The notes beneath the pieces were generated by a model. That model worked only from the letters and a program-made list of their open reading frames with translations, searched no databases and was not told the origin of the DNA. 64,000 bases of DNA from Batillaria attramentaria (lineage: Eukaryota > Mollusca > Gastropoda > Batillariidae): positions 166,001 to 230,000 of the forward strand of contig JACVVK020000473.1 of the NCBI GenBank assembly GCA_018292915.2, in the 5' to 3' direction. Each line of letters begins with the position of its first letter. Within the stretch, counting starts at the first letter, position 1. Shown in pieces: positions 1 to 64,000 of the stretch. Both the position numbers and the translations under genes were made by a program.

Positions 1-1106
1 TAGAGAGAGAGAGAGAGAGCGAGCCATAGGTTGATTAGTTGGGTTTTCATGTCCCATACCAAAAGCCGGCTGTGCCACATTGGAGAGGGGCCTGATGGGC
101 AGGTCATAATTACTGTGAAGGAATAGCTTCTCCAACTGAACAGTCAAGCTGAAAACTATACAGTCAGACTGCAGAAAAGCATACGGCTTCGCCCCCCCCC
201 CCCCCCCCCCGGCAAAACAAGCTTTTATATTTTGCAGAAAAAGTTTTACATCATGTACCATAAAAAAATTATGTTAGCATGTGAAAAGGTTCATTTTTCT
301 GCAGCAAAACTGACGTTTTTCTCTTTTGCAGAGAACAAAGTTCTTTAGCATAAAAAATCAATTGCAGAAAAACTTTTCCCAGAGAAAAAAACTGCATGTA
401 TTCAGTTTTTCCACAGGAAAAACACTGCTGTCAGTTTTGCCATCTTTTTAACCCCCACCCCCCAACTCCTCAACAGCGCCTATTTGCTTTAAAAAAAAAA
501 CCCTCTGATTTGGTTTTATGTGTGATAAACCCACCATCTGTTTTTCTTGTTTGTTTTTTAAAACAGAATTTTCCTTGGGGGAAAAACTGTTGTTTCGTGA
601 AAAAGTGCCCTTTTTGAACCCCCAAATGGTGATTTTGTCATCAGTCATCTATAACATGCTTGTTGCTAACACGGAACTCAATACAGCTCACTACTGGCAT
701 AGGAATAGGGGGGGGGGGGGGGGGTCCACCACCACCCAAAACTTCATGCTGAAAATGTTGTCACAATTTAAAATACCGTAGTTCCAGGAAAATAGAAGTT
801 TCTACAATCTGAATAAAAATGTTCCTACCAGAATGTGCATATTGAACAGATTTTAGAATCATTTTGAAAACTGAAACTTTGAGCTTGATGTTTTGGCTCT
901 TTGCAGATACACTGCTATCAAAGTTGAGCAAAGAAAGAAGTATGAAAGTATACAGGCAAAACTGTTGGTTTGGCACAAGTAGAAATCCATGTAGAACACA
1001 GACTTTTAAATTATACCATTTACAGCCATGTACTTTAAGTTTAAACATTCAAGGAATTAACCCACCTACACACATTTCAATGAAGTTACAGTTTGGTTAT
1101 GAATAC

Positions 1107-1174
<68 letters not shown>

Positions 1175-1195
1175 CGGTATTTAGACATTAATTTC
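1..1195. other. Upstream flank, no gene seen
   Basis: No supported coding region. The stretch holds a GA repeat at the left edge, a C-run near 190-210, a G-run near 708-724, and a GT repeat (about 1108-1137) followed directly by a GA repeat (about 1141-1171). Short open frames here are low-complexity or lack splice context. It is presumably the 5' flank and promoter region of the large + strand gene, but I could not place a TATA box or initiator with confidence. Confidence 0.5.
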
Positions 1196-1199
1196 CGCA

Positions 1200-1501
1200 C
1201 GCGGAGCCTCGATCTCGTTTGCCAGATATTGGAGCAGCCATGTTCATTCCGGCTAAATCTGCACTAGATCTAAACTTTGTTCAAAATTGCCAATTTTTTT
1301 TCTAATCCTTTTTGCTAGACAACGCAAAAGTTTCATCTTTGTGGAAACAGGTTTCGCTTTACGTGCTTGGTGGTTTTTGAGTCGAAGGAGATTCTGGTGT
1401 AACGAAGAACGACTTTACCGACGATCTTAGCCGCAACGGCAACGAGCACCACCGCACGAGCACGACAACGCGACACGATCTACATTGCAGCTCATTTTCA
1501 G
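1200..1501 (+). other. Exon 1, 5' untranslated (start approximate)
   Basis: The stretch before a strong donor (TTTTCAG/GTAATA, exon ends at 1501) has several CpGs and lies just upstream of the first coding exon. The frame that would join exon 2 in phase is open back to a TAG at 1428 but has no ATG. It is therefore called non-coding, with translation starting in exon 2. A short upstream ATG near 1240 opens a frame of about 20 codons that stops before 1310 and could act as a uORF. The transcription start is not visible and 1200 is only a guess. Confidence 0.55.
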
Positions 1502-2175
1502 GTAATAACTTATAAGATTACTTGAATTGAACTTAAAACAATAGCGTCAATAGATAAATATAATGAAAGGTTAGCTTCATCGACTCTATCGGATAGATCT
1601 GATCCTGAAGAAAGTAAAGCAACGACAGCAAAGCGAAAATGGGTCAGCGGCACCCGAGGCGGCGTGGGTAGCGATATCCGGATAGTAGACGGGTAGACAC
1701 CAAACTCGCAGCACTTGACTGTAGTTAGGCCTATGTCACACGAGAGTGTTTTAGTCCAAACAGTAACGAACGTGTTTTTCCGTGTTTCTCATGTGACATG
1801 CGGTTGCAACACGCCTTTGAGTTTGACCTACTTTTTGTTCCTCCCCCCCCCCCCCCCCCCCGGAGCGTGTTGTGGGCTGTTTTCCACACGTGTGCGTTCA
1901 AAAACGTCTGTGTGTCATGAGCCGTAGTTGAACTGCCTGTTTCCATGCAATCATCCACTTTTTGAAACTGCAACATGGGGAAACGGTAATGGAACACAGG
2001 GGACTACTTTCAGTGACAGACACAGAGTCAGTGAATGTCCGCTGCTATTCCCTGGGCTTGTTTTGGCTTGAACTTCTAAGAAAATTAAAGTTAAATATGT
2101 ATACATCACATTACATGTATGTACATGTGCGCATTTGTTCATTTTCAGTGAAATAAGTTTTCTTGCATGTTACAG
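1502..2175 (+). other. Intron 1
   Basis: Runs from donor GTAATA at 1502 to acceptor TTGCATGTTACAG at 2175. It contains a C-run at about 1843-1861 and one copy of the palindrome TACATGTA (near 2114). No other feature was seen. Confidence 0.6.
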
Positions 2176-2900
2176 ATGTGATCACACAGTCATGGACGGG
2201 GACACAGCTTCCAAGTTTGTTGCATCATTGGTAAAGTCGATCCAGGCTCTTTGCAATGGTTACATTGACTTTTCCTCAAGCATAGAAGTTATTGGACACA
2301 TCCACCTTAGGATCGATGAAAATAAAAAGTTCAATTACGTTCTCAGTGAGGAAGTAAGTAAGTCACAGAATGAAGCTGCCACAGTATTTTCCAGCCACTC
2401 GTACCACTCACAGCCACCTCAGACGACAACCACAGGCAGGACAGCACCTTCAGATTCTCCCAGTCGAAATCGTCGTAAAACACAGCAAGTACCTCGCGTG
2501 GATGAGTCAACGCTTCCACCAGATGTGCCTTCAGCTTCAAAAGACTCGAGATACAGTGACAGATTAGACAGTCCAGCATCACGTCGACTAAGTGACGGCG
2601 GTGACTCCCGTGACACAGACACTTTCCCCAGTGTGAGGAAACATGAACACAACAGTGGTGCTGGAAAGCAGTCAACTCCTTCACAAGACTCTTTTGACAG
2701 ACGGCGGAAATTACAACCTGACAGTGACACCCACTCTTCCCGATCTCAGGACCCTGTACCGAAAAAGAGCCGAACAGGTCTCTCACTCTCAGGCTCTGCG
2801 GCAGTTCAAAGCTCTGGTTTTGAAGTCATCGAGATAAAAGAGGAGCCAGCCGATGATGAATCAGGCGATTTCTTTGGGGACAATAATGCTGCAGGGCAAG
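2176..2900 (+). CDS. Common exon 2: N-terminal domain and acidic SUMO-like motif
   Basis: Translation probably starts at ATG 2192 (Kozak G at +4, first ATG in frame within the exon). It gives 236 codons plus one base. Residues about 5-55 look like a small folded domain with hydrophobic helix and strand patterning; I do not recognise the family, and it does not resemble BTB or SCAN by eye. Residues about 65-215 are Ser/Pro/Thr/Arg-rich and probably disordered, with several basic patches. Near the end, VIEIKEEPADDE contains IKEE, a psi-K-x-E sumoylation consensus followed by acids, a motif common in transcription factors. The donor is CAAG/GTGAAT at 2900. If not spliced, the frame stops after three more codons (2908), giving a short protein without a DNA-binding end. 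Confidence 0.85.
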
Positions 2901-4509
2901 GTGAATAACTCTTGGTGAAGTTTGCCCTAGTTACTAAGTTAGCACTGTAGTACTTTGTAAATTTCCTGCTGTGTAGAGGATATTATTTTGTATTGTATTA
3001 CTCTGGATTTCCTCTAGGTGTGAATACTGTGATTTTTTTATGATTAAATTTTAAAAGTTATTTGCTGTAGCTAATGTGGCAGTTGTGTATACATGTCAGA
3101 TCTAGTATCACGTCTGTTCTGTCTGTGATATCTCTAGTCTGAGCAGCGTTTTAGTTCTTTTATTCATTTCTACTAACTTGTAAAAAAAAAAAAATTCAAT
3201 GTTGTTGACGCTGTTTAGTTTTTATGACAGACTCTGTTATCCATAATTCAGTGATTGCCTGAATCTCTCATTCTCTGTTCTGGAACTAAGTATGTAATTT
3301 GCTTTGACATGCTTAGAGGTGCCAACTAGTACGGATTGGCCGTATTATTTTCCGCTTAACTCAAAATTTTAAATATGGAAATCCGGTTTGGTCGGGAAAA
3401 AATAAGGAAGAGAAAAATTTGACCGAAGTTTGTTACATCAACTTTTTTTTTTTTTTTTTTGGGTGTGATTTGCCAGCTGTAACCCTTGAACTGGAGGTTG
3501 TGGCCAATCACAGTTTAGTTTCTTGAACAATGAGCCAATCGTAGCGCGTCTCAAGGGTTGACAAAATGGCGCGAAGTGGAGTCAACACAGCTTCGGGCCA
3601 ACGCAACCTTATTCACGAACGGCCACGAAGCAGGCTATCAATGAATAATTATGATATCAAATGCATCAAAAGTATTTCTGCGGAGCTGGATAACATGGAG
3701 GCCTTCTCATGCATCTTAGCCATTATGGTTTCCATCATAACTGACATGGGTAGTCAGTGGCTCAGAAAAGAAAGAAGCTATCAGTCCTTCCGAAACAGAA
3801 ACGTGGATTTGTTGTCACAGACAAAGAAACAGCGGTGACACATGCAGAATTGTTGATCGCTTTCAGAGTGAGCGCATCAGAATTCAGACCCCTCCGGTTA
3901 TCTGATTCGTGTCCCGATATATATTTCAAAAAGATCGTTTGGAAGTACAGCTGTGCATGAACCAAAAACGACAGAATTAGTGTAACCTTTCAGTTCTGAC
4001 AGCAAGTCACAGCGTGCCGTACCTGTAGTAGTTGATGTATATATTCTCAGACTGTTTGCTGTTCAAATAGGCAATTCTGCCTGTAGTTAGCTGTCTCCGA
4101 CAGCGGAATCCCACGTGTTTGGTCATTCAGACGTTTTCATGCTGAATTTATTGATTACTATTAAAATGAAACAAATGATGATAACAGGAGTCAGCTCAGG
4201 TCTGGAGCTTTACAGCTTTCTCTAGGCGAGAATTGCTTTGCGTTTTCACTTTTGGTTTGTTTACACAGTGTGTGTGTGCACTCACACTTTAGCGCTGTAA
4301 CTATAAGTGATATATTCTGTGTGTGTTTGCTTTTTTTTTTCCTTTTGTACGGCAGAATACTGACAAGTGCCGAAAAATACTGATGTTTGTGCGAAATAGT
4401 ACTGACAGACACTTTTGGGGTTGGCGCCTCTGCATGCTCGTTTGGAACTGGATTTCGCATACAGTTGCTTTACGTTTAGTTTTACCTATAGTGTCCCGTT
4501 TGTCTTCAG
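2901..4509 (+). other. Intron 2 and possible 3' UTR of an unspliced short form
   Basis: Begins at donor GTGAAT 2901 and ends at TGTCTTCAG 4509. ATTAAA near 3042 could serve as a polyadenylation signal for a short transcript that reads through exon 2. Most of the rest is a hAT-like element listed separately. Confidence 0.5.
3314..4432. mobile_element. Non-autonomous hAT-like element in intron 2
   Basis: The left end is TAGAGGTGCCAAC and the right end GTTGGCGCCTCTG, an inverted pair with two differences. The ends are flanked by the direct repeat CATGCT (3308-3313 and 4433-4438), consistent with a decayed target-site duplication. Ends of the form CAGAGG/TAGAGG with 8-bp duplications are typical of hAT elements. 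The inside has a T-run near 3442-3462 and an unassigned open frame at 3566-3838. No transposase motif was recognised, so it is probably non-autonomous. Confidence 0.6.
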
Positions 4510-4752
4510 ATATCAGTCAGCCAGACTTCAGTAATCTTGTTGCCGACAGTCTGGACCGTGTGGGTCAGCTGGAAGGAACATCATTGCTGGCAGGTGGTGA
4601 TGCACAGCAGATTCCAAGGCAGCAGCTCAGAGGACAGCAGGACCAGCCATTCCCAATAATGCTTCATGCCAATCCGACTGCCTCCACCAGCTCTACAGTG
4701 TCTTATCCAGGCCCTTCAGATCAGCAAGGAGCTGTGGCTTCTTCTAGTGGAG
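4510..4752 (+). CDS. Common exon 3: symmetric Gln/Ser-rich linker
   Basis: Acceptor TGTCTTCAG at 4509 and strong donor GGAG/GTAGGT at 4752. The exon is 243 bases, entered after one codon base and left after one codon base, so it is symmetric (1-1) and could be skipped without changing the frame. It encodes about 80 residues: a short acidic/hydrophobic start (ISQPDFSNLVADSLDRVGQL), then Gln-rich (about 30-50) and Ser/Thr/Pro-rich (about 55-80) sequence, probably a flexible linker or transactivation region. It lies directly before the array of terminal exons, which are all phase-matched to its donor. No known domain was seen. Confidence 0.8.
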
Positions 4753-7700
4753 GTAGGTGTCGCGTTTTCATACCTAAAATTTTTGTAAAATTGGTTGTGC
4801 ATCAGACCGGGCAGATGTTTATGCTTCCTTGTCTCCGTCTGTGTGTCTCTTCCCCATTCCACTTTCTGTTGTGGTATTACTATGCTTGGTGTTGCCTCCG
4901 TCCCCAATCATTACCGCATTGGCTTTTCAGTATGAGAGGTTGTTTGTGTTAATGCAAAATAAATAAAAAGATGTCCTCTGGGATGTTCTATGCATTTGTG
5001 GGCTCCACGGATATAGGAGTCTGGTTCTCTGACAATGACATTAGGGTCTCTTCCTGAAAAGAGCTTCTGGGAACTATGGCTAGTATTAGTTAAGGACTGG
5101 TTAGGTTTAGCAGGCATTTGGATACATGTATACATGTGGGCATTGTTACTCTCGTAGTCATACCTTCGTGAGTCTGTCCCACTTAAATATTTCTTCATGA
5201 TGGTTAATTGTCGATATAGTATCATATACTGTTCGTAGACCTAGGCTGAAGGCAAAAGAGTTCTAACTCTAAGCATAAATTTGTAAGTTTGATGACAGTG
5301 ATGTAAACTTGCTGATCAATAGGTATTACTGCTTGCTGGAAGTGGAAGGGGATTGTAAATTTTATAAAGTGCAGCCACAGACGTAAAATGAGCTTACAAT
5401 TCAGAACTTACGAAATCACGTGCAACGTGGCAAATGTACTCACAGTGATGTGAACTTGTGACACTTTATGAGGAAAAGGCACACATGCATACACGCCCCC
5501 CCCCCAAAAAAAAACAACAACAACAAAAAACAAACAAACAAACAAAACAAAAAAAAAAACCAACCAAAACAACAACAACAGCAACAACAAAAAAACACAC
5601 ACACACACACACACACACTACACATGCGCAGAGACCATGTCAGCATATGAATTTTTTTTCCCCCACCTCACTAAAATGACAGTCTATTGTTGTTGTGGTT
5701 TAGATATTGTGAATAAAGCTGTATAGTTTATTTGTGGTGACAAGTCCTTATTTACTTAAGTAGCACTGTCTGCATTAGTGATTTATCTAGATCTGTAGAA
5801 GTAGTTTTTTCTCTGTCCACACATGCTGACCTGCCATTTAGTTTTACAGAGTGGCGCTGTTTTCCACATAGCGGAGCGATGGCAGCAGACAGGAATGCAA
5901 AAGACAAATTTATGGAAATACAGAGAATCAAGAAAGTAATGTTTAAATTATATGTTCGATAGAAGCAGCAACTCTCTTTTTTGCCACTGGGAGCACTTGA
6001 TAAACAAAAAATGTAGAACTACTGTACAGTGGATTCACCACCCAACTTGGACTTTACAATTCACACTGCCTGTTTGTATTACTCTGCTACGTGGAAGTCT
6101 GGCATACATACTTTTTTAAAAATCGCTTCTTCTGCATTCACTAATTGCATTACATTTTCTGGTGAGTGCTACTGGTATCCCTGTTTGTTTCGCTGCTTTC
6201 CTCAGAGTTGCAGGTTGGAGGCTCTTGTCTTCAGATTTCATTTGGTTTTACTATAAATTCTGACTTTAAAAAGTATGATTATTAATTCCACACAATATAG
6301 ATTTAATCAAGTGCAAGGTAGCTTCCTTGATGATGTGTATGGTCACCGGCAGGATAATTGATGGCAACTGTAATTAGTTTTTATATGTTTTTGTGTTTGT
6401 CGGTCAGCGTGCTTGAAATATAAAAATTTGCAAAGATGGAAAGAGTTACTGATCTTAAGTACTGCAGCCATCCAACCTGCCTCTGATTTCTGGCAAGACC
6501 TGGTGCACAACCGAATAACTATTTTCTGTCTTTGTAACCTAAACATGTATGAAATTATTACATGTTTGTATGTCATGTATGTGATTCGTAGGATGTCATC
6601 TGTTGTAACTAATGTAAGTGATTTTCTGTGTGTCAGTCTTTTCTGGCAGTTGCACTTGCAGTACAGTGTACTTTGAGTGTGCTCGTGAATTACAGATGTT
6701 TGTCTTTTTTTCTGGTTTTTTTTTTTTGAAGGAAAGTGGCTGGTTTGATGTGCCTTTTGGCAGAAACTGAGCCATGAAAATTTCAGCATCATTTTGCATA
6801 CATATTTTTTAAGTACACATTAAATAGTTCTAAAACATTGCATACTACTTTAAGTGTTACTAACATACAAACATGAAAGAAAAGGCCTAATACTAGTAAT
6901 AGATTCAGATGATTGAAAATCTTATGTCTTAAATGTCTGACTTAGTAGAACTACATGGGCGTGTTTCCCAGTTCCTTGACACCTGTGATCCTATTTATTG
7001 CTGTGTGGTCATAGCGAATATATCATAGACTGAGATTTCAGTGCATCAGTTATGTTTTGTGTAGCTGAATGTACATGTGCAGGCTTTGTTATCAGTGCTT
7101 TTGCATTGGGGACACTCTACTTGTGCATTCTGTGTATGCCTTTGTGGGGTGGCAGGTTTCATCCAAGAAAGCCAGATGGCTGACTTCAGTGGTGTGAATA
7201 TGATTGTCAGGTGCAGATTGAGCTCCTGTTTTGTGTACGTGTGTAATAGTTATTTATATTATTAAGTTTAGAATTTTTTGTGACCAGTGTGTCCACTGCT
7301 CTGAACAACTTGTCTTTGGGTTTGAACATATCAGAGTGAACAAAAGGGGAGCGGTGTCTTTGTGTAGAAGTACCTACCACAGTACCAGAATAGGAAGTAA
7401 GATGGCACTGTGGAATCAATAAACAAAACCGTTTTTGTGAGGTGTATGTTGTCTCTGTCTGCCCCACCACCCCACCCCCACCCCCACCCCCTTCTCTCTC
7501 TCTCTCTCTGGTAAAATTAAGGTGTGTGGTCACTAAAAATAAACTAGTTAAACTAGACTAGAAGTCTGGAATCCACACAACGGTACAGCCTATGTCGCTC
7601 AGTACACCAGATATTTTGGCACCAGTCTCTTGAAATTCTGGTGTTGGTGGATTTTAGTTGCATTATTTTGGAGTGCTTAGTTCAGACTCAGAGCTCTAGA

Positions 7701-8284
7701 ATAACATGGGTGATCGCTGATGGGATTGGGGGGGGGGGGGGGGGTATTCATAGTTGCATTGTCAATGTCATGGTTATGCCTTATGGGCAAGTTTTTCACT
7801 CTAATCACATGCCAAGTTTATGCAAGATCATATAGGACTGGTGAATGCTGGTGGAAGGAACATGTATACAAACTGGTGCAGTTGACAGAAACTAGCATGC
7901 TTTGAAATCACACATTTGTTTCATCTTTTTTCTCAAATTCTTGTCTTCAACATTTCGCTGATTGAACATTCATCTTTTCAGATGTTAGTTTCATAGTAAC
8001 TAAGTAATGGATAGATTGGTGTGTAGATTTAAAGAAAGCGCTTATTTCGTTTGGTTTAGTCTTGCTCATACAGCAAGTGTCTGTCGAACTCGCTTCAACT
8101 TCAAACGGTTTTCTGTTGACATAATTTTCAGACCTGTGCAAGTATGGCCAGTAAAAGCACCCACATAGGTTTCACTGAAGAGTATAGGTACATCAGTAAT
8201 CAGAAGTATGCTTCTGTTGTAGTTCTACTCAGTGTTGTGGTGATCTCACCATCTGTTCAACCTTCCCCTTTCCTTTCCTGTCAG
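4753..8284 (+). other. Large intron before the terminal-exon array
   Basis: About 3.5 kb from GTAGGT to the first terminal exon. It holds an AAC/A-rich tract and CA repeat (about 5505-5618), a C-rich and TC-rich tract near 7465-7508, and a G-run near 7728-7744. No extra phase-matched exon with a recognisable domain was found. If splice choice uses a docking site, as in Dscam, this intron is where to look. Confidence 0.5.
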
Positions 8285-8556
8285 GGATTTCTGGAAGTGT
8301 CCATGACCTTGTGGCCCATTTGGAATCCAGGGAGACAACAGTGGGGCACAGCTTCCCTGGCCCTGTGCAGCACTGCCTGTTGAGGATTCCAATGAGAGGG
8401 AAAAAGGAAAACCCACAAAAGTACTGCCGTGTGTGTAAACAGAGGGGGCATAGGCGTGACAGTCGTTTCCATTGCCCTGCATGCCCAGGGCAGCCAGGCT
8501 TGTGCAGAATGACAGACTGTTTTATGATTTATCACCAGCTGACTGACCAGCCATGA
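8285..8556 (+). CDS. Terminal exon T1: piggyBac-type zinc ribbon
   Basis: The acceptor is a long pyrimidine tract ending CTGTCAG at 8284. The joined first codon is GGG (Gly), followed by 89 residues to TGA. The domain is C-x2-C-x12-C-x2-C-x6-C-x4-C-x4-H near residues 45-80, with a basic run (RGHRRDSRFHC) between the first two Cys pairs. This matches the C-terminal zinc ribbon of piggyBac transposases in Cys spacing and in the PxLC...CFxxYH ending. The lead includes LRIPMRGKKENPQ, equivalent to the RIPxTKxK lead of its sisters. Likely a DNA- or chromatin-binding isoform end. The last ATG-independent start is set by the splice site. Confidence 0.82.
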
Positions 8557-8914
8557 TGTTCGGTTGTTACGCGAAATCCGCCTGACATAAAGGTACTGCA
8601 TTAGTTGATAACTTGTCAGTACTTTGTGAAGGCTTGCCATGCTGGTTCTGTTCCCGTTTGGTTGCACATGGGTGATTGTTATCAGGGCCACAACGCACCT
8701 TATTACTTTCTCATCCAGGTGATACAGTACATGTATGCACTGTAAGGTTTATATTCACCCTGAGAAAGTGCGTTCCTGTATTTGTGCCATCTGAGAAAAT
8801 GCGGGTCTTAAGATATTGTCCGATTACTTATTTTACAAGGTATGGCAGTGTGGTATTGCAATCAGCACTGACTTGGGGCCTGACAACCTGTCTTTACCCT
8901 TGCCTTTCCTTCAG

Positions 8915-9237
8915 GCAGTGCTGGTGCAGCTCTGGTGGCTCAGCTGGAACCAATAGAGTTTGGTGGTGACGAGCCTGGAGACTACCAGGTTTCTCAGTTC
9001 TGGCATCAGCAGCATCGCCTTGAACGCATCCCCCCGACAGAGAGAAAGGCCAACTCGCAGAAGAAATGCCGTGTGTGCAGGAAAAGGGGGATAAGAAGTG
9101 ATAGCCGTTTCCAGTGCCCAGTTTGCCCAGGTCAACCTGGTCTGTGTAGATCAAAGGACTGCTTCGAGGTGTATCACCAGTCTTTTGGGATGATTGATCC
9201 ACTAGTTGAGCGGGACCACATGAATTCTTCTTTATGA
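8915..9237 (+). CDS. Terminal exon T2: piggyBac-type zinc ribbon
   Basis: Acceptor CCTTTCCTTCAG at 8914; first codon GGC (Gly), then 106 residues. It has the lead ERIPPTERKANSQKK and the ribbon C-x2-C-x12-C-x2-C-x6-C-x4-C-x4-H ending in CFEVYHQ. A short tail follows (GMIDPLVERDHMNSSL). A second AG three bases downstream (GCAG) is a possible NAGNAG-like alternative but would break the phase. It is the paralogue of T1 and T3-T6; the first bases after the acceptor (GCAGTG) match T3. Confidence 0.82.
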
Positions 9238-9647
9238 GGAGAACTGGCTACCTCCACTGTTCCTTCGTGTTTCCTTTGATTTCAAAGGTTCCTACTACTG
9301 CAGATAGATCTATGCAAACCTGTGTGTGTATGCCCCCTTCGAAGTAAAGAACTGACTCCACTGTCCACAGCTTCCTATTTGAGTGCAGCAGTTACCTATT
9401 GCATCACACACTGCACACACACCAGCTGGAGCGGCTTTAATTTGAAAGAGATTGCAGCACACAGGATCCACACATGAACACAGAATGCATTTTCCCAGTT
9501 GCTATATGATAAGCGCAGTACTGTGATATAACTCAGTAACTATGAATTTAACTGTGAATGCTATTTTGAATCATCTTAGATATGGTCTTCTAAATCTAAT
9601 GCATTTGAGAGCTGCGAGTTCAATTATTCCTTTGGGTTTCCTGCCAG

Positions 9648-9904
9648 GCAGTGCAGTCTTGGTCGCCAGGATTGCTTCAGATGTGACCACTCACGAGTGG
9701 ATGGAAGGCAGCCTTGCATCTAACCAAGCTCACTTCCTGGCTCGCATCCCAGCTACGAAAAACAGAATCGCCCCTCAGAAAAGATGTCGTGTGTGCTACA
9801 ACAGAGGGCTTCGGCGGGACAGTTGTTACATCTGCCCTGTCTGTCCAAAGCAACCTGGTCTCTGCAGAATTGGAGACTGTTTTAAGGTTTATCACCAGAC
9901 TTAA
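9648..9904 (+). CDS. Terminal exon T3: piggyBac-type zinc ribbon
   Basis: Acceptor TTTCCTGCCAG at 9647; first codon GGC (Gly), then 84 residues ending one residue after the YHQ of the ribbon. The lead is LARIPATKNRIAPQKR and the Cys/His pattern is C-x2-C-x12-C-x2-C-x6-C-x4-C-x4-H (CRVC, CPVC, GLC, DCFKVYH). It is the shortest ribbon isoform, so the ribbon closes the protein. The frame is open upstream of the acceptor only by chance. Confidence 0.82.
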
Positions 9905-10681
9905 CAGAAGTGAGAACTTAAACTTGTTGAGGCGTGTGTCGTTTTTGTTGTGTGCTTCTTGCTCACCTAGCGTGTTTTGGAATCCATGTTTCATTATAAC
10001 GCTATCCTGGATGGAAAAGTTGCAAAGGATGTCTGGAAATGATCTTCTCAGAATCAATTTCTGTTACTGTTGTACGCTGTGATAGGTGCCTTGCATGGCT
10101 GGTGTAGAATGTCCGGATTTAAGACACTGGCTGTTGTGTTCAGTTATGTTTCATCAAATTCAGACTAGCTTGCTTTGTGTAAGGACAAGACAAGGTTAAC
10201 AAGGAGAAACTGGCTGGTCAAAGCATGCTGTGTCTATGTGCCTGGATCAAAGGCAGGATTTTGTCAGGGAAAATGTTTCCACTCGGAGTTGAGAATGTGG
10301 AGTTGTTAGTGTTTGTATTTGGATACAACACTACATGTACTTGTAAAACTTCTTATTTTGTCTGCGTTGGTGCTTGAGACCTTCTACTGTTTATATTAGA
10401 ATTGGTCACCGGAAGTCTAAATTTATTTCATTATTATGTTTGGTCACTTTTTATTTTTTACTGTTACGTTTTGTTTGTTTGCGAGTCTGTGTACTGGCAG
10501 TAACAGCAATAAACAATTCTCTGCAAGAGAAATTACAGTATTTTGGCTGTTTGTTTAATACAAATGCCAGAGGGTGGGGAATTAAGTGAGTAGCAGAGTT
10601 AATAACATTTAGAGAACAAACATGAAACGGTTGAGAGAAAAAATGCTCCAGTTCAATTATATCTTTGCCTTTTACTGCCAG

Positions 10682-10968
10682 GGGTGGTTGGGAGCAGTGC
10701 TGATTCTACGGGGAGTGCACCAATTGATGTTGTTTACGGTGACATGGAGCTAGGCCACTTGCCATGGCATCAATGGGAAGGACATCACTTGACACGCATT
10801 CCACCAACGAAGAAGAAAGCTGATCCTCAGAAAAGGTGCTATGTGTGCTTCCGTAGGGAAGGGAAGCGACGGGACAGTTACTTCCATTGCCCTGTTTGCC
10901 CTACACAGCCTGGCCTCTGCAAAACCAAAGACTGTTTCATTTTCTATCACCAGTCTGTGGACGTCTAG
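10682..10968 (+). CDS. Terminal exon T4: piggyBac-type zinc ribbon
   Basis: Acceptor GCCTTTTACTGCCAG at 10681; first codon GGG (Gly), then 94 residues. Lead LTRIPPTKKKADPQKR, then C-x2-C-x13-C-x2-C-x6-C-x4-C-x4-H; the loop is one residue longer than in its sisters (RREGKRRDSYFH). It ends CFIFYHQSVDV. An ATG does not begin this exon; translation enters through the spliced codon. Confidence 0.82.
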
Positions 10969-11437
10969 AACATAATGCTCTTCATGTGAGAAATCGACTC
11001 GTCTTGAGACACAAACTGCACTAAATTAGTTACATTTGTATGTTGTGTTTACAGCGTTCAGTGTTTTGTATTCTTGGGACAACTTCAGCCACATGTTCAG
11101 GTTATCAAAAAAAATGCAAAACAACAACAACAACAACCAAAAAACCCCACAAATTCCTAGGTAAAATCACCTGTATCTAGCCATGCGTTGCTTGCTGAGC
11201 AATCTGTGCCAACCACCAATCTCTCCTTTTTGGAAATGAATGATGCCGGGCGAGCTGTGCTGCATATGTATTGTTTTTTTGTTTTTTTTTTGCAGCGTAT
11301 GTCTGTTGGAGAATATATATGCTGGGGGTCTTTTGCCAGTTTGCATGCAAAGCGATTTAATTTTGAAACACTTTTAAGTAGTGCAAACAGTTCCAATGAA
11401 AATGCACCAAGTGTAGCTGATTTACCTTTTCTGCCAG

Positions 11438-11760
11438 GCATTGGTGGGTGCGGTGCTGCTCTGATGACAGAGATGGTGGACATTTTCCATTGTGGGATGG
11501 ATCATGGCCTAATCCCTCCACATCATCTGGCTCGCATACCAGCAACTAAGATGAAGGAAAACCCTCTGAAACGATGCAGAGTGTGCTATAAACGAGGACA
11601 GCGGCGTGACAGTTACTTTCACTGCCCTGCCTGTCCAACTCAGCCAGGACTGTGCAAATCCAGAGACTGCTTTGATGTGTTTCACCAGTTTATGCAGCAA
11701 GACTTAATTGTAGACAGATCAAATGAAATGCCTCATTCTGGGGTGGCTCAAAAACAGTAG
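11438..11760 (+). CDS. Terminal exon T5: piggyBac-type zinc ribbon
   Basis: Acceptor TACCTTTTCTGCCAG at 11437; first codon GGC (Gly), then 106 residues. Lead HLARIPATKMKENPLKR, ribbon C-x2-C-x12-C-x2-C-x6-C-x4-C-x4-H (CRVC, CPAC, GLC, DCFDVFH), with Phe replacing the usual Tyr before His. A 27-residue polar tail follows. The frame upstream of the acceptor is open for 84 codons but is low-complexity and crosses a T-run, so it is not counted as coding. Confidence 0.82.
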
Positions 11761-12966
11761 GTAATAATAAGGATGGGTGCTGTACCTTGCTGTGTCACTA
11801 TCAATCAGTGCTTATTTGTGTTTTAGTGCTGTTCACAAATTTCTGTCCAGCTTTTGCAAGCAGAATTTGCTTTTTGCAGCTTGCAACAAGGGGAAACAGT
11901 GTTTGAAGGTAGATGTGTGGTGTAAAAAATCTTACCAGTTTTCCAGTGTACAAGTCATCTTCAGGGATGGATTTACTCAAAAATGCCAATGAGACATGTC
12001 ATTGACCAGTCATTTTTATAAGACATTTTCGTTTTCTATGAGACAGTCAAGTTCACCCGTATCACTCTGTCACATGTCTGTGCCGAGAACGTGTTCCTTA
12101 GTGCAGTGACGTTCAGGTTCTGAAAGCCTCATCACTAAAATTAGATTAGTGTAACAGACTCCATGACTGACACGGACAGCGCATCTCTGCTTCGCGTTGT
12201 CTGGTGCGCTTGTGATGTCATGTTCGTGGGACATATGACGCATTTTGTGAAAATTTCTATGCGACATTTTATCAAAATGTGAGACATAGTCGCACGGCGC
12301 GTGAGAAAATTGATCCCTGCATCTTGCGTGGTTGTTTCCTTAGTTCAGATCAGGAAGGGCAATTGGAGAGGACTTGTACATGGTGTGTCGACATTGTTCT
12401 TTACTCTTTAGAATGAGAGAGGAATTCAGTCATAACAACGTCCATGGAAGTGTTCTGTCCGGTCTCACAAGGTCATTATTTACATGCCTGTTGACGTCAG
12501 TGTTTAAGATAAGGAAGTTTTTGTGACATTCATTGTCACTTACTTCAAGCGGCCCACTGTAGGAATGGCAACTCGCAGAGTGTTGGAAAAGTGTTTCGAA
12601 GGGACGGTGTAACTCCTCTCTGACTATGTTTGCTCTGTGTAGGTTTTGTTTTCCTTTGTGTGCAAATTGTGGGTTTAACATGACAGGAGAGTGTCGCTTC
12701 ACAACACTCGGGACCCTTGTGGTGTAACTGATCAGTAGACATACATTTTGGTTCATATCTTGGCAGTGACGACCCAGAGAAGGCTCCGATTTTGCTTGTG
12801 CTTTTAACATCATATTTGTAAGCAGCCCAGCCCGGAATGTTAGCTTGGAAAAGTTAACTTGTGTCCATTTAGAATAAAAGCTGATTGAAAATGTTGGTGA
12901 TATGCCTGCTGTTGTCAAGTGTATTCTAGCTCCTAGTTCAACTTTTTCCTTTGCCTTTCCTGCCAG

Positions 12967-13274
12967 GCGTTGTTTGGAGTGGGAGGTCGGTGCCTGGTGA
13001 GGAAGCCATTTCTGGGTGGACAGAGCACAGCCACTTACTAGTGCATGGTCATCACTTGGCTCGCATCCCAGCCACAAAGAAGAAGGACTATCCTCGGAAA
13101 CGGTGCAATGTGTGTTATAAGCGAGGGGTGAGGCGCGACAGTTTCTACCACTGCCCGGTCTGTCCAGCTCAGCCTGGGCTGTGTAGAAGCAGGGACTGTT
13201 TTGTGGTCTATCACCAGTTGTATGCCCAGAAAGTTCCTCATCAAAGAAGCAGAGATAATTTGCAGAAGAATTAG
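12967..13274 (+). CDS. Terminal exon T6: piggyBac-type zinc ribbon
   Basis: Acceptor TTTGCCTTTCCTGCCAG at 12966; first codon GGC (Gly), then 101 residues. Lead HHLARIPATKKKDYPRKR, then C-x2-C-x12-C-x2-C-x6-C-x4-C-x4-H (CNVC, CPVC, GLC, DCFVVYH). A basic tail of about 20 residues (Lys/Arg/Gln-rich) follows and could add DNA contacts or a nuclear signal. Last member of the first ribbon block. T3, T5 and T6 share almost the same acceptor block and RIPATK lead, which suggests they are the closest relatives. Confidence 0.82.
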
Positions 13275-14288
13275 TGTTTTTTCTTCATGTCGTTTTTAAA
13301 CACAGATTTTAGAAGGTGTTGGTTCTTTCCTATTCCACATTATGAATACAGTTACTTCCAGTTCAATGGAGTGGAATTCCAACCTTGCATCAGCTAACAG
13401 TCCTCACTTAAGAACTTGAGTTTTGGAATCATTACAGTGGGCTTTTGGCCCAGGCAGACATGTTTGAAGAACAGTTCCAATGAAGGATGGTGTGAAACAG
13501 CTTGTGTCTGGCACCCCAGGTATTTGGGAGGGGGGGGGGGGGGGGGCTTGCCTGTCAGTGTATTCTGACGTCAGTTGTGTTGCATTGTGGAGAGTAAACA
13601 GTCGGTCCCTCCACTAGTTCTAGGAACAGGTAATGTTGCTGTTTTAGTTTGAGAGAAGACCGCTACTTCTGTTGTGTTTGTTTTTAAAAAGTTGTAGAGT
13701 AACCTAGTAACAACATGCATAACAATATGCTAAAGCCCAAAACCAAGAGAGATTGATCTTCAAAGCCAGAACACTCTAAAGATTCTATTTGCACTGTGTT
13801 TAGGGAGTTCAGAATTTCACATTGGATGATTTCAGCACTAATGTCTGACTGACTGACTGACCCAACACCAAATGTGTAGTTACTGATTATTGTGGAAGAT
13901 GTTCTTCGCAAGAGTGTGCTTGTACATGTATGTATAAATACACATTGCACCATTTTACCATGTTTCAAATAGATAATTGCTGAACGATTATGTACGTGAC
14001 ATGAGTTTGTGTGCATCAGTTGCTCTTGTAAGTTGTGTGGTGGTTTTTTGTTGACTGCAACAATAAAATATTCACAGTTTTTTTTCCTCTCTGGCTTTCT
14101 GCCGTGGAAAGGGATGGTGTGTGTGTGCGTGCATGCGTGCCCCAATTATAGAACAGCAACAGCAAAAGTCCAGAAGTTCATCTGTTTGAGTTTTGTACAA
14201 GCTGTTAGAAGTGATGGTAAAAATGCTGCAAAACTGTTGTTCCGCGTTCGGTTTTCAAACAGTGACAAGCTGTTTGTTTTTGTTGCAG

Positions 14289-14590
14289 CTTATCGTGATC
14301 CTAGGCCAGTATCTGCTTCAGCAACACACAATGGTCTAGACATACATCAACCAGCAATGCAGTACTTTGGAATCCAGGAGCACACACAAATTCCACACCA
14401 TCTTTCATATGGCAGACAGAGTAGTGCAGCCAATTTGTACGGACCTCGCACTAAATACTGGCGTAACATGAGTGAGGAAAGGCGTATTGTGGAGAGGGAA
14501 AAATCTCGACTGAGAATGCAGTTGTCAAGAGCTCGCAGGCGGAAGCGTGAGCAGGCAGAGAAGATGAAAGACCCCTTACAGTCTTCTTAA
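14289..14590 (+). CDS. Terminal exon T7: arginine-rich basic module
   Basis: Acceptor TTTTTGTTGCAG at 14288; first codon GCT (Ala), then 99 residues. The first 55 are His/Gln/Ser/Tyr-rich. Residues about 62-92 form a highly charged, probably helical stretch (MSEERRIVEREKSRLRMQL then SRARRRKREQAEK). The stretch could bind DNA as a basic helix. It is clearly related to T8 (shared SEE...R-x-R...RAR+R pattern) and not to the ribbons or HTHs. It distantly recalls basic repeats such as STPR (FMBP-1) or bZIP basic regions, but there is no leucine heptad. Function is inferred only. Confidence 0.72.
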
Positions 14591-15448
14591 GTTGAGAAGG
14601 TGGTCATTTGTTCTGATTTATGTGCTCAGTGTTTGCGGATAGGTCGGTAGTTTTGACTGACAGTATATCAACATGTACCGTTCCGTTCCGTTGTGGAATT
14701 CAGGCATAATTCAGTTTTATGCCAGAGAGCAGTAAATAATGCTCATACCCAGTGTGATAAGCCAAAATTCCACCACATCAGCGATACTGTTTCCTGGGTG
14801 TACTACCATTACCAAGCTTTGAGCGAGTACAGTCACAATCACACTCTTCTGCCTGTGAGGCAGTGACGCAATAAAGGCTGGAATGACCTTATTCTGAAGC
14901 AGCAAGAATTGAAGAGGCGGCCATCAGAGCAAGACCTGAAGGCCACAAAAGCGAGTTCGTTTTCCAGACAGATCTCTGGGCAAGGAAACTTCAAGATTGC
15001 TCTGAAAGAGTAGACTCCATTTTCAAGAAAATTTGACTGTTGAGCAGGCGAAGATGTTTAGAACACCTGCTTGTAATAGTCTTACGTTTCTTTAGTTTAT
15101 TTAACGATCTCAAAATCATGAATATGCATTTCTCCAATCTGTAAATATTTATTTGTGCACACATGCCATTTCTTACACTTACAATGTAGGTGCACTTGTA
15201 GGGGGAGGGTCATTGTCAGGGCTTACTTGGGCTTCAGGGGAAATGTTTCCCTTTCTCTTCATGAAGTTTGAAAGACTACTGAGTCTACTCGCATTGGCTT
15301 TGTATTTGGTTAGTTAGGGGTTTGGTTTTGGTGTTGTGCTATGCTCTTCAGGTAGTGATTTAGACATTTTTCAGCTGCAGAATTGTAATGCCAGATTGCA
15401 CTACAGTAAACTGAAGTAGTGAGGGATTTTGTTTGTGTGTATTTTCAG

Positions 15449-15786
15449 TGGTGGGTGGTGCTCATCCAATCTTGTCAGGGGTCTGGTCTGTTGGAGCAGA
15501 AAGGCTGCACGCAGTTGGCCTTAGTAGGGAGGTTGTGGCATATCCAGCTGGAGATGTAGACTGCAATAGGCAACTGTCCTTCTACCGTTCAAGGCAAAGA
15601 GGAGATGGGCACGGGAACCGCCTGGGTGGGCGAGCTGCTGCCAGTGACGTCAGTGAGGAAGTTCGTGTACGAAGGGAGAGAGTTCGTCTTCGAGTGCAAG
15701 CGCACCGTGCCCGGAAACGAGCAGCTCAACTGGCAGCTCAAGAACTGGCCATGGCTGCTACTCAGCCAGGGAGTGATCTTGCCTGA
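15449..15786 (+). CDS. Terminal exon T8: arginine-rich basic module
   Basis: Acceptor TGTGTATTTTCAG at 15448; first codon GTG (Val), then 111 residues. After a non-conserved Gly/Val-rich lead, residues about 70-100 are basic and Ala/Arg/Gln-rich (SEEVRVRRERVRLRVQ, then RARKRAAQ). Aligning with T7 puts SEE, RLR, and RARKR/RARRR in register, so the two are duplicated exons. The tail after the helix is Ala-rich. An overlapping frame (15605-15850) is judged a shadow because it lacks the phase and the resemblance. Confidence 0.7.
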
Positions 15787-17143
15787 GTTGATGGTTTACA
15801 TGCATTGTTCTGTCCAGCTGAGAAGTGAGGAGTTGGCAGTTGGAACTTGATTTGTGGTGTGATGCAGCAAGAATCAACCAGCAGAACTTTCAGAATTGTT
15901 TTTCTTGCATCACTGTCATGGTTCCAGAAACTTGTGACTGTGTTGCTGTTTGAATTGAATGTGGTAAACCTTGGCTGACGACTAGCCATTTTGTTGACAA
16001 GGGAGCTTAAGTAGTTTTCTTTTCTTCGAATCATTGAAGGAAACCTTTTCATGCTTGGTGTGCAGAAGTGAAAAACCTACGAAATAAAAACCAAAACTCC
16101 CTGTAATGAAAACATACACTTTTACTAGTTTTAGGTGTGTGAATACATGAAGGGTTAAAGGGAAGTTCTCTTTCCAGTTACAGAAATTTTCTCTCAGAAC
16201 AGTCATAGCAAGCAATGTGGTTGGTGTTGCAGATCCTGTGGCACCAAGTCTTTTCCTTTCCTTTTAGAATGATGTCAAACCCCTTTTCATTGACGCTTGA
16301 TTGAAACTCTTTTTCTTGTGCTTTCTGTGGGGTGGCCTTATAATTGATCGGCCGTTTCTGGAAATTTCATGGACATTCCTTGCCTCCAGTGCAAGCTGTG
16401 AACACTAGCCAGAACTTCACAACCATGGCTGTATTAATTGTCTTGCAACAGGGGATCAAGATGTCAGTTGTCCTGTGTAAAATTTGTTTGGAAGTGACAT
16501 GTGTTTATATGTTAATGATTTACTGCTCTGGTAATCTTGCCATTCCCATTCCGAGAGAGGTGATCGGGTAGTTTTGAGACTTACAATGCCACATTTCTGT
16601 GATACTTTCTTTGGGCCATTGTTGATACGAGCTGTCGTTGCATCGTTACCAGAATATATTGTCTGTAATCCTTAGATATCTCACGGGTCACAGTAGGTCA
16701 CAGCTGTAGTGAACAAGACGTGAACTCGCGTAACCAGTTATTGGTTATACTAGATATGTTACTAATTGGCATGACTGGTCCGTTGAGTTATATTTTGTGT
16801 ATAGTTTTCCACCAGTTCAGTTGCGAAACCTGCCTGTCTTCACTCTTGTGTGCTCCCTGTTGTATGCATTCATTGTAACCTGACAGCATTCTTTTTCAAA
16901 TAAGAATAAATGATTTTTAAAAAAAAATGATCAGAGTTGGTGTCCTGCAATCCTGAAACACCTCAAGGTTGTTTGAGTGTGGGAGTGGAAAATAGTGTCT
17001 GTCTCTGCTTGTGTCCTTTTCTGTTTTGCTTTTAGTTAATTAAAAAAAAACACCCAAAAACAGAACAGTAATAGCAATAATGAAACAAAATTTAGTAAAA
17101 TAAAAAAGAGGAAAAAGAGTCTTGTGGTTCCAGTAAGCAAATC

Positions 17144-17188
<45 letters not shown>

Positions 17189-18252
17189 CATAGTGGGAAA
17201 GAAAGAAAGTACCTCAAACTGAGACCAAGTTTTTATTAAAAATATTTCAAGTGTCCAAGGGCAGAAAACAGTTCGTTGTTTCAAACAAGTTCCAGGAGAC
17301 ATTCCATAAAGGTTTGTTAAAGATATTTCTGTTTGGCGCTTGCATCACTTCTGTTGTTTATGATTTTGTTGTTGAAATGTTTTTCTCTGTATTAGAGGGG
17401 AAGTTTTTAGAGGAGGTACCACAGTTGTGTTCCCAAGTTTGTTCAGTTTTTCATTGACCTTTGGGGGAACATTTTTTCCCCCTTTCGTTTTTAGGCAGCG
17501 GAATTAAATCTGCCAGCTAACTCTTACATATATATTATGACAACTTAATTGTCAGTTGTATGTTTTGTTTTGCGTCTTTGAAAGTTTTCCCTTGTATTTT
17601 TCCTGTGTCATATCTCTTTTCGGTTGTGTTAGTTGCTCACATGTGCACTCTCTCCCTCCCTTTCTCTATCTCTCTCTCACACACATGCACACAGACTCAC
17701 TCTCTCTCTCTGTCATGGGCATCTTTTGTTGGTTGCTAGAGATACAGAAGTGAACGCTTAATTATGATCTTATGTTCTGATCAATTTTGTGAATTGTGAA
17801 GCTGGGCAAGCTCACTGGTGATTAAATCACACCACAATGCAATAGCTAACTGGGGCTTTTCGTGTGTTCCTCTTGTGGGTTAGTGACTCATCTGCATCTA
17901 GTGCTGAAATGTGATGCAAGACTTATGTACATGTAATGATCTGTCTGTTAGTCTCACAAATTTTTAACATAAAAGTTAGCAGTAGTCTTTATGGATTTGC
18001 TGATTGCGGACAAAATGAGGCAGTACCAGATTTACCTGTAGGTGTTAAGCACTTCTCAGCTGTTCCACTTTTTGTCAGATTTTGTCTGGGGAGGAATACC
18101 CATCCTTTGTTTGGAATTCAGGAGAGTTTTAGCATAGGTTCTTGGATAGTACAGACTTTCACTGATGGGTTTCATTGCGTATGGCGTAAGTTATGCCAGT
18201 TATTGGTGAGAAGCATAAAATGAGGGGACCATTTTCCTTTTGTCTGTTGCAG
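15787..18252 (+). other. Gap between basic-module and HTH cassettes
   Basis: About 2.5 kb with no phase-matched exon that I can recognise. Contains AATAAA-type signals near 16084 and 16906 that could end T7/T8 transcripts, a CA repeat at about 17145-17185, and a TC-rich stretch near 17650-17720. Confidence 0.45.
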
Positions 18253-18767
18253 GGGATGAGGATGTGGATGTGAAGAGTGTCGGGAAGTTGAAGACGGAGA
18301 TTGTAGTACCTGGTACAGTGTTTGTTGGCGCGTACAGGGAATACACCGCTGATGATGTAGCAGAGGCCATAGAACTAGTGCATGGCGGGATGCCGGTCAT
18401 CGATGCAGCATTCAGATTTGGCATTCCGCGTGCCACACTGTTCGTACGTTCTCGCCAGGGTTGCCCAACACACACAGGGCGCTGTTCTACTGTGTTCGCT
18501 CGTACGCACCAGGAGGCAGCTGCCTCAGCCAGGAGAAACCGACCCAAGTTGCAGTACACGAAAGAGGCTGTTGAGGCTGCCATTGACGCTGTGCACAACG
18601 GTGTGCCTGTCATTGACGCTGCCATCCAGTTTAATATTCCACGGGCCACTCTCTTTAATCGCTCGGGCAAGGGTTGTCCTACTCATGAGGGAAGGTGCTC
18701 CACAGTGTTCAGTGATGGGCAGTTACGCAGAACTTCAAAGAAGAGGTTCCAGATCACTTTCGAATAG
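18253..18767 (+). CDS. Terminal exon T9: two tandem Pipsqueak-type HTH domains
   Basis: Acceptor TGTCTGTTGCAG at 18252; first codon GGG (Gly), then 170 residues. It carries two HTH copies (about residues 28-80 and 98-150), with leads YREYTADDVAEAIELVHGG and LQYTKEAVEAAIDAVHNG. Each continues DAA...IPRATLF and ends with the same tail GCPTH-x-GRCSTVF. All other HTH exons carry one copy. The pair looks like an internal duplication. The tail here is C-x2-H-x3-C rather than C-x3-H-x3-C. Psq motifs bind DNA best as tandem repeats in Drosophila Pipsqueak, so this isoform could bind alone. Confidence 0.8.
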
Positions 18768-20051
18768 GGGTCTGTCCATTTCACTTTGACTTAGTTTGTG
18801 ATGTGTACATGTGTTAGACCTTAGAGAGTGGCAGAGTTGCAATCCTGAAGGGAGCAAGTAGCTTTTGGTCATTTTCATCCAAGGATGCTTTAATATGATG
18901 GGCTTCAGTCATAAATGATTTAAATGGTTTGTGGTAAGACCAGGCTTGACTTTCAGGTGGCATGTCACACTTGGCACATCTGTGGTAGAGGTACTGATTC
19001 TAAGCATTGACACGTTACTGCATATGTGTTTTTGTTCCCTGCATCAGGCTGGCATTGGTTGATTCACCTTGGTCTGAATTCTGTGAAGCATAAAAGCTGT
19101 GAGAAATTGAAATATCAATTAAACTTGGATCCGTGACATTGACATGATACTCTCACATTTGACTTGTTGATTGTGTTGTCTGGCTGTGGGCAAAGATTAG
19201 GTGAAGATGTTCTGAATGACAGTACTCCTGTGTATTGATCATACCAAGCATACATTATGAGCTTGATTGTCTGGATTTTGAAGTTCATCTTTTTGCCATT
19301 TTATCATGCTAATACATTTCATACCATCAACTTGAGCCTGGCATTTTGTGCTTTATTTGGAAATCAGCTGTTTAAGCTTGTAGTAGTCTAAGAGATGTTT
19401 TAGTTGTAACTTGTCAGCCTGAGAATGATATGCAGAGATAAAAGTCTGTCGTTTCCTATTTATTTGTTCCAGACTTTCTGACATTTGATCAGGGGAACCA
19501 GGTCTCACTTGACTTTATGGGTAAGACTATCTGAAGAGTTTTATTCTATTTTTTTAGATTGTTTCAAAATACTGGGGGTTGTTAACTCTGGTCTGGCTGA
19601 ACAAATTTGTCTACTATTTGTCTGAAAAAGCCATAGAGGTAGTCTGGAATATTTGGTTCTCAGCAAGACCATGGTTAAGATGAGTTGGTACCCACGCCTG
19701 GGGTCTGGTTTCAGAAAAGGAAGCATCAGCCGTGCTCAGTTTCTTGTGCACATCTTAGTAAGACGTTTGATAAGATAGTGCCACAGAATGATAGAACAGC
19801 CCTTCTGATCTGAGTTTAGTACATGTACTGTATATCAGTGTGATGTAATACTTTTTGCTTGAACTAGCTATGACTATTTGGAGTTCACTTCACAGTTACA
19901 CGCTGAATTTAACACTGTAATATATTTTCCTTAAAACCTTTGCCTTGAATCAAGTGTCATTTTTCGGTATTCAGTGGTAGGTGTCGTGTGGGTAGTGCAC
20001 CTGGAGACGGAGTGTTGATTTGTGCCTTCTGACGTTCCTCTTTTGTTCCAG
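18768..20051 (+). other. Gap between T9 and T10
   Basis: About 1.3 kb. No exon with splice phase plus recognisable domain was seen. TACATGTA occurs near 19822. Otherwise unremarkable AT-rich sequence. Confidence 0.4.
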
Positions 20052-20165
20052 AGGATACATACGAAGAGGCAAATGATTTTGAAGAGGATGATGATGACCT
20101 GCCCATTGAGATAGATATTGCCCATTGGCTACTTCAGTACCTCCTTCAAGGGTTAGGCTGCCAAA
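20052..20165 (+). CDS. Alternative acidic start of T10 region (other frame)
   Basis: The acceptor TCCTCTTTTGTTCCAG at 20051 is stronger than the one used for the HTH frame. It joins in phase (GAG, Glu) and gives a very acidic peptide (DTYEEANDFEEDDDDLPIEI...), stopping at about 20165 before the HTH. Either this is a short acidic isoform, a skipped splice site, or an indel in the assembly has broken one longer acidic-plus-HTH exon. The sequence alone cannot tell. Confidence 0.4.
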
Positions 20166-20535
20166 AGTGAAATCCTCTCGCACATCTGCCCCAAGTAAAC
20201 CACCAAAATCAAAGAAAGGGGAAAAAACGAAGCGGCGTTTTTACAAACAGTATGCTCCAGGCGATCTGGAAACTGCCATACAAATGGTGAACAGTCGTCA
20301 GTGCACTTGCGCCTATGCTGCCGATAAGTACAACATTCCTGTTTCAACACTTCAGAAGAAGGCAGCCTTAGTCATGAGGTCGTCTGGGCAGTTTAGAAAA
20401 AGAGGGCGACCCAAGAAACGTGGACAGAGTGGAAAGTCAGCTATAGCGTCATCAGGAGGGGGGAAAACATTTGCACCTGCCTCACGTGGTGGATCAAGAA
20501 AGGCGCGTCTCACTTGTGATTTCCGTTACATGTAG
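20138..20535 (+). CDS. Terminal exon T10: HTH with basic, AT-hook-like tail
   Basis: The open frame with the HTH needs an acceptor at 20137 (GGCTACTTCAG); first codon GTA (Val), then 131 residues. Lys/Ser/Pro-rich lead (about 1-30), HTH at about 32-80 (RFYKQYAPGDLETAIQMVN then YAADKYNIPVSTLQKKAA), then RKRGRPKKRGQ, a good AT-hook core, and a Gly/Ser/Arg tail. It lacks the His and the C-H-C tail of most sister HTHs. A stronger-looking acceptor lies 86 bases upstream (20051) and leads to a different frame; see the separate entry. Confidence 0.65.
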
Positions 20536-22376
20536 GAAAGAGGGAGGTGCACACTCAAAGTCTCAAAGCATGTTTAGGGGACGAACAAATTACTCCCAGT
20601 TTCAGCTGAACGGCCATCTTGAAGTGACAGAATAACAAATACATGGACTGTTCAATCTTGTGGTGCATGGAGATCAACTGCGATGATTACCACATACTGT
20701 GGTGATTAGTGCTGTCTTTGTTGGGGTTGTTGTTGTTTTTTCCCTTTTCCCGTGGGGAAGCCAAAGCTTTAGAAGCAACTTTTCTTTTTTTTGTCCTCTG
20801 CAGTCTGCATGTGTTTTCAGCATTTTGTGATGTTGATGTTTTTTAAAAACAGGCTTCCAAGAGACGTCTCAAGAGCAACGCTATAGTCAGGCGTTAGATC
20901 AGACTTTGCTGAAGGAACTGGTTGCTCGTGTGTATATGGCTTTCCCAAATATGCTGTTTGTGCTGTGATCATTTTATTCAACACTTCTGATGACTTGGGG
21001 GGGGGGGGGCAAAAAAAAGAAAAAGAATAAAGCAGTGCCTCACGTGGGCCTAGCAACGTTTACTAGTGTCTCCAAGAGAGGTCAATTGCAACTGGACACT
21101 AGCGCGGGCATTGGTGTACGGGGTGTACATACATTGTTCTTTGCAGGTTGGTGGTACTTAGCTTTTCCAGCATGGCAGTCTATCAGTCTTTTGGCGAAAA
21201 CTGGTTTCTGGTTTTAAGTATTTGAGAAGATGCGTATGGAGACTCTACGACTTTCTCTGTAGGGTGGCGTACTGTATTTTTCTTGCTATCGTTTATATTT
21301 GGACTGAAAGTGACCCTTAGGCATGAACAACTGTTCAATAGGTGATGTTCATGTACACTTGTGTTTATAGAACTTGCCTTCACTTTCAGTTACATGTACT
21401 TTTTTTGAGCACCTAGTACTAGCAGTCGTATAAATTTCCACAATGTCATGGTCGGCCAATGGTGGAGTCATTTGTTCTTATTACCTGTGAAAATGACTGC
21501 AATGGTTTTCTTGTGTTATTGTTCTTAAAGGTCAAGGTCACATGGGCCATGCTGCAGTTTTGGTGATGGGGGGGGGGGGGGGGGAACCGCATTGTGTTTG
21601 ACATGTTTGCGAACTTCTGTCTTTGAGCTTACTAACTTTATCCTTTGAATTGAACTGTGCTTGGTTTATTGTTCTAAGCACTGTTGAATGTATAAGATTT
21701 GCCTGGAGAATTCTGTGGTCAACTGTGTTATCTGTGAAATAGCCTTCAGTTCTGTCACTTGTAATGGATGTTGCAGATCATCATTTGTGATGTATGGTGT
21801 TAGTACATCATGTGTTGACTGATGTCTGTTACGGTATGCCTTTGGCACTAGGAAGATGAGTTGGATACTCATGCATCATGATCTGATGTGCGATGCAGAT
21901 TTTCTGGAAAATGACAAATATCTGTTTACAGTTCAGAAATCATGAACACATTTTGCATCATCTACTAATTCAACTTCAAGATCAGTGTTTTTGAGTCCTG
22001 ACATATAATATGCATCATCAAATGTGCATGGATCATCATGGTGCCATTATCATTATATTCATTGCATGGACTTTAAAAAAAGAAAAGAAAGACAGTTAAA
22101 ATGCTCTGGATGCGTTTTGTCCCCTTTTTTTCCATGTTGTGTTTCGTTTGTAGCCTGTTGTAGATTTGACTCTTTGCCATATGAAAGCTTTGCCCGAAAG
22201 GACAGATTACACCGGTAAATGTTTCAGTATTGTTATTGCCCTCTGTACTTCTTGGGTAGTAAAAAGTTCCTGTTGGAGACTTCAGTTAGAAAACATGCAC
22301 TCACAGAAGCACTGAATGAAGCAAAATGACTTTCAGAATGACGCCAATCAACTTCCCCACCATATTTCTTTTCCAG
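20536..22376 (+). other. Gap between T10 and T11
   Basis: About 1.8 kb with G-runs near 20998-21009 and 21568-21584, an AATAAA near 21027 and TACATGTA near 21390. An AG near 21146 opens a 23-residue Trp-rich frame in phase, but it has no domain similarity and is not called. Confidence 0.4.
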
Positions 22377-22684
22377 AATACTGGCAAACAACAGCAAGCT
22401 ACCCACACACCCTTTACAGCAATGAAGGCTTGCCTGGTTTACTGATGTACAGCAGAGCTAATAGACCACGTATGCAGTACGAACCAGAAGACATGCTGGC
22501 TGCTATTGCAGACGTAGACAACGGGAAAGTGGTGCGCCAGGCTGCGGCAGATCACGGGATACCTCTCAGGTCGCTTTACCATCGACTGAAGTGTCGCAGC
22601 AATCAACAAAAACGTGAAGAACTCAAGAAGCAGGCATCCTCAGAGCCTGCCAGCGTTGAAGATGACACTGGAGAGAGGAGTTGA
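22377..22684 (+). CDS. Terminal exon T11: Pipsqueak-type HTH without C-H-C tail
   Basis: Acceptor CATATTTCTTTTCCAG at 22376; first codon GAA (Glu), then 101 residues. Aromatic lead (YWQTTASYPHTLY), HTH at about 36-75 (MQYEPEDMLAAIADVDNGK, then AAADHGIPLRSLYHRLK), followed by Lys/Glu-rich tail. It lacks both the conserved His before the turn and the C-x3-H-x3-C tail, grouping it with T10, T21 and T22. Only about 225 bases separate it from T12. Confidence 0.78.
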
Positions 22685-22909
22685 CAGGCCAGCAATCTTT
22701 ACCGACCATTGGACAGTGATGGTGGAGGAATGGAAGCAAAGTCTAGTGTTGACAATGAAAGGACATAAAACACACGGACCAAGCCATTTTCGAGTTTGTA
22801 GGGGAAAGTCTGAAAAGGGCAGAGTCAAACACTAAAATGTCATTCGAGGAGACTTGTCGCTCACGGGAACTGAAGTGAGATCTGGTACATGTAGTCTTTT
22901 TGTTTCCAG

Positions 22910-23202
22910 GCGTTTCCCTTTCCTGCCTGAGGCAGCCACGGAAGGGGCCATTAAGAAAGGGACGTGGCTGTTACAAGCAGTATTCTGTTGAGGACATGCG
23001 AGCAGCTGTGGTAGCTGTGCACTGGGGAACTACCATAAGATGGGCAGCAAAGAATTATTGTGTCCCAGCAAAGACGCCTGATTCGCGAATCAGATCCTGC
23101 AAGAAAGGCCATCCAGGCAGGTGTATTGGGGCTTATACATCATACTCACAATTTGCTAAACAGAATGATGATTGTGAAACGAGAGCTTTGCAGTCATGGT
23201 GA
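22910..23202 (+). CDS. Terminal exon T12: Pipsqueak-type HTH with diverged recognition helix
   Basis: Acceptor CTTTTTGTTTCCAG at 22909; first codon GGC (Gly), then 96 residues. Basic lead, then YKQYSVEDMRAAVVAVHWGT, IRWAAKNYCVPAKTPDSRI and the tail C-x3-H-x3-C-x-GAY (CKKGHPGRCIGAY). The usual IPRSTL at the start of the recognition helix is VPAKTPDSR here, with a helix-breaking Pro, so DNA binding may be altered. The region after 23202 has no further open frame. Confidence 0.75.
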
Positions 23203-24357
23203 GGAATGATGAGGGCGATGCAGTTGGTGTACAACCACTGCCTCCTGATGGAAAGAGGGATGGCCTCACTGTGCATACTGCTGACCAGATCACAGGCATG
23301 CTCATGATGCTGCAGAAAATCTGTTAGGCAGTCTGTGGATGTGTGTTGAAAACTTGTGAAGGCTGTGAGACTGACCTGACTTTCAACGTCATGTTGCCCT
23401 CGTTGCAGCAACTGCAAGGAGTGTGTTCATGGCTCATGCTAGTGTTTGTGTTGACTGGCCTTCCCACGTACATCACACCCTTGACGTTTTTATGACTGTG
23501 CCCAGCAGTATGGAAATGATGTTTGCTGGTTTTGATAGTGAAGCGCTCTTATGTCATCCTGAAAACGCAGATTTTAAAACTTCTACACAGTTGCAGCAGT
23601 GCATCTGACAGAACAGATGAAGATTGTTACCAGCGTTCCAGTTGGTCTTCTCTAGTATTGTAATATACCAGTAAATCAGACCGGTTGGAATCTTCTGTTT
23701 TCTAGAAATGACTAAGCGTCTAGATTTAATTGGCAAAGCAAAGTGAATTATGTTATCACAACTTTTCTCCAGTTCTGCTATTGCCCATGTGGATCATCTG
23801 GTGTAAGACGAGGATGTTCCAGATGCTAGTGATGCAGGTATTCAGCATACGGTTTTCAACACGTCGTGCACGTCCTTGTGACTGGCCAGTTAATTTCCCA
23901 TCGTTGATCTGTCTGTGGATTGCTTCTGTGAGTGTGAGTGCATGCAGGTAAAAAAAAAAAAAAAAAAAAATTAAAAAAAAACCCCAAAACTCAGAGATTT
24001 CTGAGGCACAGTCTGGTTGGCTTGTACTTCATTCATTGTAGGCCATGGTAGAGTGTTGAAGTATCTGATGAGGGCATTAACTTGAGTCAAGTTGCTTGTG
24101 TGACCTTAAACCGGAAATACTCAGACTTAAGCTGTCCCTTCTGTGTATTGCCCCCCCCCCCCTTCCCCCTCCAACCACCATGTGCTATTACCACTTGTTT
24201 CAATCTGCAGCCTTTGATGGTGAAACTGTAATTTTTGGCAGTGCTTTTGTTTGGCACAGTTCGTTGGTTCGTTTGTTTTCTATTCACATGCAGCTTGCTG
24301 TATTTTTTACTGAATAAACGTGCAACTAGATTCTCACAAGAATAAAGGCTGCTTGCT

Positions 24358-24405
<48 letters not shown>

Positions 24406-24857
24406 ATAAGATATAAGATGCGCCATAAAAATACATGTAATTATGTATATCTAATGATAATAGAATTTCACAGATGCGTGCGCATTCACACTCTTAGACA
24501 CACACCATAGTGAAATATCAGTTCCAAGTTGTTGAATTCAGTTTTTACTAAAGGAATTTTCACTGACAATGTCACAAAGGAGAACACAAAGTGAATTACG
24601 TAATATTTTCATCTCATTCTACTCTAAGGACAATGATATTGCAGTTTGCTGTCCCCTGCATTAAACACTAGGTGCATCGTATATTTGCAAACAAGGAAAG
24701 TACTTGCGCACCTGGTAAACTATTGTGATGGAGATGTCGCAGGAAACAGAGCTCACCTGCCATTTTCCACCAGTAACCTTAATCGCAATGTGTAACGGCA
24801 TGTCAAACTCTGAACTCCACATTTCCCACTCAAGTTATGTTTGTCAGAGCTGAGAGG

Positions 24858-24903
<46 letters not shown>

Positions 24904-25395
24904 ACATTGTCCACTTACCCATCTGTAGAAGTTGCTGATACAAACTACAAATTTACACCAACTTGGCTTGCTGACATGGCAGAATCGCCAGTGTGATTGA
25001 AGTTTATCCACATTGTCATCTGAAGTGTCGGATTTGAGTGAACAAACTGAGGGAACAGTGTTTGTTTTCTTTGGTATTTTTCATTTTTACAGAGACAGCA
25101 ATCGCACTGCCGATTGCTTTGGTTTATGCACATGTTTTGTGGCATCTCCGCAACATAATTTCAACTGTTCGCTCTGTGTCTCCAGTTTCCTGGTTATTGT
25201 AGAGTGCACAGTTCTGGGTGGGGGTGGATATTCGGGAGTTTAACGTCCTTTTCCACCACGTATGAATGATATTAAAGACGAGGCAATGAGAATAAAGGCC
25301 AGTACAAATAAAATGCAGATCCTCTAATATAGAACTCTGATGACGTATCAGACTGGAGTGCAAGCGTTTGAAGAGCTTCCTCTCTTTTTCACCAG
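23203..25395 (+). other. Gap between T12 and T13
   Basis: About 2.2 kb. Contains an A-run (about 23950-23970), C-run (24150-24163), two GT repeats (about 24357-24401 and 24860-24902) and two AATAAA signals (near 24316 and 24345). A SINE tail fragment is listed separately. No phase-matched domain exon was seen. Confidence 0.45.
25216..25312 (-). repeat. SINE 3' tail fragment
   Basis: Minus-strand copy of the tail of the tRNA-headed SINE described at 27488: the block reading (plus strand) GGGAGTTTAACGTCC then TTTTCCACCACG and ATATTAAAGACGAGGC. The tRNA-like head is absent, so this is a 5'-truncated or decayed copy. It sits less than 100 bases upstream of the T13 acceptor. Confidence 0.6.
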
Positions 25396-25640
25396 ATTGT
25401 AATACCGCTCCAAGCTCTTCTCGGTATGGAGACACACGTGATCTGGGTTACAAGCTCTACTCTCAAGAAGATCTTCAAGTTGCTTTGGAAAAGGTTCACT
25501 GGGGCATGACGGTAGCGGAAGCAGCCAGTATTCACAGAGTTCCATACACAACCTTGTACAGATTCCAGAAGCAGTGTCCACATGGTCACAATGGCAGATG
25601 CCGAGGAGCTTACAATCTTTTGCAATCGCAGGATCCTTGA
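25396..25640 (+). CDS. Terminal exon T13: Pipsqueak-type HTH with C-H-C tail
   Basis: Acceptor TCTCTTTTTCACCAG at 25395; first codon GAT (Asp), then 80 residues. RDLGYKLYSQEDLQVALEKV leads into HWGMTVAEAA, VPYTTLYRFQKQ and the tail C-x3-H-x3-C-x-GAY (CPHGHNGRCRGAY). It is the first of five closely related exons (T13-T17) that share the HWGM core; T13-T15 also share the block CGTGATCT-GGTTACAAG at DNA level. A short tail of seven residues ends the protein. Confidence 0.83.
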
Positions 25641-26444
25641 TGGGATTAGCTGGTTGATGTATCAAGTGACTAGTGTGTGTGTGTGTGTTCTTTACACTTG
25701 TTTTCTAGAGGGTAGAATGCATGGTCTCATGTTTGTAAAATACCCCAGTTAATTTTTAGCTTTTGGGTTTTGACAAATTATCGGTACCTGATGATTTTGT
25801 TCTTGCAACTTCCACTGACTGGTATTTGTTGCTGTTCTGCAGAACCTATGCTCATAGTATGTACACACACTGTTGAGACATGACTTTAGAAGAACTTCAC
25901 AGGACAGGTTATTGGCCTCAATGCATATCTAAAGTTTCCCTGGAACTGAGTATTAAGCTTGTGAACTAGTGACTCTAGTGAGACAGCTGGTGTCTGTTGT
26001 TAGTTGACCACGTTTGGAGTCCATGTGCAGTGGGACACCGGTGTTGGAAAGTTGATTTTAACCAACTGAAGGTACATCATCAAAGCCCTCGTTCTGCTTT
26101 GGAAATGGTCAGCCCACAAACATTAAACATAAATGCTAAGTAGTTTAGCTGACTCTTCACACCCTGTGGTTGTGATGTGTTGATGTCCTGTGTGTGAGTG
26201 AATGCACGTAAGAGTGTATGTTGGGTTCAGTTCACAGCACTTTGGGCCAAGGAATTAGGTAAAGTGCCTATATCAAAACACAATTATTGATAAAAATAAG
26301 TATATGAATATTAATCTTATGGTTATAATGGATGTTTGAACAGGGATAGAAGAGTGCGAGTTGTTTGGGTTCTTCTGGAGTGGACAGTTTCATAGTCTGA
26401 TCTATTCCTCCTCATCAGACTTATCTTGCTCTCTCTGTCTCCAG

Positions 26445-26746
26445 ATTCATTCATCCTACGAGGTTCTCAGTACAGGAATCCACGTGATCTAGGTTACAAG
26501 CGCTACACCCAAGAAGCCCTTGATCTTGCTATGTTGAAAATTCACTGGGGCATGTCTTTATCAGAAGCCGCCTCAAAGTTCAACATTCCCAGATCAACCT
26601 TAAGTGACAAGCAGAGACAGTGTACACTTGGCCATGGAGGTAGATGCATTGGGGCTTTCCAGCGCCAGCACTGTGGAGGAGAGCAAGATCCAGCAAAGAG
26701 GGACTCACCTTACAGAGAGGAAGATGGGGCTGAGGTGTTGAGCTAG
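26445..26746 (+). CDS. Terminal exon T14: Pipsqueak-type HTH with C-H-C tail
   Basis: Acceptor GCTCTCTCTGTCTCCAG at 26444; first codon GAT (Asp), then 99 residues. PRDLGYKRYTQEALDLAMLK, IHWGMSLSEAASKF, NIPRSTLSDKQRQ, then CTLGHGGRCIGAF. A 28-residue Glu/Asp/Arg-rich tail follows. The acceptor block is almost the same as in T15, so the duplication that made them included intron sequence. An HTH module with a canonical IPRSTL recognition-helix start. Confidence 0.83.
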
Positions 26747-27320
26747 TGAGCGGAATTCTGGGCTTCTACTGCTGAGTGTTAGTGTTACCAAGAGAAACAA
26801 GATCGATCTGCAACAGGGGACTTGCGTTTGGTGAGGAAAAATACAACCACCTCCGCTGAAACTTATCTGAAGCACATTGTCTTTCAAACTGGGACCCTGC
26901 TGAAGTGAAGTCTCAGTAAGAGCTCAACAGATAAGGTGTTTCTTGTGTGAATTCCCTCTTCTGTACTGTCACATGAAAGGCTACATACAGTATATGACTT
27001 CAAGAATGGTACATGTACTTCTGCCCTTGCCAAGACTGTTGCAATTATGGTGCTTAACATCACAGTGCTGCAAGTTTTTAAGGACTGATACTTAAATGTT
27101 CGTCTACATTTTATTAATATTATTATCTGTTGCCGAAGAAGAGGCCTGGCCCTGTGCCAGGTGTAGTGTATGGTAGACACTTTCTGAAATGCAACTTATG
27201 ATGTCACAGTTGCCTAGCAATAAATCTCCCAACAAAGGCCGTAGGCTGAAAATCATGGACCAGATATTTTCTTTGGATTTTTATCCTTGAACTTTGACTA
27301 TGAAATGCCGGTACAAACGT

Positions 27321-27401
<81 letters not shown>

Positions 27402-28427
27402 AGGGAGCGGGAAAAGTGGCCTTCAAAGAACTATGTATTACGTGATCACTTGTATTCAACTTCATTCTACATGACTGTATTCATATGAGGGAGCCTGGGT
27501 GGCCGAATGGTAGAGCGTTGGACTTCCAATGCTCGGGTCGTGAGTTCATATCCCGGCCGGGGCCAAATATTTGTGCTGGCTTTTTCGTCGTTGCCCCGTC
27601 TTTGATATCACCCGTATGTGGTGGAAAAGGACGTTAAACTCCCAAACACCCACCCACCCTGTATTCATATGACATTGTATGTCACATGTCAGTCACCACT
27701 GACAACTGTTCTGTCTGTACAAATCCAGTATTGTCACAGCCAGTAAAAAGTCCAAACATTGACTTTCTGTTTGGCGTTATGTTGCTTTTATTTAAAACAA
27801 AACAGTTTTGGAGACAAATGCCCCAAATACACATTCCCAATGGAATGCAGTGGGCGTGGAGTTGGATAAATATTTTATGGAGGAAGTTCATGTACCTTCA
27901 TCAACGTTCTTTATATGGCCTGTGATGGCTGCCTGTAACTTACAGGAACTGTTGGCAGCAAACTTACATGCATTTTCGTCCACAAACCCAATTATCAGTT
28001 GACTCTTTAGCTTCAGTACCTGGGTAGTTGTGAACTGGTGGTGCCTGTCAGTTTATTTTGCTTAGTCTCTGATAAATCTCGTTGTCTGAAGGAAGAAATA
28101 ATTGGCTGTTTCTGTCACAGAATTGGAATGCAGTCTGCAGGTCTTGTCTTCATATTTGGGCATTGCACGCGGTAGAATGATTTTACCGCCTCTAGTAATT
28201 CTGACGTCATGTACATTTCTGCCGTCCGTCATGACAGTCCATAATGGCTGTCAGAGGCAGAAATTCTGCCTTCTGTGCATACATAACAAAGACTATGTTC
28301 CAGTGTTTGTTTTTTTATCCACTTGGGTCTCGCAGATTGTATACAGACACTGAATTCGTGCATCAGACATCTTTTAGTGCACACGCTTCACCCCACTGAG
28401 ATAGTTTCTTGCTCTTTCTGTCTCCAG
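26747..28427 (+). other. Gap between T14 and T15
   Basis: About 1.7 kb. Contains AATAAA near 27220, a GT repeat of about 75 bases (27324-27398) and a full-length SINE (27488-27659). No other supported feature. Confidence 0.45.
27488..27659 (+). mobile_element. tRNA-derived SINE, copy 1
   Basis: The head reads like a tRNA gene with A-box (GGCCGAATGGTAGAGCG) and B-box (GTGAGTTCATATCCC), but no 3' acceptor stem or CCA-ready end follows. Instead a fixed body follows (CAAATATTTGTGCTGGC ... GCCCCGTCTTTGATATCACC) and a tail with GGACGTTAAAC and CCCAAACACCCACCC. The same order occurs at 36074, 49880 and, reversed, 48370. A Pol III-transcribed retroposon family. Confidence 0.85.
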
Positions 28428-28687
28428 ATTTTGCAGCCTCAAGAAGGCGTGGGCGTCCTAGGAGCTCACGTGATCTAGGTTACAAGCGTTACAGACGTGA
28501 TGATCTGCTGTTAGCCCTGGAAAGTGTTCACTGGGGCATGTCATTACTGGAGGCGTCCAGAATCCACGGAGTTCCATGTACAACCCTGTTTCAGTTCCAA
28601 AAACAGTGCAGACAAGGTCACAATGGCAAGTGTAAAGGGGCATACAGTGCACAGGAAAGTCAGAATGCTTCAGAGGAAACACTGTGA
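28428..28687 (+). CDS. Terminal exon T15: HTH with C-H-C tail and AT-hook-like start
   Basis: Acceptor CTCTTTCTGTCTCCAG at 28427; first codon GAT (Asp), then 85 residues. The lead RRRGRPRSSRD contains the AT-hook core RGRP, then LGYKRYRRDDLLLALESV, HWGMSLLEASRI, VPCTTLFQFQKQ and CRQGHNGKCKGAY. The AT-hook next to the HTH could add minor-groove contact, as also suggested for T10 and T20. Close relative of T13 and T14. Confidence 0.83.
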
Positions 28688-30185
28688 CACTTCAGTTGAT
28701 TTTCAGCACATCAGTATTCAGGATCTTGGATTTGGACTATGGTCATCAGCCTATAGCGAACGGTGGGGTTGAACCTCTGAACTTTGCTTGCCGTAGGGGA
28801 ACATGGGGAACCTCTCCTGCGTTTGTCTTAGACAGGTCTCAGTCTTTTCATGTTACATCGGGATTTGTAATGTGGCACGCTTTTGCTATCTAACGGATGA
28901 GGTGGATGTATTGCATTGCCTGGTGAAACTGTTCTGTGTGAAGGATCTGCTCTATTCCTGTGTTGACGACAGATGTTGTGTTCCATATTGTTCCAATCTG
29001 CTGTGTGGAAGAATCAGTTCTTTTACATTTTCGTAGTGTTGGCGGACAAGAAAACATGGGTGCCATTTGAATCTCTGCTCCAGCATGGAGGGATTTGTAA
29101 TCATGAGGTGCACCACAAGGTGTTGGGACTGCTTCTAATTTTGGTTTATGAATGTAATAATTATGTCAGTGAAAACCCCTTACCAAGCTGCTGTATGCAA
29201 GTGGGAAGCGGGATGAAGAAACATAGGCAGCTTTTCGTCACTCTGAGTTGCAGAAATATAGATTCCTTCTGGTGAAGCCTAGGGAGGAACTGTCCCTCTT
29301 GGTGATATGTTGGGGATGTCCGAGGACCATTAATGGTCACTGGACATCATAACCTCTAGATATGGATTATTATCAACCACTTACGTGGCATGTTTACTGA
29401 AAAGATGATGGGTGCGAAACATGTAATGTTGAATCTCACTTCCCACTGGTCAGCCCATTTTGCTAGTGACACGAGATCTGCTTGGTGACTGAGATGATCT
29501 GAGATGGACTGGATAGGACAGTGCAAAAGGATGTCGTCCACAAAGAGACTGGCTTGCGATGTTGTGTAACTGTATTCAAACCAAGAGTAGTTGATGGAGT
29601 GTGTCAAGAGTGGTTTGTGGGCATCAGGGCTAATCAATATTTCTGGTTGTACATGTACCTATTGCACATATATCCGCTCTAGAACTAGCAAAAGACAACC
29701 CACCTTAGACCTGAATCAGTGAATGGTGTTTTTTTGTGTTTTGTTATAGTTTTTTTTACGGGAGGTACCATGCTAACAGCCCTGCAGATCAAACAATTGA
29801 GACTTTGTGTTAGTGACATCTTTACACATAGAAATCGTTTCATCTGAAGCTGTGATGCAGATTTATACAAATAATTGTGTGTAACCAACAGAAGACAACA
29901 CACACACACTGTAATTCACTGTCAAATGCCTGTGCATAACAGGTGTAACTGTACAGCTAGCTTCAGGAAACATCGGCAAATACTTTATTGCCATGATATG
30001 TCTTTATTATTGCATGTACATGTATATGATTTTGTGGCGTAAAGCCCTTAAAACTCACTCACCCATCTTTTATTATTGATATTATTTTTAAATTGACTGT
30101 TGTATTTATGATTACTCACTTTGTGATTATGGCCTTCATGGTTTCAGTTCAAGTTTCAGTCCCAGCTCTCTCTCTCTAATTCCAG
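28688..30185 (+). other. Gap between T15 and T16
   Basis: About 1.5 kb. It contains a decayed reverse-transcriptase fragment on the minus strand (listed separately), TACATGTA near 29652 and 30016, and a SINE- or LINE-like tail near 30035-30065. No phase-matched domain exon was seen. Confidence 0.4.
29356..29640 (-). pseudogene. Non-LTR reverse transcriptase fragment
   Basis: A minus-strand frame of 93 codons contains SLFVDDILLHCPIQS, matching the F-x-DD catalytic box of LINE reverse transcriptases. It continues with DLVSLAKWADQWEVRFN, which fits the usual segment after the box in CR1/Jockey-type enzymes. Only this short part of the enzyme is present, so it is a 5'- and 3'-truncated relic inside the intron. 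Family assignment beyond non-LTR retrotransposon is uncertain. Confidence 0.65.
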
Positions 30186-30433
30186 ATTTTGTGGTCCAGA
30201 GACGTTTACAGCATAGAAAGGACTCAGGTGTTGCACATGTACGCAGGAAATACAGGAAGTACTCACAGGAGGCTGTCCACTTAGCTATGGAGACGATTCA
30301 CTGGGGCATGCACCCACAAGCTGCTGCTAGTAGACATGCCATTCCTAGATCCACCATATACAGGCTCATAAATCGATGTAAACAAGGCCACAGTGGTAGA
30401 TGTCAAGGAGCATATAAAATAGGTCATCTGTAA
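30186..30433 (+). CDS. Terminal exon T16: Pipsqueak-type HTH with C-H-C tail
   Basis: Acceptor TCTCTCTAATTCCAG at 30185; first codon GAT (Asp), then 81 residues. Basic lead, KYRKYSQEAVHLAMETI, HWGMHPQAAASRH, AIPRSTIYRLINR, CKQGHSGRCQGAY and five more residues. AATAAA near 30452 lies about 20 bases past the stop and would give an unusually short 3' UTR. Member of the T13-T17 group. Confidence 0.83.
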
Positions 30434-31056
30434 CCTGTTGCAGGATGTCAAAATAAACAGATGCACTGCAGTCAACAGAAACAGCCTACTCCTCAAACTT
30501 CATTGGAATCAGGAAAATCTGTGAAACCAGAACACGCACTACTGAATGTTATGCAGGACTGCATCAAGTTACAACACTGGATAATCAGAAATCCTCAGGA
30601 AATTCTGACAAGTCAGTAACAAGACTTTGACGAACATCGCTGCCCCTGTAATGTCACCAGTATGCTGTATCACCAGGAGTTGCTATCAGACTAGTATTTT
30701 GAACTTGGCCTTTTTTTGTTTGTCTGTCTGTCTGTCTGTTTTGCTTCGTTTTGTTTGAGATCAGATGGTCTAGTCTGTACCATGACAGAGCAATATAACT
30801 GAAATATAAGACTTTTTATGCGGTCATTGACAATGGACAATGGATTTCAATATTGCAAGTTTTACCTGGTTAGTGGAATGACTTGTCATCCGATGTGTCG
30901 TGACGACCGAGGAATGCAGATTGTCCTTGCAGCTGACACCCATGTCATCGTTTTTGACATGACCTTTGACATGAAGTGAGGAGGAAGAACGGAACTTACA
31001 GGCCATGTTCATATACGTCTGTCACATGAGACCAATCCTGCTCTTTCTGTTTCCAG

Positions 31057-31331
31057 GTGCAGCCTGGACTGCACAGTTTCCGTACCACAAGCCCCGCTTC
31101 AGGAGGTTTGTAGGCAGATATAAGCAGTACTCGGCAGAAGCCCTTGAAGCGGCCATGGAGAAAGTCCACTGGGGCATGTCCATTTCGGAGGCTGCCGCTA
31201 AACACCGAGTTCCCCGAACCAGCTTGAGTTATTGTCAGAAACAGTGCACAAAAGGCCATGAAGGTAGATGTGTTGGGGCATTCAAACGTGAACGAGAGAA
31301 GCAGCTAACAGTATTTGGAGAGGCGTCTTAA
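31057..31331 (+). CDS. Terminal exon T17: Pipsqueak-type HTH with C-H-C tail
   Basis: Acceptor GCTCTTTCTGTTTCCAG at 31056; first codon GGT (Gly), then 90 residues. Lead rich in aromatic and basic residues (FPYHKPRFRRFVGRYKQY), then SAEALEAAMEKV, HWGMSISEAAAKH, VPRTSLSYCQKQ, CTKGHEGRCVGAF, and a Lys/Glu/Arg tail. Last of the HWGM group before the large transposon-filled gap. Confidence 0.83.
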
Positions 31332-31639
31332 CTTTCTAGGAATCTCTGGAGCGTGCCAGTTACAAAACTGTTTGCATGCGTCTGTGGCTGTGCCAGACTT
31401 TGATGATTCCTCTTCTCCAACCTGGGACTGGAGATATCGCGCAGTTGAGAGTAGCAAAGGAATTGGCGTCAGATGATGGATAAACTTTGTCATAGACATG
31501 GACATTCCAGTGAAATCAGTGTTGGATAACTTGAATGCGATTTGAGGGCAAAGCAGAGAAACCTTTGTACGAGTTGATCATCTGTTACGCAGGGCCAAAT
31601 TTTTGTATTTCATTTTATTTTCTTGCCAGTGGTCAGGAG

Positions 31640-31716
<77 letters not shown>

Positions 31717-31719
31717 CCC

Positions 31720-32016
31720 CAAAACTTTAACATTATCATTTTCTCAGAATCTACAAACAGCAGAGGCACCAAACTTGGCATGCTGATAGACAGCAACCAG
31801 ACTATCTGTTTTGGAAATCTAATATGGGCATTTTCTTAGAATCAACCAAGACCAGAGGCATTAAACTTTGGCATGATAATAGACATTGATAAGACCCGTA
31901 CTGACATACCTGTCAGCATTTAATGACTTGGAGTCAAAGTCAAGGCCATACAAGCTGTTTGCAGAAAAAAAAACAAAAAAACTTAACATCGGCAGTTTCT
32001 CAGACCCACCCACCTC

Positions 32017-32087
<71 letters not shown>

Positions 32088-32884
32088 AAAAACGCAACAA
32101 CAACAACAAAGAGCAGAGGCACCAAACTTGGCTTGCTGATAGACAACAACAAGACCATACTTAACTCCTAACTGCCCACGGCCCACCCACACTATTATTA
32201 TGACAAGACTTACCAAAACTCACGACAGCACTCCACAGCACTATTACGCAAGACGCGGGCAGCGAGGCCCCTTTCCGCCCCCCCCCCCCCCCCCCCCCCC
32301 CCCCCGACGACGCACAGCTCGCAGTAGGTTGCATAATCTCTCATAATCCCTTGGCCTGCTGAGGGAAGTCTTGTGTATTGAACTCAGTGACTGGCTCGCA
32401 ACGGCGCCTCGCCGCTGTGCAAAGTCCTGTAGCTCACCGTCTAACGGGTTACGCACATTACATTATCAGTCTCTCTCCATCCCGTATTACCACTCAACTC
32501 GGCCGTGGAGTGCTACCGGCTCGCAACGGTCCCTACCGATGTGCAAGTTCCAGTAGCATACTGTCTAACGGGATATGCCGAGTCTGGTATCAGCAGAACG
32601 GAAAAGACAGGCGCAACGGACCAAACACTGTGCTCGAAAAGCCCGACAAATTAAGAGAAATAAACCGACTGCGAGATGTTGGCTACACTTAAACACTGCT
32701 TTAAAAAAAAAAAAAAAAAAATGATCGCTTGGTGGCAACGACAGGGACAACAAACAAAAACTGATTTTCAACAACAACAAATCAATACAAACACTAAAAC
32801 ATAAATGAGCAAATGAGCGTTGCATGTACTGTGTTCACCGGCTGAAGGGTTGTGTGTGCGTGCGTGCGTGCGTGCTTTGTCCCC

Positions 32885-32940
<56 letters not shown>

Positions 32941-33510
32941 CTGTCATCCCTCATGGTCAGTCACATGTGGTTTCATGCTCGTTGTAATGGGACTTGCCTC
33001 TTGTCGTCTACCGCCCTCACGCCAGTGGGAAGTGGTTGGGGCACGTTGTAACGGGACCCATCAGTTAGCTATTACGTGGCCAATACCCGAACAAGCCAGT
33101 GACCGCCGTATTCACAAGAGGGGGCGAACTCGACGAGCTGTCTGGTTAGAGTCCACCGCTCAACTGAGTGTGATGCAACGTGCCGTCATGTTGCGCTGGC
33201 TAGCCACGACCGTTAGCCGGAGTGTGATGCAATATGACGGCACGTTGCGCCGTCTCTCGGGCGGACTGCTGGCCGCGAGGTTGCATAATAGTGCTGTCTA
33301 GTGCTGTCTTTCGCTGTGACGATTTTGATTCAGGATGTGATTCGTGTGTGGGCGGTTAGGAGATAATATGAATGGCCTTGACTCAAGGTCAAGGTCATGA
33401 AAGCTGTTTGTTTTTAATTTCAACATTGGCATTTTCTCAGAATCTACAAACACCACACCAGAGGCGTCAAACGTGGCACAATGATAGACGTTGATAAGAT
33501 CTTTACGGAC
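31720..33510 (+). repeat. Diverged repeat unit around a foldback insertion
   Basis: A unit of roughly 90-150 bases recurs near 31723-31803, 31823-31960, 31981-32160 and 33395-33510. Its recognisable parts are TTTTCTCAGAATCTACAAAC, a block reading AGAGGCACCAAACTTGGCA, and GATAGACA-TGATAAGA. The third and fourth copies are separated by the foldback element, so that element seems to have inserted into an existing array. Confidence 0.55.
32222..33313. mobile_element. Foldback-type non-autonomous DNA element
   Basis: The two ends form a long imperfect inverted repeat (about 32222-32268 against 33267-33313) containing CAGCACTATTACGCAAGA and, reversed, TTGCATAATAGTGCTG. Each arm holds further internal repeats: the GGCTCGCAACGG...GTCTAACGGG unit occurs twice on the left (about 32393-32450, 32518-32572) and GTGTGATGCAA units twice on the right (about 33168, 33221). 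No coding capacity. Class unknown. Confidence 0.6.
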
Positions 33511-33867
33511 ACTTCGTGTTTTTTATTGTCAGAAACAGTGTTATGATTGTTTTGTGGCCAGCAGAATTATGAGAGCATTAAGCTGTAAATTGTAAAGAAG
33601 TCAGTACGCAGAAATATTCTGAGTTCAACTGTTGTGTGTGCTGTTGCAAGTCTTAGACTGACAAAATCATTTGATTCCCATCATTAAGTGTTGCCAAAAA
33701 AAACAAAAAACCAAGTGTTTGTTGTCTGTAGGGTCTGTGTGCGTATATCCAAACATAATATTCTTTGTTTTGTTTTGATCAAGACAGATCTTTTTCATAA
33801 GAACTCCCTTGGATCTTTGAAATATCTTTCCAAATAAAACGTTGCATAACTTGTTATATAAATTCTC

Positions 33868-33938
<71 letters not shown>

Positions 33939-34707
33939 TGAACACTGCAGTGTGTAACAGATTGAAGACTAGACAAACATGAGTAGGGTGGTAATCATAA
34001 AAGCCGTTTACTATGGCATGTGTCTGATGGACATTGGATATCATTCCAGGTGTAAACCATCATCTTTGTGAGTAATGATATAATTTGGGGAAGAGCCCCA
34101 TTTTTATTTATTTATTATTATTATTATTATTTTATTTTATTTTTTTATTTTATTTTATTTTATTTTATTTATTTTTTTTTTTTGGGGGGGGGGGGGGTGC
34201 TCTTTTTGGTCCTAGCAACTTGCAAATTGTTCTCTCTTATTCTGAGTTCTACTTCGTAGTGATTCCACATTGCAGACTGACAATTCATTACTTCACTTAC
34301 TCGGTAGTTGTGTTCAGTGTGACTTGCAAGTGTTGCTCGAGAGTGGGGGAACTCGATGTACCGTACCAGGATATGGAGATGAATGACTATTATTTCACTG
34401 GCATTCAACCATTGAACACGTGGTTTGTACAAGCTATGGTTTTCGGCTATTTCATTGTTCCATTGTTCTCGAAGAGATTGCCAAGCTTTTTTGTTTGTGT
34501 GTGTGTGTGTGTGGGGGGGGGGGGGGCGAAGTTAATGGACGATACATGAAAATATGGTTGGACATACTTGTAGATCACGGAAATTACCCATCATCAGTTT
34601 CTATTTACGACCTCTGGTCACTGCAGCCTGAATTCAGATATGACTCGAATCTAAAAATATAAAGAAAATGCTTCTGTAATGAAGTTCTTGTTTCCTTTCT
34701 TTTCCAG

Positions 34708-34940
34708 TCGTTGTACAGCGAGGTGAAAATGTGCCTTCACTGAGAGGCCTCCGTACACGATACTCACAGTACTCAAACAGGGATATGGCCACAGCTATTG
34801 ACATGGTCCACAGGGGCATTGGTGTGCATCAGGCGGCCAGCCATTGTTCAGTCCCAAAGCGCTCTTTGTATCGTCGGCTGGCCAACTGCACGGCTGGTCA
34901 TCCGGGCAAGTGTCTTGGCGCATATTTTCAAGTGCACTAA
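34708..34940 (+). CDS. Terminal exon T18: Pipsqueak-type HTH with C-H-C tail
   Basis: Acceptor TTTCCTTTCTTTTCCAG at 34707; first codon GTC (Val), then 76 residues, the shortest isoform end together with T20. RGLRTRYSQYSNRDMATAID, MVHRGIGVHQAASH, SVPKRSLYRRLAN, then CTAGHPGKCLGAY and four residues. With T19 and T20 it forms a second HTH subgroup (first codon Val, acceptor CTTTTCCAGT, [PR]xSLYxRLA recognition helix in T18/T20). Confidence 0.83.
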
Positions 34941-35103
34941 CTTGGTTCTGGTCGGATCTCCATTTCGAGGAGCGGCAGTCACATTTTGTAAGTCATGGCC
35001 AAAAAGGCCATCTTATTACATGTAGTGGACAACTTGTGACTCCAAATCAGTGTTGCTGATGTTCCTCGGAGAAAACTTGACTATTGCTCCTCGGTCCCAA
35101 TTT

Positions 35104-35404
35104 TGACTTGACTTGACTTGACTTAATCCTTTTTATTCCCTGGGGAACATAGGGCTGCAACCACACTCCGCCAGCGCACTCGGCTCTGGGACGCCCTCTT
35201 TAGTTCGGCCCACGTCGTTCCGGCGGCCTTGGCTTCAGCGTCCGTACTCCTCCGCCAGGTCTGCTTCGGTCGGCCCACTTTGCGCTTTCCCTGGAGGTTC
35301 CAATCAAGGGACTGCCTGGTGACATTTGATGTTGACTTTCGCAGAGTGTATCCGATCCATTCCCATTTCCTTTGGTCCCAGTTTTGCGTGAACCAAAATA
35401 CCAC
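35104..35404 (-). pseudogene. 3' end of an RTE-like LINE
   Basis: The minus-strand frame ending at 35123 reads RKWEWIGYTLRKSTSNVTRQ, then KRKVGRPKQTWRRST, WAELKRASQSRVRWRSVVAAL, the typical C-terminus of RTE-like retrotransposon proteins. It ends in a short tail of TCAAG units, seen on the plus strand as TTGACTTGACTTGACTTGAC (35104-35123). 5'-truncated, as is usual for LINE insertions. Confidence 0.8.
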
Positions 35405-36073
35405 AGCAGAAGCTGCATTAGAATATTCTCAACCAAGCTCCAACAATTCATCTCAGAAAGAGTCACACCTTTAAATGACCGGGAGCATATATGCGCAGAT
35501 ATGGGGTGGTAGTTCCACCCTTATGTTTGAATAACATAGTTCGGGTGGACCAGGAGAACATTCGACTGGCGTCTGTGGACGAGTTTAGGTAGTAACGAAA
35601 ACTGCAGAACATGGCACATGCCACAACAAACTTGATGAAATGGGCGAAAGAGCTTGATGCCCTTTTAGCGCCTGCGAGTTTCATGGAAATGGAAGAAATT
35701 CTTCAAGAAATTGGAAGATAAAGTGGTTTAAATGCTAGTTTCTGGGTACTGCAACATGCAGTTCAGGGGGTTGGTTTGCCAAATGGATCAAAGTCTTGTC
35801 GGTGAGGTAGTGTTTTGCCTGTTTTTCTCTTTCTCTCTCTTGTGATTTGTTGGGTTTCTTTGCTTGCATTTACTCTTTTTGGGGGGTAATTTTTGGAGTT
35901 TTGCTATGTTTTGTTTCTTGGCTGTTTTGAAACAATTTATTTGCAGCAAAATAACCACAGGTTTTTGTGAAGTGTACGGAGACATAGCGTACTAGATGCT
36001 CCTTTACAGACTCACATTTTGAGACTGATTGCTTTGAACACTTTATCATTTGTCCTTGCAAGCTGCTTCAAAT

Positions 36074-36246
36074 GGGGAGCCGGAGTGGTCGAATGGTAGA
36101 GGTTGGACTTCTAATGATCGGGTTGTGAGTTCGATCCCGGCTGGGGCCAAATATTTGTGCTGGCTTTTTCATCGTTGCCCCGTCTTTGATATCACCCTGT
36201 GTGGTGGAAAAGGACGTTAAACCCCCAAACACCCACCCACCCACCC
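36074..36246 (+). mobile_element. tRNA-derived SINE, copy 2
   Basis: Same family as 27488: A-box GGTCGAATGGTAGAGG, B-box GTGAGTTCGATCCC (closest of all copies to a real tRNA B-box), body CAAATATTTGTGCTGGC and tail GGACGTTAAACCCCC AAACACCCACCC. Complete and only slightly diverged. Confidence 0.85.
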
Positions 36247-36506
36247 TGCTTCAAATATTCAATCTACCACGTTCGTCATGGATTATCAGTACCCTAATGG
36301 AACATAGTTTGGTAGTGGAAGATATAAGTACCTGTAATAGGCTTCACTTTTGGATAGTTCGAATTGTAGATGATTCTGGTATACAGTTAAGTTGGTATGT
36401 TTGTGGTGTTTTCCATCTTGTGGTTTCGCAGTGGGTTTATCTCCTTCAGAAAACGGACGTGGGCGTTTCCAAGCAAATCTGATGGGGTGTTCATTTTCTT
36501 TTCCAG

Positions 36507-36934
36507 TTAACCACCTTACCATGCCAAGGGGCCAGACTGAAAGGAGAGGCTCCCATTACCCACACACAAGGTACTCTGAAGAGGAAATGACCAGAGCTGT
36601 GGATATGGTCCACAGAGGGGTTGGCGTTGAACGTGCTGCGGACTTGTGCGCCGTCCCCCGCCGTACGCTGTCCCGTTGGTTGACAAAGTGCAAAGCTGAC
36701 CACCCAAGAGGGAGATGTCATGGAGCATTCCTGCAGTCACCAGTTGATGGTGTCTCCAGTGAACAAAATGCCTTGCAGTACTATGAATATGACTTCGGTG
36801 GGATCACAGGAGCTTTGTCTCACTCACAGGCTACACCCGGTCACGTTTCAGACTGTGCGATGCATGCATCAGAGTCTGCAACACTGGCAGGCACTAGTCT
36901 CCTAACAGAAGCACAAGAGTACTCACAAAGCTGA
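36507..36934 (+). CDS. Terminal exon T19: HTH with C-H-C tail and long C-terminus
   Basis: Acceptor TCATTTTCTTTTCCAG at 36506; first codon GTT (Val), then 141 residues. HTH at about 18-70: TRYSEEEMTRAVDMV, HRGVGVERAADL, AVPRRTLSRWLTK, then CKADHPRGRCHGAF. The tail has one extra residue (C-x3-H-x4-C). A 70-residue Ser/Gln/Tyr-rich end follows, possibly an activation or interaction region. The frame runs upstream past the acceptor but without similarity. Confidence 0.82.
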
Positions 36935-37496
36935 TTTTCCAGACACCTAAAGCTTGATCCTCTCTTCACCTCTGCAGCTTGTCAAAGATTCTTTGCCAGA
37001 ATGGCTGCAAGTGTCAAGGTTCCTCATTTACACTCTTTAAGAACAGCAGTGTGATGATGGATTCAATATATGTCATCCTCACCATCTCCGGTAACTTCTG
37101 TTGCGTCTTCTACCCCGAACACTTCATGTTGGGCTAATTTGTTGATTATTGACTTGGCTGGGATTCTTGCAATAGCTGTCGGCTTTTCTGGTGTCAGTTA
37201 CCAAATGACTCTTACCTACAGCTGGACTGAGTTGTTCATTATAGACCTGGAGGGGGATTTTATTTTGACTGTTAGTGTGTTTGGTCTTCAGTCAAGAACA
37301 TGAGCGACACACCCGGATTACATGGACCATGTGTTTATTTTAAATTTTTCTTCTGTGCTCAGCTGTTTTTAGCAGTTTATCTGGTGCAGTATGCTCTGGT
37401 TGTGCTGTGTGTATTTGCCGAAAGTTATATGAAATGTATATGTATGAAATACAGAATTTTAAACTCTGCTCTGTGTGTGTGTGTGTGTGTGTGTGA

Positions 37497-37570
<74 letters not shown>

Positions 37571-38186
37571 CAGTCCATGTACACACGTGACTTTTACTTC
37601 GCACATCAGGATTCTGCCACAGATAAGAAAGTGAACGAGGTACACACCACCTTACCACAAAACTTGACAGAAGCTGTCTCAGTGCCATCATCTCATATTT
37701 CGATTCAGACTTTCCTCAGCAGTATTTTCTCCGTACTTACATGCCGTCTAGGGCCATTCTCATCTCGGGCAAATGCACTAATACCGCTACATGTACTCAA
37801 CATAGCGATTGCATCATTACCATGAGGTAATGCTTACCTAAGACCTCATCTGGAGCCATACGTTACTGTATTCATGGTTGTTTTGTTGACAGAGCCAATC
37901 TTTCGCGTTCAGCTCAATTCATCTGGTTCGTCCGAACTCGAATTATATATATATATACAGTATATGTTTCCTTAGTTGCATGGCAACTAGAGAGCCTCTG
38001 CCCGCAAGTCACAGCAGGGAGGGCACAGAACTAGGGGGCGTCCAGGTGGATGGTACTTAGCTGTACAAAATATGTGCCTTTAAATAATATCAGATTTTGT
38101 AGACAGAAAGAACGTTTTGACGATTCAACGTCTGTCAAACAAATTAATGACTAGCCTGATGTGCACGTTTTCGCTTCCTTTTCCAG
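36935..38186 (+). other. Gap between T19 and T20
   Basis: About 1.25 kb. GT repeats with a GA repeat at about 37473-37566, and a short TA repeat near 37945. No gene seen. Confidence 0.45.
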
Positions 38187-38419
38187 TTGGACGGCCCCGG
38201 AGAGACAAGTTGGGTGTCAACCAAAGGCGAGGAAGCTTGTACAAGAAATATAGTCGGGAGGACATGGACAGAGCAATAGATCTTGTGCACTGGGGGACCA
38301 GCGTTCCGCGTGCTTCCAGCCAGTGCTCCATTCCAGCACGCTCCCTCTATGATCGTCTCGCCACTTGTGCGCTTAACCACCCGGGCAAATGTCGTGGGGC
38401 ATTTGCTTTTCAGCAGTGA
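38187..38419 (+). CDS. Terminal exon T20: Pipsqueak-type HTH with C-H-C tail
   Basis: Acceptor TCGCTTCCTTTTCCAG at 38186; first codon GTT (Val), then 76 residues. The lead begins GRPRRDK, an AT-hook-like core, then LYKKYSREDMDRAIDLV, HWGTSVPRASSQ, SIPARSLYDRLAT, CALNHPGKCRGAF and four residues. The tail keeps Cys, His and Cys in place although GH is NH here. Relative of T18 and T19. Confidence 0.83.
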
Positions 38420-39749
38420 GCTTGTGAGACTAAGCAGACTGTGACGGGACTGCATAATATAATATGTCAGATCTACGCGAAATACTGACATAATTATTTG
38501 AGACTGGCACACAACCCTGAACTAAGTGTAGTTCCTGGTCAAATATAGCAGCCATTTGGAAGCTTGATTTTCAAATAGCTTGATTGGAGACAGCTGATTT
38601 CACTATGAAAACTGAGAAAAATATTTTAAAATGGATCTGATCAGTGGTGAAGAAGGCTTGACAAAGGCGAAAGTTTCAGCTTGAATTGAGAGTGTTTATA
38701 CTTATGGATATAAGGACTCGCAATTGAGATTCTGTGCTGAATTGATGGTGTCCAGCCATTCAAAGGCCGGCCCGCTTTGGGAGAGCGCGACTTGTGTAAT
38801 TCAAAGACAGTAGAGCACTCAAGCTGTATCACTTAAACAGAGTTTTTATTAGGTGAAGAAAGTGTTTCTTGGGGCGGAAGACTGGTTTTGAGTGGCTGGA
38901 GGCATTTGCTCCAGCCGTGTGACACAGCAATGTCATGTGACAGTTCACTAGTCATTGGACAGTAATTGGACATGCAACAGTCCCCTGCAGATGCTTTTTC
39001 TTCTCTGTGCGTTTCCGACTAACCCTCTGCCGAAGTGCCACCAAGTACATGATGGATACCTGTACATGGGGTTGTGCAAGTGCATGTTGTCAGTGTCACA
39101 GATGACCCAACACACTGCAGTGGTGTTGCCAGTGCATATTCACGGTATTTGGAGTCTGTGGCGGCGCACAGTGATCATGACATGGTGGAAACCAAGCAAG
39201 TATGCATTAGGAGCTTTGAATGTTTGCAGAGCACCGTGAATGTGAATGCTTTGTTCTGTGTGTGTTGTTGTTTATTTGTGGGGATCAAGTACCCGGTATT
39301 AGATAGACAACAGGGTGTCTCTGTCTTGCTCTGAAAATCGCCTTGAATTCTTAGGCTGGAAGAACCAAGCAAATCGTTGCTTCAGCAGATTGTTATCTCA
39401 CTGGGTATGGAAGGACATTTTGGTTGTTGTTGTGGTAACATATATATATATGTGTATTGTCATGTGTAATTGCCTGTAGCAACGTATTAGCCATAAAAAG
39501 TTGCTGTCATCCCGGCCTGGTTTTGTTGGGGAACAGTTTGATGCATTTGTAATGCAGGAGTTCATTCATAGTCATTTGTATTTATATTGGAATGGTGGCC
39601 GCAGCGTCTTTTCAACAGTGGAGTTCCCCTTTCTCTGTCTTTGTGGAATGGGCAAACGACCCTTATAAACGTCAAATCAGCTGCCACTAATGTCCCTCAT
39701 TGGACAAACAGCATGTTACCCCACTTTTCTGCCTGTCTCTGTGTTCCAG
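38420..39749 (+). other. Gap between T20 and T21
   Basis: About 1.3 kb with no repeat of note except a short TA run near 39445. No gene seen. Confidence 0.4.
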
Positions 39750-40003
39750 ATACTTTCCTGGAAATGAGGGGGTTATTAGACGAGGGGTGCCTGGTTGATA
39801 CGCGAAATGCCCTGAACCGCTACCCCCAGCTGAATGAAGCTGTAAACAGAGTTCTGCAAGGGGAGACTGCGGCGTCCGTATCTGTGCGATACGGCGTGCC
39901 CCGCACCACGCTACGCAGGCATGTGCGTCGTGCAGCGGAAATGCAGCAGGAGGGCAATTCCAGGGCAGCGGATAGTGACTTTCTGCGGGGATATTTTGAT
40001 TGA
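39750..40003 (+). CDS. Terminal exon T21: compact HTH without C-H-C tail
   Basis: Acceptor TGTCTCTGTGTTCCAG at 39749; first codon GAT (Asp), then 83 residues. HTH at about 20-60: YPQLNEAVNRVLQGETAASV then RYGVPRTTLRRHVRRAA. It lacks the conserved His and the C-H-C tail. It pairs with T22 (GVPR-x-TLRRHV-x-RA in both), so the two are sister exons. The end is short, acidic and aromatic. Confidence 0.78.
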
Positions 40004-40542
40004 AAGCTCTTCTGTGTACGTGTGCTGCATGCTTCAGAATACAAACATTGCTAAATGATAATGTGGCAAGATGGTAGAAGTATTTCCAGCCATAACTAAT
40101 AGTAAAGAAACGCATTTTATAAAGGACTTGGTTTTGACCTTTGTGTACACTTTTGTGCTTGTTGGAGTTTTCAGCAAGACAGCAGTTTGTTGTATTGACT
40201 ACTTAGAGCGGGGCTGCTTGTTATACTTCAACTCGTTCAGTGATCATTTCAAGTTTCGGCTGCATCAGTTGTAACTGAAGTTGTGATAAGATCATCATGG
40301 AAATATTGGGCTGACTGGATAGGTATAATTATTCACAATCATCGACACACGTTATGGAAGTATCCATTTGTTAGGTTTGGCCTTGGCTTACGACTTCCTT
40401 CTCAGCTTATCATTTTCTCATGCCACCATGTGGATTTTCAAGCCATTTTCCATGTGAAGTCAGTTTCCCAAGATCTGTTTTCCCCCCTTGCATAAAGTAG
40501 GGGCTGTCAGTCTTCCCATTCTGTGTTCCTCTTTTCCTACAG

Positions 40543-40670
40543 TTGAGGTAGACAGTGCATTCTCGTTCACAGACCTGTCGGAATGGGTCCATTCTCACAG
40601 ACCTGCTCTGTCTGTCGTATGTTTCAGGGAGGTTCCCGCAATCGTCACCAACAGAACGCCTGTGGTATGA
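40543..40670 (+). CDS. Alternative start of T22 region (other frame)
   Basis: The acceptor TTCCTCTTTTCCTACAG at 40542 has the strongest tract in this part. Joining in phase gives GTT (Val) and a 42-residue peptide (EVDSAFSFTDLSEWVHSHRP...) that stops at 40670 inside the HTH exon without reading the HTH. As at T10 it is a short isoform, an unused site, or a sign of an assembly indel. Confidence 0.4.
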
Positions 40671-40944
40671 ACAAGAACGAGACACCGCAGGCTGGACCAA
40701 GCACAAGCACCCTATGCCACTCATGTCATGTGCAGTTCAGGAAGTCGTTAGTGGGCAGTCCCTCCGGTGTGTGGGCAAGAAGTACGGGGTGCCACGTGAA
40801 ACGCTCCGAAGGCATGTTTTGCGTGCTCTTGCTGAAACCACGAGACGCACCTCTCAACAGGCAGTGGCATCAACGCTCAGCTCAGCAGCGACTCCTATGT
40901 TTGCACAAGAGCCTAGCGGAAACAATCCTCATGCAAGCTTTTAG
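40628..40944 (+). CDS. Terminal exon T22: compact HTH without C-H-C tail
   Basis: The HTH frame needs the acceptor at 40627 (TGTCGTATGTTTCAG, good pyrimidine tract upstream); first codon GGG (Gly), then 104 residues. HTH at about 28-70: HPMPLMSCAVQEVVSGQSL then KKYGVPRETLRRHVLRALAE. Lacks the His and the C-H-C tail, like T21. A Ser/Thr/Ala-rich end follows. A second strong acceptor 85 bases upstream opens another frame; see the separate entry. Confidence 0.7.
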
Positions 40945-41604
40945 CAAATCTAAGACTTTGTCAAGACTGCTGTTACTGGGGTTTCTGTAGAGCTTTGGAT
41001 ACAAGGATGTTCCGCAGTTGTTGACTTCCCTCTCAAGACAGGGGCTAGCATTTAGTGACACGCTTCCAACTGCTTTATAGTCTCCTCCATAAGATTGTCA
41101 GGGGTTTGTCCAGTATACGCTGGTGTCAGCAACGTGATCTTGACTCCACGCTGCCAGTTCGATTCTCGAACAAGGACAAAGTTAGCAGGTTGAATCTGAA
41201 ACAGTAGTCCTCGGTTTACCAGAACTGACCTTGTGACCTTGCTACCCTGTTTAAAATGTCAGCTTGGAGAATATTGAAGTGTTTTAGCATAGCTACCGAA
41301 GATATGATTGCTTTATTCAAAGGATGATAGACTCTTTCCTCGACTTCATGTTTGTGTTTATGACAATGTATCAATAATTGTTTTCCTCTATCCCCGTGGC
41401 TGTTGCCATGCCATAGGTTTATATACAGTATATATATATATATATATATAAGGTACATTAGTTGACAGACACATAACATCTAGCTGCAAGCATAGGTTTA
41501 TTTGACAGTACACTTATGGACTTTAGCTGAGGGAAATTGCTGATTGACTTTCATAGTGTGAACATCATCTTTGATTTTAATGGATGTGTTGCCAGTGTAA
41601 GCAG

Positions 41605-41647
<43 letters not shown>

Positions 41648-41825
41648 TTTTGGCTGTGTAAGGAAACTTATGAATTGGTAATTGATGTTTATGTAATTTG
41701 AGTCTGCTTTAAGGAGTTAACTTGATTAAATCTGTGTTTGTTACAGTGTGTACTGATTGTTAGTTGTTCAAAGTAAAATTTAAATTGTACCATACCTACG
41801 CTAATGAAACTGTCTTACACACACA

Positions 41826-42215
41826 CAGGGCCGGATCCAGGGGGGGGTTCCACAGGTTCTGGAACCCCCCCCCCCCCCCCTGCAAATGACATGTACCTGT
41901 AGATGGACGTTTTTTTTTTGTTTTTTTTTTTAATCCATGTCAGCCGGGACCCAAATTTATTCATGGTCAAATCCGATGAGAAAAGTGGTACCACCCCCCC
42001 CCCCCCCCCCCCCCCCCCCGCCCTTCCGCCCTCGGAGCGCACCCATCCGATGCCGATAACAGAAAAGATTACAATCTTGTCTACAAACCTTGATAAACAG
42101 CTTAGACATAGGCTTTCAAGCTGTCCTGATGCCCCCTGCACCCCCATTGGGGGAGACCCCCAAACCCCCCCAAAAAATTTTGGAACCCCCCCCTTCTATA
42201 CCCCTTGATCCGGCC

Positions 42216-42218
<3 letters not shown>
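41826..42218. mobile_element. hAT-like MITE inserted in a CA repeat
   Basis: Ends are CAGGGCCGGATCCAGGGG and, inverted, CCCCTTGATCCGGCCCTG. The CAGGG start is typical of hAT. On both sides lies CA-repeat sequence (ACACACA before, CACACACA after), so the element landed in a microsatellite and its target duplication cannot be separated. The interior holds long C-runs, including one of about 25 near 41995-42019, and has no transposase. Confidence 0.65.
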
Positions 42219-42265
<47 letters not shown>

Positions 42266-42308
42266 ACATATTGGGGGGGGGGGGCTGTTACTCAGAAGAC
42301 ATTTTGTG

Positions 42309-42358
<50 letters not shown>

Positions 42359-42401
42359 ACATATTGGGGGGGGGGGGCTGTTACTCAGAAGACATTTTGT
42401 G

Positions 42402-42440
<39 letters not shown>

Positions 42441-42450
42441 AGAGAGAGAG
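42219..42450 (+). repeat. Duplicated CA-repeat / G-run unit
   Basis: Two copies of a unit made of a CA repeat, AACACACACATATTG, a run of 10-12 G, then CTGTTACTCAGAAGAC and ATTTTGTGAAAC (about 42258-42311 and 42351-42403), ending in a CA repeat followed by GA repeats. A local tandem duplication of about 92 bases. Confidence 0.75.
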
Positions 42451-42793
42451 GGAGAGAGGTTACAAAGACTAGAGCCACATTTAATGAAAGATACCAGGCA
42501 AATCTGTTTATCTGGTACATAATCATCTCAGGGACTGTGATGTGCACCTGGAAACATAAGCTCTGGCTACAACGTACATTACACCGCCACATGAAATCAC
42601 TGCATGCCAACAACTGTGTTGCAGAATTCCTTACAAAGTATATTCCAAGAGAACACTATTGGGTACTTCATAGCTGAAGCAGGTAAATTCTGTTAGCCTG
42701 TTTGTGTGTATGTATGTGCGCTGAGTAAGTGGTAATCTGTGATCAGCGAACGACTCCCAGCTTTACTTCACCCATCTCATTTTTCTGTTGCAG

Positions 42794-43476
42794 ATACTAC
42801 AGAAGAACCTTACAGCAGCTCAATACAACCTGTCTACAGGCCAAGGACATACCACTCCAGTGAACCCTTGCCACCAGGGTACAGGCCAGAGGATCTGCCC
42901 GACAGCATCACAGGGGAGGATCGTGCCCGACTGACAGAAAGCCACTTCTGTGAACGCATCCCTCCCACGGCTGCCAAGAAGCACCCAAGCAGGCGGTGCA
43001 AAGTGTGCCTTGCACGTAGAGGCTACACCCCAGGCGGCCAGAGAAAGTACCCCAAAGAGACGACTTACCACTGCGGCAAGTGTCCTTCTAAGCCTGCCCT
43101 GTGCACCCACCCATGTTTCTGGTTGTATCACAACAAAGTCAAGTATGACGGCCCTATTGATGATGAGGAAATGCAACAGATCCCTCCCATGCTGCAAAAT
43201 GTGCCATTGTCCCTCACCGACATGAGCACGGGGCAGGGCATGAGCAGTGCTAGCAGCTTTGTTTCTGTTGCTGATTCTGGCAGCAGTTACGGTGATTACA
43301 CCACTAACTATGGCGCTGGTAGTTCAGGTGGCTTTTCACACGATGGCAGAGGCGCAAATGTTTTTGCTAGTCCTAACAATGGATCCCAAGGCGATGGTGA
43401 TGTGCAGAGCATGGAAGACGTCAAGGTTTACCCTATGCCTATGTATGGGGAGACAACATACCCCGAGAGACGTTGA
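42794..43476 (+). CDS. Terminal exon T23: canonical piggyBac-type zinc ribbon with long tail
   Basis: Acceptor CATTTTTCTGTTGCAG at 42793; first codon GAT (Asp), then 226 residues, the largest terminal exon. Tyr/Pro/Ser-rich lead (1-45); CERIPPTAAKKHPSRR at about 51-67; ribbon C-x2-C-x21-C-x2-C-x6-C-x3-C-x4-H at about 70-115 (CKVC, CGKC, PALCTHPCFWLYH). The C-x3-C spacing and PALCxxPCFxxYH are as in canonical piggyBac transposases, unlike the x4 spacing of T1-T6, so T23 may be closest to the founder. An acidic hinge and a Ser/Gly/Tyr-rich tail (about 130-226) follow. No transposase catalytic domain is present. Confidence 0.84.
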
Positions 43477-43886
43477 TGGAAATGCAGGTACAAGGTTTAC
43501 ATTCACATAACGAGCTTCCATTTGTGTAACAAGTTTCTACATGCGTAACAAGTTAGACACACCTGTGAACACTTTTCCTCTGTTTTTCAAGACATGATAC
43601 ATGTATACTTACACAGTGGGAACATGACATCCTCGGTTACCAAGTTTCTTGTGTTGTCCAGTTTGTTGACACCAGTAATTATGGACAATTCAGATTTAGA
43701 CAAAGGGATTCAGACCATTTTGTTGGTCTCAGCCTTCTGTCACAGTGCAGATGGCTGTTTGAGTGCTTGGAGTCATGGTTACTGGGCATTTCACGTTGCC
43801 GTATATAACTGCATGTGTAATGTTTGTAGTGTCTTTTTCTCTCCATCTTATGATTTACATAGTGTCTGAGATCTGGGTGTTCTCCA

Positions 43887-44268
43887 GGGCTTAAAATCTT
43901 CCACCTTTTGATAGATTTTCACCTCTGGCTATAAAGTTCCCTCCCCCAAAGAAGTGTGTTTCGTCCTCTGAAGCACTTAAAACCATGTCAAAACGCACTA
44001 AATTGTACAGATATTAGTCTAAATGTAAATATTTTCCTCCTATAAAGAGTGTTCTCTCCTCTGAAACACCCAAAATCATGCCAAAATGCACCCATTCCAC
44101 AGCTTTTAGTCCAATTTCTAAAAGAAATCCGGGGGTGCATGCCCGCAGACACCCGTAACATACCCATCCGCTTTGCAGACAGACGTTTGTAGCTCTGCCA
44201 CTTCCGTCTCTGAACGCTACACGCTAAAATTTCTCCTTTTGGATTGTGGACCATTTCACGCCCTGGTT
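43887..44268. mobile_element. hAT-like MITE
   Basis: The ends read CCAGGGCTTAAAAT and, inverted, CCAGGGCGTGAAAT. GTTCTC directly precedes the CAGGG end and directly follows the CCCTG end, which fits a hAT target-site duplication worn from 8 to 6 matching bases. The inside has a repeated pair (CTCCTCTGAA...CAC and CCTCTGAAGCAC) and no open transposase frame. Confidence 0.6.
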
Positions 44269-44815
44269 CTCATAATCTACTTTTTATGCATGTAGTTTGT
44301 TTTGCTCTTGATAAACATGTTTTAGGTAGTGTCTACGAGATCTAGATTCTCATAATTAGCATTTTATGCATTTAGTTTGTTTTGCTCTTGATAAACATTT
44401 TTGTTTTATGCAGCGTCTGCCAGATCCAGATATTCTCACAATTAGCATTTTATACATTTAGTTTGTTTTGCTCTTGATAAACATGTTTTATGTAGTGTCT
44501 ACCAGATCTAGATATTCTCATAATTAGCATTTTATGCATGTAGTTTGTTTTGCTCGATCAACATTTGTTTTATGTAGTGTCTACCAGATCTAGATATTCT
44601 CATAATTAGCATTTTATGCATTTAGTTTGTTTTGCTCTTGATAAACATTTGTTTTATGTAGACAGTAGTGTCTACGAGATCTAGATATTCTCATAATTAG
44701 CATTTTATGCATGTAATTTTGTTCTTGATAAACATTTGTTTTATGTAGTATCCACCAGATCCAGATATTCTTGTAATTAGCATTTTATGCATTTAGTTTG
44801 TTCTGCTCCTGGGAA
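44268..44815 (+). repeat. Minisatellite, about seven copies of an 80-95 bp unit
   Basis: The phrase ATTCTCATAATTAGCATTTT recurs near 44347, 44432, 44513, 44593 and 44687, with diverged copies at 44270 and 44763. Each unit continues ATGCATTTAGTTTGTTTTGC, a GATAAACA block, TTGTTTTATGTAGTGTCTAC and AGATCTAGAT. Units differ by a few substitutions and small indels. Confidence 0.85.
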
Positions 44816-45334
44816 GCATTTCTTTTGTTTTGTTTGCTTGATAAGAACTGTTGAATAATAAAGCACACACTGAGATTCTGTTTCCTTCACTGGCATTTTA
44901 TTGTTCTTATCACATGAGTAATCAAGTGTTGATTTTGGAGGCATTCCAAAGCATGATATGTGCAAAATGTGTAACACAAGGAGAAATGAACCATCCCGCA
45001 AAGTTGCTTCTCCAAGTATGTCATCACTGCAGCATTTTTTCAACTCTGTCAGATCTACAGTGCTTGCCAAAAAGGGATTTCAACTTCGATATTTTTCTTG
45101 CCGCTGTTGTTTTCGCCAAAGAGAGAGATGACGTTCTTTCCATTAGAGGCATTGATGAAATTTACAGATTTTGTCTGTAAACTAAACATTTGATGTACAA
45201 GTCGAACCAAGTCGTCCGACACCAGATATTCGTTCAAGTGTTACGCTTTCTTTGTTGGTGCTGTGACCTCTGATTGAATGAATTTTTACACGTAAAATCT
45301 GGCAGATCTACAGGGTTGATGAAACACAGATTAA

Positions 45335-45689
45335 CCTTCCGGCTACGTCGGTAAAAAAACTTCTTAGTCCTACATCGTGTGAAACAACTTACCCATGGTT
45401 TTTAAATAGGTAATTTTCGACTTATTCCTAGTCCTACGTCGTGGGAAACAAATTGCCCATGGTTTTTAGAAAGGTAAATTTCAACTTATTCCTAGTCCTA
45501 CATCGTGGGAAACAAATTACCCATGGTTTTTATATAGGCAATTCACAACTTATTCTTTAATTACTCTGCTAATTACAAGTTAAACAACACAATTTTTGGC
45601 ATGAACATAGTCAAACCATTTATTGGCAAAGTCATGAAATTTCTAAAGCAATGTGTGTGCAACTTTTTACCCACAACGTCGTCCGAAGG
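45335..45689. mobile_element. piggyBac-like MITE with TTAA target sites
   Basis: TTAA lies at both borders (45331-45334 and 45690-45693). Inside these, the ends are CCTTCCGGCTACGTCG and, inverted, CCTTCGGACGACGTTG, both leading to GGTAAAAA. TTAA duplication is the hallmark of piggyBac insertion. The left half has three tandem copies of a unit with CTTATTCCTAGTCCTAC, GTGGGAAACAAATT and CCCATGGTTTTTA. No coding capacity. A 5'-truncated relative lies at 56521-56740. Confidence 0.75.
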
Positions 45690-46662
45690 TTAAGTACCCT
45701 GAAATGTACTCATGAAATTGACAGAACGGAACTCTTAGGATAATTATTTCCTGTGGAAACATAATACCGTTACATGTTTTGCTAAAAGGTCCATAATTCT
45801 GTATTTGAAAACTATTAACAGTATTGCAGTTCAAGTCACACGAGCAATTTTCTTACTTAAAAATGCTGAAGTGATGAGCAGTTTGACAAATGCATGTGTT
45901 CCAGAGCTGTGCAACTTCATATGCAACTTGCCCCTACCTAAAAAAAAAATATATATATATATATAATTCGTTAAACTAAAGCTAGAGAACCTTGCTGGGA
46001 ACTTATCCAGTATAAATGGATTACCATCCGACTTCTGGAAAATGAAGACACATGTGAATAACTGTTTTGCATGAAAAAGTGTCACAACTGATCTTTGAAA
46101 AGGGTCAATAACTCCTCTAAAAATTCGTAAAAAAAAATAGAGTAAAAGACTAAAACCCTGCAAAATACCTCTGCATATCATGGCTGTCCATACTATCTCC
46201 AAGTACCAAGTCATAAAGTGGAATGGTTTAGGAGAAATCCACTTGTACACAAACATACATACAAGTGTCATACAACTCTCGCCAAAAAGAACACAGCAGC
46301 ACAGTAAGCATGCTGGTGTACATGACGTAGATTTTGTTACGTCACCGTGTGCATAAAAGGATGTAACATCTGGAGAAATACAGTCTATATTTTTTTTATC
46401 ACTGAAACTTGCTGCTGCACACATCAAAATCTGCCCCATCCTATGAAGCTGATCCCCCATAGAAAAGCAACTTAAAAACAGGTCTTGATCAGCACAAAAT
46501 GACCAATAATGAATATGGATAATTATGGAATGAAAGAGCAAAAATTTCTTTTTTTATTTTCACATGCACTTGTGCGTGCGCGTGCACACACACACACACA
46601 ATTATGAATCGAGAAAGATTGCATTTACAATGTATCTACAATATACATGGTAAAAGCAAGAG

Positions 46663-46668
46663 TTTATT
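46663..46668 (-). promoter_or_regulatory. Polyadenylation signal of the ARH3 gene
   Basis: TTTATT on the plus strand gives AATAAA on the minus strand, about 104 bases past the stop codon of the final ARH3 exon. No nearer canonical signal was seen. Confidence 0.5.
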
Positions 46669-46771
46669 CTGTGCTCATGCCGATGAGCGCACAGCTAACC
46701 TTGCAAACTTTTTGCAAAAAATGTCACACATAGTTTTTATCCCTGCAAGTGGAATGATCACTTTCACAACA

Positions 46772-46975
46772 CTATGACTTTTCCAAAAGTTCTGCCATTT
46801 GCTTAGCAACCTTCATGGCCTCATGAACACCTTCACATGCATCCTGCCAGGTCTGGGGGACCTTGTCAATGCCGTAAAATGCTCCTGCAATGGCGCCTCC
46901 CATTGTTGCAATTGTGTCCGTGTCACCTCCAAGGGATATGGCGTATATGATGGTCTGTTCCACCTCATTCCGCTC
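46772..46975 (-). CDS. ARH3 exon 7 (C-terminal, with LGGDTDTIA)
   Basis: Acceptor GTCTTGGCTTTCAG, entered in phase 0. It encodes 67 residues: ERNEVEQTIIYAI, SLGGDTDTIATMGGAIAGAFYG and a helical end finishing LLEKS. The two Asp of GGDTD are Mg2+ ligands in the family. The open frame continues upstream into intron sequence but the splice site and family length argue for starting here. Confidence 0.9.
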   Translation of the reverse strand, partial: ERNEVEQTIIYAISLGGDTDTIATMGGAIAGAFYGIDKVPQTWQDACEGVHEAMKVAKQMAELLEKS

Positions 46976-47537
46976 CTGAAAGCCAAGACCTTGCATTAGT
47001 TTGCGACTAACAACCGGCAACAACTATAGTCCATCTAGTCCCCACGCCACTGAAAGTGCTGCTTGGAGGGTTCTTCTGCTGACTAGTCTATACTGAGGTT
47101 TCCAACACACCAATTCTTTTACCATAGAATCCACCCACGGTGTACATCCCGGGTGTTTACACACCCCTAGTTTCACGTGCAAAGCCTGTGAAAATTCTCA
47201 ATTTGTTGTGGATGTGCATTACCTTAAGGGTTTTTTGTTGTTGTTGTTGTTTTGTTGGTTTTTTTTTGTTTTTGTTTTTTTTTTGGGGGGGGGGGGGGGC
47301 AGATTTCCACCTTGGCTCTTTGTGTATTTCACTGATTATCAAAATGAACTCGGTTTAGGTCAGCTTATGTGTTGTTATGTAGATAAAGTCATAAAAGCTT
47401 CAACTGAATATTTGGGATGTGGAGCATACATGTATTTGAGTACAAGTGCTGATCTGTCTCACCTAAGACATCATTCAAGGTTAAGGCTGACCACATCACA
47501 CATTAAAAGAAGAAAAAAAAAAAAATGCTTTCCATAC

Positions 47538-47623
47538 CTTGATGCCTGCAACAGACTTTTGTGAGCCTTTCAGGAAGCAGTATATAGCTGTAGGCACTGA
47601 CCCGAGAGCTGATATGTTTGTTC
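47538..47623 (-). CDS. ARH3 exon 6
   Basis: 86 bases between acceptor CACTGATCCACAG and donor CAAG/GTATGG. Encodes TNISALGSVPTAIYCFLKG and SQKSVAGIK, matching the SVPTAIYCFL segment of vertebrate ARH3. Entered after one codon base, leaves in phase 0. It was found only by reading the minus strand between exons 5 and 7. Confidence 0.88.
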
Positions 47624-47963
47624 CTGTGGATCAGTGCAATGCAAACTTTCAAGAGACAAATGCCACTTCAACAAAGTAGATAAGAAACCAAACTGCAGCA
47701 TTTCATTTGAACTGACTTTGAGAAACATAAGCCACTTTATACATTTGGATAAGAAAACAAACTGCAGCAATTAACTTTAAAAAAAATCTCAAACCTCATG
47801 TCCAGTTTACTCTGCGTATTGATCAAGGGCATTATGAAAGTGCATGTACCTTTATACTTTGTACACGCGGTGAGCACTTTCTACTCTCTCACGCTTTAGA
47901 GCATGGGCACAGCGGGTAATCAGAGAGGCCCCAAATTTTCTGGTAACCGATGGCTGCACTCAC

Positions 47964-48052
47964 CCAACTTTTCAACGACCTCCTCCTTGTGGACATCACG
48001 AGTGAGGAATTTGCGGATAGTCTCCAGTTTCTGACAGTAAGGAAGTTTATCC
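47964..48052 (-). CDS. ARH3 exon 5
   Basis: 89 bases, acceptor TTGCTACAATAG, donor TTGG/GTGAGT. Encodes DKLPYCQKLETIRKFL and TRDVHKEEVVEKL, corresponding to the family segment around KIGELL...REEVVSELG. Entered after two codon bases, leaves after one. Confidence 0.87.
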
Positions 48053-48369
48053 CTATTGTAGCAACAGAAATGAATTAAATTAGAGAGAAAAAAGAAAAAC
48101 TTCCCTACAACTGTACAAGAGAGTTACAATGTACATGTACATATATATGCATAATCACCAAGATTGCGACATGAACGAAATTGTAACGTTCATTGACGTA
48201 ATTGACAACGAAAGGGTAACGAAATTGTAGTGTATGCATCCCTGCAGAAGTCACTAAGGAATTAAGATGGTAAAATATATTAAGCTTAACTGGTTCATGC
48301 ACCTGCTCATTCAGTTTCATCTCTCACAAACATGGAAAGGTAGATGTTTGGAGATCAAATGACAAGGGT

Positions 48370-48540
48370 GGGGTGGGTGGGTGTTTGGGGGTTTAACGTC
48401 CTTTTCCACCACATAGGGTGATATCAAAGACGGGGCAACGATGAAAAAGCCAGCACAAATACTTGGCCCGAGCTGGGATCGAACTCACGACCCGAACATT
48501 AGAAGTCCAACGCTCTACCATTCGACCACCCCGGCTCCCC
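48370..48540 (-). mobile_element. tRNA-derived SINE, copy 3 (ARH3 intron)
   Basis: Reverse copy of the SINE family: tail GTTTAACGTCC on the left, then the body and a tRNA-like head on the right (GGATCGAACTCACGAC as reversed B-box, CTACCATTCGACCACC as reversed A-box). Nearly full length. Confidence 0.85.
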
Positions 48541-48673
48541 GAGATCAAATGACAATGTGATGGCGATTCCAATGGGGGCTAAAGAAAAGGACTGTACAAA
48601 TTTGGGCTGTCATAATTTTAATTTGATCAAGAGACCAATGCTCAGCACAAAAATCATAAAACTTTTAGCATAC

Positions 48674-48888
48674 TCTTCTTCAACAGGTTCCTTCTCCTCA
48701 GCATGTTGAAGTGCCTCCTTCTCCAGTGGCTGTATGTCCTTCAGTAGAGTCTCAATGAAACAACTGGTGTCCAAAGGTTGGGTGTTGTCCATTGAAAGAG
48801 CAAGCTGCACTGCCCGGCACTGAAGAATGGCACCGATGATCCCATTACGATGTGTGTGGGTCAGGGTGGTCACTTCTGTGCTCATCCT
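48674..48888 (-). CDS. ARH3 exon 4
   Basis: 215 bases; acceptor TATTGTGATCAG, entered in phase 0; donor AAGA/GTATGC leaves two codon bases. Encodes RMSTEVTTLTHTHRNGIIGA and ILQCRAVQLALSMD, matching the helical LTHA...GYNGAILQALAV region, then an acidic stretch (EKEALQHAEEKEPVEEE). The donor was chosen because it alone gives the phase needed by exon 5. Confidence 0.85.
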
Positions 48889-49505
48889 CTGATCACAATA
48901 CAATATGCTGTTTAATGTTACGGGAACATGATACAAAACTTATTTCAACAGAACAGACTTCTAAGCAGTGATGCTCTGAAGTGATGATCTGCAAAGTACA
49001 ACAAATTGTGGTCATCAAGGACTTTAAGATGTTGAACAGACACCTGACAATATAAAAATTTATAAAGGAACTGAGACACCCATACAAGCATATGGCTGAC
49101 CATAAAACTAAAGGACATTTGTCCTGAATACTGTCCTCCGTGGCACAGAAATGATAGGACGCATGTCCGCCTTGATCAGAAAATAATCCGACATTCTGAA
49201 AATGAATCTTCTATGACCGATGTCTGATGCAGATATAAAGCCCTGTAAAAGTTCTGATACCGAAAACATACAGTAAAGATATCTAAAACAAATAGCATAA
49301 AGCCAGGTGTTATAAACAGTAAAGAAGCAGAAATATATATTGAAACAGACTATGAAAGCTAGGGCAATCTTCAGACACAGTTACAGTGTAAAACTGAAAA
49401 TATTCAACACTAACCGGTGTTTGTTCTTCTCTCTAAACTGTCCCATTAGTAAGGTTAGTTGATTCTGCTCTATGTTAATTCTGAAAACGTGCAGTAAAAT
49501 CACAC

Positions 49506-49716
49506 CTTCAGTTCACTGAAATCTGACTTGTAGCAAAACAGGCCAAGTGGTCCAATCCTCATAGCACCGCCATTGCCATAGGATCCTTTACCATCAAACT
49601 GCTCTCTCCCAGGCTTGAAAATATCCTGCAGATCTGGCTTTGATAGTGCGTCCAGCAGCAAAGCCGCTCCTGAACCATACCCTCTGCCTGGCTCCTTCTT
49701 GTATTCCTCAGCAAAC
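49506..49716 (-). CDS. ARH3 exon 3 (GSYGNGGAMR)
   Basis: 211 bases; acceptor TTACTCTGCCAAG, donor GAAG/GTGTGA, leaves in phase 0. Encodes FAEEYKKEPGRGYGSGAA, a divergent middle, then EQFDGKGSYGNGGAMRIGPL, the ADP-ribose-binding Gly-rich loop of ARH3. A longer frame in another register over the same bases is a shadow. Confidence 0.9.
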
Positions 49717-49879
49717 CTTGGCAGAGTAACACAAATAACAGATGCCTCATATTTTTGCTGTCTTCAAACACTGGACTAAGCATGCCAAACCTGGGTAATG
49801 AATGTCATTGTCATCAATGGGCATATTTTCTGGGAACAGAACTTTGGGCTGCTTACTCCAGAGGGGGGGGGGGGGGGGG

Positions 49880-50047
49880 GGCGCCGGGGCGGGAAAGCCG
49901 AATGATAGAGCGTTGGACCTTCAGTGCTCGGGTCACGAGTTCGAATCCTGGCTGGGGCCAAATATTTGTGCTGGCCTTTTTCTTGTTGCCCCGTCTTTGA
50001 TATCACCCTTATAGGGTGGAAAAGGACTCCCAAACACCCACCCACCC
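49880..50047 (+). mobile_element. tRNA-derived SINE, copy 4 (ARH3 intron)
   Basis: Same family as 27488: head with GCCGAATGATAGAGCG and B-box ACGAGTTCGAATCC, body CAAATATTTGTGCTGGCC, and a shortened tail lacking the ACGTTAAA block. Immediately follows a G-run of about 17. Confidence 0.8.
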
Positions 50048-50409
50048 GCTTACTCAAGTGGAATGCGTGTGTTATTGTTTTTCTGTTCCTTCTTAAACAG
50101 CGTGTACTTGTTTTCCATTCCATGGTCCATGCTGAAGGGAATGGACTGTCATATGCACACTTGAAATTAATATATATCTGTGTGCACAAGAAGGCAAGAG
50201 AAAGTCATTCTCAAAACAATAAAAACAGTAAAAGAAATTTCTGGAGGCCAATATGACATAACTTTCTCACATCCGCCATGCTCAGTCGTTAGCAGTCTTT
50301 AAGTCCCACCTTAATACACCACATCTTTTCTCCATGCAGTAGAACCAACCCCCCCATGCCCCTCCCCTCCCCATCTCTGCATGCCACCTGCAAAAAATCT
50401 ATCTATCCA

Positions 50410-50412
<3 letters not shown>

Positions 50413-50458
<46 letters not shown>

Positions 50459-50474
50459 GTGTGTGTGCGTGCGT

Positions 50475-50505
<31 letters not shown>

Positions 50506-50540
50506 CGTGCGTGCGTGTGTGTGTGTGTGTGCGCGCGCTG
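50413..50540 (+). repeat. Long GT/GCGTGC repeat
   Basis: About 128 bases of GT repeat interrupted by GC steps (GTGCGTGCGTGC). Alternating purine-pyrimidine of this length can form left-handed Z-DNA. It lies in the ARH3 intron about 100 bases from exon 2. Confidence 0.9.
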
Positions 50541-50645
50541 TACGTTATATAATTTTTTTTGTATGTGTAGTTTATGTACGTGCCCTGAGCTCTTGTGAGA
50601 TGGGGCGCCACAAATACCCTTTAGTATTATTATTAAATAATCTAC

Positions 50646-50799
50646 CTTCTGGCAATATCCTTTACATCAAAGGTTTTCATTTCAACCAGAGATGCAGCGA
50701 TGCTCCGTGCCATGGCTGTGTCATCTGTGAACTCGTATCGCTTTGCCTTTGCACTGGCCTTGCCATCATCTGTTCTGGGTCTCTTCCACCTCCCCCTGG
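50646..50799 (-). CDS. ARH3 exon 2 (TDDTAM)
   Basis: 154 bases; acceptor TCTATTTTGCATCAG, donor AGAAG/GTAGAT. Entered after one codon base, leaves after two. A Lys/Arg-rich loop ([20 protein letters not shown]) precedes [20 protein letters not shown] and [10 protein letters not shown]. The adjacent Asp pair in TDDTAM binds Mg2+ in the family. The basic loop is longer than in mammals. Confidence 0.9.
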
Positions 50800-50996
50800 C
50801 TGATGCAAAATAGAAACAAAACAGGAAATGTAATCATCCAATCAACCATCAATCAATCAACCATTAGGTTAATAAATTTTGAAACTGGTAAAATGCAGAA
50901 ATTTGTGTTACATTGCATGGCTCCCATATGAGAAACTCCTACAATAATTATCGGCTTATTGAAAAAGCATGTGTGTTTAGAAGCACCAAGAGATGC

Positions 50997-51045
50997 GGGT
51001 GGGTTGGTGGGTGGGTGTTTAGGAGTTTAACATCCTTTTGTCATA
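50997..51045 (-). repeat. SINE tail fragment
   Basis: GGGTGGGTGTTTAGGAGTTT then AACATCCTTTT on the plus strand, matching the reversed tail end of the SINE family. Only this end remains. Confidence 0.5.
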
Positions 51046-51049
51046 AGAC

Positions 51050-52270
51050 ATACCACACAAACCTGCCACTGTGTAGGAAAACTGTGTTCGGTATTGTGAT
51101 TTTGCAAGCGCGTTTTAACTAGAAAATGGCATTCTTGCACATTTGCACCAAAAAAATGTTGCTTTTGTAAAATTCATTGACGAAGTGGTGTTTGACAAGA
51201 GATCTACAGCCTTTCCTAAGCAGGCTGACAGCAGTTATTGTACATGTATAGGAGGATGCGGATTAGCTACAATAAGCCTTCAAAGCAGGCAACTGTTTTT
51301 TTTAGGTGTACACTTGCTGTGATGCCTGGTGTACACTTACTGTGAAATTTGCCAATGAGTGGGGTACACTTGCAGTGCGTGCGAAATTCGTCTTCGTGCA
51401 CAAAGGTGTGCACCCAATATAATAACTGTGAGGCTGAATGTACGATTGCCATGAAAAGAAGTGCAGGTTGTGGGTTAGGAAGTTCCATACTTGTGTGAGT
51501 ATGCCTGTACATGCATGCTTCCATTTCAATTTGTTCTTGTTTCTGATGCTTCCATTTCATTTTGTTCTTGATTCACTCAGCCAGGGAGGCACATGTCGGT
51601 GACTGCCTTGGTGGACCTTTGTCAAGCATGGATTGGCAAACAATAAGCGGATCAGACATCGAAGAAACTCGTGATAACATCAGGGGTAAAAAGGTGGCCA
51701 AAACACCACTAAATGAGTTTTGTACAGGGTGATTGGAACTGCCTGCCATTACGGGTGGCAAGGCTGTGTTAAGCATGTGACCATCAATGATCTTTTACAG
51801 TGTAAATACTGAAGGAAAACACTGGGGGATCCTTTGGGGTGACCACTTTGCGGCAGTCAGTGGCATGCTTATAGAGGTGACCATCTTGGCAGGTTTGACT
51901 TATCTGCAATCCAGCTTTCCTTTTTCAAACAGTTGAGGAAAATGTGCTCACCGGGAAGAAACAAAGCCCTCATGTAAATCTCTACCTGGTCTCAACTGAT
52001 CTACATAAAATCAGGCCCATAAAATGTTCAGCAGGGTGTGTGTGTGTATAAATCTATAGTTTCCCTACTCCAATGAAATGAAGCTGGCCAGAGACATCCA
52101 TGACATAAGTAGCGATATTTCAGTTAAAAAAAAAAAAAATGGTAGTGGCTGTATAGTGCATGACTTGAAACATGTGTATGCATGCTCGGAGTCTGTAAAA
52201 TCAATGTGCAAGTGACCATGCACAATGTGTATCGTACGTATGATATGTTTGATAATCATCTTGTTTCATG
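51050..52270 (-). other. ARH3 intron 1, nothing further recognised
   Basis: Mostly unremarkable sequence with an A-run near 52127-52138. A T-rich stretch and a repeated phrase (GGTGTACACTTGCTGTGA / GGTGTACACTTACTGTGA near 51305-51345) suggest a small local duplication. No coding exon was supported. Confidence 0.4.
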
Positions 52271-52360
52271 TACCCCCACCAGGGTTTTGAAATAAAATTT
52301 CACTTGACTTGTTCACGGACATATTCCGGACACACGTAGCGGTAGCACTGAATAAGGGAC

Positions 52361-52490
52361 CTTTTTCTATTCGCTCGACCGTCTGCTGCACAGCCTCCAG
52401 CGTGACTTTGCTCGACATTTCGTACAACGCGCCAATGCAGTCCCCAACAACTGCAGCAACTAAACTTCCACTGATTCTTGACAGAGACAT
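52361..52490 (-). CDS. ARH3 first exon, copy b
   Basis: 130 coding bases from ATG 52490 to donor AAAAAG/GTCCCT, leaving one codon base. Encodes MSLSRISGSLVAAVVGDCIG and ALYE..., with the catalytic-loop Glu directly after GDCIGALY. It matches copy a (52884-53013) in length, phase and most residues. GTCCCT is a weak donor; a better-looking GGGG/GTACAT further on (52274) is also phase-compatible and would add 29 residues, so the exact 3' edge is open. Confidence 0.8.
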
Positions 52491-52883
52491 TACTCAGCTG
52501 GCCTGCTGTGCTTTTAGTGACTGCACAAACGCGTTTTGCTTACTTCGCTCTCTTTCCTGAAGGAACGAAACCTCAAGCATCTAACTACCACAAGATTAAG
52601 AGGTTAGTTGGTTATTCACGTTTTATGATTGTATTGATGCCGTTTCCACATGTTTCGTGTTATGTAATTAGCAAACGACAACACGTATTAATTAGCAGAA
52701 TAATATACTGAAATCCCAGATGATATATATACATGTACGATCGGCCACCATACATAACCACCACTTCTCCAGTAAAGAGTTTCAGAGATCAGAGCACGTG
52801 ATCACAGCTTTTTTTTGTTTGTTTTTTATCAGAGAGAAAGAATAGACAGACTGGTAGACGTGACCAGACAGACTCTTAAAAAC

Positions 52884-53013
52884 CTTCGTCTATTTCTTCA
52901 ATCAAGTTCAGCACCCCAGTGGCGTCTGGATCCTCTCCTTCAAAAGGTGATCCTAAGCAGTCACCAACCACTGCAGCGACTAAGCTCCCGCTGATCCGCT
53001 CCAAGAGAGACAT
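52884..53013 (-). CDS. ARH3 first exon, copy a (alternative)
   Basis: 130 coding bases from ATG 53013 to donor CGAAG/GTTTTT. Encodes MSLLERISGSLVAAVVGDCL, GSPFEGEDPDATG and NLIEEIDEG. Same length and end phase as copy b, with GDCxG and a following Glu retained. Both can join exon 2. The pair is probably a tandem duplication giving two promoters or two N-termini; alternatively one copy is a decaying duplicate, as its donor is also weak. Confidence 0.7.
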
Positions 53014-53454
53014 TTGCGACTCAGTGAATGTTTTTTTTCTTTAACCAAAAAAAAAAAAAAAAAAAAGCTGCTAACTCGTTTTCCACTGAAGTTCCGTGAC
53101 GAGATGCGGACTCTTTCTAGTCTGGTGAGAGGTGGTATCCAACAAGTCTGTTCAATCCTGTTCGTTCGCAACGAAGCGAAAATAGAAGTGGCGACTACTA
53201 GGAGGGGTCCTACTAAAACCTGCCCGGGACTGTTCGTACTTTGCGCGTGTGTGCGTCCGTGCGTGCGTGTGTGTGAAATGTCAGGTTCCAGTTTTAAGCA
53301 TGTTCGATAGTTTAGGTTTTGTTTTGTTTGTTCATTTGTTTTTTAAAATGGCAAGTTTGAAAATTGCAGGTCGCCAGACCCAAATTTAATGCCACCATTT
53401 TCAAATATATATATATATATTTTTTTTTCGTGTTATTTCTCTCTCTCTTGCTTG

Positions 53455-54050
53455 TAGTGTGTTTTGGTGGAATTTCAGGTGGTGGAAGTGCGACATCCAA
53501 ACAGCAAATACAATGGTCTCATGACGACCCGGATTTCAGCATATCGACCAGGACCTGCAAGTACTCGATATCGAGTGAGTCCATTCCACAAACTCCGCCA
53601 ACGGCCGCCCAAATCCGCCATAACGTATGAAAGGGCGCCTCCCACTCTCCAGACCATCCGGGGAGCTTCAGTTGTTCCTTTCCCTCCCACTCAACTCCAA
53701 ATGCCAAGGGCAGAGCTGGCAGCCTCGATTCAACTGTTTCGACACAGGAAAGCTTCACCTCAGTCTCCAAGCTTAGCACTGAATTGAATATCAGTGATGT
53801 GCCTGATACCCTTCCCTCCCACTGACTCAACTCCAAATGCCAAGGCCAGAGTTGGCAGCTTCCATTCAACTCTTTCAACTTTGACACAAGAAAGCTTCAG
53901 CACAGTCTCCATGCGTACAACTGAGTGTAATTCCAGTGATGTGCTTGTGAATGCGAATGGGAGGGAGCCTGACGAGTTTATGGAAGATGGACTTACGGGC
54001 ATGTGAAGTTTTCTAGATATCGATGAACTGATAAAACTTTGTGAGCTCCG
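53455..54050 (+). repeat. Imperfect tandem duplication inside the MULE region
   Basis: The stretch at about 53681-53795 (CCCTCCCACTCAACTCC, AAATGCCAAGG, AGAGCTGGCAGCC, GAAAGCTTCA, TCAGTGATGTGC) is repeated at about 53815-53945 with modest change. It lies in open but interrupted frames rich in Pro and Ser. Function unknown; it may be the N-terminal part of the element's protein. Confidence 0.55.
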
Positions 54051-54099
54051 AAGAACCACCAAGCACAATACCAAGAGGATGGAAAGACAACAGGATTTT

Positions 54100-56240
54100 C
54101 CGGGTTTCCAACGCACTGAATTAGCGTATGTCAGATGGCAAGACATCTGTTTTTGTTGACGACTGCAGCGCATGGTTGAGGTTTACCTCCAAGACCATTC
54201 ATTATTTGGTGCGTGGTGACTGTTTGAAATACATGGAACAATCTAAAGGCCAATATGTCAACATCATGAAGGAAAGTGTAGCCATGGGCCCCCACACAGA
54301 CAAAGATCAGATTCTTGTGCTACGCCAAACGCATACTGCGTCCGATCCAGAATTCAAATGCGGAATTACATGCACTTTGAAATATCCAGCGTCGATGTCA
54401 CCAGCGTGCCATGATGTGTTTGTGGTGGAGTACATGGGTACCCAACCAACACGAATGGCGCCACATGGACATGCCAAGCACAATTCCGATGGATGCCCCT
54501 CTGGACCTGTCAGAAGTTCAGTCTGCTTAATACAACATGCAGAAGAATGAAAGAGACAGTGGCACGTACAGGAACAACATTGCTGACAACGTACAAGCAC
54601 TTGTCAACAGCGTCGCCTCAGGACACAAGTATATATCAAAGTTAATACACACGCCCAGAAGTCCACCTTGTGTCATTTTACAGTGCGAGGAACAGCTGTG
54701 CAATATATAATAATAATAATAGTGGAGATTTTTAACGCGCCTAACCCAGGGGCTGGCTCTAGGCGCTTTACAATATAACGGGAGGGGGGGGGGGGAGGAC
54801 AGCAACAACCCGCGAAAATAAAGACTGATAAAATAAAAAAACCCCGCATTGTCTTCCTGCAGGCAACAGAGACCATGGCAGTAAGAGAGCGGGGACCCCA
54901 GCATCCTGCCCAAACACAGGATGTGGGGAACCCAACCCAAATAAACCATCTTACACACACACACACACACAGTGTACAAGACAATAAAAAGCTGAGTTGA
55001 ATTACTGGGAGGAGAAGAGATGTGTTTTCAGTTTAGCTTTGAATGTTGCCAAGGACTGAGCGTGGCGGATGTGGGAGGGAAGGCTGTTCCATGTGACTGG
55101 GCCAATGTACGAAAAGGCTCGTTGGCCTTGGAAATTTCGACGACGGATGGGCACACGGAGTAGGCGAGTGTCGGCGGAAGAGCGCAAGTTACGGGATGGC
55201 GTGTACAGCTGTATTAGAGAGGCCAAGTAAGGTGGAGCTGAACCAGTGATGATATTGTAACAAACAGTGGCAATTTTGTAGTGGATATATATAGCTAATT
55301 TTTGTGCAACCTCAGCCACTCGACCAACTGTTCTAAGAATAGACAGGACTTTCAATCTAGGACCTTGCTACCTGACACTGTTTACAAACACATGAACTTA
55401 GAAAGACCACCAATGAGCATCCCATAATGCTGGGTCCCGCCTATCTGCATTGGGACGATTCCTACGACACCTACTGAGAGTCTCTGTCTCATGTCAGTGG
55501 GAGCCTGGACACTGAAATAGGCGGGACCCAGCTCGCTGTTGATAGTGGGATGGTCATTGGGTCTGATGAGGAAAAAGCGATTTCAAAAGCCATAGCCCGA
55601 TGCTTTCCATCAAGTAGCCATGTTTTGTGCACTAGGCACATTGTCGAGAATTACAAAAGATTCTTGACAGAGAAGGTAGGTTTGGCAAGACCAGAGTGCA
55701 TCAGTGTCCTGGAAAAGATTTTTCTGAAATCTGATTTGTCAAGTTTAAAAACAATGTTCAGAATTAATGAACGAATTCAGGGACACCTGTCCTGAGTTTG
55801 TCAGATACTTTGCCAATCTCATGGAGAAACTGTTTGACCACGTGATTGTTCCAAGACGGACAAGTCGTTGGTTACCTGTTGACTGGACAAACGACGTTAC
55901 AGAGAGCATGAACCATGTAATCAAAAACAGAATAAACTGGACCCCCCCCCCCCCTCCTCCAGAAATTGCCCGACCTTACTGACAGCCTCCGTACCCTTGT
56001 CAAAGTTCAGTATGCGGACGCAAGGCGAGCACTCTGGGGTGTGGGTAATTTCATGTTGGCCCCATGGATGTTCCAGGACCATGCCATCACCGAAATTCAG
56101 TGGTGCCGAAAATCGGCAAGTGAAGAGGAAGCCCTTTTTAAAACGCTTTTTGCGTGGGCATTGCAGACAATCCGCAACCATGCTATCCACCGACAGACGC
56201 CTAAGCATCCCCATACCACGCCAAACATTAGTGCTAAAAA
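54100..56240 (+). pseudogene. MULE-type transposase, broken by a LINE and by frameshifts
   Basis: An N-terminal piece (about 54128-54700) ends PPCVILQCEEQLCNI; the reading resumes after the LINE near 55297 with NFCATSATRPTVLRIDRTFN and LGPCYLTL. It continues after a frameshift as HPIMLGPAYLHWDDSYDTY, a stop (TGA near 55464), then VIGSDEEKAISKAIARCFP and VLCTRHIVENYK, typical of the MULE catalytic domain (Asp in IDRTFN and in GSDEEKA). Further shifts occur near 55780 and at the C-run 55941. At least one stop and several frameshifts make it non-functional. Confidence 0.72.
54705..55296 (-). pseudogene. 5'-truncated LINE nested in the MULE transposase
   Basis: On the minus strand: HYKIATVCYNIITGSAPPYL, TPSRNLRSSADTRLL, FSYIGPVTWNSLPSHIRHAQ and TFKAKLKTHLF, the classic C-terminal tail of L2/CR1-like LINE reverse transcriptases. 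It runs to a stop near 55002. A 3' UTR follows, including GCGCCTAGAGCCAGCCCC and a TTA-repeat tail at 54705-54720. The MULE coding sequence matches up on both sides, giving a clear nested insertion. Confidence 0.8.
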
Positions 56241-56521
56241 CCAGGGTTAAAAAAAAAAAAAAAAACCGGATCCGGGCCACAAGAACTGTGACTTAACCTT
56301 CACCTGCATGATGCTCAATAACTCAAGAGCAGCGTACAAGATATCCGGCGAGCACTCTGGGGTGTGGGTAATTTCATGTTGGCCCCATGGATGTTCCAGG
56401 ACCATGCCATCACCGAAATTCAGTGGTGCCGAAAATCGGCAAGTGAAGAGCCCTTTTTGAACGCTTTTTGCGTGGGCATTGCAGACAATCCGCAACCATG
56501 CTATCCACCGACGGACGCCTA
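56023..56521 (+). repeat. Direct duplication of about 180 bp
   Basis: The segment 56023-56211 (GGCGAGCACTCTGGGGTG ... ACAGACGCCTAA) is repeated at 56347-56521 with a 6-base deletion and a few changes. An A-run (56249-56265) and unrelated DNA lie between. It covers the C-terminal part of the MULE transposase (residues ALWGVGNFMLAPWMFQD). Confidence 0.9.
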
Positions 56522-56740
56522 ATGGTTTTTATATAGGCAATTCACAACTTATTATTATTTATTGTTTAATTACTCTGCTAATTCCAAGTTAAACAACACA
56601 ATTTTTGGCATGAACATAGTCAAACCATTTATTGACAAAGTCATAAAATTTCAAAGGCGTGACATAAATATTGACCGAGATACGTTCATCTAAAGCAATG
56701 TGTGTGCAACTTTTTACCCACGACATCGTCCGAAGGTTAA
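56521..56740. mobile_element. Truncated copy of the piggyBac-like MITE
   Basis: Matches the right half of the element at 45335-45689 (GGTTTTTATATAGGCAATTC, ACAACACAATTTTTGGCATG, CATCGTCCGAAGG) and ends at TTAA (56737-56740). It has a 40-base insertion near 56660. The left end is lost at the junction with the duplicated MULE segment. Confidence 0.8.
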
Positions 56741-57183
56741 GTGTGTTCAGAAACATATATCAATACATACTGTTTATGCTCCAACTCGAACTGTTTTCTG
56801 GACTTCTTCCAATCAGTGCAACGAGATAAATCTGTTTAAAACCAGTAAACTGTCTGTCTTGGAACAATCACAAGGTGTTATGGTTTTTCTCACATCTGGC
56901 AATCAGTACACTGTGTGTGTAGGGTGGGGGTGTTATTGGCTTTAAGTAGATTACGGTATGTCCGACTTGCTGGGCGACTGCCGAAACAGCTTACACATTT
57001 AAACTCAATGACTGAAACATGTGAGATGGAAAGTGCATAAAAGTTTTAAAACAAAATCACCATCTGAGAGCTAAATTAAGAAATACAGTCGCCAATTCAG
57101 ACCACATCCACTTTCTTTCATTTCACCAGCAACGTAATCCCCATGCAACCTCGCGAATTGTCCCAGGCAGGTTTTAGTAGGAC

Positions 57184-58260
57184 GGCTTTGGAGTAAAGTC
57201 TATTGACCGCAAAATGAAATAACCGGAGGTCGCGCGACAAAAAACAATGCACAAAGACCTCGGTGGCTCCGTGGATCAGATGAGATCAACAGCTCTTTTG
57301 TTTCTTTCATTAAAAAAAAAAAAAAAAAAAAAAAGTTTTTTTTCTTTTGTTTGGGTGGGTGGGTGTGGGGGGGGGAGGGGGTTGTTGTTTACTGAATTAA
57401 AGGGGAGATGGTTTATTTAAGTTGCTGAAGTCAAGTTCAGTTTTTTCGATCATTCCCAAGGTCACCATGTCTCACTGTCAGTCTGCTGTTCTCAAATCTG
57501 CACGGCAATTTAAGAGTTTAGTGTGTACAAATGTACACACCTGTGCATAATCGGGAACACCGAAACAGCGCAAAACTGTGGTGCAAATTCTGATGAGGGA
57601 ATGGTTCCACAGGGTTGGGGTATCATTAGGGCTTCATTCAGACCAGAGAAATTTGATCCCTTGAGCTTCGAGTACTGCTTGGGGCTTGGATTTTATCCCC
57701 TTCACAGTACCTGGTAATGTTTATTTCGACCACTTGTCACAGGGTTCTCTCCGGTTATTCAAGTCCGTCCTCCCCCCCCCCCCCCCCCAATGTTCAGCTA
57801 CAAAAATTACATGTACAAATAAACTTGAATTTCAACTGAACAGCTGAGCTGACACTTATTTCGCACCATGTGACTTAAATGTGTTGATTTCTGGAGAGAG
57901 AGAAATGTGCATGATTCACATGAACTCATTATGTGTTGGGTTCAGTGCATGGCTCTTGGAGCCCAGCAGTTGGGTAAAGCGCCTTTAAGTTATTAATTAA
58001 TATTACATTACATTATTAGTTATTACCAAAATTGAGAAACTCGAGCCAAAATGTTAAGCAACCTTTTGCAAAACAATGCAGATATGTCTTTTGCTGGATT
58101 CGCACTGGAATTTTTTAGAAGGTTACAATTTTAGCTTATCCATTTACCGTGCTGCGTGGGCATTTTCACCACATCCACGTGCAATTTACCGCTGTGAGTA
58201 ACGCTCAGAGCACTGCCAGGGGTCACTTTGTGAAAAGTCAAGTTTGACACATACGTTTAA
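57184..58260. other. Intergenic, repeats only
   Basis: Contains an A-run of about 23 (57311-57333), a G-run (57368-57381), a C-run (57772-57788), and a repeat with GGGTTCAGT...GTTGGGTAAAGCGCC near 57950 that recurs, diverged, near 26225. No gene seen. Confidence 0.5.
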
Positions 58261-58282
58261 GGCCGCTTACTGAACACGTCAG

Positions 58283-59312
58283 ACATGGCAAGAAGAAGAA
58301 AAAGTGATGCTGAGAGTTGGCAACTAGTGGGGGCGCTGCTCAGGCAGGGCAGTCATTGTCAGCTATTGTTGCTCGGTTTCTGAACGACAAAGGGGGGACG
58401 TCAGTCGTCCTGTCGCCAAACACAGACAGACCAGGAAACGTCCAAGACCACCCAAGAAAGCGGACGCCCAAGGAGTCACAACGGCCAGAGAAGACAGACT
58501 GATAGTGCACCATGCCAGAACCAACAGATTCAAGCCCTGCTCGGCCATATTAGAGACTACCTTCCAACACGTCATTGGCAGGGTGTCCAGACAGACCATC
58601 AACAACCGTCTTCTCGCTGCAGACTTGCCCTCACGCCGTCCACGAAAAATGCCCGAGCTGTCCCCGCAACATCGCCAGGCGAGACTCCTGTATGCGAGGG
58701 GTCCAAGTACACTGGAACATTCGACGTTGATGTGGACTGATGAAAAGGGATTCTGCCTGTATTCAAACCATGGCCGCATACGAGTTCGCCGCTCCCGTGG
58801 ACAAGCATTCAATGATGACTGTGTGGAGACAAATTCCGGCATGGGCTCGCCAGTCCCATCATGGTGTGGGCACGCTTCACCTACGATCGTAAGATTGCCC
58901 TTGAGGTCATTGATGGGAACATGACTGCTGTCAAGTACAGAGATGACATTCTCCGTGACGTCATCTTGCCCTTCAAGCAGCAGCACCCTGTGGAGAACTT
59001 AGTTCTGGTGGATGACAAAGCCACCAGCCATCGTGCAGAATCGTCCAGGCATACACGTATACGATCAACGTCGTCACTGAAGACTGGCCAGCACGGTCAC
59101 CAGATCTCAATGTTATTGAACATGTGTGGGACATGCTACAGAGAGCTGTCAGGGACACACAACCACCTCCAAACAACGTGGCTACACTCACCAGAGCTGT
59201 TCAAGAGGAGTGGAACAATCTGGATCAGCAAAAGCTCAGACGGCTGGTCCGCAGCGTGCCATGGAGGTGCCGAGAGGTGATTCAGGCAAGGGGAGGTTAC
59301 ACCCATAACTGA
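58283..59312 (+). pseudogene. Tc1-type transposase, frameshifted
   Basis: Three frames in order make up one transposase. An N-terminal part (RPGNVQDHPRKRTPKES) precedes FQHVIGRVSRQTINNRLLAA (second HTH) and LMWTDEKGFCLYSNHG (first catalytic Asp). After a shift near 58840 come MVWARFTYDRKIALEVIDG and NLVLVDDKATSHRA (second Asp region, altered from the usual DNAPxH). After another near 59040 come WPARSPDLNVIEHVWDML (catalytic Glu) and a normal C-terminus. At least two frameshifts, so inactive. I did not find its terminal inverted repeats. Confidence 0.85.
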
Positions 59313-59690
59313 CAGCACATAACACAACTTAAATCACGAAATGTGTGTGAAACTAAAAGACAAGGATTCTTTTTCCTTTTTCTTGGTGACAAAATGGGCA
59401 TCGCATCTGTATTTTGTTCTCAGTGGGCTTTCAACGTGAAACTTTTCTCGAAGAAATGAAATGCTGGAACTTAGTCGCCATCTTTGCGGGATGAAATATG
59501 GTGCTTTGGTTTGACATTTCAGTTAGTGTTTATATTCAGTATATGACAGAGTCTTATCGATACTGAAGAAGAATGAAATTTGTGTGTGTGTGTTTGATTG
59601 TTTTATGAGTTATTAAAATTCTGTTGTGGATTTCAAGGCAGGGTTGCTTAACTTTTTGGCTTGAGTACAAACATGTAAAACTGTACTTAC
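59313..59690. other. Flank of the Tc1 relic
   Basis: No gene seen. Contains a short GT run near 59580. The donor of the orphan minus-strand exon lies at its right edge. Confidence 0.4.
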
Positions 59691-59825
59691 CCCACTTGAG
59701 AACACTTTCACTCACACCATAATTGTACTTGCTTTTAGCCGCATGGAGGAAGTCCATCTGGTCTGCTGACAATGTTGAAGATTCTGTTGTTGCTGATGTG
59801 GAATGTCCTTGTTTCCCAGCATCAT
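59691..59825 (-). CDS. Orphan internal exon, function unknown
   Basis: 135 bases on the minus strand between acceptor CACTATTTTTACAG and consensus donor GGG/GTAAGT. It is open throughout, entered and left after one codon base (symmetric). It encodes DAGKQGHSTSATTESS, then LSADQMDFLHAAKSKYNYGV and SESVLKW. I do not recognise the protein. Its phase would allow splicing to ARH3 exon 2 as a distant upstream exon, but nothing else supports that; it may belong to another gene whose other exons lie beyond what I can detect. Confidence 0.45.
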
Positions 59826-61679
59826 CTGTAAAAATAGTGACCACAAGAATGAATTTATAATTTTTATTACTGCCTATTATTGCCGTGTAGAACACTTCCA
59901 AGCTCCATGTACCAGCATTATCCAACACCACAAAACCGGCAATGAAACAAGACTGACAAGTATCCTACATGCAGTGCTTCACCTACCAGACTGTCAAGGT
60001 TGAAGACTGACGACAATCCGCTGGAGACTGTGTCAGTGGTTGTCAGAAGTCAGCGCAGGTCCCTTGTTAAACATTGAACCCGCCTCAAGTCAAGTTGGCC
60101 GGCGGTGTCCATCTGATTAAATGAGTGATGATGGCAATCATGTCAGGGCAGCCACAGCATGGAAATTTGCCGGTCAAGAAGCGAGCTCACACACAACCCG
60201 GCCAAACAGGACTGCTGAATACCCTGTGAACACTGAGAAACAAAGACAGTTCAAGTCAAGTTGCACTGTCGGAATTACCAGTCGCTGCAGTCAGGTGCCG
60301 GCCGGTTCAGAGGTTGACTGAGGCTGATCCAGTGCAAAGATGAAAGCGAATCGGTGTCTACAAATTCAGACACACATGCTGACCCAACGGCCTCCGAGTT
60401 CTGTACAAAAACCGCCGGACCGAGTCGGGCAGTTTGAGCGTAACTAAAACCCTACCATAAAATCAAATAAAATTTGAAACTCAGTTGCAGCTCACTGTCA
60501 GTCAGTGTCGCAGTGTCACGTCATGGTGTCGCGGAGCCGGCCTGGACAGACTGAGCAGCCCGACTCAGTGGTGGCGGGAAGTCTGACATGAGTTCAGATC
60601 AGTCATTGAATCAGTGACCCCGCCGGCCGCTCGTGCGAAACCGGCACTGCGTGCACTCGCGGCCGCCCGGCGCATCTTGACTGATCGCGCACGGCGGCGC
60701 AGTGACTGACAGACTCAGTTTCTGGTAAAAATGCACAATGTTTTTAAAGTTATTTCTGAGACTATTCAGTTTTGTAAATGGCTTCGTAGCCTGGCGCGCC
60801 GGATGATAAAGCATGCCGCTTGCAGGACACTGAAATCCCAACTGACCAGTGCCGCTTCCTCTGAGTTTGTTTTGCTGCCGGTACATACTGATCAGCCTCT
60901 GCTGGCCCGAGTCTAGTCTTTATTCTGCACATGTAGAATTTTGTGTCAGCCTGGTGAACTGACGGAACTTGTACGCCGGCCTCTCAGTCAAACTGTCAAC
61001 TACTTTCGATGCCTGTAGTACTAGTACTCAGTCATCAGTACTCTAGTGTGTCACTGTCCGCCAGTACTGACGGGCAGCGGCACGAACTTGACTGAACAGC
61101 ACTGAGCACTGGCAGGGTGTGCACCATACTGGCACAGTCCGTCACTCAGTCAACTACCAAACGACGGCATTCCCGGCCTTGGGATTTCCTGCCTTTAATC
61201 AGAGACATATGTTTCTGCTTTAATCATAGTTAAGCCAGTCAACTTTGACTGTAAAACCCCCAGTCACTGCACTTAGAGGTTTTCACAGCACTGCCGGTGA
61301 CGTGCATGTCGGTCACAGCTGAGTGCAACACCGTCTAATGCAGTGATCATCCAGACCAGTTTCACGACCAGTGCCACCGGCCGGTCGGGACCGGCTGAGA
61401 CAGCAATTATTCAGTTGATGCGAACTATGGTACACCGACGGTCCGGCCTGTATTCAGTCAGTCTTTGACTACACTAAATGGAAAATGAAAAGTGTCCACA
61501 CCGAGACTTAAGTTTTCCTTAGCCTGATGCGGATGAGTTCAGTGAAAAGCCGGTGTGTGTGTGTGTGTGTCAGTGTGTGTGGCGGCCGTTAGTAGCCGGC
61601 GACACTGATTGCCCGGCCGGGACGCGGGCCCATTCAGTGACTCAGTGATCAGTGGAAGCCGCCGTATGAAAGAGCCGCC

Positions 61680-61897
61680 GGCCGCGGCCCCGGCGGTCAC
61701 ACACACACATACACACACACACCGGCACACACACACAAAATGACGCCGGCTGACACTGACTCGGACACACACTGACCGTAGTCGAGTCAATGCACTGTAC
61801 ACCGTGACCGGCGACACGGCGCACTGACACACACCGCGCGCGCGCGCACACACACACACACACACACTGATCAGTCGACACACACACACACACACCG

Positions 61898-61948
<51 letters not shown>
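61680..61948 (+). repeat. Compound CA-repeat block
   Basis: Several CA repeats separated by GC-rich ACTG-type spacers, ending in a run of about 46 bases of CA (61903-61948) and including a short CG run (CGCGCGCGCG near 61837). Confidence 0.85.
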
Positions 61949-61951
<3 letters not shown>

Positions 61952-62639
61952 CGGCTGTGACTGACACTGCCAGACTGACTGGATGCCCCAGTGACTTGTC
62001 AGTTTCAGTGTTCCTGGCTATTCAGTCTGTACTGATATCAGTTTATCATCACTGGCAGGAAAACATGCCTATCACTCAGTCTCAGTCCGGCGATCGAGGC
62101 GGCGTACCCGACCGCCGGCGCCGACCAAAACGTCAGGAGGGTTGTGACAAACCTAGTCACCGCCTACGTCACCGCCTACGTCATCGTGTGAGATTGAGAC
62201 TGGCTGACTCTGACATGAAACCGAGACTGCCGCCTTGAGATGCGCCGATAGCGACGGAGTGAGACAAAGACCGTCACTGACAACTGGTCAGTGCAAACAA
62301 GGCGGGATGAGCTGAAGCCGGCGAAGCCGCGCTAGTGACGCTTCAAGTTCACGTATCTTTTCCGGCAGTACAGGTGAATACAAAGAATCATTGTTTCGGG
62401 ACGAACTCAGTGATACGAGTTTCTCCCGATCTGAGATAAACCCAGTGTCAGTATGCGTCGGTCTGGCCGGGCGGCCTTCTCAGTCTCACTCGCCGCTGGG
62501 GAGCGAGACAACAGCGCTGCCTACCGACTACTCGGCGTCCACTTACCGCAATATCTAGAGACTAGCCGAAGTAATCGGCTTCGGCGGGCTGACGATGTGC
62601 TGTTTGTAGCAAGTGCGGCTTTCTGGTCGCTCCGTTTGG

Positions 62640-62875
62640 CGATGCGTGGTGAAAAGGACGTGAAATACCGATTTATCGAGAGATTGTCTTTTCGCGGTGC
62701 CGCTGAGTACAGCCAGGGCTGACTGATGATGTGATCTGTCTTGTCCAGTTTTTGGTCAGGTCTCCCGAGTCAGTCGGTATCAGGCCGCCGATACTGACGT
62801 GGTGGAAAAGGGCGTTAAAATCCGATTTTTTCGAAATGTTACTCCGCCTGAGTACAGCCACCGATTTTAATCGCG
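62640..62875 (+). repeat. Imperfect direct repeat
   Basis: About 70 bases (GTGGTGAAAAGGACGTGAAA ... TGAGTACAGCC, 62646-62716) are repeated near 62800-62862 (GTGGTGGAAAAGGGCGTTAA ... TGAGTACAGCC). The second copy resembles the SINE tail block. Confidence 0.6.
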
Positions 62876-64000
62876 ACGTGAGAACTCTAAATTAAGTACT
62901 TTTGCACGTACGCTGACCTCTCTCCCCCGGCGGCGTCCAAGACTGACTCAGCGAAGCGTGTGCGCAGTCAGTGTTGGTTATGGCGGCTTTCAGGTGCAAA
63001 AAAGTCACAGTGATTATGACATGATTACATTGAACGCTGAGATAAAAGTTTTAATCATCTCTCATATTTACTACGATCGGCACTGATCATTGTAAATATC
63101 TCTGGCGATAATTAAACGAACACCTTTAGTTTTGCGCGGCTCCGCGCTTAGACTGAGCAGCACTGCGGCATGGCAGGCCAAAAAAAGTGGTAACCATATT
63201 TAGATCCAGACTGAGATAGTTGCCGCAATGACCTCGCGATTATAGTAAATACGAGAGATATATAATTATCTTATGTTGGCGTTGATTTGTATGAGTGGTA
63301 AAACAAGCCCTGAATAATGATCGAGAGTGTTCACAACACACACGCAAAGCGGTGATGACCTGTCAGTGGTCAGTGATGGCCGGCCGTATACGCGGCTTGA
63401 TTGAAAGTGACACTGGTCACAGTCGGCAGGGTCCAGTGTTTGGTGTTGCACACCGGGGTGGCCGCAGATCAGTCCGGCTGTGTGTAGCCGCTACAGTGTG
63501 CGACTGAGGCGCAAGCGGTGCCGTGTAGCTCGATGCATGTGCAGTCAGTCAGTACCGGCTTTTAACCTGTTAACTGAAATTTTAAGAGCCTTTCAGCGTG
63601 CTCAGTCGTGCTTAGCGGAATTGCACTGATTTCATTTTGCGCTCCCGTGCAGTGTTGGTTTCGTGTACAAGACGGCGGCTTCTCAATGGCTGTTGGACTG
63701 CAACCCACGGTTATTCCCAAACGTAACAGGCGGACCGGCTCCCGACTGAAAGCCGAGGAAACAGGACAAGATAATTATAACTGAATCAGTTATCCTTTCC
63801 CGGCTGCACCCCCCCCCCCCCTCATCATCATGATGACTATGATACCGCTGCAAAACTATTTCAGTATACTGTATTGTAATTTTCTCTAGGGTGTCAGTTC
63901 TAGCACAGTGATCACTGCGGTAAATATCCGGCTGTAGACGGAAACGGTTACACTAGTGATTGAGCACCGCTTTTGGGTCCGCTTAGAGCAGCCGGCAGCG

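Follow-up and report, generated by a model that had tools for sequence, protein, structure and literature searches.

A caenogastropod variant of the lola and mod(mdg4) plan: a shared head and 23 candidate alternative DNA-binding ends

We analysed a window of 64,000 nucleotides from the caenogastropod Batillaria attramentaria (GCA_018292915.2, contig JACVVK020000473.1, positions 166,001 to 230,000) and found a locus that, judged on its sequence, very probably represents one gene whose alternative last exons give rise to a set of nuclear proteins, with the ends choosing the DNA. In the proposed mechanism, one promoter and coding exons 2 and 3 would give a head of ~317 residues common to all products, and the donor at 4753 (or, should exon 3 be skipped, the donor of exon 2, where the same base is left over) would be joined to one of 23 phase-1 acceptors. 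Each acceptor would supply a short end with its own stop: the C-terminal zinc ribbon of piggyBac transposases, a Psq-type helix-turn-helix (HTH) or a basic segment. Most likely the head mediates dimerisation or binding of cofactors, takes the protein into the nucleus and carries a SUMO-type site, and the ends would select DNA, which could give one regulator about two dozen DNA specificities.

Shared exons and cassette array

The original prediction was of 23 terminal exons, each with a pyrimidine tract, an AG, one entry phase and its own stop, behind two shared exons whose donors leave a G. We found all 23 between 8285 and 43476 on the forward strand, each with an AG acceptor behind a pyrimidine-rich stretch, a phase that completes the G of exon 3, and a frame open to its own stop (Table 1). 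Profiles derived from these cassettes detected no 24th on either strand of the window (best other match E 0.038). The shared donors were borne out at 2900 and 4752; because exons 2 and 3 each close with the first base of a codon, splicing past exon 3 would keep the frame. The exon 3 donor scores 5.6 (>99th percentile). Upstream, the donor of a candidate 5′ untranslated exon scores 3.1, above the 99th percentile of forward-strand GTs in the window, and the CpG observed/expected ratio peaks at 1250-1750, around this exon.

Exon 2 encodes a conserved head domain of ~75 residues, together with an NLS-like KRSR and a SUMO-type IKEEP motif. Among 20 aligned sequences, 32 of the first 76 head residues are invariant, as are the K and E of IKEEP. 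Exons 2 and 3 matched no Pfam family at E ≤ 1, BTB included, and a sequence-level comparison of a 21-row head profile with the PDB returned no related sequence. The annotated Batillaria protein P0001 (BaRGS_00035397) consists of the head joined to cassette 2; no other end of this locus turned up in a Batillaria protein.

Table 1. Features of the Batillaria attramentaria window.
Feature	Position	Strand	Remarks
Candidate 5′ untranslated exon 1	1200..1501	+	putative; start uncertain; donor at 1502
Shared exon 2	2176..2900	+	ATG 2192; donor leaves G
Shared exon 3	4510..4752	+	donor at 4753 leaves G; present in P0001
Cassette 1, piggyBac-type ribbon	8285..8556	+	no own Pfam match; belongs to joint ribbon alignment A4
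Cassette 2, piggyBac-type ribbon	8915..9237	+	tail of P0001; precomputed PF13842 label on P0001
Cassette 3, piggyBac-type ribbon	9648..9904	+	acceptor, phase, stop; joint alignment, not single Pfam scan
Cassette 4, piggyBac-type ribbon	10682..10968	+	acceptor, phase, stop; joint alignment, not single Pfam scan
Cassette 5, piggyBac-type ribbon	11438..11760	+	joint alignment, not single Pfam scan; rival AG 11296
Cassette 6, piggyBac-type ribbon (PF13842)	12967..13274	+	holds strong GT donor at 12997
Cassette 7, Arg/Lys-rich basic end	14289..14590	+	no Pfam
Cassette 8, Arg/Lys-rich basic end	15449..15786	+	no Pfam; alternative acceptor 15479
Cassette 9, two Psq-type HTHs	18253..18767	+	Pfam
Cassette 10, Psq-type HTH	20138..20535	+	Pfam; weak acceptor
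Cassette 11, Psq-type HTH	22377..22684	+	Pfam
Cassette 12, Psq-like HTH	22910..23202	+	under Pfam cut-off
Cassette 13, Psq-type HTH	25396..25640	+	Pfam
Cassette 14, Psq-type HTH	26445..26746	+	Pfam
Cassette 15, Psq-type HTH	28428..28687	+	Pfam
Cassette 16, Psq-like HTH	30186..30433	+	under Pfam cut-off
Cassette 17, Psq-type HTH	31057..31331	+	Pfam; LCoR HTH (PDB 2cob) match
Cassette 18, Psq-type HTH	34708..34940	+	Pfam
Cassette 19, Psq-type HTH	36507..36934	+	Pfam
Cassette 20, Psq-like HTH	38187..38419	+	by alignment, not Pfam scan
Cassette 21, Psq-type HTH	39750..40003	+	Pfam
Cassette 22, Psq-type HTH	40628..40944	+	Pfam
Cassette 23, long piggyBac-type ribbon end (PF13842)	42794..43476	+	Pfam

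Domains of the ends

The cassettes comprise seven piggyBac-type ribbons, two basic ends and fourteen Psq-like HTHs; the expectation of ribbon and Psq ends held for 21 of them and failed for cassettes 7 and 8, which are basic. Pfam scans took in 18 of the 23. HTH_psq (PF05225) lies above the curated cut-off in 11 of the 13 scanned Psq-type cassettes and below it in cassettes 12 and 16, and cassette 17 matches the LCoR HTH at E 4e-4. The zf-Tnp_2 ribbon (PF13842) passes the cut-off in cassettes 6 and 23, not in cassette 1, and is assigned to cassette 2 by its precomputed label. No Pfam domain reaches its cut-off in cassettes 1, 7 and 8. For the scanned 18, the makeup of the ends is zf-Tnp_2, HTH_psq and the two basic segments, not C2H2- or C2HC-type fingers.

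The profile of alignment A4, which holds the seven window ribbons and four relatives, matches residues 518-577 of the piggyBat transposase (E 3.3e-9). This C-terminal cysteine-rich ribbon is common to the snail exons and to piggyBac transposases with their domesticated derivatives, whereas in the snail exons the ribbon alone was seen: forward-strand read-through frames (8000-14001 and 42001-44882) gave no DDE transposase match, in a weak scan that likewise failed to detect the ribbon already known in cassette 6.

Splice phase and transcript ends

Acceptors were scored phase-blind with a generic matrix, from domain starts picked by hand. Among the AGs in the 400 nt before the domain, the highest-scoring one is in phase 1 in 19 of the 23 cassettes (P 1.7e-6), and the best AG inside the open frame in 22 (P 5e-10); both P values assume independent cassettes, and duplicated exons are not independent. 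The exception is cassette 5, where an AG in phase 0 (11296) outscores 11438. Cassette 8 has two acceptors, the one at 15479 scoring better, and that of cassette 10 is weak (2.1). Cassette acceptors make up 12 of the 20 top-scoring forward-strand acceptors in the 64 kb; on the reverse strand one site reaches that score.

A canonical AATAAA or ATTAAA lies ahead of the next acceptor in 14 of the 23 cassettes. The other nine have no such signal of their own, so some 3′ ends are probably common to neighbouring cassettes. Fifteen cassettes have an internal GT whose donor score reaches at least the 95th percentile, the highest in cassettes 6, 12 and 22 (5.3, 4.9 and 3.6, respectively). Together with P0002, a public model of the sister locus described below that strings three cassettes into one protein, these internal donors suggest that some cassettes might double as internal exons.

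A sister locus and isoforms in other snails

Directly left of the window, head-to-head with the gene described here, is a paralogous locus with 12 further cassettes, which is new here. The downstream array recurs within the same genome, and the Batillaria gene pair has at least 35 ends. This locus played no part in forming the hypothesis and serves as a replicate: the phase-blind best acceptor is in phase 1 in 11 of its 12 cassettes (P 5e-5 if independent), cassette p5 being the one whose best acceptor is out of phase.

The search for the exon 2/3 protein in other molluscs, proposed with the original prediction, recovered the head with differing tails in Pomacea, Littorina and Babylonia. These snails are known here from proteins, not genomic arrays, and their isoform names are those of public annotation. 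In Pomacea, LOC112564035 has one identical 323-residue head and six distinct tails. Littorina copy A also has six tails, five with a common 297-residue prefix and a sixth in which a single alanine differs where exon 3 begins; copy B has two. Babylonia has two loci, with five and three tails. In all three snails, several isoforms share the head up to one residue and diverge after it. The first tail residue fits a G-initial codon in 22/22 tails (background 31%) and, in one paralogue group split off post hoc, an A-initial codon in 7/7 (background 35%), which is what a phase-1 junction demands.

Further sequences point to spliced products. Contigs of 1171, 1628 and 2342 nt, too short to hold kilobase introns, encode the head with basic, ribbon-variant and double-Psq tails (P0022, P0024 and P0039, respectively), and P0009, which has a transcript-style name, joins the head to a ribbon. 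The idea of a single gene is well supported by the relatives' isoforms and by the phase, with the amendment that this gene has a sister placed head to head.

Twenty of 28 tails (from other snails' and further database proteins and the sister locus) have a match among the window cassettes at E ≤ 1e-3; elsewhere in the window the best they reach is E 0.006. Reciprocal best matches with tails from other snails' and further database proteins were obtained for cassettes 7, 9, 11 and 23. Identity of cassette 7 to the Pomacea X24 and Babylonia X7 tails is 71% and 78%, respectively, over 37-38 aa; cassette 9 and the tail of the cDNA-like P0039 are 60% identical across 134 aa, and cassette 23 agrees with Babylonia X1 at 40% across 214 aa and with a Littorina tail at 39% across 235 aa. 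The tail of Pomacea X5 has no counterpart in the window; its BEN-like match (E 0.09) is under the cut-off and is not claimed.

Two profile searches of 5.8 billion proteins gave 43 matches each, the named ones from Batillaria, Pomacea, Littorina, Babylonia and Nucella, with P0039, P0041 and P0043 as more distant members. No match from beyond these caenogastropods was named among the 8000 best word-sharing candidates scored, which is weak evidence of absence.

Evolution of the array

As predicted, the cassettes are grouped by domain type (4 runs, P 5e-5). Psq cassettes resemble each other more the closer they lie (Mantel r -0.44, p 0.0005), and third codon positions vary most in all three cassette groups tested. 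Cassette 23 falls into one tree group with the Babylonia X1 and Littorina tails (support 100/99), and cassette 11 pairs with a Babylonia tail (100/99). Well-supported branches number 1 of 9 in the ribbon tree and 4 of 25 in the Psq tree. The ribbon tree has 12 rows, including one of two Nucella ribbons and leaving out those of Babylonia X6 and Littorina 13589a, which do match window ribbons. The array probably grew as a small number of ancient cassette lineages duplicated locally in tandem, and the unit is present twice, head to head.

How the ends may be joined and used

One alternative keeps the plan and has the ends mainly trans-spliced from cassette clusters with their own promoters, as happens for many mod(mdg4) ends and for one lola end (PMC4528330). 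The gaps between cassettes reach 3.4 kb and leave room for promoters, yet some are as small as 226-411 nt, and all 23 window cassettes and all 12 sister cassettes share the strand of the head they belong to, so that trans joining is not required. We consider this unlikely and cis splicing the probable route.

It is also quite improbable that few ends are in use and that most cassettes are decaying but intact-looking duplicates. The weak acceptors of cassettes 8 and 10 and the single end of the locus seen as a Batillaria protein fit decay. Against it, all 23 frames are open with their stops in place, most change falls at third codon positions in the three groups tested, and cassettes 7, 9, 11 and 23 are reciprocal best matches of outside tails, for 11 and 23 also by tree. 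Use of all 23 ends in Batillaria appears plausible.

Tandem separate small genes, or retro- or transposon copies with their own promoters below an unrelated two-exon gene, have a negligible probability: Psq and piggyBac-ribbon domains are of transposon-derived kinds, the public names of P0001 and P0015 start "PiggyBac transposable ele...", and an in-frame ATG stands between the upstream stop and the domain in 9/23 window cassettes (8/12 in the sister locus), but the other 14/23 (and 4/12) have none, one entry phase runs throughout, isoforms of other snails put the same head on different such tails, and the public Batillaria protein is the head with cassette 2, so that phase, missing ATGs and isoform sets rule these readings out.

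Comparison with known systems and significance

The plan of one head with many DNA-binding ends is best known from insect BTB genes. Drosophila lola combines a common amino-terminal region with unique carboxy-terminal exons in at least 20 isoforms, most of them zinc-fingered (PMC1947980), and mod(mdg4) has >30 isoforms with a common head and variable carboxy ends (PMC4528330). The snail locus resembles both in having one 5′ coding part followed by many stop-ended terminal exons of one phase, a joining seen in Batillaria for cassette 2. The likeness drawn in the original prediction stands for anatomy and isoform sets and not for family membership. The lola head is a BTB domain, whereas the snail head has no Pfam or PDB match, piggyBac ribbons, Psq HTHs and basic segments make up the snail ends, and the snail locus has a head-to-head partner. 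In mod(mdg4), which also has a BTB head, some ends are encoded on the other strand and trans-splicing apparently accounts for at least 18 isoforms (PMC4528330), whereas every snail end is on the strand of its head. A variant of the lola and mod(mdg4) plan in snails, with a different head and different ends, is well supported.

Expansions of HTH-Psq in molluscs were described by Mukherjee and Moroz (2023; PMC10027918), who see the Psq HTH as transposon-derived and report 16 Psq in Aplysia and 15 in Biomphalaria, neither set having direct homologues in the other species. Their main text counts Psq as genome-encoded transcription factors and contains neither "isoform" nor "alternative splicing", whereas here the Psq domains would be alternative ends of one gene. 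Among titles and abstract openings, a scope outside which most subscription journals fall, no mollusc locus of such a plan was described.

The occurrence of the plan in a mollusc, with an unrelated-looking head and other domain types, points to convergent invention. A speculative and rather doubtful extension takes in the at least 35 Batillaria ends (ribbon, Psq and basic) together with what might be a BEN-like end in Pomacea: the caenogastropod head-to-head pair would be a growing library of transposon-derived DNA-binding ends on a lineage-specific head, perhaps assembled from mobile elements and partly aimed at them. If true, the gene pair would supply diversifying genome-surveillance or chromatin factors through the choice of terminal exon. 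The ~75-residue head, for which neither Pfam nor the PDB yielded a relative, is a clean structure target. Both transcription-factor diversity by exon choice instead of gene number and the capture and multiplication of transposon-derived DNA-binding domains become testable in these snails.

Shared head and terminal cassettes

Two shared exons, the donors of which each leave a single G, encode a head of 317 residues, and all 23 of the predicted terminal exons (cassettes) follow it on the same strand between window positions 8285 and 43476. Each consists of a pyrimidine-rich stretch, an AG, a phase 1 entry that completes the codon begun by the G of exon 3, a short domain and its own stop. Assignment of these ends to piggyBac-type zinc ribbons (zf-Tnp_2, PF13842) and Psq-type HTHs (HTH_psq, PF05225) held for cassettes 1-6 and 9-23 and failed for cassettes 7 and 8, which are Arg/Lys-rich and matched no Pfam family. 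Among the 18 of 23 cassettes included in the Pfam scan (1, 6-19 and 21-23), HTH_psq exceeded the cut-off in 11 of 13 Psq-type cassettes (12 and 16 fell below it), and zf-Tnp_2 did so in cassettes 6 and 23 and not in 1; cassette 2 carries a precomputed label. A profile of the seven window ribbons and four relatives matches residues 518-577 of piggyBat transposase (E 3.3e-9). A second profile, built from 13 Psq cassettes of the window, finds LCoR (E 1.7e-8) and CG11849 (E 5.6e-4).

Coding features of the two loci and their neighbors (C473, contig JACVVK020000473.1; window position + 166000 = C473 position)
Feature	Position	Strand	Remarks
Exon 2, shared coding	window 2176-2900	+	ATG 2192; donor leaves one G
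Exon 3, shared coding	window 4510-4752	+	donor leaves one G
Cassettes 1-6 and 23		+	piggyBac-type ribbons
Cassettes 7-8		+	Arg/Lys-rich
Cassettes 9-22		+	Psq-like HTH; two HTH copies in cassette 9
ADP-ribosylglycohydrolase gene exons	window 46772-52500	-	PF03747 in 3/4 ORFs scanned; runs toward array 3' end
MULE transposase remnant	window 55478-55975	+	PF10551
Tc1/Tc3-type transposase remnant	window 58328-59312	+	PF01498
Exon 2', coding	C473:164879-164174	-	leaves G
Exon 3', coding	C473:163631-163407	-	leaves G
12 sister cassettes	C473 162078 down to 134530	all -	two ribbon-like, two basic, two other ribbons, six Psq-like

Across 20 aligned sequences, 34 head columns are invariant. Thirty-two lie within residues 1-76 and the others are K216 and E218 of IKEEP, a putative SUMO-type site that is not kept in the more distant relative P0043. 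A KRSR stretch is presumably a nuclear signal. The exon 2 frame, read into the intron, meets a stop two codons past the junction (window 2901-2908), and homologues such as P0030-P0034, P0036 and P0037 also extend beyond this junction, ending ~10 to 60 residues later; a short head-only product would thus be possible.

Evidence beyond chance

Acceptors were scored with a generic matrix that is blind to phase. The highest-scoring AG within 400 nt upstream of the domain gives phase 1 in 19 of 23 cassettes, and in 22 of 23 when limited to the open frame. Cassettes account for 12 of the top 20 plus-strand acceptors in the window, and one minus-strand site scores as high as these 20. Acceptors of exons 2 and 3 score lower, at 3.8 each, and the exon 3 donor at 4753 scores 5.6 (99th percentile, 2.9). 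No in-frame ATG precedes the domain in 14 units; one is present in nine.

Third codon positions differ most among ribbons 1-6 (0.57 vs. 0.35 and 0.37 at the other two), and likewise among Psq cassettes 13-17 and 18-20. Similarity is higher between neighboring cassettes (Psq, r -0.44, p 0.0005; ribbons, r -0.42, p 0.013), as expected from local duplication, and cassettes made in this way are not independent trials, so P values overstate the case.

A canonical poly(A) signal precedes the next acceptor in 14 of the 23 units and was not found there in cassettes 1, 2, 4, 11, 15, 18, 19, 20, and 21; neighboring cassettes therefore probably share 3' ends. Since 15 cassettes contain a GT whose donor score reaches the 95th percentile (a good one in three of them), occasional use as internal exons is possible.

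Head-tail joining

The public Batillaria protein BaRGS_00035397 (P0001) joins this head to the cassette 2 tail, both 100% identical. A search with one joined isoform yielded 41 proteins and two profile searches 43 each, with isoform names from public annotation. As anticipated, the exon 2/3 protein occurs in other molluscs, known from proteins alone: Pomacea LOC112564035 has six tails on an identical 323-residue head; Littorina saxatilis copy A has six (297 residues common to five, the sixth one alanine shorter where exon 3 begins) and copy B two on an identical head; and Babylonia has five at one locus and three at the other. The one-alanine difference between Littorina P0010 and P0014, at the exon 2/3 junction, is the pattern expected of a NAGNAG acceptor.

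The first tail residue is compatible with a G-initial codon in 22/22 tails and with an A-initial codon in 7/7 of the Babylonia 889-like group, which was set apart once the tails were known, with junctions set by an STSG motif in entries without a sister isoform. P0022 (373 aa on 1171 nt), P0024 (408 aa on 1628 nt), and P0039 (687 aa on 2342 nt) come from contigs too short for kilobase introns and are therefore read as cDNA; P0009 bears a transcript-style name. Between them, these four combine the head with a basic, a ribbon-variant, a double-Psq, and a ribbon tail. The anatomy, the phase, the conservation, and, for relatives, the joining of head to tail are documented; in Batillaria, the donor at 4753 would join one of the 23 acceptors.

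A mirror-image sister locus

Left of the window, a second, paralogous head lies on the minus strand, head-to-head with the first (whole locus, G000:C473:134530-164879, G000 being the assembly). Its cassettes had no part in forming the hypothesis. Ranked without regard to phase, the top acceptor falls in phase 1 for 11 of the 12, p5 being the exception (P 5e-5, assuming independence). Counting against this, just 4/12 are without an in-frame ATG before the domain. Among the sister cassettes there is a counterpart of window cassette 11 (56% of 59) and another of the P0024 tail (53% of 87). The public model P0002 (BaRGS_00035380) merges three sister cassettes into one protein; either the gene prediction is wrong here or these cassettes can serve as internal exons. 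Two peaks of the CpG observed/expected ratio, at ~165.0-166.0 and 167.25-167.75 kb of C473, suggest two back-to-back promoters. No cassette was found at E ≤ 1e-3 from C473 66001 to 122500, and an N run at 122501-130000 may hide further ones.

Old and young cassettes

Cassette 7 has its reciprocal best match in isoform X7 of Babylonia, a neogastropod like Conus (78% of 37; Pomacea X24, 71% of 38). Cassettes 23 and 11 pair reciprocally with Babylonia X1 (40% of 214) and X3 (43% of 68), and cassette 9 with the P0039 tail (60% of 134), though the heads are 31-38% identical. In trees, the grouping of cassette 11 and that of cassette 23 are each supported at 100/99, and that of 13 with Babylonia X8 at 97/83; most branches are weak. 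The Batillaria-Conus split is placed at ~230 million years, and the published B. attramentaria genome comprises 863 scaffolds and 0.715 Gb (PMC10382545). At E ≤ 1e-3, eight of the 28 tails taken from other snails or from unnamed sources match nothing in the window, so arrays differ between species; the database lists no more than part of each species' isoforms. The Pomacea X5 tail (P0008; cluster of 17 member proteins) may be a BEN-like end, its match falling below the cut-off (E 0.09), and has no counterpart in the window.

Comparison with known systems

In Drosophila, lola joins a BTB head to unique ends in at least 20 isoforms (PMC1947980), and mod(mdg4) has more than 30 isoforms, many trans-spliced (PMC4528330). 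The likeness originally drawn to these genes holds for the plan, which is the same, and not for membership: the Pfam scan of exons 2 and 3 found no BTB domain and the ends differ, so we do not file the Batillaria gene with them. Our literature search, based partly on best-ranked matches alone, found no description of the locus or of this plan in molluscs. Psq factors have been counted in Aplysia (16) and Biomphalaria (15) (PMC10027918). They offer a lead, as part of them might prove to be terminal exons of comparable loci.
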